DNA from: Chiua virens | Lineage: Eukaryota; Basidiomycota; Agaricomycetes; Boletales; Boletaceae | Length of the DNA stretch: 64,000 nucleotides | Reading direction: 5' to 3' | Assembly (NCBI GenBank): GCA_019787685.1 | Contig: JAHNUO010000010.1 | Coordinates: 186,001-250,000 of the forward strand | Shown here: positions 1 to 64,000 of the stretch, piece by piece | How the letters are laid out: each line of letters starts with the position of its first letter | Position numbering within the stretch: position 1 is the first letter of the stretch | Notes under the pieces: generated by a model | Databases searched by the model: none | Told to the model about the DNA's origin: nothing | What the model saw: the letters and a program-made list of their open reading frames with translations, nothing else | Position numbers and translations under genes: made by a program

Positions 1-408
1 CTGGCGATTTTGGTCCCATCTGGAGAGATGTCCACCCCAATGACTCCTCTTGTATGCCCTTCCATCTTGCTCACCTGCTCCTTGCTCTCCACGCTCCACA
101 CCAACACAGGTCCCCAACCCGAACCGCCCACGATCCACTTTCCATCTTTCGATACGGCAATATCGTTGGCGCAACCCCCCACATCTATTGGCCTTGCAGC
201 TTCCTCGCCATCCTTCAATTGCCATCGTCGAAACTTGCCTTCCCGTCCTGCACTCAAAATCTGTTTGCCCTTCATCAGGAATGCTACCGAATATATGGTG
301 TCTCCCATCAATCTCGATTGTCACTTGAATCTTCGTCAGTACCGTGAATACATCGGTCCCATCCATCGACTCACTGTTCTCCAGTTTTCTGGGTAACCTG
401 CGAGACAT
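1..408 (-). pseudogene. WD40 family copy A, 5' part, broken and cut by window edge
   Basis: This is a minus-strand relative of the WD40 genes at 6704, 11290, 21730, 52286 and 56307. The start ATG is at 408-406 and the leader reads MSRRLPRKLENS, as in the other copies. About 95 bases present in the other copies between the leader and the first blade are missing. Near 297-304 the copy reads GGGAGACACCATA where copy B has GGGAGAGATGCCATA, a 2-base loss that shifts the frame inside blade 1. Beyond it, blades 1 to 3 are still recognisable in another frame up to base 1. I therefore read it as a pseudogene; a repaired frame by unusual splicing cannot be excluded because the 3' part lies outside the window. 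Confidence 0.8.
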
Positions 409-414
409 CTTTCG

Positions 415-505
415 GCTGAGTGGACGGTGACAGAAAACAGGATATGTGGAGGTCTATTCACAACAGAGGGGGCACTTTTGCGCGCAGCCTACACGTGTCT
501 TTATC
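415..505 (-). promoter_or_regulatory. Shared WD40-family promoter block, copy A
   Basis: The 90 bases upstream of the copy A start match the region upstream of all other copies: a palindromic CACGTG at 492-497 followed (minus strand) by GTAGGCTGCGC and a pyrimidine-rich stretch ending just before the ATG. CACGTG is a classical E-box for bHLH factors; its use here is inference from conservation. Confidence 0.5.
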
Positions 506-639
506 GGATCACATCAGATCGCTGTATCTCGTCCCGGCCCCCGATACTTGTTTCCGCCTAGTCATTGCAGGTAACGAGTTTCTAATATATGCGTATCACA
601 GGGATATCAAGTCGCCGAGTAGATTCGTGGTCCGTTGAC

Positions 640-1050
640 AACCCTCGCATTGGTTGGCCTCACTGCTTATGCTCTCGCGCATTCTGCACCACCACCCAAC
701 TCTCCTACCTTCGTAGGAAGTATCCCGGTTTCTGGCCTGGCCTTCTATGGTTGTTTCGGGTATGTACCCCCCAGTTACATGTACCTGCCATCGATGTCGC
801 CAAAGACCCATGCGTTGCACGTATACAACCTCTTTACTGGCATCACCCAACCCATTGCTGGCATCGGGGTAGAAAACGCCCACAATGACCTGAACATCAG
901 GCCCTCAGTTGTGGTAATTCCGTGTGTCTTTTCGCCCTTCATCACCTTGTCCCGCTGATCAAGATCTGTTGGCGTAATGATAATTCTTTCCTGGTCAGGT
1001 TGGAATTCACGTCCATGTCCATTCACACGCCCACCATTACGTCCAAACAG
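640..1050 (-). repeat. WD40-upstream repeat block, copy A
   Basis: This stretch is a diverged, inverted copy of the block seen upstream of other WD40 genes (5985-6420, 10740-11110, 51390-52130, 55925-56150, 59460-59809 with 62992-63374). Shared tracts include the AAGACACACGG region and the CTGACCAG region. On the side reading away from the WD40 gene, short frames keep related peptides such as IPCVFS and CLFALH across copies, but stops interrupt them, so I do not call a gene. Confidence 0.55.
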
Positions 1051-1352
1051 GATCGCTCAATCACCGTTCGGAAACTCGTCGATCCCGCCGCCGTCCCCGT
1101 GGATTTCACACACCCGGGCCACATCCTCCTCCGCGCGCCACGGCGGTGTGCTCGAACAAGGGCCACACCGAGACCAGTGTCGATTTGCACAGGCTCAGAC
1201 AGCAACCCGAGGGCCGCATCCTGTGCGGGCTCGTGAATGAGGACGAGATGAGCACGATGACGCCGGGACGACTGTAGGACGTTTGCGGACAAGTGGGGTC
1301 TCAATATGATCCGCGTGGAGATGCTCGCAGAGTATAGAACCTCTGTATCTGT
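1051..1352 (+). pseudogene. Fragment of 3,4-dihydroxy-2-butanone 4-phosphate synthase (RIB3-like)
   Basis: The enzyme makes the four-carbon unit of riboflavin from ribulose 5-phosphate. Translated pieces match the family in the right order but in different frames: DRSITVRKLVDPAAVPVDF then PGHILLRA, next HGGVLE, next GHTETSVDLHRL with CGLVNEDEM, and finally KWGLNMIRVEMLAEY. At least two frameshifts and one stop separate them. It starts abruptly after an AG that could be an old splice acceptor (1049-1050) and has no N-terminal third. The parent gene is not in the window. Identification is from recalled family motifs. Confidence 0.75.
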
Positions 1353-1704
1353 ATAGAGGCCCACTCGCAACCACACGGGATGTCACAATAAAACGTCATG
1401 TGTGTAATTCTTGTTATCTGCATCACTCTACGCCTTGGCCTCAACGATCTGCATGTACTACATATCAAACACTGCAGCCGTTCCATTATTATATCGTAGG
1501 CTAATTTCCACTCAAGTGACCAGGTCAGTACGTCTCCCACTTTCAACTGCTCGGTGCTGGTCTGGGGCTCTCGTGTACGCCGGGGAACGAGAGGAAATAC
1601 ATAGTATAACATAAGCTTTGCGAGTCAGATTACAGCAAGTGATACATCTAGAATATCATAAAATAATTCAACGCCTTGCACCGTCAATAAAAGACCACCA
1701 TACC
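1353..1704. other. Intergenic, no gene seen
   Basis: AT-richer stretch between the RIB3 fragment and the 3' end of NoxR. It probably holds the NoxR 3' UTR (minus strand). I see no supported coding sequence. Confidence 0.5.
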
Positions 1705-4266
1705 CTACGATACATCCACACACCACACCTCGATCTTGCCCTCCGACTTCCCTTTCCCATTCTCCCTTGCCGTCTCGATCGCGAGCTCGAAATCGCTCTC
1801 GTCGCGCAACGTAATCTTCGTCCCGTCCTCGTCCACAAACTTCATCCCCAATCCCGTCAACGACGTCCCAAACTTGGTCGTCACCCGCTCCACGAACTCG
1901 TCAAACGATGTGAGTGGCGACATCGTCATCCCGCGCACGTCGCCCTGGTAGTGCAGCTGCGAAGGGCGTCGGAAACGATTCGACACGAGAATGTGGGACG
2001 TACCTTGACCCGGATGGTCGCCATTTCCAACTCGTCGTTGACGAACCCGTCGTCGTTCTCGTCATCGTAAACCGGCACGCGACGCACCGTGGGGCGGCGG
2101 GTCGGTTTCCGGCGGAGTGTCCTGTTCGAGACGCTCCTGTTCATGTTTGGACTGCTCATGTTGACCACGTTTGGGCTGGGTTCAATGACAACCACGTCTG
2201 CGCCCATGTTCTGGTTCATATCCGTGGCCATGTGTGGCCCACTCATCATAGCCACATTCGCAGCCCTCGAGGGTGCCCGACCATGCCCAGAGCTCGAGCT
2301 CGCGTTGCTTGGCGTCCTGACAGGGCTGGGAGCAGGTTGTATCCATGCGGGTAATCCTTGTTGTTCCCGTGCCAGGGGTTGCGGTTGTTGATATGGTAGC
2401 ACTGCCGCAGGGGACTGTCGCTTTTGCACTGGCGGTGTACTCGACTGTGCTTGAGTCGTAGGGGGGCGGGAAATGGATGTCGGTGAGACACACTCCTCCG
2501 TATACCCATCTATATACGAGTCGTAGAATTGTCCGTCTAAACATCCAAGAGTGAGCTCAGCGACATGCCAAGAGACGGATAAACGAAGGACACGCGAAAT
2601 CATGCCCACCTTCTTGTGCAGACGGGGGCATAGCAGGTAATACCAACGGTGTCGCCTCTTGGGAAGGGTTCACGTATTGACCGGGCTGCAGAACTTGGGG
2701 AAGCGCTTGCAATGGGCGTGGTATGGACGACTGCTGCGTGACTGGAGGTACTTCTTCTGGTAGTCTCCGAAGACTCGGTTGACTCCGAAGCATCCTCGGT
2801 GTCCCGCCCACTGCTGCTCCAATATCACCGCCGTCCCTCGGGACACCCGCCCCAACCCCCGCAACCACAGCAGCTGGGACTTGCGACGTCTTGACCCTCA
2901 GAGGCATAACATTCGTGTTGACCGTGTTGCTTCTTGCCAGACGTGTGGTGTTGCTCCTGCCCAAGGTCGTATTGCTCCTCAACAGGTTCAATGCTGATGG
3001 TACATTCGCGGGATTTGAGACCGACTGCGACCGTCGCGACGCAAGGATCGCGGCCATGTCAGGGCGAACGGTGGCACCGACTTGAAGCGTCGTCTTGGAA
3101 CGTTCGAGAGCAATACGACGTGCGATGATCGGGTCCGTGCCTGGATGTACACGATGAGAATGGACGGAAATGCGTCGATAAACGGACGACGAACGAGGTG
3201 CAGGCACGGTTGCGCTTCTGGACAGCGAGAACTCGGCGTCAAGATTCCTCTCGTCCTCTTTGTCCTCTTTGTCCGATTCAGAAGCTTGTTGCAGTCGCTT
3301 GACACCCGTGAACTCAGTAAAGGCATCGTCGGAATCGCTTGCCGCGACCAGTTTCTATCGTCACGAAGGGACGGAGGTGAGTGAGATAAGCAGAAATAAG
3401 ACGGCAGAGAAAAACGGACGGCTTTTCCGAGATAATCCTTGCTCTTGGAATTCTTGATTTTATTTTCCGACGGACGATAGAGCACACCAACGGGCTGTGT
3501 GACGTCAGATAAATGCCGTACAGGAAAGACGGGGACGGACGATGCTGAACACGGTGTACCCCTGTCCACGCTCTCGGATAGCTTCATCAATCACATTGTG
3601 CTCCTCCGTGACCTTCTGCCTGCTCGCCTCTTGCATGTCCGTCATGCCTTCTTGGGCATAACCGAGACTCAGTTCCGCGAGACCCTTGTTGAACAGGATT
3701 TCGGCGCAGAAGAGTGTGAACTTGAGGCCAATTTGCTCGTAGTTGCTAGGGTGTCGATCAGGGCGAGTGCAAAACGATGGGATGGGAACATACATGGCCT
3801 CATTCCCACGTAAAAATAGATAGGCGTCTTCAAAGTTGAGGAGCGCGAGGTCATAACGTTCTAGGAGAAAGTTGGACACGCCGCATTGGAAGTGCCTATA
3901 AGGGGAAGCGGTGAGAATAGGGACACTTGGACATAGCCTGCGGCACTCCTCGGAGCCAGATCGCTAGTAGTAACTGCGGGCCTGGTGAATACTCACGCGA
4001 TGGCAAGGTAAGAGTCGAGGTTGGTCGCAGCAATGAAATGCTCGACGGCGGTCTCGTGGTCGCCGATGGTGGCATATATGAGACCCATATTGGTGAGGAT
4101 CTTTGAGGAATCGGCCATGAGCTGGTGGAAATATGAACGTGAGTACGGTGGTGAGGTAATGCCAACTCACGGAGAATGATTGCAGGGCTTGTTCAAAGTC
4201 TTGCTCATCGTACGCCTTGAGGGCAGAGACCCACGTTTCAAGTTCAGCCTTGAGGGAGAGTGACAT
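1705..4266 (-). CDS. noxR: NADPH oxidase regulatory subunit NoxR (p67phox-like)
   Basis: Cytosolic activator of fungal NADPH oxidases, which make superoxide for hyphal signalling and development. The eight-exon model is 4266-4171, 4121-3997, 3895-3794, 3745-3541, 3494-3420, 3354-2610, 2536-2004 and 1956-1705; it gives 710 residues with the frame kept at every junction. Residues 1-175 form the TPR domain (LKAYDEQDFEQAL, MGLIYATIGDHETAVEHF, YDLALLNFEDAYLFLRGNEA). The activation segment PVGVLYRPSENKIKN follows at about 177, and KDYLGKAKLVAA near 200. A long Ser/Pro/Gln-rich linker fills 210-620. The C-terminal PB1 domain (HYQGDVRGMTM to the acidic FVDEDGTKITLRDESDFELA) ends the protein. The two GTCCGT donors are less common than GTRAGT. 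Broken copies lie at 15241-15500 and 20226-21240. Confidence 0.93.
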
Positions 4267-5984
4267 CAATGGGATAAGGAGTGGTAAGGAACAAGGAGAG
4301 GTAGTAAGAAGCTGCGTGCCAGACGCTGAATTGGTTAGTAAAAAAAAAGAACAAGGAGAAATCGAAATGGACGCCGTCCACAAAGTCATCAGCCATCTGA
4401 GACTATATAAATCACACCTTGGTTATTACTGCATATGGCACTACATAACAGCTTCTATACTTGGCACACTCCGGCACTGCTCCATCTTCGCACTGCACTT
4501 TCAGCCTCGCCGTCTGATCAAGATTGTCGACCTGAAATTAGCTCTGCGTTGAACCAAGTGCATATCCATGCGCCGACTCTTTGCGTGATGCATACCTTCC
4601 TAGGAAAACGTACACCACCACCACGCTGTATTGTCATTGTCCGTGTCGCTCTACCTCGTCGCCGTTTCCAGGCTACCGTTTCAATGTTCAAAATAGAGGC
4701 GTGGGGCGAACGAACTGCCGTCCATTCCATTTCAGGTTCTGCATCACAGATCTCTGCTTCCGTAGCCGCTGCGACGGAGCCGGGCCCGGGGCCGCCGGCC
4801 GGATTTAAAATGATACCGGGCTTGCAAGTTTAACTCTAACACTGTTTTTATACTCCCAAGGAAATGCAAATCGAAGGAGAGCATAATCAAGTTTTTATCA
4901 ACGCCAACCGCGAGTCAGCGCGAGACGAGGGAGGTCGGTTCAACTCGAATTCTGGAGGCTCTGACGGGCTCACGTCACCGTTCCGTGAACATCAAGGCTG
5001 TTGCAGACCGTGGCTGGATCGATTCAGCCCACTCAGTCATGTCCGGATGTTTTCTTCTCTCATAGCTGCGTCCTGTATGATCCCAGGCCATCGCAGCAGC
5101 CGACGTCACTGAACCCCATCGGATGACAAGTTCCATCAGGTCGTCGCACGTCTGACAGCTGTCACCAAATCTCAGATCCCGTCTTGCGGATGTCCGAGTC
5201 CTCTGCTGTGTTCTAGCCCGTACGTCTACCCCAACATATGCATATATTCCTTTCACACTACGCTTCTCCTGAGCCATCTCCCCATGTGCCAAGTTTTCCA
5301 TCCGCCAGTGCCCCACCAGGTTTCCCTATCACGCTTTGGCTACACTGGCAGTCCCTCTACGTCTACCGAGCCAGCATCCTCACACCAACTTGAGAAAACC
5401 ACGTCTTCCCATCGGTCGCGCACAAATCTCGGTATATATATTGCCCGTCGCTTGTATGCAAAACATGCCAATGACAATTTCCGTCCGTCATCGTCGACCG
5501 CGTGAGAGCCTGACAGACATGTCGTCGGGTGGCAACTGTCACAGTGGCCCATCACAGATAGGGGCGTGGGTCCGGGTGTGCCACCGTGACGGTATCAACG
5601 ATATCGATCATGTCCAGCCTGTTCGTGGCAGAGTGCCGATGATCGCGGTGCCACGATGTTCCTGAGGCTGCAAAGAAGCCGCATCAGTCGCGGTTGGTGA
5701 CAGGGCGTTGAAGATACAGCCACCGGCCCGCCGTTGCTTCATCGACATCATGATGATCCAGACGCTGCTGCTGCTTCCCTTCTCATCATCTTCCATACCC
5801 TGTTCAGCCGCCTCTTCATGCACTCCGTTTCGGACTTGCTCACACATTGGTATTCTTACTAGCCTTTCAGTCGACTGTGTTTGTCCTTGTCCAGAAGATG
5901 CGCACGAGTCAGAGAAAGCGGCATAGAGATCCAGCTTGGGTCAAGCGCTGGTCCAATCCGTATCCGGTACAAAGTTCATCATTT
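4267..5984. other. Intergenic, no supported gene
   Basis: The first part is the presumed NoxR promoter, with a poly-A tract at 4340-4348. Several open frames of 70-130 codons exist on both strands (for example 4435-4833 plus and 4975-5316 minus), but none has a recognisable domain, splice support or a paralogue in the window. I call none of them. Confidence 0.5.
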
Positions 5985-6420
5985 GAGCGGCCTGACCAGT
6001 AAAGAACCACCATTCCGCCGACAGATCGGATGATCAGTGGGACAAGAGGGTGAAGGACGAAAAGACACACGGAATTGCCAAAGCTGAGCGCTGAGGGTTT
6101 GATATTCAGATGGATATGGGCATAGACGTGGACGCCATTAAGTAACTATATGTATACGACTAAGGGCAGACGACGATTGTGCAACTTTTATCAAAATCAT
6201 GGTAGCAACTCAAGGACTCGGGAGGGTCCTGGGTGAAGTCAACGGCAGATACAAGGAACTGGTGAGACTCGAAACGAGCGTGGGAGGCCAAGTCGGATAC
6301 TGAGAAACCTCCTATGGGGGATGGAGCTGGAGATACGCAGCGAGGCCAACCGGGGCGAGGATGACGTAATTACTCTCAACAAACCATGAGATCCAGTGAA
6401 CGACTTGAGGACCCCATCGC
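5985..6420 (+). repeat. WD40-upstream repeat block, copy B
   Basis: Block starting with GGCCTGACCAGTAAAGAACC and ending near the CCTTGTATTTATGATACG region. It is collinear with 51590-52050 and with the interrupted copy 59740-59809 plus 62992-63340. It lies 280-720 bases before the copy B start. No continuous frame spans it. Confidence 0.7.
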
Positions 6421-6599
6421 CTTGTATTTATGATACGCATTGTATGACTCTGCTCTTTCCCGATCACCCATCTTTGTCGTTTCTAATAAACAGAATTTTC
6501 GTTGGCATCCTGTCATCGTCTTCATTAGAAAATCACTACTTGCAATGTGCGATGGCCAGGCGGGAACAAGCATCAAAGGCATAGGCCGGGATAGTGCAA

Positions 6600-6703
6600 T
6601 CTGATAGGATCCGATGAAGAGGCACGTGTAGGCCGCGTGAAAAGTACCCTTGTGAATAAACCTCCACATATCCCATTTCTGTCATCGTCCACCTACCCGA
6701 AAA
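6600..6703 (+). promoter_or_regulatory. Shared WD40-family promoter block, copy B
   Basis: CACGTG at 6623-6628 lies 75 bases before the ATG, followed by GTAGGCCGCG, CCTTGTGAATAAACCTCCAC and a pyrimidine tract. The order and spacing are the same in all six copies. Confidence 0.6.
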
Positions 6704-9286
6704 ATGTCTCGCAGGTTACCCGGAACACTGGAGAACCGTGAGTCAATGGACGGAACCAATGAAATTATCGTACTGACGGAAATCCAACTGTCGGATGATG
6801 ACACTGCGCGAGCAGGAGGAAGCCCGGTTCAAGATAAAGGGGAGATTGAACGCCCAGTGACGGGGCTCCAGATGTCCTCCACTATGACCAGCCAGCGAAA
6901 TGTACGGAAGACAATCGAGATCGATGGGAGAGATGCCATATATTCAGTCGCGTTCCTGATGGAGGGAAAACACATTTTGAGTGGAGGAAAGCAAGAGAAA
7001 ATTCGACGATGGCGATTGGAGGATGGCCAAGAAATTGCAAGGCGAATGGATGTGGGGGGTTGGGCCAACAGCATTGCTGTATCAAGCGATGAGAAGTGGA
7101 TCGTGGGCGGTTCGGGTCGGGGAAGTGTGTCGGTATGGAGTGTGGAGAGCCATGAGCGGGTGGGCGAGATGGAAGGGCATCGAGAAGGAGTTATTGGGGT
7201 GGACATCTCGCCAGATGGGACTAAAATTGCTAGCGGATCGGATGATCACACTGCCTGCATCTGGAAGCGAGCGACGGGCGAGCGACTGCTGACACTACGA
7301 CACGGTGGCTCCACCGTGGTCGCGGTCAAATTTTCACCGGACGGACGTCTTCTCGCTACTGCTACCTGGAATCGCTCTGTTCGCATCTACAACAGCGGGA
7401 CTGGTCATCTTCTCCACGAATTCTCGATTCGACCTGGCTCAGATATCAACAACCAATGCCTTGCGTGGAACGACGACACACACCTCTACGCCATCTCTTT
7501 GGAGGGCATAATCCACTACCTCGACGTATCCACTGGAGAAACACTCTCACGATGGTCCATCTGCACCGATGGCAAGGGAAAACGGGGCTGCATTGCTCTG
7601 CCAAACAATCGTAATCTCATCGTAGCCTCTACTGAGACGTCAATATCGTTCTGGGATACGACAACGCACACGAAAATCGGGTCCAACATCGACTACAATG
7701 ACACGGTTTTTACAATGGCGATTTCAGACAACTACGATATTGCAATCGGTCATGGCAGGACAATCACCGTTCGGAACCTCGGTGATATCCTCCCTTGTCG
7801 CTATGTTCACAATGTAAGTATTCCAGCACCTTTAAGCCTTATATATGCATTATTGACTCAATTTCTACTGCCAACCCACCAGAACGTGGATCCCGGAGAA
7901 AGAACTTTGACGTCCCCTCGTACACATGCGAGTGCGTGCATCACCCAAGCTAGTCTAGACCACCAGTACTATGCTGATACCGATTTTTAATATCCAAAGA
8001 GATGACCGATCTCAAGAATGCCATGCGGGAACCGAAGGATCAACTTACAGAGTTCCAAGGCCGCCACGAGCTCCAGTCACGCGAACTCGCCTCGGCTCAA
8101 AAGGAGCTGGAGACGTTGAAATCATCTATCAAAGCCAAAGATCGTCAAATTAACGTACTTACTGCCGACGTGGACCACTGGAAACGCTCCGATGCCGCCA
8201 AAGCAGAAGAGCTCGCCGCTGCGAACAAGGAACTCGAGGAACGCCGTCGCGATTCAGAGGAGCTCATTGCCGTACGCAAGGAACTTCAGGTCTCCCAATC
8301 TCAATCCATCCAGATCCAGGAATGGTACGAAAAGCAGTTTAGACATCTCAAGTCCGTCGTCGAACAAAAGCAGCGTACCCCATTCATCGTGCAAAATTTC
8401 ATTGCTCAGGCGGACGCACGTGCGGAGATGAATATCATTGAAACACTTCAACAACTAAACTCGAGGATAGATTGGAGTTCCACGTTCATCGCCGATCGTA
8501 TCATTCACAATTTCCAGCCCCACGCTACGAATCCAACGGAGGAACATGTTTCTATTGCAGCTAGGGTCACCGGATCTATCGGACAATCTCTGGTGAACCG
8601 GTTACGGAGTAACTCACGCACCGAGGTCGTTGCGTATCTCCCTATCGCCTTTCGTGCCTATCTTATCTATCACCTGTGTGGGATCATGTCTTCGTGGTCC
8701 ATGGATAGCGGGCCCGATCGGCTTATCCGTGAATTATACAGCATAGTCCAAAAATTAGGTGAAGAACTAGATCTTAGTGTGCTGTTGATTGTTCTGCTGA
8801 TGGTAGATAACAGAATCGCAGACAATATCCGCCCGCTGGCGATCGCTCACGTACGCCTCTATTTCATCGACCTGTTCAAGCAACCCGGACATGCTTATCA
8901 CATCTACGGTGGACGGACTTTGTGATATCGTTGTCACCGCTGGTTGTGCCCCTTCCACCTCCGCTGCGAAAGAGATGATCGCGTCGAAATTCCAGAGTCG
9001 GATATCATTCATCCTCACCACCGCAGGGCAGCTCACCAAGTCGATGATGGATGCACTGTCGGCTGACTATCGAGTCGAGGTGATTCGTCCACCGAAGATG
9101 TTTGATGGGGAAACGATGGAGGTCGACTCGACAGGTCCAGGGGAAAAGTCGAGGAGCCAGTTTGTGTTATGCACGACGCAGTTGGGCTTGTCAAAGGAGG
9201 TCATCACGCAGTCAAACGTTGGTCCCAACAAGAAGAATACTCTTACGGTGACGAACGTCGTCAAAGCAAAGGTTATCCCGGGGTAA
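6704..9286 (+). CDS. WD40 propeller / coiled-coil / C-terminal helical domain protein, copy B
   Basis: The model is exons 6704-6737, 6816-7813, 7883-7931, 8000-8758 and 8814-9286 (770 residues, frame kept). After a short leader and a Gln/Asp/Lys-rich stretch, seven WD40 blades run from about 60 to 345, with typical turns such as VDISPDGTKIASGSDD, VKFSPDGRLLATATW and TITVRNLGDI; this would close a full propeller. A 16-residue exon links to a charged coiled coil at about 363-465 (KELETLKSSIKAKDRQ, ELEERRRDSEELIAVRKEL). The last 300 residues are helical and end with SARWRSLT and QFVLCTTQLGLSKE, motifs I associate with an uncharacterised domain common in Agaricomycete proteins. Intron 1 could be retained here because it is 78 bases and open, but copies C, D and F need it spliced. 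The exon 4 acceptor (CCAAAG) differs from its sisters. It is likely functional; the role is unknown. Confidence 0.85.
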
Positions 9287-9540
9287 GATGTGGTACTGTA
9301 CTGTTGTCACAGAGGTTCTGTTTCAACGTCTCTTTGCCACACGTCCATTTCTTTCCGTCTATCGTTTCCTGTAGTACGCGTCCTTTTTGTTCCAAGTCGA
9401 TCACCTATTGTGTTTGTATCGTCCTTGGCTGCTTTCGAGTCGTAGCCACTACATTCCAGCCATGTTCCCGAGCCGTACCATATTCACTTGCAGATCCGAA
9501 TGGTATCATGCTGTTTTTTCCTCTACTAGCTCACACTAGA
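9287..9540 (+). repeat. 3' flank shared by WD40 copies B, E and F
   Basis: The bases after the stop, with the TCGATCACCTATTGT and TGTATCGTCCTTGGC tracts, recur after copies E (54894-55070) and F (58909-59070). This is the probable 3' UTR and terminator region. Copies C and D carry a different but related 3' flank. Confidence 0.55.
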
Positions 9541-10149
9541 CGTCACTCCTGAGAAGAACGGGAGGATAGGAAGAGGGAACTGACCTGATGCGTTTGATGA
9601 ACTATGGTTTCGGTCGTCTGGCGAAGCGGATGACGTCGCCTTCGTTTTCTCTCGACGTCCGTGGATTTGAAGCGATCGTTTCCGACTTGGTGTCTGCCAC
9701 GCGCGGAATCATACCCGCTCGCTCCGGCAGTCTTGAGAGAAAGCCGCCTATCCGCAATTGGAATATTTGGGTAAAGAAAGTAAGCCACTGTTGAGGAACG
9801 ATTCAAGAATGAGTAATTACAAGCGCTGGTTATAACCAATGATATGATTCAGTCTTACGAGATTCAATACTGATATCCCCTAGCACCGATAGGTTTTAGT
9901 CCCATCTCAGTTGAGTGAGGGGTGGTAAGCATTGCCTGCCTTGATCTGCTACTCAACTAGGATTATCTGAAAACCATACGATTAAGTAATGTCTTGGGGT
10001 CACACCTACATTGATGGTTTGGAGGAGAAACTTCAGCGACCTTGAATGTCGTTCACGCGAATACGACCCAAAAAGCGTGGTTCTCAGCGTACGTGTAGTT
10101 GTTCACTGCTCTACAGAAGACCGGTGGACGGTATCCGCGCGGCCTTTCA
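9541..10149. other. Intergenic, no gene supported
   Basis: A minus-strand frame at 9839-9543 contains a basic stretch (ERKRRRRHPLRQTTET) and a possible donor, but no second copy or partner exon confirms it. The rest is AT-rich without recognisable content. Confidence 0.4.
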
Positions 10150-10510
10150 TCCTCATCCATGGCGATCACCAATTTCACTTCATAATGCGTGTCAGGGAAT
10201 ATTGTTTTTTAAGACCGGCCCCAACTTTCTTGTAGGTGGTAGAAAGATTCTCAATAAAGTCAGTGTGAGCAAGAGGGGTGACTTGCGTTCTGGATCTGAG
10301 CAGCCATGTCAGCCGGCCATCACTTCTAGAAAGTGATTGAGTACCTACCTGACCTGAACGACGAAAGGTCTTGCAACACATTCGCAGCTTCATCAACATC
10401 AACATCCGTTTTCCTATCGGCCATCCTTGCGGCACGGCTTGATTCACTTCAAGGGCGACGGAGGTATTCAGGGAGTAATTCCTCGGCACAAACCTATGAA
10501 TCATAAGGCC
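10150..10510 (-). other. Conserved block with coding-like minus-strand stretch, copy C side
   Basis: About 350 bases match 55080-55430 and partly 21455-21600. Each time the block lies roughly 0.2-1.3 kb upstream of a WD40 copy (C, F, D) and reads on the other strand. A shared frame reads CAEELLPEYLRRP, then SESSRAARMADRKTDVDVD and EAANVLQDLSSFRS here. A TGA sits between the first two parts in this copy but not in the 55 kb copy. It ends at a conserved GTAGGTAC that fits a splice donor. I read it as the remains of a divergent gene next to the WD40 genes; the product is not recognised. Confidence 0.45.
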
Positions 10511-10739
10511 ATGCTCCTTGAAATCTGAATGGACGATACGGCCTTTGAGTTTGGTCGTTTCGTCAAGAACATGAACATGAGACAGGGATATGGAAACTGA
10601 AGTATGATCTCCACAGAGGCGTGTCTCTGGGCGAAGACTGGGTCGTGACGATGTTGTCACACGGTAGCGTCCGACTTAGGGATTATGACGGTGATCCAGA
10701 TGCGAAGACGAGTGAGTCCTTGAATCCACGTTACGGTTG

Positions 10740-11110
10740 ACCACGGTGGAGGCTGCGAGGAGATAGAGGGGACGTTGGCATAGCTTGAGAAGTGAATGTG
10801 CAGCAGAATGGCGGGAGACTCTTGTACGGTCGACTGAAGCGTACCGTGAACATCGAGGGTAGAAAAGGGTCGGACGTAGTAGTTTGCTTGTAAATGGACA
10901 TGGATGTGAATTCTGAGCAGCCTGACCAGTAAAGAACTACAATTACGCCAACAGATCATGATCAGCACTATCAGCAGGACAACTGCATGAAGGGCGAAAA
11001 GACACACGGCATTGCCAGAGTCGAGGGCTCGATGTTTAGGCTGATGTGGATGTTTGCTACCTCGATGCCGGCGATGGGTTGGGTGGCGTACTAGTAGAGT
11101 GGGTGATGCC
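10740..11110 (+). repeat. WD40-upstream repeat block, copy C
   Basis: This shares CAGCCTGACCAGTAAAGAAC, GGCGAAAAGACACACGG and the GCGATGGGTTGGGT tract with the block near copy A (in inverse). It is shorter than the copy B and E blocks and lies 180-550 bases before the copy C start. No continuous frame spans it. Confidence 0.55.
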
Positions 11111-11194
11111 AGTAAGATAGAAACTCTGCAATGACCAGGCGGGAATAAGCCTCAAGTGCATAGGGAATAGTGCGATCCGATGGGATCGATCCGA

Positions 11195-11289
11195 ATAAGA
11201 GGCACGTGTAGGCTGCGCAAAAAAGCGCCCTTGTGAATACTTGAACCTCCACGTATCCTATTTTCTGTCATCGTCCACCTAGCCGAAAA
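11195..11289 (+). promoter_or_regulatory. Shared WD40-family promoter block, copy C
   Basis: CACGTG at 11213-11218, then GTAGGCTGCGC, CCCTTGTGAATA, CCTCCACGTATCC and TTTTCTGTCATCGTCC leading to the ATG at 11290. Confidence 0.6.
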
Positions 11290-13875
11290 ATGTCTCGTAG
11301 GTTACCCGGAACACTGGAGAACCGTGAGTAAATGGGTGAGACTGATGAAATTATGGTTCTGACGAAAATCCAACTGTCGGATGATGACGCTGCGCGAGCA
11401 GGACTCGGAGGAGGCCCGGTTCAAGATAAAGGGAAGGAGGTTGAACGCCCAGTGACGGGGCTCCAGACGTCCTCCGCTGTAACCAGTCAGCAAAATATAC
11501 GGAAGACAATCGAGATCGATGGGAAAGATACCATATTTTCAGTGGCGTTCCTGGAGAGCAAGCACATTTTGAGTGGAGGACAGGAAGGGAAGTTTCGACG
11601 ATGGCGATCGGACGATGGCAAGGAAGTTGGAAGACCAATAGATGTGGGGATGAGGGGCAACGCCATTGCGACATCAAGGGATGGAAAGTGGATCGTGGGC
11701 GGATCAGGTCGGGGACCTGTGTTGGTGTGGAGTGTGGAGAGCAACGAGCAGGTGGGCGAGATGAGAGGACATCGAGCAGGAGTGAATACGGTGGACATCT
11801 CCCCAGATGGAACCAAAATTGCTAGCGGATCGTATGACGGCACTGCTTGCATCTGGGAGCGGTCGACGGGCGAGCAACTACTGACACGACGACACGACGA
11901 CACTGTAGTCGCGGTCAGATTTTCACCGGACGGACGTCTTCTCGCTACCGCTACCCGGAAATGCGCCTCTGTTCGTGTCTACGACAGCGAGGATGACCGT
12001 CTCCTTCATGATTTCTCAATCCAACCTGGCTCAGATGTTAACCAATGCCTTGCGTGGGATGATGACACACACCTCTACGCAATCTCTCGTGGCGGCAGCA
12101 TCCATTGTCTGAACGTATCCACGGGAGAAACACTCTCATGGCCCATCCGCACCGACGGCGTGGAAAAACGGGGCTGCATTGCTCTGCCGAACAATCGTAG
12201 CTTCATCGCGGCCTCTGCTGACTCGTCAATATCGTTTTGGGATCCAACGCACACGAAAATCGGATCCGACATCGACTACAATGACATGGTTTTTACAATG
12301 GCGATTTCAGAAAACTACGACATCGCAATTGGTCATGGCAAGACAGTCACCGTTCGGAACCTTGGTGATATTCTCCCTCCTAACTATGTTCACAATGTAA
12401 GTGTACCTGCACCATTAGTAGTAGGCATTGTGTGCCTTTTTGACACAATTTCCACCAGAATGTAGATCCCGGAGAACGAATGATGTCCCCTCGTACACAG
12501 GCAGGTGCGTGCATCACCCAAACTAGTCTGGACTATCTGTACGCTGACGCTGGTTCTCTGATACCCGAATTCACCAGACGACGAGATCACTGACTTCAAG
12601 AACTTGAAAGCCACGCGGGAACTGAAACATCAACTTACAGTGCTCCAAGACCGCCACGAGGCGCAGTCCCGCGAACTCACCTCGGCTCAAAAGGAGTTAG
12701 AGACCTTGAAATCGTCCATCAAAGCCAAAGATCGCCAAGTTGACGCCCTGACTGCTGACGTGGACCACTGGAAACGTTCCCATGGCGTCAAAGCAGAAGA
12801 ACTCGCCGCTGCGAACAAGGAACTCGAGGAACGCCGTCGTGATTCAGAGGAGCTCATTGCCGTGCGCGAGGAACTTCAGGTCTCCCAGTCTCAAATCATC
12901 CAGGTCCAGGAATGGTACGACGGGCAGTATCGACATCTCAAGTCCGTCATCGAGCAGAGTCAGCGCACACCATTTCTCGTGCAGAATTTCATTGCCCAGG
13001 CGGATGTACGTGCAGAGATGAATATCATCGAAACACTCCAACAACTCAACGAGAGGATAGATTGGAGTTCCATATTCATCACGGACCGTATCATTCATAA
13101 TTTCCAGCCCCGCACTACGAACCCGACAGAGGAACATGTTTCTATTGCGACGAGGGTCACCAAATTTATCGGACAATCTCTGGTGAACCGGTTACGGAGT
13201 AACTCACACGCCGAGGTCGTTGCGTATCTCCCTATCGCCTTTCGTGCCTATCTTATCTATTACTTGTGCGGGATCATGTCCTCGTGGTCCATGGATAGCG
13301 GGCCCGATCGGCTGATCCGTGAATTATACAGCATAGTCCGGAAACTCGGTGAGGAACTAATCTCAGCGCGCCACTGATTGTTCTGCTGATGGTGAATAAC
13401 AGAGTCACAAACGATATCTGCCCGCTGGCGATCGCTGACCTACACTTCTCTCTCACCGACCTGTTCAAGCAACCCGAGCATGCTTACCACATCTACGATG
13501 GACGGACTTTGTGATATAATCGTCACCGCGGGTTGTGCCCCTTCCATCTCTGCTGCGAAAGAAATGGTTGGGTCGAAATTCCGGGGTCGGATATCATTTA
13601 TCCTCACCACCGCAGGGCAGCTCACCAAATCGATCATGGACGCACTGTCGGCCGACTATCGAGTCGAGGCCATTCGTCCATTGAAGATGTTAGATGGACA
13701 AACAATGGAGGTCGACTCGACTAGTCCAGGGAAAAAGTCGAGGAGCCAGTTTGTGTTGTGCACCACACAGTTTGGCTTGTCAAAGGAAGTCATCACGCAG
13801 TCGAGGGTCGGTCACAACAAGAAGAATACCCTCACGGTGACGAATGTCGTCAAGGCAAAGGTTATCACAGGGTAA
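11290..13875 (+). CDS. WD40 propeller / coiled-coil / C-terminal helical domain protein, copy C
   Basis: Exons 11290-11323, 11402-12396, 12459-12504, 12578-13348 and 13403-13875 give 772 residues with the frame kept. Without removal of intron 1 (11324-11401, GTGAGT to AG) the leader MSRRLPGTLENRE hits a stop, so the splice is required if this start is used; otherwise translation must begin at ATG 11332. Seven blades, coiled coil and C-terminal domain are all intact and close to copies B and D. The 3' flank to about 14450 is duplicated after copy D, so C and D descend from a larger duplication. The coiled coil includes HWKRSHGVKAEELAAANKE; the protein ends near LTVTNVVKAKVITG. Confidence 0.85.
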
Positions 13876-14450
13876 GATATGGTGCAGTACCGTCGTCATA
13901 GAGGTTCCGTTTCGACGTCTCTTTGCTACAAGTCCGTTTCTTTTCGACTGTGTTGTAGCTTCCGTCTGCTAGTATCGTTTCCTTTCTTTCCAGGTCGATC
14001 ACCCACTGTGTTCGTATTTTCCTTGAGCTGCTTCCAAGTAGTAGCCCACTGACTCCATCTATGTTCCCCGGCCGTTGCACAAGTCTTCCAAAGCTGTACA
14101 CTCGCAGTTCCGAATGTCATCACGCTGTTTTTCGCTCTACTGCCTTATACCAGATGTGACTTTTTCGAACAGTGGATCCCCTTCGCGATAAGTAAGTAAC
14201 ATTGAATATGCACTCGCGAGCGGATTGATGTTCGTAATGGAGTCAATGGGTTCCCTGACACCAGCCCATTTAAAGTTCCCCAGATCTGGGTCAATTACTC
14301 GCGTAAATCAAACTTTCCTGGCAGCACATTCGCATCGTCCACTCCGGGAGGCTTTCCAACTGTCTACCAGACCATTTCACCACGACAGACGCGTCTCACC
14401 ACCCTCTGATTGGCCTAGTGCACACAATCATCGACTTCTCTTCACTCTGC
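13876..14450 (+). repeat. 3' flank duplicated behind copies C and D
   Basis: This matches 24341-24935 over nearly its full length, including the CACTCGCGAGCGGATTGATG and GTTCCCTGACACCAGCCC tracts. It is part of the same duplication unit as the WD40 gene and has no gene of its own that I can support. Confidence 0.7.
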
Positions 14451-15240
14451 ACGATGCCCAACTTTGTTACAGTGCCTTGAAGTGAAGACGTGTCTCCCCT
14501 TGACGCGTGCGATGCTTGACACTGACACGTCATACAGACTTAAAGACGCCGGGACGTCCACACTTCCAACTTGAGGTGCATGTCAAGAGGTTGGATCACT
14601 CCCAATATTTTGTGTGCGGATGAGCGTGGTTCAGTAGAAACCACTGATAGGTATGAATGACTCGTGCATCGGAGCGAAGAGACCGACACTCATCCAATGT
14701 ACGTGGCATCAGTACATCTGCAAGGTATGGGTCACTTTTCGACGAGTCTTCGGTATCTTTAACGTTTGATGAACTGGGCAGCTCACAGCCCCGTTCCCTG
14801 CGGAGACCATGACTTCCAGACGCGGCAATACCACACGCCATCTAATGGCTCTTGCTTTGCTTCTTGTTTCCCGTCAACCAGATAAGTACTAATACAAAGT
14901 TAGTGCTTCTACAACACGCGCTGAGGTGCGACAATAGATGCGCCCTGCCCACGGTTGTATCATCACCAGAGTCTGAGCGGTCTGTGCCTTCGTTCGGTCT
15001 GACCCAGCCAGGAATGCAAACCCTTGGTACCTGGGTAGTCGTCTGTTCGGAATTGACCCATGGGTGGCACTTCCCCAAGCTTTGCAGATTGGTCAGTATA
15101 TAAACCTTCCCGGGGGTGACGTCGTTGGTGTTGCTTGCCATGCCCTCATCTGAACAAAGAGGCGGGTATGACGCCGTCGTCCCCTAGTTTATCTGTTTCT
15201 TCACGTGTCGCTGAACTGATATTGTCTGATTTCACTCTGG
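14451..15240. other. Intergenic, weak open frame only
   Basis: A minus-strand frame from 15141 to 14842 (MASNTNDVTPGKVYIL at its start) has 99 codons. The start has a superficial likeness to small fungal lectins, but the rest does not continue that way. No domain, intron pattern or paralogue supports it. Confidence 0.3.
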
Positions 15241-15500
15241 TTTAGACGGACGGTTCTACGAGTTGTATATAGATGGGTATATGGAGGAATATGTCTCACC
15301 GATATCACTTTCTCGCCTAGTTACGTCTCAAGCATAGTCGAGTACGCCGCCAGTGCGAAAACGACAGTCCCCAGCGGTAGTCCTATGAACAACCGCAACC
15401 CCGGCACGGGAGCAACAAGAGATACAACCTGCCCCCAGCTCCGCCAGGACGCCAAGGAACACGAGCTCAAACCTCGAGGGCTGCGAATGTGGCTATGATG
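15241..15500 (+). pseudogene. NoxR fragment (exon 7 part)
   Basis: This copies the middle of NoxR exon 7, from the splice acceptor TTTAG and DGRFYELYIDGYMEEYVSP to the SSSG/RAAN region, with a stop after VTSQA and small indels. Only about 260 bases are present. It abuts the tryptophan-gene fragment directly at about 15500. Confidence 0.8.
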
Positions 15501-15504
15501 GGTG

Positions 15505-15882
15505 GATGTAGCCGTCATCGAACCTAGCCTGGCTGATCCGGCTGAGGGCGCAGAGAACGGCATTGCCCCGCGCCATATCTGCCAGATGACTCGTCGTGCC
15601 CATGTCCACGTTAAAGTCGTGTAGATTATTGTTCACGCCAACCACCTTGGCACCAAGCGCGGGCGCGACACGCATTTCGTCCATCGTGTATACCTCGACG
15701 AGCGGCTCCATCCCAAGCGACAGGGAATAAGCGTACAGCACATGGAGACGTGCGGGCGGCAGCATCCCCACGATAAGTAGCACGGTGTCTGCGTTCCATA
15801 ACCAAACCTCGGCGACCTGGTATCCGTCGAGAATGAAGTCCTTGCAGAGGATCGCGGGACGGTTTGGGAGGGCATTGATGGC
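15505..15882 (-). pseudogene. Indole-3-glycerol-phosphate synthase domain fragment (trpC/TRP1-like)
   Basis: In the tryptophan pathway this domain forms indole-glycerol phosphate; in fungi it is part of a multifunctional protein. The minus-strand frame reads RPAILCKDFILDGYQVAE, DTVLLIVGMLPP, YSLSLGMEPLVEVYT, LGAKVVGVNN and GNAVLCALSRISQ, in family order. The catalytic CKDF lysine is present. NNRNL has become NNNL (VNNNLHDFNVD) and ALSGIS has become ALSRIS. The frame then runs into NoxR-derived sequence and stops. Both ends of the domain are missing, so it is a relic. A possible upstream exon MSLTEAVIAEG (15945) is uncertain. Confidence 0.82.
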
Positions 15883-15931
15883 TTAATGAGTAAGCAACAT
15901 GTCAAGGAGGGTACCTTCGGCGATGACGGCC

Positions 15932-16417
15932 TCAGTGAGGGACATCTTTGAGACAGCCCAACCTATCGTGCCGGACAGAGCTCAGTTTTCCATGCCTGCG
16001 TAGCTTTTGATGCCAGTGTGTGACGTGTAAGCACTGACATCCAGAGGATTCAGAGAGAAATGACGTGCCTGGGCCGTCCCGAACTAAGAACGTCATACTT
16101 GTTGTTGGCGTTCCGAGGGACCTCTCCACTTCCTGAGCAAACGTTTCAAAAGCTGAGGTGGCGCTGATTACCACCCCATGTAAATTGTCTCTGGCAAGCA
16201 ATGTCGTGAAGATGGCATGAGTTATAACATTCCTGTCAAGTATGTACTGATCCATGTCCCATTGATGTTCCGCCAGATCTGAGCCGGCCTCGAGCGTCGA
16301 TTGCTTGTCTGATCCAGACATGACTAACAATACTTGAACGAGGTTTTGGCACAGATCGTTCAATGGCGCAATTGCGAAGCTTGGTCCTGTTCCAACTTCC
16401 AGGTGGACACTGATCAT
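15932..16417 (-). CDS. Hypothetical 161-residue open frame
   Basis: An uninterrupted minus-strand frame starts MISVHLEVGTGPSFAIAPL and includes HAIFTTLLARDNLHGVVIS and FAQEVERSLGTPTTSM. The first 120 residues have a normal-looking composition; the last 40 (from about CQCLHVTHWHQ) are basic and look like read-through of non-coding sequence, so an intron may begin near 16060. I do not recognise a family. It sits just upstream of the trp fragment and may itself be a fragment. Confidence 0.35.
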   Translation of the reverse strand: MISVHLEVGTGPSFAIAPLNDLCQNLVQVLLVMSGSDKQSTLEAGSDLAEHQWDMDQYILDRNVITHAIFTTLLARDNLHGVVISATSAFETFAQEVERSLGTPTTSMTFLVRDGPGTSFLSESSGCQCLHVTHWHQKLRRHGKLSSVRHDRLGCLKDVPH

Positions 16418-16866
16418 CGGGCGTCGAGAACTATCATGTAGGTGCTTACTGTAGTACTACCATTCGCAACATAGGAGTATGACTTTCTGCGAGTACTGAA
16501 TGTCTCCGACTCCGCGGCGTCAGCTGGCCGAGAGCTTCGCCATCTTTCGATATCGTCAAAAGCAAGCTCCCCCCAGGGCTTGCAATGTCACGGTAGGTAT
16601 AAGGAGCTCTTCTTTCGCAATCACCTGCAATTTCCTGTCATTCTTCATGGAAACAATCTTGATATCATCGGTCAATCCAAGCTCCCTTGAATCTGATACA
16701 CGTGTCCTGAGGCGACGTGGGTAGAATGCGTAGCAAAGTTACACAGTCGCTATGGAAACAAAAGGAAGTCACACCAAAGCTGGCTACAAATAATATCACT
16801 GTGCAGGCTCTTGGGTGACTGATGCTACCGAGATGTCAGATATCAATATATTTGCAAGGGTCAGCA
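16418..16866. other. Intergenic, nothing recognised
   Basis: No supported coding sequence or repeat. It may include the 3' UTR of the minus-strand gene that ends at 16867. Confidence 0.4.
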
Positions 16867-17925
16867 CTAACCTCCTCTGTTCCGTGAGCCATGATTCAAT
16901 GTGAGTCCATGAAAGTTAGAACTAGTTGCTACGACAGAGTTCTGCCAGTTATAAACATGGATGTTATTGATGATTTGGGGACTAGTTGGACACCGCAGTT
17001 CACTGGAAGCGACGTTTGTTCGGTGGCCATCATCGATGCCAGCATCGTTTTCGTACTGGCTAAGGATACTTTCGGTATTGGCAAGAGACATTGCTTGATC
17101 GCCTGTTTGGATAATATCAGCCATTGCTCCGCGGACAGAGTGAATTTGGAAACTTCCTCACCATCACGCAGTTGCGAGACAATTGTATTGTACTCGAATG
17201 GATTTATTTCAATGATTGTCCTTGCCGCGCCATTGATCGCTTCCTTGGCCTCGTCGTTCATGCCGTTGGGCAGCGCAACTGCAATACCAACAAACTTCGT
17301 GCCTCGGGGTAGGTCACCTAATGATCGACCAGTGTGGATATGGTCGAAACTGCCCTTAGAAACTAGTTCACCACTTACCCTCCAGAGCTTGGAGCTCTTT
17401 ACTTGACATGACTCGCATTTCGGGTAGTTTTTGTTGCTCTCTTTGGATGCTCTCAGACGTATTCTGGCAAGAATGCGTTCAGAAGATGTTACAACCAGTA
17501 ATGGGGGGACCTAACCTTGGTCTCCCTCCACACTCTTTTCGAGGTCGCAAGAAATAATCGAAGTGCTCTCTTGCTTCGGAATCGTTTCCACAGATTGACA
17601 CTCTTGAGATTACCCTGCAGGAATTCCTTTTGGTCTTTGAGCCTGCTATATCATGAGCAGATGCGTTCGAGTAGTGAATGAACACCGACTCGTCAAGTCC
17701 GACCCTCGTGTTATAAATAAAGTCCTCGTTTTCGTTAAGATCGATGCCCAGTTGCCGAATTTCTTTCATCTCGTCCAGAGTTGCTTTAATCAGAGCACAT
17801 CCCCTACCAAAATCGTCTTTTGCTTCATAATACGCAAAAGGGAAATCGTGTTGATCATAATCATCAGTGGTACCAAGGTCGAGTCTGGTGAATGCGTATT
17901 CAGCGGTAGAATCTTTAGATTCCAT
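16867..17925 (-). CDS. Uncharacterised multi-exon protein
   Basis: The start ATG is at 17925-17923. Exon 1 encodes MESKDSTAEYAFTRLDLGTT and continues through DDFGRGCALIKATLDEMKEI to about 17600-17510. A second exon (about 17468-17381) reads SESIQREQQKLPEMRVMSSK and ends at a GTAAGT donor. The third begins DLPRGTKFVGIAVALPNGMN and holds NGAARTIIEINPFEYNTIVS. A short intron (GTGAGG to AG near 17165-17130) would join it to MADIIQTGDQAMSLANTE, ending at TAG 16867. The exon 1 to 2 junction is not resolved: the obvious donor leaves the frame off, while GTAATC near 17625 keeps it. No domain is recognised. There is no signal peptide or clear membrane helix. Confidence 0.55.
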
Positions 17926-18368
17926 CGATGAGAGGTGACTTGATGTGGTGGAGATAACAGGTCGTGACCAGATTGCATTGATTATAAGGGAAGCTGGGAC
18001 TATAGGGAAACATCAGTCCAAACCAGGAATTTGAACGGGTTTCCATCCCAAAAGTCCAGGTCGCTGGGAAATTTCCGGCAGGGACCCCAGTAGAGGTTGC
18101 GTAATTTTAGGAAGATCAGAGTTACACAGAATGAACAGTCCAAATTCTGGAGACTTCTGAAAGTCCGAGTGGAAGTTTCGAATCTGCAATATACCCCAGT
18201 CACAGTGGTATGTTATAGTATAAGTACTCCCCATGATACTTCCACCCAGCGCATGTGTCCGATCGAACTTGAAGCCCCGCGACGCAAGTAATTTATTTGA
18301 CCTCGTGTCCGTTGTGGGTGCATGTTTGTTTATGTTTTTAACACGAAATTCGCTTCAACTACGGCAAG

Positions 18369-19774
18369 ATGACTCTGGTGCACTACTGTTCGTGCACGGC
18401 ACCAAGAATGTCGCGGACAGTTGAGGTGGACGCCCAGATCTCCCAGGAAATGCACCAGATATATGGAACATCCGACGGCATCCCCCCAGAAGAACTAGAT
18501 CCCAGGGAGGTTTGGTGGCGCGATCGTTACATTCGACTTCATGACCATGGATATTTACTTCGGTCACGGTACTCCCCTCAGTGGATTCCCTCTTGGAAAA
18601 CGTCGAAAAAAAACTGGAGAGACGCTGAAGATGGTAAGAGGTTAAAGGTACACAACGTTGTTCTTCTAACTGGTGGTAGCTGACCACGTGTTACTCAAGT
18701 TTGGCCAAGTTATTGATGCGACTCGAACTTCGGATGGGAAAGTAGTCACTCTGAAGCGTATAAAACGAGAACGCCATCCATATGAAGCAGATATCGCCTT
18801 GTATTTCTCATCAGATGACCTTGCATCGCACCCTGCGAATCATTGCGTTCCAGTCTACGAAGTCTTCACACTGAATGCTGAAGACGATACATTTATCATG
18901 GTCATGCCTCTGCTTCGGCCTTACATCGATCCTAGTTTCGATACTATCGGAGAAGCCGTCGAATGCTTCCGCCAACTCTTCGAGGTTAGTGCAAATTTGA
19001 GGTTGTAGACAGTTTGTCTTGAAGTTCATTCAGGGGCTCCAATTCATGCATAAACATCACGTCGCCCATCGGTGCGCCGAGCTACTATCGTCTTACTCTC
19101 ATGTTAATCTTTCTCGATAGGGACTGCATGAACAAAAACATCATGCTAGATCCTACTGATCTCTACCCTGAGTCATTTCACCCTGTGGCGATTAATCTAA
19201 ACAAGAGCTATAGTGGTGAAGCCAAACATCTCACGCGTACTCGACGACCCCCAAAATATTATTTTATCGATTTCGGGATTTCTCGCCACTACGATCCTTC
19301 AGATACTGACCCTAAAGAAATACCAATTTGGGGTGGTGACAAGGAGGTTCCGGAGTTTCGGAATTCCAACGAACCCCGCGATCCGTTCGCAACTGACGTT
19401 TTCTATATCGGTAACGCTATTAGAATGGATTTTCTTCGGGTCAGTATCTGTTTTCACTATATGGGACTCAGTTCACCTGAAGTTCTCAGGACAAGCAAGG
19501 CTTCGAATTCATGACACCCTTGGTTGCCAATATGATCCAGGCTGACCCGGACAAGCGCCCAAAAATGGATGAGGTGGTCGCTCGATTTGCTGATATTCGA
19601 CATGGACTCGGTCAGCGCAAGTTACGCTCACGAGTTGTAGATGTCGACGAAGATCTGCTCGAACGAATCTCTCGCACGACTGCTCATTGGAAACGTCGAC
19701 TTAGGTTTATCGTTACAAGGGTTCCAGCTATACCTAGCCCACCATCCCAGGTGGTCCCCAAGAACCTCGACTAG
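18369..19774 (+). CDS. Protein kinase domain protein (Agaricomycete type)
   Basis: Exons 18369-18633, 18680-18984, 19034-19071, 19121-19439 and 19490-19774 give 403 residues with the frame kept; an internal ATG at 18408 is an equally good start. The N-terminal part (EVWWRDRYIRLHDHGYLLR, YSPQWIPSW) is typical of a kinase group common in mushrooms. The VAIK-type lysine is in VVTLKRIKRE. The catalytic loop HRDCMNKN (D about 204) is formed across an intron, and DFGISRHYD has D about 253, so the key residues for catalysis are present, though no clear glycine loop is seen. The APE region is replaced by VPEFRNS, and the C-lobe has FYIGNAIRMDF and QADPDKRPKMDEVV. Substrates are unknown. A broken duplicate of its last exon follows at 19905. 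Confidence 0.8.
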
Positions 19775-19904
19775 TGTAGCGATATGTTATGTTCGTTATG
19801 CAAGTTGGATCTTTTTAGTCATTTACGATCCCGACTTCTCGCTGTGATATACCTTTGATTTCCTATAATAATCTCTTCGATCTGGAGCGCAATTCAGAGG
19901 AGCC

Positions 19905-20132
19905 GCGGATTTGATTCAGGCTGATCATCCAAGCGACCCGAAATGGACGAAGTGGTTTCCAGATTTGAGGGCATCCAGCCTGGGCTCAATGTATGGGTGT
20001 ACATTACGTTCGTGCGTTGTGGATACTGACGAGGACCTATTCGAGCGGGTGGTTCGCACAACCTCTCACTGGAAACATCGGATGAAGTTCGTGGTCAGAA
20101 GGGTTCGATACCCACTCCATTATCCTAGGTAG
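19905..20132 (+). pseudogene. Duplicated tail of the kinase gene
   Basis: The frame reads LIQADHPSDPKWTKWF, then SCVVDTDEDLFERVVRTTSH and WKHRMKFVVRRV. This parallels MIQADPDKRPKMDEVV, SRVVDVDEDLLERISRTTAH and WKRRLRFIVTRV in the kinase's last exon. The DEVV region is frameshifted and no upstream kinase sequence is present. It is a tandem partial duplication that has decayed. Confidence 0.8.
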
Positions 20133-20225
20133 TATTGGTCTATTACTACGCATAGTACTTGTCCTTCGTATGATGATGATTTGCACGAAATGTTTCTCTG
20201 CCGAATTTGCTACTTAGACCGGTTT

Positions 20226-21240
20226 GCATAAACAATTGATCCCATCGTTTTGCACTCGCGCTGATCGACACTAGCAACTATGAGCAAATCGGTCTCAAGT
20301 TTAAACTCTTCTGTGACGAAATCCTGTTCAACGAGGGTCTCGCAGAACTGAATCTCGGCTACGCGCAAGAAGGCATGACGGACATGCAAGAGGCGAGCAG
20401 ACAGAGAGTCACGGAGGAGCACAATGTGATCGATGAAGCTATCCGAGAGCGTGGACAAGGGCACACCGTGTTCACTGTTCAGTATCGTCCATCGCCGTCT
20501 TTCCTGACGTCACACAGCCCGTTGGTGTGCTCTATCGTCTGTCGGAAAACAAAGTCAAGAATTCCAGGAGCGAGGATTAAAAACGACAGTCCCCGGCGGC
20601 AGTGCTACCCTATCGACAACCGCAACCCCGGAACTGCCCGCATGGACACAACCTGCTCTCAACCCTGCTAGGACGCCAAGCAACACGAGCTTGAGTTCTG
20701 GGCATGGTCAGGCACCCTCGAGAGCTGCGAATACGGCTATGATCCAAGGGATCCCGCACTCGGCCACACTGGATATGAACCAGAATATGGGTGCGGACGT
20801 GGTTGTCATTGACCCCAGCCCAAGCGCGGTCAACGTGAGTAGTCCAAACATGGGCAAGAGCGTCTCGAACGGGACACTCCGCTGGAAACCTCCACGCCGT
20901 CCAACGGTGCGTCGTGTGCCGGTCTACGACGATGGGCTCGTCAACGACGCCTTGGAGATGGCAGGTCAAGGTACGTCCCGCATTCCCGTGTCGAATCGTT
21001 TCCGACGCCTTTCGCATCTGCGCTACCAGGGCGACGTGCGCGGGATGACAATGTCGCCACTCACATCGTTTGACGAATTTGGGACGTCGTTGACGGGGTT
21101 GGGGATAAAGTTTGTGGACGAAGACGGGACGAAGATTATGCTGCGCGACGAGAGTGATTTAGCTTGCGATCAGGACGGCACGGGAGAATGGGAGAGGGAA
21201 GTCAGAGGGCAAGATAGAGGTGTGGTGTGTGGATGAATCG
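20226..21240 (+). pseudogene. NoxR pseudogene with internal deletion
   Basis: This partial copy of the NoxR gene (1705-4266) lies in the opposite orientation. It starts in old intron 3 and keeps that intron's sequence, so it arose by DNA duplication and not from mRNA. It covers the end of the TPR domain (EAIRERGQGHTVF) and PVGVLCSIVCR in shifted frame, then jumps from the KIKNS region to the QSPAAV region of exon 7, losing exon 6 (about 750 bases). The PB1 part lacks the FVERVTTK segment (SFDEFGTSLTG) and is frameshifted near its end. It cannot give a working NoxR. Confidence 0.88.
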
Positions 21241-21454
21241 TAGGGTAGATCCTATTATGATATTTTGAATGTACTCGACCCCTACTTGCTGTAATCTGAC
21301 TCGCAAAGTTCATGTTATACTATCCTATACTATGTATTTCATCTCGTTCCCCGGCGTACGTGAGAGCAGGATATGGACTAGGCCAGCACCGAGTAGTTAA
21401 GAGTGGGATACATACTGACCTGATCATTGAGTCGGCCACCGCTTCTAGAAAGCA

Positions 21455-21600
21455 ATCGAGCACCTGCTTGACTCTGACAAGGAGAGGTCTTGCAACGCAC
21501 TCGCAGCTCCGTCAACATTGGAATCCGTTTTCCTGCAGCGCTGCTTGATTCACTTTCAGGTATTTAGAGAGTAACTCGGTATTGCAGGCGAGGAACGAGC
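21455..21600 (-). other. Conserved coding-like minus-strand stretch, copy D side
   Basis: A shorter, more decayed version of the blocks at 10150-10510 and 55080-55430. It keeps TELLSKYL, KTDSNVDGAASALQDLS and SES on the minus strand. It lies 130-275 bases upstream of the copy D start. Confidence 0.4.
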
Positions 21601-21624
21601 ATCAAGGGCATAGGGGATAGTGCG

Positions 21625-21729
21625 ACCTGATAGGATCAGATAGAGAGGCACGTGTAGGCTGCGCGAAAGTGCCCTTGTGGATAAACGTCAACGTATCCTA
21701 TTTTCTGTCGTCGTTCACCTAGTCGAAAA
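21625..21729 (+). promoter_or_regulatory. Shared WD40-family promoter block, copy D
   Basis: CACGTG at 21649-21654, then GTAGGCTGCGCG, GTGCCCTTGTGGATAAACG and TTTTCTGTCGTCG before the ATG at 21730. Confidence 0.6.
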
Positions 21730-24340
21730 ATGTCTCGCATGTTACCTGGAAAACTGGTGAACAGTGAGTAAATGGATGGGACCGATGAAATTACGGTACT
21801 GATGAAACCTCAACTGTCGGATGGTGGTCCCACGTCCCATGACGCTGCACGAGCAGGAGGAAGCCTGGTTCAAGATCAAGGGAAGGAGATTGAATGCCCA
21901 GTGATGGGGCCCCAGACGTCCTCCGCCATGACCAGTCAGCAAAATGTACGGAAGACAATCGAGATCGATGGGAGAGATGAAATCTGTTCAGTCGCGTTCC
22001 TGATGGAGGGCAAACATGTTTTGAGTGGAGGAAATGAAGAGAAAATTCGACGATGGCGATTGGAGGATGGCCAAGAAATTGCAAGGCCGATAGATGTAGG
22101 GGGTTTGGCCAACGCCATTGCTGTGTCAAGCGATGAGAAGTGGATCGTGGGCGGATCGAGTGGGGGTTCTGTGTTAGTGTGGAGCGTAGAGAGCCACGAG
22201 CAGGTGAGCGAGATGAAAGGACATATGAGCGCAGTGTATGCGGTGGATATCTCTCCAGATGGGACCAAAATTGCTAGCGGATCATGGGACGGCGCTGCCT
22301 GCATCTGGGAGCAGTCGACGGGCGAGCAACTGCTGGTACGACGACAACGCACCACTGTAGTCGTGGTCAAATTCTCACCAGACGGACATCTTCTCGCCAT
22401 TGCCACATGGTATTGCTCTGTTTGTGTCTACAACATCGAGGATGGTCGTCTCCTCTGCGAATTCTCAATCCGACCTGGCTCAACTTTCAACCAATGCCTT
22501 GCGTGGAACGACGACACACACATCTCCGCCATCTCTCGTGACGGTATAATCCACTACCTCAATGTCTCCACCGGAGAAACACTCTCACGATGGCTCATCC
22601 GCACCGACGGCGAGGGACAATGGGGCTGCATTGCTCTGTCAAAGAATCACAGCTTCATTGCAGCCTCCGCCGAGTCATTGATATCGTTCTGGGATGCGAC
22701 GACGCACACGAAAATTGGGTCCGACATCGACTACAATGACACGGTTAATACAATGGCGATTTCAGAAAACTATGACATCGCAATTGGTCATGGCAAGACA
22801 GTCACCGTTCAGAACCTCGGTGGTATCCTCCCTTCTCGCTATGTTCGCAATCATGATGTAAGCGTACCTGCACCAATAGGCCTTATATGTCTCATTGACT
22901 CAATTTCTATTGCCAACCTACTAGAATGTGGATCCCGGAGAGGGAATGACGTCACTTCGTCCACAGGCAGGTGCGTGTATCACCCAAACTAGTCTAGACC
23001 ATCAGCACGCTGACGCTGATTTCTGACATCCGAATCTACCAGACGATGAGATCACCGACCTCAAGAACTTGAAAGCCATGCAGGAACCGAATGATCAACT
23101 TACAGTGCTCCAAGGCCGCTATGAGGTGCAGTCGCGTAAACTCGCCTTGGCGCAGAAGGAGCTGGAGACCTTGAAATCATCCATTAAAGCTAAAGATCGC
23201 CAAATTGACGTACTTGCTGCCGACGTGGATCACTGGAAGCGTTCCGATGCCTCCAAAACAGAAGAACTCGCCGCTGTGCACAGAGAACTCGAGGAACGCC
23301 GTCGCGATTCAGAGGAGCTCATTGCCGTGCGCGAGGAACTTCAGGTCTCCCAGTCTCAAACCATCCAGATCCAGGAATGGTACGACGAGCAGTTTAGATA
23401 TCTCAAGTCCGTCGTCGAACAAAATCAGCGTACCCCATTCATCGTGCAAAATTTCATTGCTCAGGCGGACGCACGTGCGGAGATGAATATCATTGAAACA
23501 CTTCAACAACTCAACTCGAGGATAGATTGGAGTTCCACGTTCATCGCGGATCGTATCATTCACAATTTCGAGCCTCGCACTACGAACCCGACGGAGGAAC
23601 AAGTTTCTATTGCAGCTAGGGTCACCGGATCTATCGGACAATCTCTGGTGAACCGGTTACGGAGTAACTCACGCACCGAGGTCGTTGCATATCTCCCTAT
23701 CGCCTTTCGTGCCTATCTTATCTATCACTTGTGCGGGATCATGTCCTCGTGGTCCATGGATAGTGGGCCCGATCGGCTGATCCGTGAATTATACAGCATA
23801 GTCCGGAAACTCGGTGAGGAACTAATCTCAGCGTGCCACTGATTGTTCTGCTGATGGTGAATAACAGAGTCACAAACGATATCTGCCCGCTGGCGATCGC
23901 TAACCTATGCTGCTCTCTCACCGACCTGTTCAAGCAACCCAAGCATGCTTATCACATCTACGATGGATGGACTTTGTGATATAATCGTCACTGCTGGTTG
24001 TGCCCCTTCCGCCTCCGCTGCGAAAGAAATGATTGCGTCGAAATTCCGGGGTCGGATATCCTTCATCCTCACCACTGCGGGGCAACTCACGAAGTCGATC
24101 ATGAACGCACTGTCGGCCGACTATCGAATCGAGGCCATTCATCCACTGAAGGTGTTAGATGGACAAACAATGGAGGTTGACTCGGCTGGTCCAGGGAAAA
24201 AGTCGAGGAGCCAGTTTGTATTGTGCACGACGCAGTTGGGTTTGTCAAAGGAGGTCATCACGCAGTCTGGGGTCGGTCCCAACACGAAGAATACCCTTAC
24301 TGTGACGAACGTCGTTAAGGCAAAGGTTGTCATGGGGTAA
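21730..24340 (+). CDS. WD40 propeller / coiled-coil / C-terminal helical domain protein, copy D
   Basis: Exons 21730-21763, 21857-22857, 22925-22970, 23043-23813 and 23868-24340 give 774 residues with the frame kept. As in copy C, an in-frame TAA lies just inside intron 1 (after AACAGTGAG), so splicing at GTGAGT or use of ATG 21772 is needed. Exon 2 has two extra codons (His-Asp) before its donor. Blade 3 reads VDISPDGTKIASGSWDG and keeps the Trp of ACIWEQST that is a stop in copies E and F. The coiled coil and the C-terminal motifs SARWRSL and VLCTTQLGLSKE are intact. It is likely functional. Confidence 0.85.
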
Positions 24341-24935
24341 GATGTGGTGCAGTACCGTCGTCACAGAGGTTCCGTTTCAACGTCTCTTTGCTGCAAGTCC
24401 GTTTCTTTTCGACTGTGTTGTAGCTTCCGTCTACTAGTATCGTTTCCTTTTCGTTCCAGGTCGATCACCCATTGTGCTGGTATTTTCCTTGAGCTGCTTT
24501 CAAGTAGTAGCCCACTGACTCCTTCTATGTTCCCCGGCCGTTGCACAAGCCTTCCAAAGCTGTACGCTCGCAGTTCCGAATGTTATCGCGCTGTTTTTCG
24601 CTCTACTGCCTCATACCAGATGTGACTCCTGCGAAGATCGGGTGAATCCTCTTCGCGATAAATAACATTGAATATGCACTCGCGAGCGGATTGATGTTCG
24701 CAGTGGAGTCAATGGGTTCCCTGACACCAGCCCATTTGAAGTTCCCCAGATCTGAGTCAATTACTTGGATAAACCAAACTCTCTTGACAACACGTTCGCG
24801 TCGTCCAAGCCCAAAGTCTTTCCAACTGCCTACCAGACCATTTCACCACGACAGATGTGTCTCACCACCCTCTGATTGGCCTGGTGCAGACAATCATCGA
24901 CTTCTCCACACGATTTCACGATGCCCAAATCATGA
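24341..24935 (+). repeat. 3' flank duplicated behind copies C and D
   Basis: Counterpart of 13876-14450. Homology ends near 24930, shortly before flippase-derived sequence begins. Confidence 0.7.
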
Positions 24936-24976
24936 TCTGCCCCTGGACCCAGGAACACGTCGAGCATTGATGCCCA

Positions 24977-25990
24977 ACTTCATGACGCAATTTTGGATGT
25001 GCTCTCTTTGATCCGGTCATTGATTTTTCAATGACTGCTTGGGTCTCATAGTATTCCTTCTTCAACAACGTTTTTGGGTACATTTCCTATGAATCCTGAA
25101 CAATCTCGTTCTACAATGTTATATTTACCGTTCTCCTACCGCTTGTGATCGGAATATTCGATCCTTTTGTGTCGGCACGGAGATTGGATCGATATCCTCA
25201 GCTGTACTCGCTTGGACAGCGGAACGTGTTTTTGTACCAAGACGCTGTTTTAGCCATGGATCGGGAACGCGTTGTATGAGTATCACAATCTGGTGCGTTG
25301 TCTTCGAGCAGAACAGGAGTCGACGGATAATATTATAATGCGGTCGTATAGATTGTTTGACTTCTCCGTCATCTTGTTTGGGGTGATTTGAAACACGACG
25401 GGGGTTGGATTCGGGGCATCGGTTTTTGGACACGGCATTGAATCTGACGGTCTTGTTAACCGTGCTTGGCAAGGTGGCGTTGACCTCCGAGTATGTCTGC
25501 ATTTATTTTGAGAGGAATACCACTCGTTGACGATATCGCCAGCTTGTGGACAAAATACACCGTCGCTGCCATCTCCGGTTCGTTCGTGTTCACGATGCTC
25601 TTTCTCCCGCTCTATGCCTGGATCGCACCCATGCTCGGTTTTTCGACCGAGTACTATGGACTTGTCCCGCGTCTGTGGACGGACGCCGTGTTTTATTTCA
25701 TGCTGTTGCTCTTACCTGTCGTCTGCCTTGCGCGTGACCTCGCCTGGAAGTACTTTTCCACCCTCCGTCTGACTGAATGCAAACCCGCGGTTCCGTCTCA
25801 TCCGTTGCACTGCCCGCATCTTTTTTATCGCCTTTTGGAACTGTTCTTGACGCGGTCTATAATCCAATGTTGGACTTTAGAAGTTCTTGCGCAACGTGGT
25901 ACGACCGTGGGGCATACGTCGGGCGGTCCAGCGGCTGGATCAGACGCGGGTGATTCGGGAGTGGGGACACGCCATAGTACCATTGCGAGG
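24977..25990 (+). pseudogene. 3' part of a P4-ATPase gene, rearranged pseudogene
   Basis: This copies the last exons and introns of the flippase gene at 30630-35323 (minus) in the opposite orientation. It begins at MTQFW (exon 14), keeps intron sequence, and carries frameshifts and stops in the exon 15-16 part. From 25493 the frame is open through [20 protein letters not shown] and [17 protein letters not shown]. At 25755 to about 25930 a segment is inverted relative to the parent, after which the sense sequence resumes at LDQTRVI-like codons (SGWIRRG in the present frame). It has no catalytic domains and no function is expected. Confidence 0.88.
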
Positions 25991-26351
25991 CTAGAAAAAG
26001 GTGTACAAGATGTCAATCCACGGTGCACACCAGACGCTCACGTCGTCTGGAAGGTGTTCGGTATATTTTTGCAGCCGATCGCGAATATGAGTTTCCAATA
26101 TGAGGATGGGATGATGTTAGTGGCATTATGAAACAGAAGTTGGGAATCACACTGTAGTAACAGCTTTAAAAGATCAACAGGCACGACTAGGCTCACCATA
26201 TACACATGCACGTAGACTGGTGCGACCGCATATGCGGGTGTCAGGTTTGAACATGAGTATTTGAATGCTTGGGCCTGAGGACGGCTGGTGAATTCAGGGG
26301 TTGATGTTCTGCCAATGAGACACCGAAAACAAAAAGTCATTGTTACTTTGT

Positions 26352-26452
26352 AGGTCCTGCCAGGGTTCGAACCTGGGTTTTGGGAACATTCTCGCAGTCG
26401 TCTCGCGTCGTGAAGTCAAAATCCCAAGTGATCACCACTACACTACAGGACC
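26352..26452 (-). tRNA. tRNA-Gln (anticodon TTG) with intron
   Basis: On the minus strand the acceptor arm GGTCCTG (26452-26446) pairs with CAGGACC (26359-26353), with discriminator T at 26352. The D arm contains TAGTGTAGTGGTGATCA. The anticodon stem TGGGA pairs with TCCCA around loop TTTTGA|T, giving anticodon TTG. A 29-base intron (26415-26387) interrupts the loop one base after the anticodon, the usual place. The T arm is CCAGG TTCGAAC CCTGG. The GTTCGAA box supplies the internal B box for RNA polymerase III. All stems are fully paired by eye. Confidence 0.95.
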
Positions 26453-26574
26453 AGTTGAATGCGGTGCAACCGTTCGTCATTATGAAGAGGATCGAGCGCA
26501 GCGGTGAATCTATATACTTCAACGGTTCGGGGAAATACCGTAAAGATAAAAACCCACACTACGTCCTCCTATGC

Positions 26575-27160
26575 TTATCCCCGAGCCGTAACCTTTGGTT
26601 CCCAAGCATTGACTTTTGGTGCGGCCGTATTGTACGGCCGGTACGCACCCCGTGTTCCAGTCAAGTTTTCCACCCATGGCTGTTGGACAAGACAAGTAAG
26701 CAAGTACGACGACGGAAAAGAACATGTAGGCGTACTGCTTTCCAAGCCGGGGAAGAGCTCTTCATGATGACGTCCTCGGTCGGTGGAAGCTGGCGGATGT
26801 GCTGCAGCCACGAATGCCATTCAGGAGGGACCTGCGACGCATTGTCGTAGTGCTGTGCAAAGTCGATCCATCTGTGACGACCTGATTGAAGGGAGATGAT
26901 CAGCGAGTACTTGTGAGTACGCTCAAGACGTGGATCGACCTGGAACTTCATCTTCGGGGTTCAGGTTCTCGAAATAGCGGTTGCCGAACCTGGCCGAATG
27001 AGTTGGTTAGTGAGTGCGAAGACGAGCTGGAGAAGGCAACGAACTGGTCGGTGCCAACGAGGGCTCCTGCTTTGGCATCACCGATGTATTGCATCTGGTG
27101 CCACCATTGTTTGATGCCTGTTCTGCGTATATTTCGGATGTAGCGTGCGAGGGACACCAT
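26575..27160 (-). CDS. NADH:ubiquinone oxidoreductase accessory subunit NDUFA12 (B17.2)
   Basis: A mitochondrial complex I accessory subunit that sits at the junction of the peripheral and membrane arms. Exons 27160-27045, 26989-26940, 26881-26736 and 26679-26575 give 138 residues, the normal family length, with the frame kept. Diagnostic motifs are IKQWWHQMQYIGDAKAG, FGNRYFENLNPEDEVPGRH, RWIDFAQHYDNASQVPPEW, HSWLQHIRQLPPTE and ENLTGTRGAYRPYNT, followed by AWEPKV near the end. Splice sites are GT-AG with short introns (43-59 bases). It lies next to the tRNA gene and seems intact. Confidence 0.95.
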
Positions 27161-28325
27161 GATGGTGTTGCAAAGTCGAGAACAGTGTTTGTCTTTGTTT
27201 GTTGGCCGTACCTCTCCGACAGTTCCTAAGGTAATTCCAGTTGGTCGCTCCGCAACCTCCTCGCCTACCTCCATGGCCTATATCCATCTCACACTTCATC
27301 AGCTGACGCGACAGCGACTTTCCTCAGTCCCAAAAGCCATAGAAATCCTATTGGGGCGGTATGGTATTGCACACCCCTAACGCGACCCCAACATGGTCGC
27401 GTCAATTGCGTGTCTTCTCCTTGGCGTTCGTACACTTGGGTACTACGACTGTCTTCCTCTCATACTTTGTATGCTTACCATTTTGGGTTCAGAGTTAGGG
27501 TGTCCGCACGGTCGTGTTCGTTGACTTGTCCAGTATCTCTTTCTCCAACCCGCATACTTTGCGCAAACCCAGGGCTCGAGCCCTTCGTCATCCTCGGCTG
27601 GAGTCCTCGGTTGGACGGTACCTTGCATGGGATGGCACAATGGCACAATGGCCTTCCAACAATCGATTTGCCACGGTCGGGCGAGGACATGCCAGTGGCA
27701 ACGATAATGCCAACGACAACGATCCATGGCACATCCTGTGGGCTACCGCCACTACTCCACTGTCAATAAGGCTGAGGGCGGCGATGATGGCAACTTGGAA
27801 AACGCCCGGGCCACGGCGGCGTCGATGGTGATTGACGGCAGGGTGTACAACCTGCCCCACACAACCTCCAATGCCTGTATAGCGGTGTCGACCACGACGA
27901 GATGGGCGTACGACGCACCTCATGCGACATCCACCTGTGGTCCCCATATCTATTCACCACCACCATCATCATCATCATTTCTTCATCGTAATGAAGACGA
28001 ACGTGAGGACACGACGGCAACGATCACAACAATGAAGTTCGTGACCCTCCGGAGGATAACAGTATCTGTTATCAGCCAAAATATGTACCATGTCCCGACG
28101 ATGGTTTGCTGCTCAACCTACGGATATGTCTTTCCGTCTCTACTCCCACGAACAATGTGACAAGGAGGTACAACCACTGCATGCCATCACGTTCCTCTCA
28201 CAGGTGTGGTCATCCACCCTGCCTTTCTAGACAGAAAGCATTTCGAGAAAGCCACTCATACGTTCTATGACCAACCTCTCTTGATGACTCTATCGAGCTC
28301 ACGTCTAACAAGGTCCCGTTCTACC
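27161..28325. other. No supported gene; open frames on both strands
   Basis: Several long overlapping frames exist (plus 27726-28160; minus 27947-27588, one of which reads AHLVVVDTAIQALEVVWGRL). They conflict with each other, have repeat-rich composition (a CAT/ATC run at 27960-27980) and match nothing I know. The first 100 bases are the NDUFA12 promoter. Confidence 0.35.
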
Positions 28326-28480
28326 GTTCCCGTATGTGCATTTGTAGTGAGTGCCTGGTGATGCTGACGAATCGCCATCCTTGCTCAAGAGAGATCGATA
28401 GTCGTTCCCGCTCGGGACCCCCCACTAACGCGCCAAGGTCATTCTCGTCCGCAACAAATCGAGCTGCCATATCCAGGTCT
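28326..28480. repeat. Dispersed repeat, first copy
   Basis: The tract from CCCGTATGTGCATTTGT through GATGCTGACGAATCGCCATC and CTTGCTCAAGA to GAGCTGCCATATCCAGGTC recurs at 30310-30460 in the same orientation, with small indels. No coding content is recognised. Confidence 0.65.
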
Positions 28481-28816
28481 TTTCGGATATCGCGCGCGAG
28501 GGTTCGCTATGGGTGGAAATCTGGATATTTCTGACGCTATAGGACCAGATAAACTCCGATACATGCCTGCGTATTCGACGCTATATATCTGGTCTTGATA
28601 CAGAAACTTTCTTCGGGGACAGACCGAGCTCATACGGATTCTTCGCGACCTTTATACCCGGCGCTCGCCTCCTTCAGGCCTAACCTTCTTGGAGAACCTC
28701 GAGGACCGAGTGCAGTTTGGAAAGTCCGGGGGGAACGGTGGGAACAATAGGCTCAAGGGTGAAATGAAATGTTTTACTTAATCTCACACCACGTCCCACC
28801 TTGTCCGAATTGAGGC

Positions 28817-28972
28817 GTCACAGCCGTGGATTTTGATATATCATTCGCCGATTACATCGCAGCCATCGACAATGGTCAGCCAACAACCGCTGTCACCTTC
28901 CTCGTTAAAGCCGGCAGCCGCTACGAACCAGGTCCAGGTTTTACTCATGCCTTGAAAAACCTTGCTTTCAAG
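28817..28972 (+). pseudogene. Single exon fragment of a QCR2-like complex III core protein
   Basis: An open stretch reads AAIDNGQPTTAVTFLVKAGS, then RYEPGPGFTHALKNLAFK and ends at a GTTTGT donor-like site. This matches the N-terminal part of the mitochondrial ubiquinol-cytochrome c reductase core 2 subunit (MPP/M16 fold). The expected next exon does not follow: downstream is an unrelated tandem repeat. No start codon or targeting peptide is seen. It is most likely a stranded exon; the parent is outside the window. Confidence 0.7.
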
Positions 28973-28984
28973 GTTTGTTTAAAT

Positions 28985-29290
28985 CAGTTCTGAGTTGCCA
29001 CATCTACAGCACACGGTCGGAAGCAAACAAGCTACTGGCATGCCAGTGCGGGCAGCCTCAGATTGTCATCCTGTCTCGACGTGGCTGATTCTACTGGTGT
29101 TCTCGGTTTCTGAAACAAGTGCGTCCTGTTTTCAACTGATCATGTCCGCCGTTTCATTTTGTTAGAATGACTTACTCGGAGTCGCCACATATACAACACA
29201 CAGCCGGAAGAAAACCAGCCAGTGGCATGTGGGCAACTTCGGATCGCCACCCTGTCTCGACGTGGCTGATTCTTCTAAGCACTTATGTCC
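28985..29290. repeat. Two-copy tandem repeat, about 185 bp period
   Basis: 28993-29110 and 29178-29285 share GTCGCCACAT-like, CACACNGNCGGAAG and CCTGTCTCGACGTGGCTGAT tracts in direct order, with about 10-20 percent divergence. It lies directly after the QCR2-like exon. No coding frame is recognised. Confidence 0.65.
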
Positions 29291-29544
29291 GCGGGTTTCA
29301 CCAAGCTCTGGAATGAAACCATCCGTCCTGTGCACTCGAGCTATAAATACCGTGTACTTTCCCTTCCATGAGTTCAGAAACCACTACTCGATCTTCTCTT
29401 TTTTATCATGGTTCAAGTATTTCATTTTCTCGCTGGCACTCATGCTCATAGTACAACTTTTACAGAATAACCACTTTCCACTAATAATTAAGACACCCAC
29501 ATGCTCACGTTGGAGAGTGGGAATCACGGCTCGTATCTATCTGT

Positions 29545-30076
29545 ATGTCGACCCAACCTTCTCAGATTGCCTGGTGTGACACCTCTATAGGGGATGGGCC
29601 GGACAGGCCGTGCCAGGGCCAACTGGGGCGACCGGGCATGGGACTGGGATCATCCTCATTGAGATCTATCTTATGCATATTGACCGAGACGGAACCCTTG
29701 ATTGGTGTATGTCTCTCACCCAGTAGCTCAGTATCGTCGTTGAGCAAGCTCGTAGCTACCCCCCTCACTCCATATGAAGGAGTCCAGCTGAGGGAGAACC
29801 GTGGAAGCGACCTCCCCGTTGGGTTCCCAGTCCCGGATTTGCCGAATAGTTTTGCCTACAATGGCGAATGGTACTGCGTCGGTGAGTCTACTCGCCATAC
29901 ACGAGCGCCATCATCTTATCTATTTTTCCTCACAAGTGATGGAGCATCGGCCGGATGACGTTCCGGGCGAGGTTCTCACCATATCCCAAAACTTCAATAT
30001 ACCCGCTGCTACCTATACAAATCCCCCGCCACCCCCCTGGTTTCCCGGCGGGCATCACGGTGGAAGTGGACTTTGA
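29545..30076 (+). CDS. Doubtful small gene, unrecognised
   Basis: An open frame from ATG 29545 reads MSTQPSQIAWCDTSIGDG and continues to FPVPDLPNSFAYNGEWYCVG, where GTGAGTCTAC looks like a donor (29881). A second frame with EHRPDDVPGEVLTISQN follows and ends at TGA 30076. Composition of the later part looks coding. No family, no paralogue and no signal peptide are seen. I rate it more likely a fragment than a full gene. Confidence 0.25.
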
Positions 30077-30309
30077 GGATCAAAATATCCTCAACTCCCG
30101 GAAAGAAATTTGTCCAACTCTTCAAATTAGCATGGATACAGTGGCGAGCGCTCAAAATGGGCAACTCACATAGACAAAATCAAAATCAAAACTACACCTC
30201 CAAAAAAGCAAATGACAGTATTTTAAGTACATGTGTGCATGTACTCGACGACACTAGATCAAGGTTGCTACCTCGGTACATTTTTGAAATTCTAACTTTG
30301 AGCCAACCA

Positions 30310-30460
30310 TGCCTACCGTTCGCGTATGTGCATTTGTGATGATGCTGACGAATCGCCATCCTTGCTCAAGATCTAGAGATCGATAGTCGTTCCCGCTCAG
30401 AACCCCCAAGGACATTCTCGTGCATAACAAGGCGAGCTGCCATATCCAGGTCTTTAGTGC
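30310..30460. repeat. Dispersed repeat, second copy
   Basis: Counterpart of 28326-28480: GCGTATGTGCATTTGTGATG, CTTGCTCAAGATCTAGAGATCG and GAGCTGCCATATCCAGGTC in the same order. The intervening CCACTAACGCGCC part is shortened. Confidence 0.65.
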
Positions 30461-30629
30461 CGAGACAGGCTCCTGGTGTTCACATGGGTAAATGTACTAT
30501 TTATCATCGTCTTTTGAGGTGGGATGCAAGGTTATACAAGATGGGTATGTATTAACGGCGAGTCCCCGAACCGAAAGAAACTAAGATAAGCATTACAAGT
30601 CCAACGAAAAATAGAAAACGAACAGCACT

Positions 30630-33600
30630 CTAATACCCCGACGGCTTCACCCCTCCACTCGTATCATAGGCCCGGATCACCCGCGTCTGATCCAACTGCT
30701 GACCGCCACCCTCCGTCTGACTGAACGCAAACCCGCGGTTCCGTCTCATCCGTTGCACTGCCCGCACCTTTTTGATCGCCTTTTGGAACTGCTCTTGACG
30801 CGGTCTGTAATCTGGGATGTTGTACTTTTGAAGTTCTTGCGCGACGTGGTATGACCGTGGGGCGTACGTCCGGCGGTAGTACTTCCAGGCGAGATCACGC
30901 GCAAGGCAGACGACAGGTAAGAGCAACAACATGAAATAAAACACGGCGTCCGTCCACAGACGCGGGACAAGTCCATAGTACTCGGTCGAAAAACCGAGCA
31001 TGGGTGCGATCCAGGCATAGAGCGGGAGAAAGAGCATCGTGAACACGAACGAACCGGGGATGGCAGCGACGGTGTACTTTGTCCATAAGCTGGTGATATC
31101 GTCAGCGAGTGATATTCCTCTCAAAATAAATGCAGACATACTCGGAGATCAACGCCGCCTTGCCAAGCACGGTCAACAGGACCGTCAGATACAACGCCGT
31201 GCCCCAAAACCAATGCCCCGAATCCAACCCCGTCGCCTGCTTCAAGTCACCCCAGAACAGGATGACTGAGAAGCCAAACAGAATCTATACGACCGCATTA
31301 TCGTCCGACTCACGTTTCTACTCACGAACACGACGCACCAGACTGTGATACAACGCGTTTCCGACCCATAACCAAAATGCCGTCTTGGTGAAAAACACGT
31401 TCCGTTGTCCAAGCGAGTACAACTGAGGATACCGATCCAATATCCGTGCCGACACAAATTGATCGAATATTCCGATCACGAGCGGTGGAAGAACGGTGAA
31501 GATAACGTTGTAAAACGAGATTGTCCAGGATTCGTAGGCGATCTGCCCCGAAAAGTTGTTGAAAATGGAGTACTGTGGGGCCCAAGAGATTATTGAAAAC
31601 CCAATCCTCGGATCAAAGAGAAAATGCATACCCAAAATTGCGTCATATAGAGTGTGATGTTTTTGTAAAACGAATCTGGAGATATATCAAAGAGACGACA
31701 GAGACCAAAGTTGGGATCAACTTACATAGAATGAGCTTGGAGAGCCGTTGATAACTCCACGCGCCGTGCACGAGCAACAATTTTTTGAGATATCGGAATT
31801 GCGAGATGGCAATGTCGGCCGAACGCGCCGCTTGGAGGCCCTAAACCATCACCATTCAGCATTTCGACCGACCCGTGGAGGATAGGATCTCAAACTCACC
31901 TCGACACCCGATATACCTACCCCAACGTGCGCCGCCTGGATCATGCTCACGTCATTCGCGCCATCCCCAATCGCGAGCAAGATCGAGTTTTGGTTCTTCT
32001 TGACGAGCTTGACCACGAGCGCTTTTTGTAACGGCGACACGCGACCTACCGAGTATTATGCGGGTCAGCACCAACAGACCCATCAACATGCGACGTACAG
32101 CAAATGACCGCTTTACACAACAGCGCCAACTCCAAGAACGACTTGGACACCTCCTTTTCGAGTGCAAAGGTCAAACTCTTGCCGTCTAACATGTCGTGAG
32201 TTCCTCCCTCCGCTGAGTGCACACGCTATCACTCACCAATAATCAACGCCAAGTCCTCCTGTTCCCCACTGCTCCGCTGGTTCTTGAGCGCGCTCAGCCG
32301 TTTCGAGATAAACTCCGCCGTCTCATGCGCCGTCTCTTCGTTCACAATCACCAAATTCATACTCTCCCCAATCAACCGACAGCTCATCCCGATGTTGATC
32401 GCTGTCTCCTGCCGGTCCCCGGTCAACACCCAAATCTTGATCCCAGCCATTTGCAACGTGTGAATCGTGTCCGGCACGCCTTCCTGAAGCTTGTCTTCGA
32501 TCGCCGTCGCCCCGAGTAAAAACATGTCTTTTTCGATGAGTTCGGCAGCTTGATCGAGTGCTTCACCACGTCCGTTAACGGTTGCGGCGGCTTGTGTGTA
32601 GATGGTCGCCCATTGAATGTATTCGGCGGAAGGGACGTCACGGTAGGCAACGCAAAGGGTACGCAGACCATCAGAGGCATAATCCTAACCGTATCATTAG
32701 AAATATGCGAAAAGGGAAGCACGTGGGACGGACCTCGAGGTGCGAAAGCGTCTTTTCCGTGAACAGCTGATGTTTGCCCAACCGTTCGAGAATGACCGTG
32801 TCCGCGCCTTTACAATACAATTTGATCTTGCCGTCTGGTGCACGTACGATCGTCGACATGCGTTTTCGTGTCGAGTTGAACTCGCACACATTCAAGATCT
32901 CGTATTCGACTGACTGCCCCTGAATGTTGACGAATACAGACTTGGGTTTTCGAGTCTGCAGTGGTTAACCCATGGATCAGGGAAGAAAAAACAAAATAGA
33001 TAATTCACGTACATGGAACTGATACCCCATCAGCTCGGCACCCGCCACGAGCGCTACCTCGTCCGGACTACTCGCCTGAAAGTGTGTCTTGCCGTCTCTG
33101 ATCTCAGGAATAACCGTATGGCATACTGCCAAGAGGGCCATAAACTCGTGAGCGATCTCTCTCTCCCTCAGCACTGTCCCATCGGTCGATTCCACGTCGA
33201 ATGGGTTCTTAGATACCTTGCCCGAGGCTGATGACGTAGCAGAGGCAATGTACGTCGCCGATGAACCAGACGACGACGTGCCAGCCCCCTCGAGCACGCG
33301 CCGTAGATCATGAAACGTCCGCCAGCTCTCCTTGACACTCTCCTCGTCCCGCTCAGACCCTGCTTTGCGACTCTCATCCACCTCTTCGGCATACACCACC
33401 CCACCAATGCTCACACACTTGAACTCCATCTCGTTCCGTGTCAACGTGCCGGTCTTGTCCGAAAAAATAAATTCAATCTGTCCGAGTTCTTCGACGAGGG
33501 AGGAGGTGCGGCAGAGAGCAGGGGTATCCGTGCGAGCATAGTACATATCGAGGTCCGAATTGATGAGATGGGCTTGCTGGAATTTGACGACCTCCATGGT

Positions 33601-35323
33601 GACGATGAGTGAGATGGGGATAAGGTTATTGTAAAGGATAATAAACGTTAGAATATCTATTATGTTCAGGTTAAAATAGATCGGTTGAAAGGTGAATGGA
33701 CACGACCTTCTGCAAACGTCTTGGCTGGTGGGTGCAGAGTCAGAAGTAGCATCAAAGTAAGCTCACATGGACTGACCTCTACCCGCAAAAGTATTCGATT
33801 CAAAGAGATACCACTGTGAACTCGACAGAAACCACTGATCCAAAACGTGAACGACGGCGGAAACGTGTCTAGGAAGGACTGACCGTATTGATGCTCGCAC
33901 CAATCGTCGAGCCAACCGATAAGGCGAGAAGGAAAACGAAAAGGAAAATGATCTGGACGTTGACCTGTTTCTCTACTGCCGTCCTCTTGATCGGTGCAGC
34001 CCTGACCCGCGACGAATGAGGTAGATGAAGCAGTGATGATGGAAACACTCACGTGGCATTCCGCATGAGCTTCGTTTCGTGACCAGTGAAGACAACAATG
34101 CCATATATCCAAGGGGTATTTCGTAATTGTGCACCGCGTAGAAGCATCTGATCTGGGCCGAGAGGAATTTGGCGAGGGACGCCTAAGTCGGATAGGACAT
34201 CCAGAGTCCCTTCATAGGTGTATAGAGAATTATTGGGTTGTTCCGATCGGAGGGAACCGTGTAGGGATGCGACGAGAGAAGGGGAGGTGAGTGCGGCGGT
34301 AGAGGGAGAAGCCTGTTTGATTTTGAGATTGGTTTCACTGAAAGAGGGTGAGTATGAGAAGTCGAAATCAAAGCTAGACGTACCCGTCGAGGTTTGAGGT
34401 TTCAATGAAACAGAGGCCTTCTGGTTCGGAGGAAGAGACGAGGACAAGATCGGCGGGGATGAACTCGTCTGACTCGACGCGAACGATATCGCCGACACGA
34501 ACATCTATCCACTCGTGGTGCTCGAATGTTGCAGATGAAGAAAGTACTTCGGTGATGCGGGCGTTGAGTTCCGAGTCGGACTGGTGTCGTTTCTACAGGA
34601 CAATGAGAAGCTTGCAGGAAAGAGCGGGAAAGACTGACGAGGTCTTCCTGGATTTCTTTGAATGCAGTCGCGAGGAGGACAATTCCGAGCGGAACGATGG
34701 TGGTGTATTGGTTCGTGGGAGAGACATTTGGTATTTGCTGAATGCAAGCAGTGAAGAGGAAGAACAGGTTGGCGTATTTTGAGAATTGCTCTGTGAATAC
34801 CATGTGAGTACGAGGGGAATGAGGTAGCAGCAAGAATACCCTTGAGAAACTTTGGCAAGAAAGTGACGGTGTTGTACTTGCTGGTCGATACAAAGTTGTC
34901 GCCAAACTCGTCGTTCATGATCGGGTTGTTGAGTGCAATGACACGCTCGCCGGTGGGAGCTTGCTGCTTCTCCCATGGCCATTTCCATTTCTTGCGGCGT
35001 GGTCTTCGAGAAGGAACGGGTTTGCTTAAAGGCACACCTGGAAAGGAAGCACTGCCCTGGAATGTCTGATCTGACCAACCCTGAGGTTGACCGGTGTAGG
35101 ACAGGGACGACGTGGATGCAGCGAGACCTGCGGGTGGTGCAGCATCGAGTGCGAGTGGTAGACCACTCTCTTGTGAGCGCATCGGGAGAGGCTGATTAGT
35201 TGTTCCGAGCAGATCGTCGTCGTCGTCAAAGAATGGGTCCATGTTCTGCGTCGTTGGCGGATACCTCATCGCCGCCGGGTTTGAGCCATGCACGAGTCGC
35301 GCGAATGACTCCTCCGAGTCCAT
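30630..35323 (-). CDS. P4-ATPase, DRS2-type phospholipid flippase
   Basis: Moves aminophospholipids to the cytosolic leaflet of Golgi, endosome or plasma membranes, normally with a Cdc50-type partner. I could trace 17 exons; all phases agree and give 1288 residues, the family length. The order seen is an acidic/Pro-rich N-terminus, [19 protein letters not shown] (M1-M2), [15 protein letters not shown] and LDGETNLKI (actuator), IPISLIV (the P4 M4 motif, here PISL), [10 protein letters not shown] with the phosphorylated Asp near 508, [32 protein letters not shown] near 936, and then six C-terminal helices. One exon is only 18 bases (33724-33707). A GTC trinucleotide run at about 35336-35360 lies in the presumed 5' UTR. 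No lesion was found. A decayed 3' copy lies at 24977-25990. Confidence 0.95.
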
Positions 35324-36316
35324 CACGTTCTTCTTGTCGTCGTCGTCGTCGTCGTCGTGAGTGATTTTGACCGGTCACCACTGCGGCGTAGCAATGCCTA
35401 TTTTCGCTGTCTTTTGCTGACATCATCGAATCCACATCACTGTTGTAACTTGTTTATCCTTACCCAAAATGAACCCGTGTAGTAACAACTTGGGGGACGT
35501 TGACTATCATGTAAATCCCAATTCCAGGACGCGGGTGTAACTACTAGTGACACCGACTGGGGATTACATGCCAGATGTATGACATCAGACAGGCGGCTTG
35601 ACCACATTCCTTGTCCCAAGCTGTCAACGTTGCCAATGCCAACCATCTCCTTAAGTTTTGTCGACGTTTACATGAATATCCTCGGCCAGATTCCCCTCGA
35701 AGCAGACAAGAGAATGACTCTTCGAGTGCTAATCTTGGAACAACTTCCGAAGTCGGCCGGGCTCTTTCCGAGTCGTCTGATGGAAACCTTGAGCACTGGC
35801 GTATTGCAGCTACTCTCATCAACCGGCTCCCGTGAATTCTATGTATATCAGTGGTTTTCACAAAACGTTTATCTGCATGATGCTCTACTTTGGCCCGCAA
35901 AGGAAAGGAAAGATGGCGAACATCGAGGTTGCGACTAGCTGTAGGCTACAGCACCGCGACGGTCACTCTCGAATAAGTACTAGAACTCAAGTGGAAAGTA
36001 CGATCTTACTACCCATGACCTCAAAGGCTCGAAATGGATGCATTTACTCTGACTCTTCACGTTGTGCTTGTCCACGTGCAATGACAAAAAGTGTAAGCAC
36101 GTCACCGTGAGGGCGAGATCGGCGAATTCAAATCACAAGTAGTCCCGCTTACGCGGTCAGATCGAAGCCACCTGAGCATTGGCACCAGAAAATCCACACA
36201 TCAACGCCACCTCGTAAGACTAGACGGATCTTTTCCAAACCAGTGTTTATGTACAGCAGTATGTCGCATCGAATGGAAAGGACGAGGTGTTCCTTTATGC
36301 ACAATTCCTCCCCGAT
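35324..36316. other. Intergenic, no supported gene
   Basis: This holds the P4-ATPase promoter and 5' UTR with the GTC run at 35336-35360. A plus-strand frame at 35579-35938 (119 codons) has no recognisable features. From about 36180 the sequence resembles the 3' flank of the next seven-helix paralogue (compare 38250-38400). Confidence 0.45.
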
Positions 36317-37520
36317 CTATGTATGAACTGAAACGTTTTCCGTCCTGATGCCTGTCCCAGGACCAGTCAATGACACGTCGAGGTCAACAGTCGTCAGAGA
36401 TGAAGCGGTTTCTGCAGCGGATGGCCTTGCCCGCGTCGTAAAATCATCGTCGTTGCTCGAATCCTCCGTCATATCCACGTCACGCAACAGAAACCTATAT
36501 GTACATGTCACAACCACAAGCAAATTACAGACGATCATTGATAGAGCGATCTGGGGGCGAGTTTGGAACAGTCACTTAAGCGGGCTATGTTCAAGTTGAA
36601 GACTCACAACGACATGCATGCCAGCAGTCATCAGGGTGGGACTCCTCAGGATCAGGCCAACCGTATGGAAGAGTGCTCCGAAGGCTAATACAACACTCGA
36701 AGCGAAAATGGAGAGGATCATTCTCTTCTTACGTCGTGGTAGTTTGACTTTCCAGAGTATGTTTAGAGGAATGACAACGAGGATCGAAACCGCGACGCAA
36801 TCAGCTGAGTATCCCAATTCAACATCATAAGGTATAAGGGATCACCGAGCGTAAGACGTAAGCTTACTTGTAAATTGGAAGATTGTAATTTGTGCCGTCG
36901 TCAGACAGGTCGACTTTAATCCAGGCTTATGTGTATAATGCCAGCTGGGATCAAATGCACACCGGGTGATCTTGGCGACGATAATTACCGTCCAGCATGC
37001 CGCGAAAAAAGCCACACAGGCATAGGTGAACTTGAGAAGCCGTGGCGGTCCGTGGATAATCCTGATGACAGAAAATAACACACTCATGCGCGCAAATCTA
37101 TAATGGTACGGCATATGAGCACGCACGGGTACCAGCAAAAAAAAAACCCCCACGTTACAATGCAGGTGAAGCCAATCGAGCCAATCCATCCACCCACAAT
37201 GGAGCTCAGATAACCTAAACGCCAATCAAGACCATTTCCTTAAACAAACAAACAATAAGTGACGACTTACTTGTATCTCCCAACCAATACGTAATGACCC
37301 AGATCATCCCTGTTACGAGCAGTAAGGACGCCCATGCATCCTCCCACCAGAAACGACCAATCCTGAGGCGAAGGTATATCCTCCATGCTGTCAATAAAAG
37401 TCCGATGATTTCGACAGCCGTGCCAAACGCTTTTCGGAGAGTTATTGTGCGACAATGTTGATTTGAATAAATCGGTAAATTGTCCATACCTCGCACATAG
37501 AACAACGATCGATCAGCCAT
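36317..37520 (-). CDS. Seven-helix membrane protein (fungal rhodopsin/Pth11-like), paralogue 1
   Basis: Exons 37520-37490, 37429-37271, 37214-37154, 37097-36868, 36804-36608 and 36550-36317 give 303 residues with the frame kept. Seven hydrophobic segments fit a 7TM fold: VEIIGLLLTAWRIYLRL, SLLLVTGMIWVITYWL, WIGSIGFTCIVTF with RMSVLFSVIRI, KFTYACVAFFAACWTVIIV, VAVSILVVIPLNILW, FASSVVLAFGALFHTVGLI and VCNLLVVVTCTYRFLL. RIGRFWWEDAW between helices 1 and 2 resembles the arginine/WWxD signature of fungal rhodopsin-like receptors. The tail is acidic (DSSNDDDF) and carries LTTVDLDVSLTGPGTG, conserved in all copies. A role as a receptor is family-based inference. Retaining introns would break the frame at the T run near 37141. 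Confidence 0.85.
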
Positions 37521-37671
37521 ACTAGAGTGTCAACAAGGCGAGTGTGATGGTAGACGGGACTGTTTGAGTCACTTAGTATTGGTAAACGGCAGTCGTCATA
37601 TTGTGGAGAAGTGGACGACTCGGACAAGGGAAGAGCAAGAGCGTTGAAGGGAGTGCCGGATCATTATTAAT

Positions 37672-37689
37672 CAGTGAGCCTGCAGGGTC
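37672..37689. promoter_or_regulatory. Conserved motif upstream of seven-helix paralogue 1
   Basis: CAGTGAGCCTGCAGGGTC about 150 bases before the start. All four paralogues have a version of it containing the palindrome CCTGCAGG. This is a candidate shared operator; no factor is known to me. Confidence 0.45.
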
Positions 37690-38400
37690 CAGTACGACTC
37701 GAGAGCGACCTTCAAAAGTCACTCGGCGACCAACCACTGGCACGACGAGTGTCAAAGATGCTGTACCTGGCACCTGCATACGTTAGTACCCAGAGAGTAA
37801 GAGTAAGAGGTATGATCACACCATCGTGAAGGAAACCAGATTAACGCCGGCGGCACCGAGCCTGGTCTGACAACCATGTAATCCCCTGACAAAGTTCATC
37901 AGGCACACGGTGGGACAATGTCTCAGGGTTCCAAAGAGTGGTTGTCATCATAATATTTACTCGAAAACTTGATGAGTCTGCTGTGCGGTGTGTAACGCAA
38001 TCTTGGCGAATTAGGCTTTGGTGCCATGAGTCAAATAATATTACATAATACTAGCATGACACGTTACTATGTCAATCATTCATAATTCAGAGGAATGTGT
38101 CCATGGAGAAACGAGAGAACTTGGCTAAAAGTACATTGCAATCACTCGAATTTGAATCCTTGTGTGCTGACTACATCCCTCTTGCCCTGCCCTTTCCCCC
38201 ACAAAGAGCCCCGCAACAACAAATGGTCATTCAATGCCACCAGACTGAGGTTGCCTGAACGCTGAGCACAAATATCCATCACGTCAATGTCGCCAACAAG
38301 CCCAGATGTACTATCTTGTGCAATCTGGAGGTGTTTATGTACAGCACCAGGCATGTCGCTACAAATGAGGCTGCTCTTTTATGCACAGCTCCTTCCCAAC
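37690..38400. other. Intergenic between paralogues 1 and 2
   Basis: This shares tracts with the flanks of the other paralogues (GTTCATCAGGC near 37898 and 39940). No gene supported; the right end is the 3' flank of paralogue 2. Confidence 0.45.
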
Positions 38401-39567
38401 CTATGCTTGAGAGGACACGTATCCAACGCCCGTCTCAGGACCAGTGAAAGACACATCGAGGTCAACAGTCGTCAGAGATGACATTGACCTTACCTGCGAC
38501 GTGAAATCGTCGTCGTCGTTCGCGTCCTCCGTGCTATCAGAGCCCACGTCACGCAACAGGAACCTGTACGTGTACGTCACAATCACAAGCAGGTTGCAGA
38601 CAATGATCGAGAGCGCGACCTGGAAGTGAGTGAGACAACGTCTACATGCCACAGAGTGCAGACTCGCCATGGCGTGCATACCGGCAATCATCACGGTGGT
38701 ATTGTTCAGGAACTGGCCGACCGTATGGAAAATTGCTGCGAAGGCCAGGACAACGCTCGAAGCGAAAATGGAGAGAATCATTCTCTTCTTACGTCGCGGC
38801 AACTTGACTTTCCAGAGCATGTGTAGAGGAAGGACAACGAGGATCAAAACTGCGACGCAATCACCTGAATATCCCAACAATAAGTATAAGGGACCCAAAC
38901 GTAGAACATAGACTTACTTGTGAATTGGAAGATTGCAATTTGTGCTGATGTCGGACAGGAAGGCCTTCCGGATGTATATATATGATGCCAGCTTGAATCC
39001 AAAGCACAAAGCACGGTCCTGGCAACGATAAGCACAGTCCAACATGCCGCGAAGAACGCTACACAGGCATAAGTGAATTTGAGAAGCCGTGGGGGTCCAT
39101 GGATAATTCTGATAACAGAAAATAACACACTCATACGTGCAGATCTATAATGGTAGGGAATGAGAACATGCACAGTCAACCACAAAAACGAATTCGCACG
39201 TCACGATGCAGGTGAAGCCAATCGAGCCGATCCACGCACCCACAATAGCACTCGGACCACCTGAGAGCATTTCCATGAACACGCAAATTCAGTGCCAGCA
39301 AATTTTGGCTTACTTGGGTGTTGCGCCCAAAACGTTATGACCCAGATTATTCCTGTTGCGAGCAAAATGGCCGCCCAGGCATCCTCCCACCAAAAACGGC
39401 CAATCTTGAAGCGAAAGCATATTCTCCATGCTGTGAAAACCAATCCGAATATTTCGACGACTTTTGCAGATACTTTTGGGAGATATTTGACGATGATCAG
39501 CGACAGTTTCGATCTGGTAACCTGAACTGTCCATACCCCGCACATAATATAAAGCACGCCTGGCCAT
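38401..39567 (-). CDS. Seven-helix membrane protein (fungal rhodopsin/Pth11-like), paralogue 2
   Basis: Exons 39567-39537, 39472-39314, 39260-39200, 39144-38918, 38864-38668 and 38619-38401 give 297 residues with the same six-exon plan and phases as paralogue 1. The fifth intron starts with GC (GCGAGT) where paralogue 1 has GTGAGT. It is 48 bases and open, so retention would add 16 residues before helix 7. Motifs include KIGRFWWEDAWAAILL, RMSVLFSVIRIIHGPP and TYACVAFFAACWTVLIVA, with the tail LTTVDLDVSFTGPETG. The acidic cluster EDANDDDDF matches paralogue 1. It appears intact. Confidence 0.83.
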
Positions 39568-39712
39568 TCTAGATTTGGTGACGTGAGGGACGAGAGTACT
39601 TGAATCACTTGGGATTGCCACACTCGTCTCTTATAGAGACGCGACAAGAACAAAATTAAGAGCGTTGACTCAGAGGTGACTCGATAAGTTTACCCATCCG
39701 GTCGTTATTAAT

Positions 39713-39730
39713 CAGTGAGCCTGCAGGGTC
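39713..39730. promoter_or_regulatory. Conserved motif upstream of seven-helix paralogue 2
   Basis: CAGTGAGCCTGCAGGGTC, identical to the motif at 37672-37689 and at a similar distance (about 146 bases) from the start. Confidence 0.45.
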
Positions 39731-39989
39731 TGGTGCAGCAACAACTTGAGCACAACCTTCAAAGGACTTACCATGTCACTTGGCGACCAACCACGGCCAC
39801 CTGCATACGTTAGTACCCAGAGACTAAGAGCAGGTATGATCACACCGTCGTGAAGGAAACCGCCGTAATGTAGCTGTCACGTATGAATGTCACCGCTGAT
39901 AGTCTGACGAGCATAAAATTATCTCCTGCTAACGTTCATCAGGCAAGCTGCGGGGGATGCGGCTCGCCTGGCTTCCAAGCAATGGCTTC

Positions 39990-42691
39990 TCTGCTCGAAA
40001 AACTTACGAGTCCAGTGGTGTACTGTGTGCTGTATAGTAACCTTGCCAATTCACAAAGGATGGGGTTGATCAACACATTCCCACATTACTGTATGATAAA
40101 TCAACATTGATGATAAGGGAAGCAGCGACTCGGAAACACCCATAGGATGACTCACCATCTATCAGTGTCATACAAGACGTGCATGGGAGTGCAATATGAA
40201 ACTGAATAGAATGTGACAGCAAGCCAGATCCAATCACAGGAAATACTATGGACAGTATCGTCCTCAGGCTTATGAATGGGAAGACGTGGATTGGGTCCTC
40301 GAAAGCCGCTGGCGCCTGTGTTGCTGGCTCCTTAATATCTGGACTGGCGCCAGTGAAATTCAAGGAGTTGAATTCTCGACTCGGATGTAAGGTCTGTTGG
40401 ATGTGCTGGGGAGGATCGCTGGACTTATGTTCTGTGTGGGGATGCAGTTGCACTGCGGACGTACCTGGCCAAGTCAACATTTTACCCAAATTTAGATTCC
40501 GCGTCAAGTGGGAACCAATCCAACAAGTTGAAGTAACAAAGTTGACATGTCCCTATGGTATGACATTGATATTCCACGTTCCCGATAGTGAACTCATATC
40601 CGATCACTGATGATAAACTTAGCGCCACTTCAGGCTGGCGGTTCTGTGACATAATTGCTGACCAAACTTGAAATTCACGCGCATCGCATTCTCACATGTA
40701 CAGCCCTCGACTTTCACAAGGTCACATCGACAAAATGTTCCTTTGGTCGGCATGGGCAAACGTCGTTGGGCCCGCGCTGATGCAGCCTCTCCCTTTCACT
40801 CTTTGAATTTCGCCGCACTTGCTGTTCAGGTGCTCGACTCGGAGTTGTCTCAAACCCAAAGCAGCATGCGCCTCCGAGCGACTCAAAAAGATTTCTCTTG
40901 GGCTTTGTATCATCTTTCTTAACGTGTACTGACCTCCAACCAAAGAACCCACTGCTTGCGTCAGTCACGCAGGCGGAGGCGCAGAAAGCCTTCGAGCAGC
41001 TCGAATGCCATTCGACTTACACGACGCTGTGTTATTATTTGTGGACTCAAGCGGGAGTCGCTGGTTGCCGACTGTATTGGGCGCTGTGAAGAACGAAGTG
41101 TTGACGACACGCCGCTGGGAGATCATGTGGAGCTTAGCCCAGCCCGTGATTCAACACGTTCTTGGTGATACGGCACGGTAATGAATTCTATTTAAGATAA
41201 ATTAACTATTGGCGTGTCACGTCGAATCCAAACGGTCAGTGCTTCAATGAATCAGTGGCTTAAATGTTGCTGCAGCAATATGCGTCACACCTGCAGATGG
41301 TTTTCCTTTATCGACATTCGTCTATGCGCGCCGTTGCTACCGTTACTCGACCAGGGATCACCTCTTTTCATCATCGAGTTGTTCGTTTCGCTATTGCAAC
41401 ATCCCAAGGCCTGATTCTTATACTCCCACCACTTGCTAAAGTCCACCCTTGCTCCGATTCCAACTCGTCGACGCAACCGCCAGTGCTGCCAGGACAACGA
41501 CCGCACTAGCTTCAGCCTCGCCCTGCACCAATCTTGCCTCCTTATCAAGGCCCCTGCGCACGACCAGTGCTATATCGTAGCATGTACAGGTGTTGTCGCC
41601 CGCACGGAGCTACCTGTTGCTGCATAGGAAACTCGACAGACTGGGTTACGAGGCATGGGTGGGGCTGGATCAGTTGTATATATGATGAAGGAGATGCTGA
41701 TATGATCTTGCCAAGGAGGCACCATTACAGATCCCCGAAGCTCGATTGGTCAACCAGGTCGTCACTAGGGTACACATCAAGCTTCAAAAGTCAAAGTTCA
41801 AGGTTCAAGCTCAAGCTCAAGTTCAAGTCTCGGTTCAAACTTCAACCATTATTCTAGGACCCGAGCTAAGCTCCAGTCATTAATTGGTTCATTACCCGAG
41901 GGTCGACCTCAATTTGGTTACGGATAACACGTTTATTATGTACTTGATGTAACAGCAGCGACACCTTGGCCTATCTAAGATGCAAACGGCCCCAACTCGG
42001 CCAACAAGTCCTTCCTGATTATGAGACTTTCCCTCATCCGCAGCACCGCTACGTGAGCGTTGTGTCGATTAACACTGCGTCGCATTACGGCGGCCGGCCC
42101 TCCGAGTCACTGACCTCAGACACCCACGGTGACTGAAATCGAGTAATCATAGCCTTTGACGTTACTATCGCGCGGCCATGAAAATTGCTTGTAGCCATCC
42201 AATGATCGTGATCCGTACAAAGTGATATATTTGCACGTTGACGAAGTGATACTTAGCGGTCATGCGCGCCAGTCGCATCGTTGCGTCGCGTGTGGCATCG
42301 TGGTAGAACCTCTGCATCTCAGATGGGGTGAGTTGAGAGTGATGGCGTTGTACTTAACGAGGGCGAAAGAGGATTATTATTGTTTACCATTGTTTGGCGG
42401 CTTTGGGGGTCTTTACCCTTCTCCCTTTTACGGGATACTTCTAGTTACGACTTAGTATTGTCACATCAATCGCCTCACCGCAACTCGCCTCCCTCATCAT
42501 ATCTGCCTTCGAATTTGTTAATTCGCGTGAAAAAAGCAGCATGGCGCTTGCTGCCAGTGGTAAGTCATAGATCCGAATTCCTAATCTGAGGCGTCCACGA
42601 GTTACATAACTTCTTAGAGGTTGACAAATGGTTTTAAAGGCCACCCTGGGCACCCTTTGATCCATCAAACACCTCATAAGCACCTTCCACC
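39990..42691. other. Long stretch without a supported gene
   Basis: Open frames include minus 40507-40070 (145 codons, one hydrophobic stretch FISLRTILSIVFPVIGSG), plus 40248-40610, its antisense, and minus 40968-40714. None has a domain, intron support or paralogue. From 42100 on, the sequence probably contains the promoter of the monooxygenase at 42692. A TTCAAG-rich simple repeat lies at 41775-41850. Confidence 0.4.
41775..41850. repeat. Imperfect TTCAAG/CTCAAG hexamer repeat
   Basis: About ten units of variants of TTCAAG, CTCAAG and TTCAAA run in tandem. It reads as a simple-sequence tract, not a coding repeat. Confidence 0.75.
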
Positions 42692-45315
<2,624 letters not shown>

Positions 45316-45590
45316 AAAAGTTTGCGAATATTGTAAAAATAGAGAATTATCCATGTACTACTAGTATGACGGATGTTTCGCGAACGAGTTCTTTGAACAA
45401 CCAAACCCCTCGGACCGCAACTAACCTTATGTTCCACACGGTAGGTGTGGCAGTTTTGTCGGCTTTGTGTGCAAAGTATGTACTATCTACTCCCCTCAGG
45501 GGACTTACCACTTTCGGCTTGGCTAATCAGGTAAGCGACGCAACCTTTTCATCTCCGCGTTGAATTCCAACTCCCAACGTCACTGGAACA
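45316..45590. promoter_or_regulatory. Promoter region of the GAPDH gene
   Basis: The 275 bases between the monooxygenase stop and the GAPDH start must hold the 3' UTR of one and the promoter of the other. An open frame at 45312-45563 (one hydrophobic stretch, VGVAVLSALCAKYVL) is not convincing. I see no clear TATA box. Confidence 0.35.
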
Positions 45591-47027
<1,437 letters not shown>

Positions 47028-47368
47028 GTGAGTCAAGTCATTTCTCTCCACAAAAAATTGGTTTGGCAATGGTTCGGTAAGGATGTTGTACGATAGTCGG
47101 AGTGCGCAGTTGTCGTTCTCGCTATCTTATTCATATCTATTCCTCGTCGAATGCCTGTACTGCGATCATCGCCGCCACTGGCGGTCCCGAGGCCTCGACG
47201 AGAATGCATCACATCAATGCCAGAAAAGATAGATGAGTACTCTGATCCAGGGACCACGACTCCGTAATTTGAGATTATCACGAATCAAAAGTCAGTATTT
47301 ACAGATAGTAGTAGCAGGTATTCACGTTAGTAGGTGTGTCATTCAGTGAGGAGGATGAGGCTGTTCGT
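47028..47368. other. Intergenic, nothing recognised
   Basis: GAPDH 3' flank and 3' flank of the minus-strand seven-helix paralogue 3. No coding sequence supported. Confidence 0.4.
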
Positions 47369-48580
47369 TCACGCGCGCAACTCATTCCCGGTCGACATTT
47401 GAGTTGAATCGCTCCCTGTTACGACGCCTGTCTCGGGGCCGGTGAAAGACGCGTCGAGGTCGACAGTCGTCAAATGAACGGTCGTTGCCCGCGACGTGAA
47501 ATCATCGTCCTCGCTCGTATCTTCCGTGCTACTCGCTGTATCGGAATCAAGCGTCACGTAACAAGAACCTGTACGTGTATGTCACGACCACAAGCAAATT
47601 ACAGACGACGATGGAGAGCGCGACCTGGAAGCGCATTTCAACAACAGCTCAAGATGTATAATGCCAACACACCTCAGCATGCATGCCGGCCGTCATCACG
47701 ACGGAGATATTCTGAAATTGGCCAACCGTGTGGAAGAGTGCGCCAAGGGCGAGGACAACGCTTGAGGCGAAAATGGAGAGAATCATCCTCCTCTGACGTC
47801 TGGGCAACTTCACTCGCCAAAGCATGATCAGAGGAATGGCAACAAGCATCGAGGCTGCAATACAATCAGCTGAAAGTTTGGTAGGATCAGTACGAGGGAT
47901 TGCCAAGTACGAAAGTGAACTTGCTTGTCAGTTGAAAGATCGTGATGTGCACCTTGAGCAGACACGATGGTGCTCCGAATGTATATACCCGATGCCAACT
48001 GCTAACAGAAGCACACTGTACGACCTTCTCGACGATGATGATTGTCCAACATGCCGCGAAGAACGCCACACAGGCATACGTGAGGCCAAGAAGACGAGAC
48101 CGTCCATGGATGATCCTGATGACAGAATATAAAATGCTCATCCGCGCCAGGCTGTACCCTTGACATGTAAGCACGTATAGACAGGCGAAAACCGTAGAGA
48201 CGCACGTCACGATGCATGTGAATCCGATTGAGTCAATCCACCCAGCCACAATGGAGGTCAGGCCATCTAACCAGGCGTTCCGTTTCTCTGAGCACGCGAC
48301 TTGAATGACCTGGCAAGTTCTGACTCACTCGAGTTTATATATATCCGCCACTGCTATGAGCCAAACCACGCCCGTGAAAAGCAACATTGCCGCCCATGCA
48401 TCCTCCCACCAAAAACGGCCGATCTTGATGCGAAAATATACTCTCCATGCCGTCAAAATTAACCCTAAACCCTCGACAACCGCAGCGGCGACTTGTAGTA
48501 GAAATAATTAATACATTATCAGACTGATAAATTGAGGAACTGTCCGTACCCCGCACATAAAAGACAGCTGGATGGGACAT
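47369..48580 (-). pseudogene. Seven-helix membrane protein, paralogue 3, two frame lesions
   Basis: The same six-exon plan as paralogues 1 and 2: start MSHPAVFYVR at 48580, then GLGLILTAWRVYFRIKIG, FWWEDAWAAMLLFTGVVWL, WIDSIGFTCIVT, RMSILYSVIRIIHG and TYACVAFFAACWTIIIV, with FASSVVLALGALFHTVGQF and CNLLVVVTYTYRFLLRDA further on. Lesion 1: in the loop after helix 2, a TA-run (about 48335-48350) leaves the frame one base off before the next exon. Lesion 2: after RFLLRDA a stop (47550-47548) cuts off the acidic tail, which is still readable in the next frame (LTTVDLDASFTGPETG). If lesion 1 were bypassed, the product would keep all helices but lack the tail. Confidence 0.75.
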
Positions 48581-48774
48581 TACAGATTCAGTGTCAAGGG
48601 GAGGAATGCGTGTATACACCACAAAATGCTTGGATCACTTGGTATTTATATTATCGAGCGTCGTTCTTTATGGATAAAGTTGGCGGCAAGAGAAATGTAT
48701 AGGGCATCGAATTCAATGGATGGTCCGCCAGTCGCGGCGTGACAATTCTGACCCGTTAGATCATTACCAATAAG

Positions 48775-48793
48775 TAGTGGACCTGCAGGGTCT
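48775..48793. promoter_or_regulatory. Conserved motif upstream of seven-helix paralogue 3
   Basis: GTAGTGGACCTGCAGGGTC, a variant of the motif before paralogues 1 and 2 with the CCTGCAGG core kept, about 200 bases before the start. Confidence 0.4.
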
Positions 48794-49538
48794 GGTGACT
48801 GTAATGATTTGGGAAAAGATCTTTTTAAAATATTTCCGCGTATGTTCCTAGAGTTCTAGACGATAGCAGGGCGACGATAGCAAGTTGAAGAAGCTCACCG
48901 GTACTCAGAGGTCATCGACCGAAAGTGAACTGGCACGCAGTCGTGGGAGAAATCTCTGAGCTCTGAACTTCCCTGAAAGGTTCATCCATTTTGAAACACA
49001 CCGGTGATTCATAGGAGTGACTGAGTGAGCGCTAGTGAGCCACGGTTCCTCGTTGATTAACTAGATTAGGCAAAGGCACACTTGATCATATATACGTATG
49101 GAGATGTACCTCTCAGAGGCATCCATAACAGCCACATCAATATTTAGCAGAGATCTAAATGTGAGATTTGAATAGATGGATAGGTATGATCCAATCAGAC
49201 CTCAGCTGGAGAGGTTGAGGCGACCACTACGCGAAAGTCGGGATGCTCCGATCTAATTCAAAGACCGCCAACTTTTTTGATGTCTGGTGCTTCCGGTGTT
49301 CCGACAGCTGTGGCTGACGATGTTTTACGCCAGCCTCTGCTGGAGAGGCCTCTGCTGGAGAGTCCTCTGATTTATAATTAGAAATTTACCCAATAGATAC
49401 ATCGAGAAATCACATGTTAGTTGGCCGCTGTGATTTGGTACCACGTCTCGGTGAATGCACGCACAAGTTCTTCCTGACATACATTCGGGATTGAGCGCTT
49501 CCCATCCCGACACTCACCCAGAGTCAACAAAAGACGTG
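48794..49538. other. Intergenic, no gene
   Basis: AT-rich stretch with a short tandem of CCTCTGCTGGAGAG at 49332-49365. No coding sequence supported. Confidence 0.4.
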
Positions 49539-50592
49539 TTAGGGCCAACAGTCGGTCGGAGATAAGTCCATTTCTGTAGCTGTTGGCCTTGCTCGCATCG
49601 TGAAATCATCAGCATCGCTGCTATCCTCCATGCTCTCGATTGATATGGCAGACTTACCGGGGTTACGCAGCAGGAACCTGTACGTGTATTGGAGTCTCAC
49701 CACGCTATGCATACCGGCAATCATCACGGTCGAGATATCCAGGATCTGACCAACCGTATAGGAAAACCGCTCCGAAGGCTAGGACAACACTCGAAGCAAA
49801 ATGGAGAGAATCATTCTCTTCTTACGTCGTGGCAATTTGACTTTCCATAGTATGTGTAGAGGAATGACAACGAGAATCGAAACTGTGACGCAATCAGCTG
49901 ATACCCCAATTCAGCATCATAAGCATAAGGGATCGAACATGAAACATGAGCTTACTTGTGAATTGAAAGATTGTAATCTGTGCCGTTGTCGGACAGGAAG
50001 ACCTTCCGGATGTATGTGGATGATGTCAGCTTGGATCCAAGGCACACTGCACGGCCTTGGCGACAATAAGTACTGTCCAACATGCCGCGAAGAACGCTAC
50101 ACAGGCGTAGGTGAACTTGAGAAGCCGCGGCGGTCCACGGATAATTCTGATGATAGAAAATAACACACTGATGTGTGCAGATCTATAATGATGGGGCATA
50201 AGAACCAAAACAGACGACAGAAAAAATGAATCCGTACGTTACGATGCCCCCATGATGGAAATCACACCATCTAAGTGTAAAGACTTCCTTGAACGAATAA
50301 TTTGAGTGATCCAACAATTCCGATTTACCTGAGAATTCAGGGTCCAATATGTCATGACCCAGATTATTCCTGTTGCAAGCAAAATGGCCCCGCCCCATGT
50401 GTCCTCCCACTAAGAATGGCCAATCTCGAGGCAAAAGTATCCTCCATGCTGTCAAAGATAATCCGAGGATCTCGATCGACAATCGTGACACAAACTTTTA
50501 GGTGAGATATTGAGAATGGTCAGCGACAGTTTCGAACTGGTAGTGTGATGGATTGTTCGTACCTGCACATGAAATAGAGCTCGATCGGACAT
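49539..50592 (-). pseudogene. Seven-helix membrane protein, paralogue 4, decayed
   Basis: The start ATG at 50592 and exon 1 still match. In exon 2 the segment after ILGLSLTAWRI is frameshifted (LPRDWPFLVGGH against RIGRFWWEDAW) and has deletions. Helices 4-6 are recognisable in pieces (TYACVAFFAACWTVLIVAK). The end of exon 5, its intron and most of helix 7 are gone: MHSVV joins directly to YTYRFLLRN. The tail is altered too (EDSSDADDF). Non-functional. Confidence 0.82.
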
Positions 50593-50708
50593 ACTAGATT
50601 GGGAGTCAAAGAGACGAGTGCGTTAGTGGGCGGAGCTGTCTGAAAGGTTGACTCGGAGAGGATTCGACAAGTTCAAAATTATTTGCCAGATCATTACTAA
50701 TTATACTC

Positions 50709-50726
50709 AGTGATCCTGCAGGGTCT
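50709..50726. promoter_or_regulatory. Conserved motif upstream of seven-helix paralogue 4
   Basis: CAGTGATCCTGCAGGGTC, one base different from the motif before paralogues 1 and 2. It is still present although the gene has decayed. Confidence 0.4.
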
Positions 50727-51389
50727 TATGCGGTACACTGGCATAAGGACTGAGTGCTGAGGAACGACCCTTCAAAACATTCTGTATGCTTCTCGGTTTA
50801 TCCATTGCTTCAAGAGCCTGTACCTGCCGGTAGTGCCGGAGTGAGAGTATAGCAATCGTTACAACGAAACCGGATTCGTCTTAATAGTACCAATGGTACT
50901 ATAGTCATGCAGCGTCACAGGTGTGTAGATTTTATTGACAAAGTTCACCAGGGACACTGCGGAGCCATGTAAATAGCTCGAGTTTCCAAACGGAGATAAA
51001 ATTATGTGCCATTGTCCTGTGCAACGCAACCTTGGCGAATTCAAGTTAGGGTCTGATTGTGAGCGAATAAAGATGCGGAACAATTGCCAAGCGAGGTATC
51101 GGTCGCATCGAATTCGGCCGTATTTGTGGCGACATAAGCTTCTGAGAGATGATTCTGACGCCGATTCGCTTCCGAGTCGGAACACAACGAGTAAGTAACG
51201 ACTCACAACGATCAACCGTTCAACCTCACTGACTTACTTAACCAGGGCCCACGGTGGAGCCAAGAGCATGAGACAGGGACATGGAAACCGAAGTCACTGT
51301 ATGATCTCCAAAGAGGTGTCTCTGGGCGTAGACCGGGTCGTGACGATGTTGCTACATAACCCATAAAATTATCCTCCAAAGAGATGAGG
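50727..51389. other. Junction between paralogue 4 flank and WD40-upstream repeats
   Basis: The left part resembles the upstream flanks of the other seven-helix paralogues (compare 39900-40060). From about 51230 it turns into sequence shared with 10560-10660 (CATGAGACAGGGA region). No gene supported. Confidence 0.4.
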
Positions 51390-52130
51390 TAGGAATAGCG
51401 ATCCAGACTCGAAGAAAGACAAGTGAGTCCTTGAATCCATGTTGACCTCGGCGGAGACTGTGAGGAGATAGAGGAGACGTTGGCACAGCTTGAGAAGTGA
51501 ATGTGCACCAGAATGGTGGCCGGGAGACTCTTGTACGGTTGACTGCAGCGAGAGGGATCTGCGGCGTAATATGTGTGGATGGACATGGACGTGAACTTTG
51601 AGAACCATCATTATGCCAGGTGATAAGATGATCAGTGGGACAAAGGAGTGAAGTACGAGAATACACACGGAATTGGGAAAGCTGAGGGGTTGATATTCAG
51701 GTTGATACGGGCGTAGACGTGGACGCTGTTAAGTAACTGTGTATGACTCAGGGCAGACAGCAATTGCGCGACTCTTATCAAGGTCATGATAGCAACCCAA
51801 GGACTCGGGCGGGTCCTGGGTGGCGTCGACGGCAGATACAAGGAACTGGGGAGACTCAAAATGAGCGTGGGAGGGCAAGCCCGAGACCGAGAAACGTCCC
51901 ATGGGGGGATCTAGAATGAGTGAGATACGCCGCGAGGTCAACCAAGGCGAGGAAGACCTGATAACTGTCAATGGATCACGAGATCCGCTGAACGACTTGC
52001 TATCCTCACCGCCGTCCCATTCATGTACGCATACATATATGGGTCTACTCTTTCCGAACCACTCATCTGAATCGTTATCTAATGGATGGATTCTTGTTAT
52101 CATCGTGGGATCACCTTGATCGGAAATTCA
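51390..52130 (+). repeat. WD40-upstream repeat block, copy E (longest version)
   Basis: Covers the tracts TTGAATCCATGTTGACCTC, GAAGTGAATGTGCACCAG, TGATACGGGCGTAGACGTGG and CAAGGACTCGGGCGGGTC, then ATCCGCTGAACGACTTG up to GTTATCATCGTGG. Its parts recur at 5985-6420, 10740-11110, 55925-56150, 59460-59809 and 62992-63374. It makes the full unit visible and shows what has been lost elsewhere. Minus-strand frames of 75-124 codons cross it but are not conserved. Confidence 0.7.
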
Positions 52131-52184
52131 TTGGCTGCAATGTCCAGGCGGGAACAAGCACCAAGTGCGCAGGGGATAGTGCGA

Positions 52185-52285
52185 GCTGATGGGATTCTAT
52201 AAAGAGGCACGTGTAGGTTGCGCGAAAAGTGTAATAGACCTTCCAACGTTGTCCTGTTTTGTCTCATCGTCCACCTAGCCGAAAA
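52185..52285 (+). promoter_or_regulatory. Shared WD40-family promoter block, copy E
   Basis: CACGTG at 52208-52213, then GTAGGTTGCGCGAAAAGTG. The CCCTTGTGAATA element of other copies is altered to TAATAGACC here, which could weaken the promoter. Confidence 0.5.
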
Positions 52286-54893
52286 ATGTCTCGTGCATTA
52301 CTTGGAAAACTGCTGAACAGTGAGTCAATGGATGGGACCGATGAAATTACATTACTAACGAAAATGCAACTGTCGGATGATGGTTCCACATCCCTTGACG
52401 CTGCACGAGCAGGAGCTTCAGGAAACCTGGTTCAAGATCAAGAGAAGGAGATTGAACGTCCAGTGATGGGGCCCCAGACGTCCTCCGCTATGATCAGTCA
52501 GCAAAATGTACAGAAGACAAGCAAGATTGATGGGAGATATGATGTCTATTCAGTTGCGTTCCTGACGGAGGACAAGCATATTTTGAGTGCAGGAAAGGAA
52601 GGGAAAATTCGGCGATGGCAATTGGAGGATGGCAAAAAAGTTGCAAGGCCGATAGATGCGGGGGATTGGGCCAACGCCATTGCGGTATCAAGGGATGGGA
52701 AGTGGATCGTGGGCGGTTCAAGTCGGGGATCTGTGTCGGTGTGTCGGGTGGAGAGCAACGAGCAGGTGGGCGAGATGAGAGGACACACAAGAGGAGTGTA
52801 TGCGGTGGATATCTCGCCAGATGGGACCAAAATTGCTAGCGGATCAAGGGACAGCACTGCTTGCGTCTAGGAGCGGTCGACGGGCGAGCGACTGCTGGAA
52901 CTACGACATGACAACTGGGTGGCCGCGGTCAGATTCTCACCGGACGGACGTTTTCTTGCTACTGCCACCTGGAATCACTCTGTTCGCGTCTACAACGTCG
53001 AGGATGGCCATCTCCTTCAAAAATTCTCAATCCAACCTGGCTCAGATATTAACCAATGCCTTGCGTGGAATGACGACACACGTCTCTACACCATCTCTCG
53101 TGATGGTAAAATGCACTACCTCGATGTCTCCACCGGAGAAACACTCTCACGATGGCTCATCCGCACAGACGGCGCGGGAAAATGGGGCTGCATCGCTCTG
53201 CCAAACAATCGCAGCTTCATCGCGGCCTCTTGCAACTCATCGATATCGTTCTGGGATGCGACGACGCACATCAAAATCGGGTCTGACATCAACTACGACA
53301 GCCGCATCTTGGCATTGGCGATTTCAGAAAACTACGACATCGCAATTGCTCATAGCAATACAATCACCGTTCGGAACCTTGGTGATATCCTCCCTCCTAA
53401 CTATGTTCACAATGTAAGTGTACCTGCAGAATTAGGACTTCTATGTGCCTTATTGACTCAATTCCTACTGCCAACCCACCAGAATGTGGATCCTGGAGAA
53501 AGAATGACGTCCCCTTGTACACAGGCAGGTGCATGCATCACCCAAACTAGTCTAGACCATCAGTACGCTGACGCCGGTCTTCTGACACCCGAATCCATCA
53601 GATAAAGAGCTCGCCGACCTCAAGAAAGCCGTGCAGGAACTGAAGGATCAACTTACAGTGCTCCAAGACCGCCACGAGGCGCAGTCGCGTGAACTCGTCT
53701 CGGCTCAAAAGGAGCTGGAGACGTTGAAAACATCCATTAAAGCCAAAGATCGCCAAGTTGACGCTCTTACTGCTGACGTGGACCACTGGAAAAGTTCCCA
53801 TGCCGTCAAAACAGAAGAACTCGCCGCTGCGAACAAGGAACTCGAGGAACGCCGTCGTGATTCAGAGGAGCTCATTGCCGTGCGCAAGGAACTCCAGTTC
53901 TCCCAATCTCAGACTGTCCAGGCCCGGAAATGGTACGATGAGCAGTTCAGACAGCTCAAGTCCGTCGTCGAACAAAATCAGCGTACACCATTCATCGTGC
54001 AAAATTTCATTGCTCAGGCCGACGCACGTGCGGAGACGAATATCATCGAAACACTCCAACAACTCAATGAGAAGATAGATTGGAGTTCCACATTCATCGC
54101 CGATCGTATCATTCACAATTTCCAGCCCCGCACTACGGACCCGACAGAGGAACAGGTTTCTATTGCAACGAGGGTCACCGAATGTATCGGACAATCTCTG
54201 GTGAATCGATTACGGAGTAACTCACGCACCGAGGTCGTTGCGTATCTCTGTATCGCCTTTCGTGCCTACCTTATCTATCACCTGTGTCGAATCATGTCTT
54301 CGTGGTCCATGGATAGCGGGCCCGATCGGCTGATCCGTGAATTATACAGCATAGTCCGGAAATTAGGTGAAGAACTAATCTCAGCGCGCCACTGATTGTT
54401 CTGCTGATGGTGAATAACAGAGTCACAAACGATATCTGCCCGCTGGCGATCGCTGACCTACACTTCTCTCTCACCGACCTGTTCAAACAGCCCAAGCATG
54501 CTTATCACATCTACGATGGACGGACTTTGTGATATCATTGTCACTGCTGGTTGTGCCCCTTCCATCTCCGCTGCGAAGGAGATGATCGGGTCGAAATTCC
54601 GGGGTCGGTTATCCTTCATCCTTACCACCGCGGGACAACTCACTAAGTCGATGATGGACGCACTGTCGGCTGACTATCGAGTCGAAGCGATTCGTCCATT
54701 GAAGATGTTAGATGGACAAACAATGGAGGTCGACTCGGCTGGTGCAGGAAAAAAGTCGAGGGGTCAGTTTGTATTGTGCACCACGCAATTGGGCTTGTCA
54801 AAGGAGGTCACCACGCAGCCAAACGTCGGTCCCAACAAGAAGAATATCCTTATGGTGACGAACGTCATCAAGGCAAAGGTTCTCACGGGATAA
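52286..54893 (+). pseudogene. WD40 family copy E, full length with one nonsense codon
   Basis: Exons 52286-52319, 52413-53413, 53483-53528, 53602-54366 and 54421-54893 keep the frame (772 residues plus stop), but codon TAG at 52868-52870 replaces the Trp of ACIWE in blade 3 (here TACV then stop). Everything else is intact: all splice sites, seven blades, coiled coil and C-terminal domain. A truncated product of about 177 residues would contain fewer than three blades. Alternatively, this is a recent loss with the rest not yet decayed. The coiled-coil part alone could in principle be made from an internal start. Confidence 0.85.
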
Positions 54894-55079
54894 GATGTAG
54901 GAGTGGTGCAGTACCGTCATCGTCAGAGATTCCATTTCTTTTTGACTCCGTTGTAGCTTCCGTCTATCGTTTCCTGCAGTACACGTCCTTTTTGTTCCAA
55001 GTCGATCACCTATTGTATTTGTATTGTCCTTGGCGGCTTTCGAGTTGTAGCCCACTAAATGTTCGAGTGAGTGGATGTG
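54894..55079 (+). repeat. 3' flank shared with copies B and F
   Basis: Matches 9287-9540 and 58909-59100 (TCGATCACCTATTGT, GTCCTTGGCGGCTTTCGAG). Presumed 3' UTR. Confidence 0.55.
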
Positions 55080-55430
55080 CCTCATCCATGGCAATCACCA
55101 ATTTCAGCTGGTGTCAGAGAATATTCTTCTAAGGGTGGCCCTAATTTCTTGTAAGCGGTAGAAAGATTCAGTAAAACCGGTGGGAGCAAGAGGGAAGGCT
55201 GGAGTTCCGGATCGCCATGTCAGTGGGTACCTACATGACTTGGATGAGGAGAGGTTTTGCAATGCATTCGCAGCTCCGTCAACATCAACATCCGTTTTGC
55301 TATCGGCCTTCCTTGCGGCGCGGCTTGATTCACTTTTCTGAGGGCGACGGAGGTATCCAGAGAGTAACTCGGCACAAACCTACGAATCATAAGACCATGC
55401 TCCTTGAAATCTGAACGAGACGATATGGGG
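55080..55430 (-). other. Conserved block with coding-like minus-strand stretch, copy F side
   Basis: The best preserved of the three blocks. The minus-strand frame runs from a possible acceptor (TCGTAG at about 55385) through CAELLSGYLRRPQKSESSRA and ARKADSKTDVDVDG to AANALQNLSSSKS, then a GTAGGTAC donor-like site near 55235. There is no stop for about 50 codons, while the 10 kb copy has one. The downstream exon is not identified. This is probably part of a real gene family once divergent from the WD40 genes; I do not recognise it. Confidence 0.45.
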
Positions 55431-55924
55431 GTTGACCGATGACCGAGGCAGAGCAAAGCTATGTATGTGGAAGGGCACTTGGTGCCACCAACACTCAGAG
55501 ACATTTAAAACGGCAAAGCGTGAACGGGGCATGAAATTGATGGGGCTGAAGGGCGAGAGCAGTCGCCCTTATATATGTATAGAGTAACTATCACATGGAA
55601 GGTTGGCGTACACGATGATGTGCCAGGCCGCCGTGCCGGTGTGTTTTACACCCCTCCCCCTTACGTTTGAGAGCCTCGCAGTTGTCCAACATCCAACATG
55701 GCAACTATTCATCATCTTCAGGGCCATAGCCGACCCAGCACACAATATTGGCAGCCACAACCGATGCGTCGTTTGTCTAAGATACAGTTGATAAAACACT
55801 CCTCAGTGCCATCTTCTGTTACGACAGGACCAGGGCGATGATGTTCTTGATCCGGGATGAGTTGGCGTCGTTTGGAACGAACGCGCGTAGCTGGCTGGCA
55901 TGGAACATGGGGGAGCTGTTTGGG
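55431..55924. other. Intergenic, nothing supported
   Basis: A minus-strand frame 55799-55569 has no recognisable features. No repeat partner was noticed for most of the stretch. Confidence 0.4.
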
Positions 55925-56150
55925 GAGTTGGGAAGATCAAGCTTATATGTCAAGGACTAGGGGAAGAAGACCTAATAACTGTCAACGGACTGCGAGATCC
56001 GCTGAACAACTTGATATCCTCAGCGCCGTCCTTTCATGTACGCATACATATGACTCTGCTCTTTCCGAACCACCCATCTGAATCGTTATCTAATGGACGG
56101 ATTCTTGTTATCATCGTGGCATTCAAGTTACCTTGATCGGAAATTCATTG
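55925..56150 (+). repeat. WD40-upstream repeat block, copy F (partial)
   Basis: Contains GAAGAAGACCTAATAACTGTCAACGG-type sequence and the ATCCTCAGCGCCGTCC, GTACGCATACATATGACTC and GTTATCTAATGGACGG tracts also found before copy E. The 5' half of the unit is missing here. Confidence 0.65.
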
Positions 56151-56204
56151 AATGCGATGACCAGGCGGGAACAAGCACCAAGTGCATAGGGGATAAGTAC
56201 AATC

Positions 56205-56306
56205 TGATGGGATCCGATAAAGGCACGTGTAGGCTGCGCGAAAAAGTGCCCTTGTGAATAGACCTTCACGTATCATATTTTCTGTCATCATCCATCTAGC
56301 CGAAAA
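56205..56306 (+). promoter_or_regulatory. Shared WD40-family promoter block, copy F
   Basis: CACGTG at 56224-56229, then GTAGGCTGCGCG and GTGCCCTTGTGAATAGACC before the ATG at 56307. Confidence 0.55.
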
Positions 56307-58908
56307 ATGTCTGATAGGTCACCCAGAAAACTGGAGAACAGTGAGTCAATGGATGGGACCGATGAAATTACGGTACTGACGAAAACTCAACTATCGGATG
56401 GTGGTCCCACGTCCCATAATGCTGCATGAGCAGAAAGAAGCCCGGTTCAATATCAAGGGAAGGAGATTGAACGCCCAGTGACGGGGCCCCAGACATCCTC
56501 CGCTATGACCAGTCAGCAAAATGTACGGAAGACAATCGAGATCGATGGGAGAGATGCCATATATTCAGTCGCGTTCCTGATGGAGGGCAAACATGTTTTG
56601 AGTGGAGGAAAGGAAGAGAAAATTCGACGATGGCGATTGGAGGATGGCAAGGAAGTTGCGAGGCCAATGGATGTGGGGGGTTGGGCCAACGCCATTGCTG
56701 TGTCAAGTGATGGGAAGTGGATCGTGGGCGGTTCAAGTCGAGGACCTGTGTCGGTGTGGAGTGTGGAGAGCCATGAGCGGGTGGTTGAGATGAAAGGACA
56801 CCGAGAAGGAGTTATTGGGGTGGACATCTCCCGAGATGGGACTAAAATTGCTAGCGGATCGGATGATCGCACTGCCTGCATCTGAGAGCGGTCGACGGGC
56901 GAGCAACTGCTGAATCTGCAACACGACAACTGGGTGGCCGCGGTCAAATTCTCACCGGATGGACGTCTTCTCGCTACCGCTGCCTGGGGTCAGTCTGTTC
57001 GTGTCTACAGCAGTGAAGATGGCCATCTCCTCCAAGAATTCCCAATCCGACCTGGCTCAACTTTTAATCAATGTCTTGCGTGGAACGACGCCACACACCT
57101 CTACGTCATCTCTTTAGACAGCAGAATCCACTACCTCGATGTCTCCACCGAAGAAATACTCTCACAGTGGCCCATCCGCAAGAACGGCGCGGGAAAACGG
57201 GGCTGCATCGCTCTGCCAAACAACCGTACTTTCATCGCAGTCTCTGTCCACTCGTCAGTATCATTCTGGGATACGACGACGCACACGAAAATTAGGTCTG
57301 ACATCGACTACAATGGCCTCGTCTGGACAATAGCGATTTCAGAAAACTACGACATTGCAATCGGTCATGGCAAGACAATCACCGTTCGGAACCTCGGTGA
57401 TATCCTCCCTCCAAACTATCTTCACAATGTAAGTGTACCTGCACCAAATAGGTCTATATGTGCCTTATTGACTCAATTTCTACTGCCAATGGACTAGAAT
57501 GTGGATCCTGGAGAAAGAACGACGTCCCCTCGTACACAGGCAGGTGTGTGCATCACCTAAACTAGTCTAGACCATCAGTACGCTAACGCCGGTCTTCTGA
57601 CACCCGAATCCATCAGATGAAGAGCTTGCCGACCTCAAGAAAGCCGTGCAGGAACTGAAGGATCAACTTACAATACTCCAAGGCCGCCACGAGGCGCAAT
57701 CACGCGAACTCGCCTCCACACAAAAGGACCTCGAGACGTTGAAATCATCTAATGAAGCAAAAGATCGTCAGATTGACGTCCTTGCTGCCGACGTGGACCA
57801 CTGGAAACGTTCTGATGCCGCTAAAACAGCAGAGCTCGCTGCTGCACACAGGGAACTCGAGGAGCGCCGTCGCGATTCAGAGGAACTCGTCGCTGTGCGC
57901 GAGGAATTGCAGTTCTCCCAATCTGAAACCATCCAGATCCAGGAATGGTACGACGAGCAGTTTAGACATCTCAAGTCCGTCGTCGAACAAAATCAACGTA
58001 CTTCATTCATCGTGCAAAATTTCATTGCTCAGGCGGACGCACGTGCGGAGATGAATATCATCGAAACACTCCAACAGCTCAACGAGAAGATAGATTGGAG
58101 TTCCACGTTCATCGCGGATCGTATCATTCACAAGTTCGAGCCCTGCGCTACGAACCCGACGGAGGAACAAATTTCGATTGCAAAGAGGGTCACTGGATCC
58201 CTCGGACAATCTATGGTGAATCGATTACGGAGTAGCTCACGCGCCGAGGTCGTTGCGTATCTCCCTATCGCCTTTCGCGCCTACATGATCTATCACCTGT
58301 GCGGAATCATGTCTTCGTGGTGCATGGATAGTGGGCCCGATTGGCTGATTCGTGAATTATACAGCATACTCCGGAAATCAGGTGAAGAACTAATCTCAGC
58401 GTGTCATTGATTACGTTGCTGACGGTGAATAATAGAGTCACAAACGATATCTGCCCGCTGGCGATCGCTGACCTACGCTTCTCTCTCACCGACCTGTTCA
58501 AGCAACCCGGACATGCTTATCACATCTACGATGGATGGACTTTGTGATATCATTGTCACTGCTGGTTGTGCCCCTTCCACCTCCGCTGCGAAAGAGATGA
58601 TCGTGTCGAAATTCCGGGGTCGGATATCCTTCATCCTCACCACTGCGGGGCGGCTCACCAAGTTGATCATGAACGCACTGTCGGCCGACTATCGAGTCGA
58701 GGCGATTCGTCCACCGAAGATGTTAGATGGACAAACCATGGAGGTCGACTCGGCTGGTGCAGGGAAAAAGTCGAGGAGCCAGTTTGTGTTGTGTACCACG
58801 CAATTGGGCTTGTCGAAGGAGGTCATCACGCAGTCAAACGTCGGTCCCAACAAGAAGAATACCCTTACTGTGACGAACGTCGTCAAGGCAAAGGTTCTCA
58901 CGGGATAA
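56307..58908 (+). pseudogene. WD40 family copy F, full length with one nonsense codon
   Basis: Exons 56307-56340, 56434-57428, 57498-57543, 57617-58381 and 58436-58908 keep the frame (770 residues plus stop). A TGA at 56426-56428 lies inside intron 1 and is removed by splicing. A second TGA at 56883-56885 is in exon 2 and replaces the blade 3 Trp (ACI then stop, then ERSTGEQLL). This is the same codon that is TAG in copy E. The remaining blades, coiled coil and C-terminal domain are intact. It is a pseudogene unless the stop is bypassed; the lack of other damage suggests recent loss. Confidence 0.85.
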
Positions 58909-59149
58909 GATGTAGGAGTGGTGCAGTACCGTTATCGTCAGAGATTCCATTTCTTTTCGATTCCGTTGTAGCTTCCGTCTATCGTTTTCTGCAGTACACG
59001 TCCTTTTTGTTTCAAGTCGATCACCTATTGTGTTTGTATTGTCCTTGTCGGCTTTCGAGTCGTAGCCCACTGAATGTTCGAGTGAGTGGATGTGCCTCAT
59101 CCATCATGATGGCGATCACCAATTTCAGCTAGTAATGTGTGTTAGCCTG
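58909..59149 (+). repeat. 3' flank of copy F
   Basis: Nearly the same as the copy E flank at 54894-55079. After the GGCGATCACCAATTTCAGC tract it runs into integrase-derived sequence. Confidence 0.55.
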
Positions 59150-59440
59150 ATGATGCAAATGATCAGTGATGGTGATGATCATGTTGTAACCGTCATCTGA
59201 AGGCAAGGGTCCTATGAAATCCATGGCGATGGAGGCCCCACATTAGACTGGCATGGGCAATGAGTGCAACAGGCCAGCAGGAGCAGTGGTTGAGGATTTG
59301 TTCTGTGTACATTCAGAACAGCCAGGGATGTAGGGCTGCAAAATATCATGGCACATGTTAGGCTAGTAGTATGCTTCATGCAGTAGGGCATAAGTCTTCT
59401 CTCCAGAGAAGTGGCCAAGGATGTTGTGGGCCAGATGATG
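59150..59440 (-). mobile_element. Ty3/gypsy-type integrase relic
   Basis: The minus strand reads LAHNILGHFSGEKTYALL, HEAYY followed by a stop and PNMCHDILQPYI, then CSECTQNKSSTTAPAGLL, and in another frame SIAMDFIGPLPSDDGYN. These are the HHCC zinc-binding part and the start of the catalytic core of a gypsy-type integrase, in order, with stops and a frameshift. No LTRs or reverse transcriptase are seen nearby. Many TG-for-CG changes are suggested by the AT/TG-rich look, but I did not quantify them. Confidence 0.8.
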
Positions 59441-59459
59441 TTTTTTTTTCATGCAGTGC

Positions 59460-59809
59460 ATTGATGCAGGGGATGATGAGCCTACAGTGAAATAGGGATG
59501 GTGATCCAGATGTGGAGAAAGACAAGTGGGTCATTGAATCAATGTTGACCTCATTGGAGGGTGCAATGAGATAGAGGGGACATTGGCACAGTTCAAGGAG
59601 TGAATATGTACTGGAATAGTGGCCGGGAGACTCTTGTACAGTTGACCAAAGTGAGAGGGATCTGTGGCATAAGGGCAAAAGAGGGTTGGACATAGTGGTG
59701 GGCGTGTGGATAGACATGGACATACATTTTGAACAGCCTGACCAGTAAAGAACCACCATTCCGCTGATAAATCGGATTACCACTGGGACAAGGGGTGAAG
59801 GGTGAAGGT
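59460..59809 (+). repeat. WD40-upstream repeat block, left part, split by retrotransposon
   Basis: Tracts GGTGATCCAGATG, TTGAATCAATGTTGACCTC and CAGCCTGACCAGTAAAGAACC match 51390-51650 and 5985-6050. The block is cut at 59809 and resumes at 62992. Confidence 0.7.
59805..59809. repeat. Target-site duplication AAGGT, left
   Basis: Five bases repeated directly at 62992-62996 on the other side of the LTR element. Confidence 0.9.
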
Positions 59810-60038
59810 TGTTGGAATCAATCTGAGACAAGTGTACAAGCCACACTCGACCGAGTAGTCAGGCAATATAAATCATCACTAATCATCTCACTAATCAGAG
59901 GGGCTACACTAGCCAATACAATAGAACAGTATATAAGACTAGCTACATCTCGAAGAATCATAAGGCTCAAGTCCTAATTCCCCCATCTTATCTCGTCTGA
60001 CTTAAGTCACACTTTCCTGCGCTCGCCGTCTTCCAACA
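59810..60038 (+). repeat. 5' LTR of the gag-only element
   Basis: 229 bases, TG to CA ends with 8-base inverted termini. CAGTATATAAGAC at about 59930 is a likely TATA box for element transcription. Confidence 0.92.
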
Positions 60039-60057
60039 GGTTATGAGCCCTGCGCTC
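60039..60057 (+). promoter_or_regulatory. Primer-binding site for initiator tRNA-Met (internal)
   Basis: GGTTATGAGCCCTGCGCTC is complementary to the anticodon-stem region of fungal initiator tRNA-Met (GGGCTCATAACC with the preceding GCGCA), not to its 3' end. Priming from an internally cleaved initiator tRNA is known for Drosophila copia and Ty5. Confidence 0.8.
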
Positions 60058-60116
60058 TAATCTAAGCAGACAAGTATTCACATTTATTATCCATCTCCAT
60101 AACTACCCTATCCAAT

Positions 60117-60656
60117 ATGTCCAACCCACCACAACCATCTGTGACGCCGCCACCATTGCCCCAAAATACAAACAATCAAAGTTCTTCGACATCCACGAGA
60201 GCACCATCTGATTCTTCCCACACCAATCTCGATGTCACCAACACGCAATCCAGCGTCGCCAACTCATCATTATCCATTCCCAAGATTGAAAGACTGTCGC
60301 ATGATAACTACATCCCTTGGAAGAATCGTATTATCAATATCTTTGAATTAAAAGACATCTGGGATATCATTCGAGGTCATGTACCCAAACCAGACAACGA
60401 CGAAATTGCAGCCAAGGAATGGGGCCGGAAGGACCTCATTGGCAAACATATCATCCCCACCACCATCAAAAATGAACAGATGACCTATCTGAGCAATTGC
60501 CCCACTTCTGCTCAAATGTGGAGAGCTCTAGCCGAAGTACATGAGCCACGCGGATTTGAGATGATCAGTCACAACTGCCGCCTTCTACATACAACATTTG
60601 CCACAGAGGATACAGACCTCCAGGCTCATTTTACCATGCTACGTGATGCCCACTGA
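60117..60656 (+). CDS. Gag N-terminal part of the LTR element
   Basis: MSNPPQPSVTPPPLPQNTNN starts a Pro/Ser-rich leader. Then comes a copia-type capsid region with KIERLSHDNYIPWKNRI, LKDIWDIIRGHVPKP, LSNCPTSAQMWRALAEVHE and HTTFATEDTDLQAHFTMLRD. It stops at 60656 because about 575 bases of foreign sequence interrupt the gene. 179 residues. Confidence 0.85.
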   Translation: MSNPPQPSVTPPPLPQNTNNQSSSTSTRAPSDSSHTNLDVTNTQSSVANSSLSIPKIERLSHDNYIPWKNRIINIFELKDIWDIIRGHVPKPDNDEIAAKEWGRKDLIGKHIIPTTIKNEQMTYLSNCPTSAQMWRALAEVHEPRGFEMISHNCRLLHTTFATEDTDLQAHFTMLRDAH

Positions 60657-61230
60657 AGGTAATATATCCTGGCTGTAGTGCAATACTCAGGGGGATTGAA
60701 AGAAATAGAAAGAGGGTGAAGGAATGCGATTCCGTTTGACCCAGGGACAACACTGAGTTGGTGAACGATGAATAATGGTTTTTGAGTAGTCCAAGATGAA
60801 TCCGGGGCGAATCTGGATTAAAATGGATAGAAAAGTGGACACAGCAGTCTGATCCAGATTGAGAAAATATGAGGAGAGCAAGAGAAAACGAACGTCAACT
60901 GAAAACGATGTGAGACAGATGCACATGGGCAAAAGCTACTGTATTTTTGTCAATACAGTGAATTTATAGTCCTCGGGAATACCCTCAGACTTGTCCTAAG
61001 TAAGGATAATGATAAAAGAAGAAGGTTTTCGTACGGTATAAAGTTCAAGAGGCACCCGAATGTCCCTGCAAGGGCTGCATGACATGGTCTAGCCAATGCT
61101 AAGTACGAATAAGGAGCATCAAACATAAAATAAAAGAGTCCGAGGCAAAACGGGTGTGGATACAGCAATCCGGATGAGTTCGCACAAGCAGACAGATCAG
61201 GATCGGGATCGGGTGACGACAGGGTGTGGA
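60655..61230. mobile_element. Insert within gag, origin unknown
   Basis: The gag frame breaks after LRDAH and is recovered at STGNTYS (about 61240). The roughly 575 bases between have no coding content. A short inverted pair CTGTATT/AATACAG lies at 60928-60952. I could not find clear terminal repeats or a target duplication, so the type of insertion is not known. Confidence 0.5.
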
Positions 61231-61846
61231 AACGTGCTATGTGAGCACAGGGAATACCTATTCCCTACACCGCGACTGTTTGGCCATGGCTGGACATGAG
61301 ATTCGCGAAGACGATTTCAAATATATGGTACTTTGCTCGCTCCTGCAGAGCTGGCAAGGATTCATCAGCACACAACTCGGAAGTGGTGCTTTCAGTAGTC
61401 AGATACCTGGGGCCAAAGTGCCCACCACACATGAGGTCATGTCCAAACTTTTGGATGAATGGCGCCACCGCAAAGAACTTAGTGGAAACGAGTATGGCTA
61501 CAACTCTACTTTTTCTGCAAGTCACTCTCGGATGTCATGCCCACCATGCGGTATCTGTGGACGAACAAATCATACTACAGCCCAATGCTGTCACAAGGGA
61601 AAACCAAAATGTGAGATCTGTGACAAATTTGGTCATACAGCAGATGCATGCTGGAAGAATCCACACAACAGAGGTAAAGGACGGATCTCCAAAGGACAAG
61701 ATAACAACAAACCTGCCAGTACAAAAGAAAAAGAAAAAGAGCATGCACACATTGCAACAGAGGACTCTGACAGTGATACTGGCGAGCTAGGACGAAGCTT
61801 TATGGCAAATGTCAATATAGATAACGATGCTGACTTTTTTGCTTAA
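61226..61846 (+). CDS. Gag C-terminal part with zinc knuckle
   Basis: Continues the capsid (FKYMVLCSLLQSWQGFIST, MSKLLDEWRHRKEL) and ends with two Cys/His motifs: CGICGRTNHTTAQCCH, which is irregular, and CEICDKFGHTADACW, a true CX2CX4HX4C knuckle that binds RNA. The basic KGRISKGQ region and an acidic tail (TEDSDSDTGELG) follow. The first ATG at 61226 is probably created by the insert and is not the native start. No pol frame follows the stop at 61846. Confidence 0.85.
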   Translation: METCYVSTGNTYSLHRDCLAMAGHEIREDDFKYMVLCSLLQSWQGFISTQLGSGAFSSQIPGAKVPTTHEVMSKLLDEWRHRKELSGNEYGYNSTFSASHSRMSCPPCGICGRTNHTTAQCCHKGKPKCEICDKFGHTADACWKNPHNRGKGRISKGQDNNKPASTKEKEKEHAHIATEDSDSDTGELGRSFMANVNIDNDADFFA

Positions 61847-62078
61847 ATTGTCAAAAATCACAAATTTGATTGAATAATATAATCCATGGACATTTTGCAA
61901 AATTGCAATAAATATCTAAATAAATACCTAAATAAATGAGATAGGAAGAAGCCTTGTCGACGGGTTCTCCTTAAGCTGGCAGCCTACAGGAAATTGACTG
62001 TCAGGACTTATAAAACATATCATGATGGACATCCACAAAATTATTGTATGCACTAAGAAATTACTATTTGAGGGGGAG
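61847..62078. other. 3' untranslated interior of the LTR element
   Basis: AT-rich, no coding frame. It ends with TTTGAGGGGGAG, a purine tract next to which the solo LTR inserted. Confidence 0.6.
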
Positions 62079-62724
62079 TGTAACAACCTAGAACAAATGT
62101 AGACTATGAGTTACTTGCGAGTGGTTGTAGTGGTCAGTGTAAGGGTGTAGAATGCAAGTGAGTCTGACGAGTGAGGCGAGAACTACAGAGGAGATCCGTC
62201 TATGAGAGACAATGGGGAATATCCAAAGGTGAACTTTGTTAGAGTTCCCTTGGTGCTACATTCAAGTCTTATATACTAAAAGTACAATCGGAGCTACAAT
62301 CGAAATATGAATACATAGATAAGTATAAGTGTCCTGATTGATAGATAAGATATAATAACATGAGATATCTGCATGTATGTGAGTCATAGATAAAGACATG
62401 AGGAAACAATGCTGTAACAATGTGGTATAAGCCTGTTATAAGATAAGCACTGCTTTAATAATAGATATGAGTCATAGGGAATCATAGATAAGAGATAACG
62501 TGTGAATACACGTGTGTTGTGCATGGGTTATGACATCGTGAGATAACATGTGTCTAATGATGAATCATAATGAGTCATAAAGGTTTGGCCAATAGGATAT
62601 GATCCTGAGTATGGCCTTGGCATGAGGCAATGGATGCCATAATAGATATTGTGTATCTTGTATGATGGAGTAGAGCGTTGAGTAGGAAGGCGAAATGAAT
62701 TATGAGTGAAACATGATTGTAACA
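62079..62724 (+). mobile_element. Nested solo LTR of a second LTR family
   Basis: 646 bases from TGTAACAACC to TGTAACA, flanked by perfect 5-base duplications GGGAG (62074-62078 and 62725-62729). No internal element sequence is present, so the two LTRs of the inserted element recombined after integration. An inverted second member begins at 63375. Confidence 0.92.
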
Positions 62725-62750
62725 GGGAGCACTCCTTGCCCTCCGTTTGG

Positions 62751-62762
62751 CTTGAGGGGGAG
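62751..62762 (+). promoter_or_regulatory. Polypurine tract of the gag-only element
   Basis: CTTGAGGGGGAG immediately before the 3' LTR, the usual plus-strand primer position. Confidence 0.8.
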
Positions 62763-62991
62763 TGTTGGAATCAATCTGAGACAAGTGTACAAGCCACACT
62801 CGACCGAGTAGTCAGGCAATATAAATCATCACTAATCATCTCACTAATCAGAGGGGCTACACTAGCCAATACAATAGAACAGTATATAAGACTAGCTACA
62901 TCTCGAAGAATCATAAGGCTCGAGTCCTAATTCCCCCATCTTATCTTGTCTGACTTAAGTCACACTTTCCCGTGCTCGCCGTCTTCCAACA
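62763..62991 (+). repeat. 3' LTR of the gag-only element
   Basis: Same length as the 5' LTR. By eye the differences are CTCGAG for CTCAAG, CTTGTC for CTCGTC, and CCCGTGC for CCTGCGC. Confidence 0.92.
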
Positions 62992-63374
62992 AAGGTTAAT
63001 AGACATGAAATTGCCAAAGCTGAGGGCTTGGTATTCAAGTTGATACGGGCATGGACGTGGACGACATTGAGCAACTGTGTACAAGTCAGGGCAGACGACG
63101 ATTGCGTGACTCTTATCAGGGTCATGGATAGAAACTCAAGGACTCGGGAGCAGATACAGTGAGACTCAAGACAAGCATGGGAGGCCAGGCCCAAAACTGT
63201 GAAACTTCCTATGTGGTGATGTAGAATGAACGAGATACGCAGTGAGGCCAACCAAGGCAAGGATGACCTGATAACTGTCAACGAACCATGAGAACCACTG
63301 AATGGCTTGATATCCTCACCGCCATCCCTTCATGCCAGTGTATGCATATATGATGTTGCTCTTTTAGAACCACC
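62992..63374 (+). repeat. WD40-upstream repeat block, right part
   Basis: Begins with the second AAGGT and continues the block broken at 59809 (TGATACGGGCATGGACGTGG, CTCAAGGACTCGGGAG, CCTGATAACTGTCAACG, GATATCCTCACCGCC). In other copies this sequence comes 150-250 bases before a WD40 promoter; here an LTR cuts it at 63375. Confidence 0.7.
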
Positions 63375-64000
63375 TGTTACAATCACGTTTCACTCATAAT
63401 TCATTTCACCTTCCTACTCATTCTCTACTCCATCATACAAGATACACAATATCTATTATGGCATCCATTGCCTCATGCCAAGGCTATACTCAGGATTATA
63501 TCCTATTGGCCAAACCTTTATGACTCATTATGATTCATTATTAGACATGTGTTATCTCACGATGTCATAACCCATGCACAACACATGTGTATTCACACGT
63601 TATCTCTTATCTATGATTCCTTATGACTCATATCTATTATTAAAGCAGTGCTTTTCTTATAACATGCTTATACCGCATTGTTACAGCATTGTTTCCTCAT
63701 GTCTTTATCTATGACTTACATACATGCAGATACCTCATGTTATCTCACCTTATCTACCAATCAGAACACTCATACTTATCTATGTATTCATACTCCGATT
63801 GTAGCTCTGATTGTACTTTTAGTATATAAGACTTGAATGCAGCACCAAGGGAACTCTAACAAAGTTCACCTTTGGATATTCCCCATTGTCTCTCATAGAC
63901 GGATCTCCTCTGTAGTTCTCGCCTCACTCGTCAGACTCACTTGGACTTTAACCTTACACTGACCACTACAACCACTTGCAAGTAACTCATAGTCTACGTT
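63375..64000 (-). mobile_element. LTR of the second family, inverted, cut by window end
   Basis: The minus strand matches the solo LTR 62079-62724 almost throughout, from its 3' end (TGTTACAATCACG here) to within about 20 bases of its 5' end. Whether it is solo or part of a full element cannot be seen because the window stops. Confidence 0.9.

What the first reader, a model, noticed from the sequence alone, without database searches (positions are those of the whole stretch)
6704..58908. Six-member family fusing a WD40 propeller, a coiled coil and an uncharacterised Agaricomycete C-terminal domain
Five full copies (B, C, D, E, F) and one broken copy (A) lie in 64 kb. All full copies fit one five-exon model with the same phases and total lengths of 2313-2325 coding bases, which strongly supports the fusion: the propeller and the C-terminal domain are one protein, not neighbours. 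The C-terminal motifs (SARWRSLT, VLCTTQLGLSKE) recall an uncharacterised domain I associate with many mushroom-forming fungi. A sensor or scaffold role is only inference from propeller plus coiled coil in a fast-duplicating family.
Basis: partly seen in the sequence, partly recalled or inferred. Interest (0 to 1): 0.8.

Follow-up and report, generated by a model that had tools for sequence, protein, structure and literature searches.

The report
Diversifying WD40 receptor-like family in mushroom
A boletus mushroom carries a large family of genes that each join a variable protein-binding propeller to a coil and a constant, unnamed tail, and the propellers vary at the same kind of positions that some fungal self/non-self receptors use to recognise partners.

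Summary
Copies B, C and D are intact five-exon genes (770-774 aa). E and F are not full: each has an in-frame stop at the same propeller codon. A is cut by the window edge. The organism is Chiua virens (Boletaceae), and the family is not six-membered: one array on this contig holds 17 tail loci over about 160 kb, and at least 110 tail loci are detectable in the assembly, haplotype duplicates included. In 79 of 110 a family-type WD40 lies within 1 kb upstream on the same strand (controls 1 and 0 of 110), so the fusion is well supported. The tail has no match over a cut-off in Pfam or NCBIfam and no convincing PDB sequence match. At 2 of 110 loci coil and tail follow a different N-terminal domain, one annotated as a single protein. 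Paralogue differences concentrate on the top face of the seven-bladed propeller, at positions selected in Podospora HET-D/HET-E; the site enrichment repeats in other paralogues. The tail is strongly conserved. No NACHT lies in the array and the repeats are not homogeneous, so these are not NACHT-type NLRs. Best reading: a duplication-driven recognition family with a constant output tail. The mechanism is inferred.

The parts
6704..9286 (+). Copy B, 770 aa, five exons 6704-6737, 6816-7813, 7883-7931, 8000-8758, 8814-9286; open
   Evidence: second-haplotype copy open, 96.1% identical
11290..13875 (+). Copy C, 772 aa, exons 11290-11323, 11402-12396, 12459-12504, 12578-13348, 13403-13875; open
   Evidence: projected coding part of the second-haplotype copy 100% identical
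21730..24340 (+). Copy D, 774 aa, exons 21730-21763, 21857-22857, 22925-22970, 23043-23813, 23868-24340; open. NCBI protein P0001 (791 aa) is this gene with a different start (no intron 1)
52286..54893 (+). Copy E, same five-exon model but TAG at 52868-52870 inside the propeller
56307..58908 (+). Copy F, same five-exon model but TGA at 56883-56885 at the same propeller codon as in E
1..408 (-). Copy A, 5' end only; the gene continues out of the window to C10:183966
21857..22857 (+). Copy D exon 2: seven-bladed WD40 propeller (P0001 residues about 58-358)
23043..23813 (+). Copy D exon 4: coiled coil, then first half of the conserved C-terminal domain
23868..24340 (+). Copy D exon 5: second half of the C-terminal domain (SARWRSLT ... 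VLCTTQLGLSKE ... KAKV)
   Evidence: no match over a curated cut-off for family coil-plus-tail proteins in Pfam or NCBIfam; best PDB profile hit E 0.03 (37)

Best explanation
This is a large, tandemly duplicated family of proteins, each an N-terminal seven-bladed WD40 propeller, a coiled coil and a constant C-terminal domain. Shown: the family size, the conserved gene model that fuses the parts, the predicted propeller fold, and that paralogues vary mostly on the propeller top face while the tail is conserved. Inferred: each propeller is a recognition head that binds a different partner protein through its top face, the coil makes oligomers, and the constant tail passes on one common output. 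New specificities would arise by whole-gene duplication and divergence, with some copies lost (E, F). It works like the sensing half of a fungal WD40 NLR but without a NACHT switch.
For: Fusion. Propeller. Gradient of constraint over 36 pairs of 9 C10 copies (A, E, F included, stops masked): dN/dS 0.45 in WD40, 0.27 in coil, 0.21 in tail. Mean pairwise residue difference 0.35 and 0.47 in top loops (DA, BC) against 0.18 and 0.25 in bottom loops (5 of 20000 permutations). pN/pS 0.79 for top loops against 0.32 for bottom loops and 0.42 for strands; 6 of 500 random codon sets reach the ratio of the 42 top sites (those sites were chosen after the variability was seen). Positions equivalent to HET-D/E codons 7, 9, 25 and 27 (PMC1805685, passages) are hypervariable in 13 of 28 against 40 of 288 overall (P 9e-6), and in 6 stop-free C10 copies (A left out) in 14 of 28 against 56 of 288 (P 1e-4). 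The site test repeats in 10 other propellers (9 on C9, 1 on C20) with the positions fixed beforehand: 14 of 28 against 43 of 288, P 3e-6; top-bottom contrast 76 of 20000. One coil-plus-tail with a different N-terminal domain is a single NCBI protein, P0008.
Against: pN/pS at top sites stays below 1 (0.79-0.88), so positive selection is not shown; relaxed constraint could give part of the pattern. The site mapping was first made after I had seen the variability; strand d of blade 2 and the register of blades 4, 5 and 7 were set by hand, and the hypervariability threshold differs. In the 7-copy C9 group the top-bottom contrast is weak (992 of 20000). No negative control with ordinary WD40 paralogues was run. 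No expression, ligand or output is known; the tail model has low confidence.
Confidence: 0.45

Rival explanations
1. An ordinary scaffold or adaptor family: duplicated copies keep one binding job, and the top loops merely tolerate change.
For: dN/dS below 1 on average in every region; pN/pS at top sites below 1; WD40 proteins are commonly scaffolds (general knowledge).
Against: Bottom loops and strands are not similarly free to vary; enrichment falls on the HET-E-type sites in two separate sets of paralogues.
Confidence: 0.3
2. Partner of separate NLRs: the propeller-coil-tail proteins act with NACHT proteins encoded elsewhere, as helper or decoy.
For: The genome holds NACHT matches: 44, for example C17:236315 just upstream of a homogeneous WD40 repeat frame.
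Against: No NACHT match in the C10 array, 0 of 44 between 170 and 335 kb; no evidence of interaction.
Confidence: 0.12
3. Non-functional amplification: a repeated gene spread by segmental duplication and decaying.
For: Stops in E, F and h6 and a frameshift in h243; a Copia gag match nearby.
Against: 11 of 15 spliced copies have no internal stop or frameshift; tail dN/dS 0.21; exon length changes keep the frame in 14 of 15.
Confidence: 0.08

Closest known systems
Podospora anserina HNWD/NWD family (HET-E, HET-D, HET-R): HET-NACHT-WD40 allorecognition NLRs
   Same: WD40 propeller in a duplicated family, with variation concentrated on the top face, in d-a and b-c loops, as described in PMC1805685 (passages)
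   Different: No NACHT found, propeller at the N-terminus instead of the C-terminus, blades on average 21% alike instead of near-identical shuffled repeats, extra coil and tail, no demonstrated positive selection
Protease-WD40/ANK/TPR sensors beside fungal gasdermin genes (PMC12881547, passages)
   Same: A WD40-type repeat sensor that can be fused to a signalling part other than a NACHT; so WD40 sensors without NACHT are already proposed in fungi
   Different: There the signalling part is a protease; here it is a coil and an unnamed tail with no protease match in Pfam. Gasdermin genes were not searched for here
NACHT-WD40 genes of the same genome (L007, C17:237-239 kb)
   Same: WD40 repeats in a multicopy fungal family
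   Different: 13 repeat units averaging 83% identity (the only one of three loci tried that gave units in the frame read) with a NACHT match upstream; the window family has neither
Coiled-coil plus WD40 proteins such as ATG16, Tup1, Groucho, LIS1 (recalled; LIS1 appears as a fold match)
   Same: Coil and propeller in one chain
   Different: There the propeller is at the C-terminus (recalled); here it is N-terminal and followed by a third conserved domain
JVU11DRAFT_1177 (P0008), Chiua virens hypothetical protein
   Same: Coil and C-terminal domain of the same family
   Different: A different N-terminal domain of about 230 aa without a Pfam match instead of a propeller

Membership tests
WD40 seven-bladed beta-propeller | WD40 repeats over the Pfam cut-off and a propeller fold | tested here: met
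Fungal NLR (NACHT-WD40) | NACHT domain in the gene | tested here: not met
   0 of 44 PF05729 matches lie in C10:170-335 kb; none among the 25 of 41 Pfam families shown for copy B
Fungal NLR (NB-ARC type) | NB-ARC domain | not tested
   No separate NB-ARC search was run; none among the 25 of 41 families shown
HET-E/HET-D (HNWD) | Near-identical internal WD40 repeats | tested here: not met
   Blade-blade identity mean 0.21, maximum 0.31 over 21 pairs of P0001, blade limits set by me; contrast L007, 13 units, mean 0.83
HET-E/HET-D (HNWD) | Diversification at d-a and b-c loop positions of the top face | tested here: met
   position definition from passages of PMC1805685
HET-E/HET-D (HNWD) | Positive selection (rate ratio above 1) at these codons | tested here: not met
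   pN/pS pooled over the top sites 0.79-0.88; no site-by-site likelihood test was run
HET-E/HET-D (HNWD) | Causes incompatibility or cell death | not testable with these tools
   needs experiments
Coil-propeller proteins (ATG16/Tup1/Groucho type) | Coil N-terminal to the propeller (recalled) | tested here: not met
   Propeller first, coil second in P0001

The most novel reading that the evidence does not exclude
A new modular class of fungal recognition proteins: a constant coil-plus-tail output unit joined to exchangeable N-terminal heads. The heads are mostly WD40 propellers diversifying at their binding face, but also at least one different domain and perhaps ATPase-like and GTPase-like domains. 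It is amplified to around a hundred loci in one mushroom assembly and serves non-self or partner recognition without a NACHT switch.
Probability: 0.25. Interest if true: 0.8.

Novelty: new variant of a known kind. Interest (0 to 1): 0.58.

Why it matters
Recognition by WD40 propellers is established in fungi for NACHT proteins of Podospora (PMC1805685, passages), and WD40 sensors fused to proteases have been proposed too (PMC12881547, passages). A family that shows the HET-E-type hot spots of variation, but without NACHT, without homogeneous repeats and with its own constant tail, would be another way to build a recognition repertoire, and would offer candidate genes for recognition in mushroom-forming fungi. 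It also exposes an unnamed conserved domain found at around 110 loci of one assembly.

Tried and rejected
Tail fold: two AlphaFold2 jobs gave low confidence outside the propeller and part of the coil (in P0001 the tail is under 50 except about residues 660-694; P0013 mean pLDDT 48), so no fold search was made for the tail; the only fold search reports the propeller. Tail by sequence: no match over a curated cut-off in Pfam or NCBIfam; weak hits are mostly to coils. The PDB profile search gave 12 hits with E 0.03-0.93, mostly coils.

Other N-terminal domains: the ORF before the tail on C37 (apparently allelic to C7) and similar ones on C54 and C1 recall an Hsp70-like ATPase (motifs DIGTTFSG and DAGGGTVDLS, recalled), and the one on C12 recalls a GTPase-like protein. 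Neither has a convincing Pfam or PDB match, and PF00012 and PF01926 searches of the genome do not list these places, so the names are not supported and the fusions at these loci are only proximity. Six tail loci were counted in the Hsp70-like class, but four of them look like two haplotype pairs (C37/C7), one pair at 2.2 kb distance.

Counts: 110 tail loci and 127 WD40 loci are clusters of match lists (partly cut in the output), include haplotype duplicates and are not gene counts. From only 11 matches were added to the tail list. 23 of 110 tail loci have no N-terminal match from my three queries, and 48 of 127 WD40 loci have no tail found downstream. One of the 23 (C1:229718) does have WD40-like ORFs upstream when read.

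Copies dropped: the dN/dS and site tests used 9 C10 copies or 6 of them; the six C33 copies were left out as allelic or apparently so, and further array copies were not fetched whole. The 6-copy set also leaves out copy A, although A has no internal stop. The output label '7 without stop/A' actually holds 6 copies. One search used 10 of the C9 and C20 propellers listed. In one search two of three NACHT-type loci tried (L001, L003) gave no repeat units in the frame read.

Literature: nine searches listed no paper that, by title and start of abstract, describes this family; several lists were capped (for example 20 of 290 and 12 of 661). Only PMC1805685, PMC9815663, PMC4986451, PMC12881547 and PMC10197012 were opened, and only passages were seen.
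Full report
What is there. The window is C10:186001-250000 of a 48.3 Mb, 136-contig assembly. NCBI-named hits on a contig of the same length, one of them (P0001) matching copy D at 100% over the stretches compared, identify it as Chiua virens, Boletaceae. Five copies on the + strand fit one five-exon model with coding lengths of 2313-2325. B, C and D are open (770, 772, 774 aa). E and F each carry an in-frame stop at the same propeller Trp codon, TAG at 52868 and TGA at 56883, and the six-frame genome search sees the same stops. Copy A is a minus-strand gene starting at window position 408 and running out of the window. It has no internal stop, but its first intron lacks the expected AG.

Gene model. 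Across 15 spliced copies, 9 on C10 and 6 on contig C33, exon lengths keep the mod-3 pattern 1,2,1,0,2 in 14 of 15, while introns range from 54 to 93 nt, leaving aside the odd first intron of A and its C33 counterpart. Eleven of 15 have no internal stop or frameshift; E, F and h6 have a stop and h243 a frameshift. C33 is a second haplotype: C33:246869-280600 matches window 1601-35293 at 98.8%. The C33 counterparts of B, C and D are open and 96.1, 100 and 98.2% identical in the projected coding part. E and F lie beyond the fetched and matching stretch of C33, so their alleles were not seen.

Family size and fusion. Clustering the tail matches, with 11 matches added, gives 110 loci (haplotype duplicates included, lists partly cut). 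79 of 110 have a family-type WD40 within 1 kb upstream on the same strand; 1 of 110 has one within 1 kb downstream on the same strand and 0 of 110 on the opposite strand. Seventeen tail loci lie between 171 and 335 kb on C10, and many more on C9. Two loci (C2, C85) have another N-terminal domain instead, and the C2 one is annotated by NCBI as a single protein, P0008. The ENA protein P0009 carries coil plus tail without a propeller, as far as its gene model goes, and its tail is at most 57% identical to anything listed in this genome, so the domain is probably not confined to this species.

Where the copies differ. Over 36 pairs of 9 C10 copies, dN/dS falls from 0.45 (propeller) to 0.27 (coil) to 0.21 (tail); the short N-terminus is at 0.68. 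Within the propeller the top loops differ more than the bottom loops (mean pairwise difference 0.35 and 0.47 against 0.18 and 0.25; 5 of 20000 permutations), and pN/pS is 0.79 for top loops against 0.32 for bottom loops (0.88 against 0.32 in 6 intact copies). In HET-D/HET-E, four codons per repeat are under positive selection, two in the d-a loop and two in the b-c turn (PMC1805685, passages). The equivalent 28 positions here are hypervariable in 13 of 28 against 40 of 288 over the whole propeller. Ten propellers from C9 and C20, tested with these positions fixed, give 14 of 28 against 43 of 288 (P 3e-6) and a top-bottom contrast of 76 of 20000; the 7-copy C9 group gives 14 of 28 against 50 of 288 (P 3e-5), but its top-bottom contrast is weak (992 of 20000). 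The ratio does not exceed 1 at these sites, so the result shows concentrated variation, not proven positive selection.

What it is not. No NACHT match lies in the array (0 of 44 between C10:170 and 335 kb). The blades of copy D are 21% alike on average, whereas one WD40 frame just downstream of a NACHT match in the same genome has 13 units at 83%. So the family does not belong to the HET-E type by domain order, NACHT or repeat homogeneity, yet its pattern of variation resembles the recognition face of that type. NACHT-less WD40 sensors fused to proteases are already discussed for fungi (PMC12881547, passages), so lack of NACHT alone is not new.

Mechanism. Supported by sequence: one gene encodes propeller, coil and tail; paralogues vary at the top face; the tail is conserved. 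Inferred: the propeller recognises varying protein partners, the coil oligomerises, and the tail gives a shared output. The identity of partners and output is unknown.

Noticed in passing
window 25003-25754 and 30878-31621; 34508-35374: Fragments matching C-terminal and N-terminal parts of phospholipid-flippase P-type ATPases; inverted repeats of 231 and 354 nt, 84% and 95% complementary, lie at 25003-25754 and 30878-31621, one overlapping the C-terminal fragment.
   Followed up: no
window 36597-50235: A second repeated stretch in four copies (two pairs, 61-84% identical to the reference copies); one ORF there (38404-38913, minus) has a weak, sub-cut-off match to the fungal rhodopsin domain.
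   Followed up: no
window 44644-45312 and 46176-46634: Phenol hydroxylase dimerisation domain and GAPDH C-terminal domain on the + strand between copies D and E.
   Followed up: no
window 60066-60653 and 62148-63950: Copia-type gag match and a 528-nt inverted repeat, 95% complementary, with 747 nt between the arms.
   Followed up: no
C10:250457-251533 and 259100-259975: A WD40 locus without a tail downstream and a tail locus without a WD40 upstream, about 7.5 kb apart on the same strand: possibly one gene split by an insertion.
   Followed up: no
E 52868-52870 and F 56883-56885: Two copies carry different stop codons at the same codon, Trp in B, C and D (both one G-to-A change away from TGG), an unexplained coincidence.
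   Followed up: partly
C41 and C42 WD40 loci: Several tail matches downstream of C41/C42 propellers appeared in the list only with the P0009 query, so more diverged tails exist and the 48 of 127 WD40 loci without a tail is probably an overestimate.
   Followed up: partly
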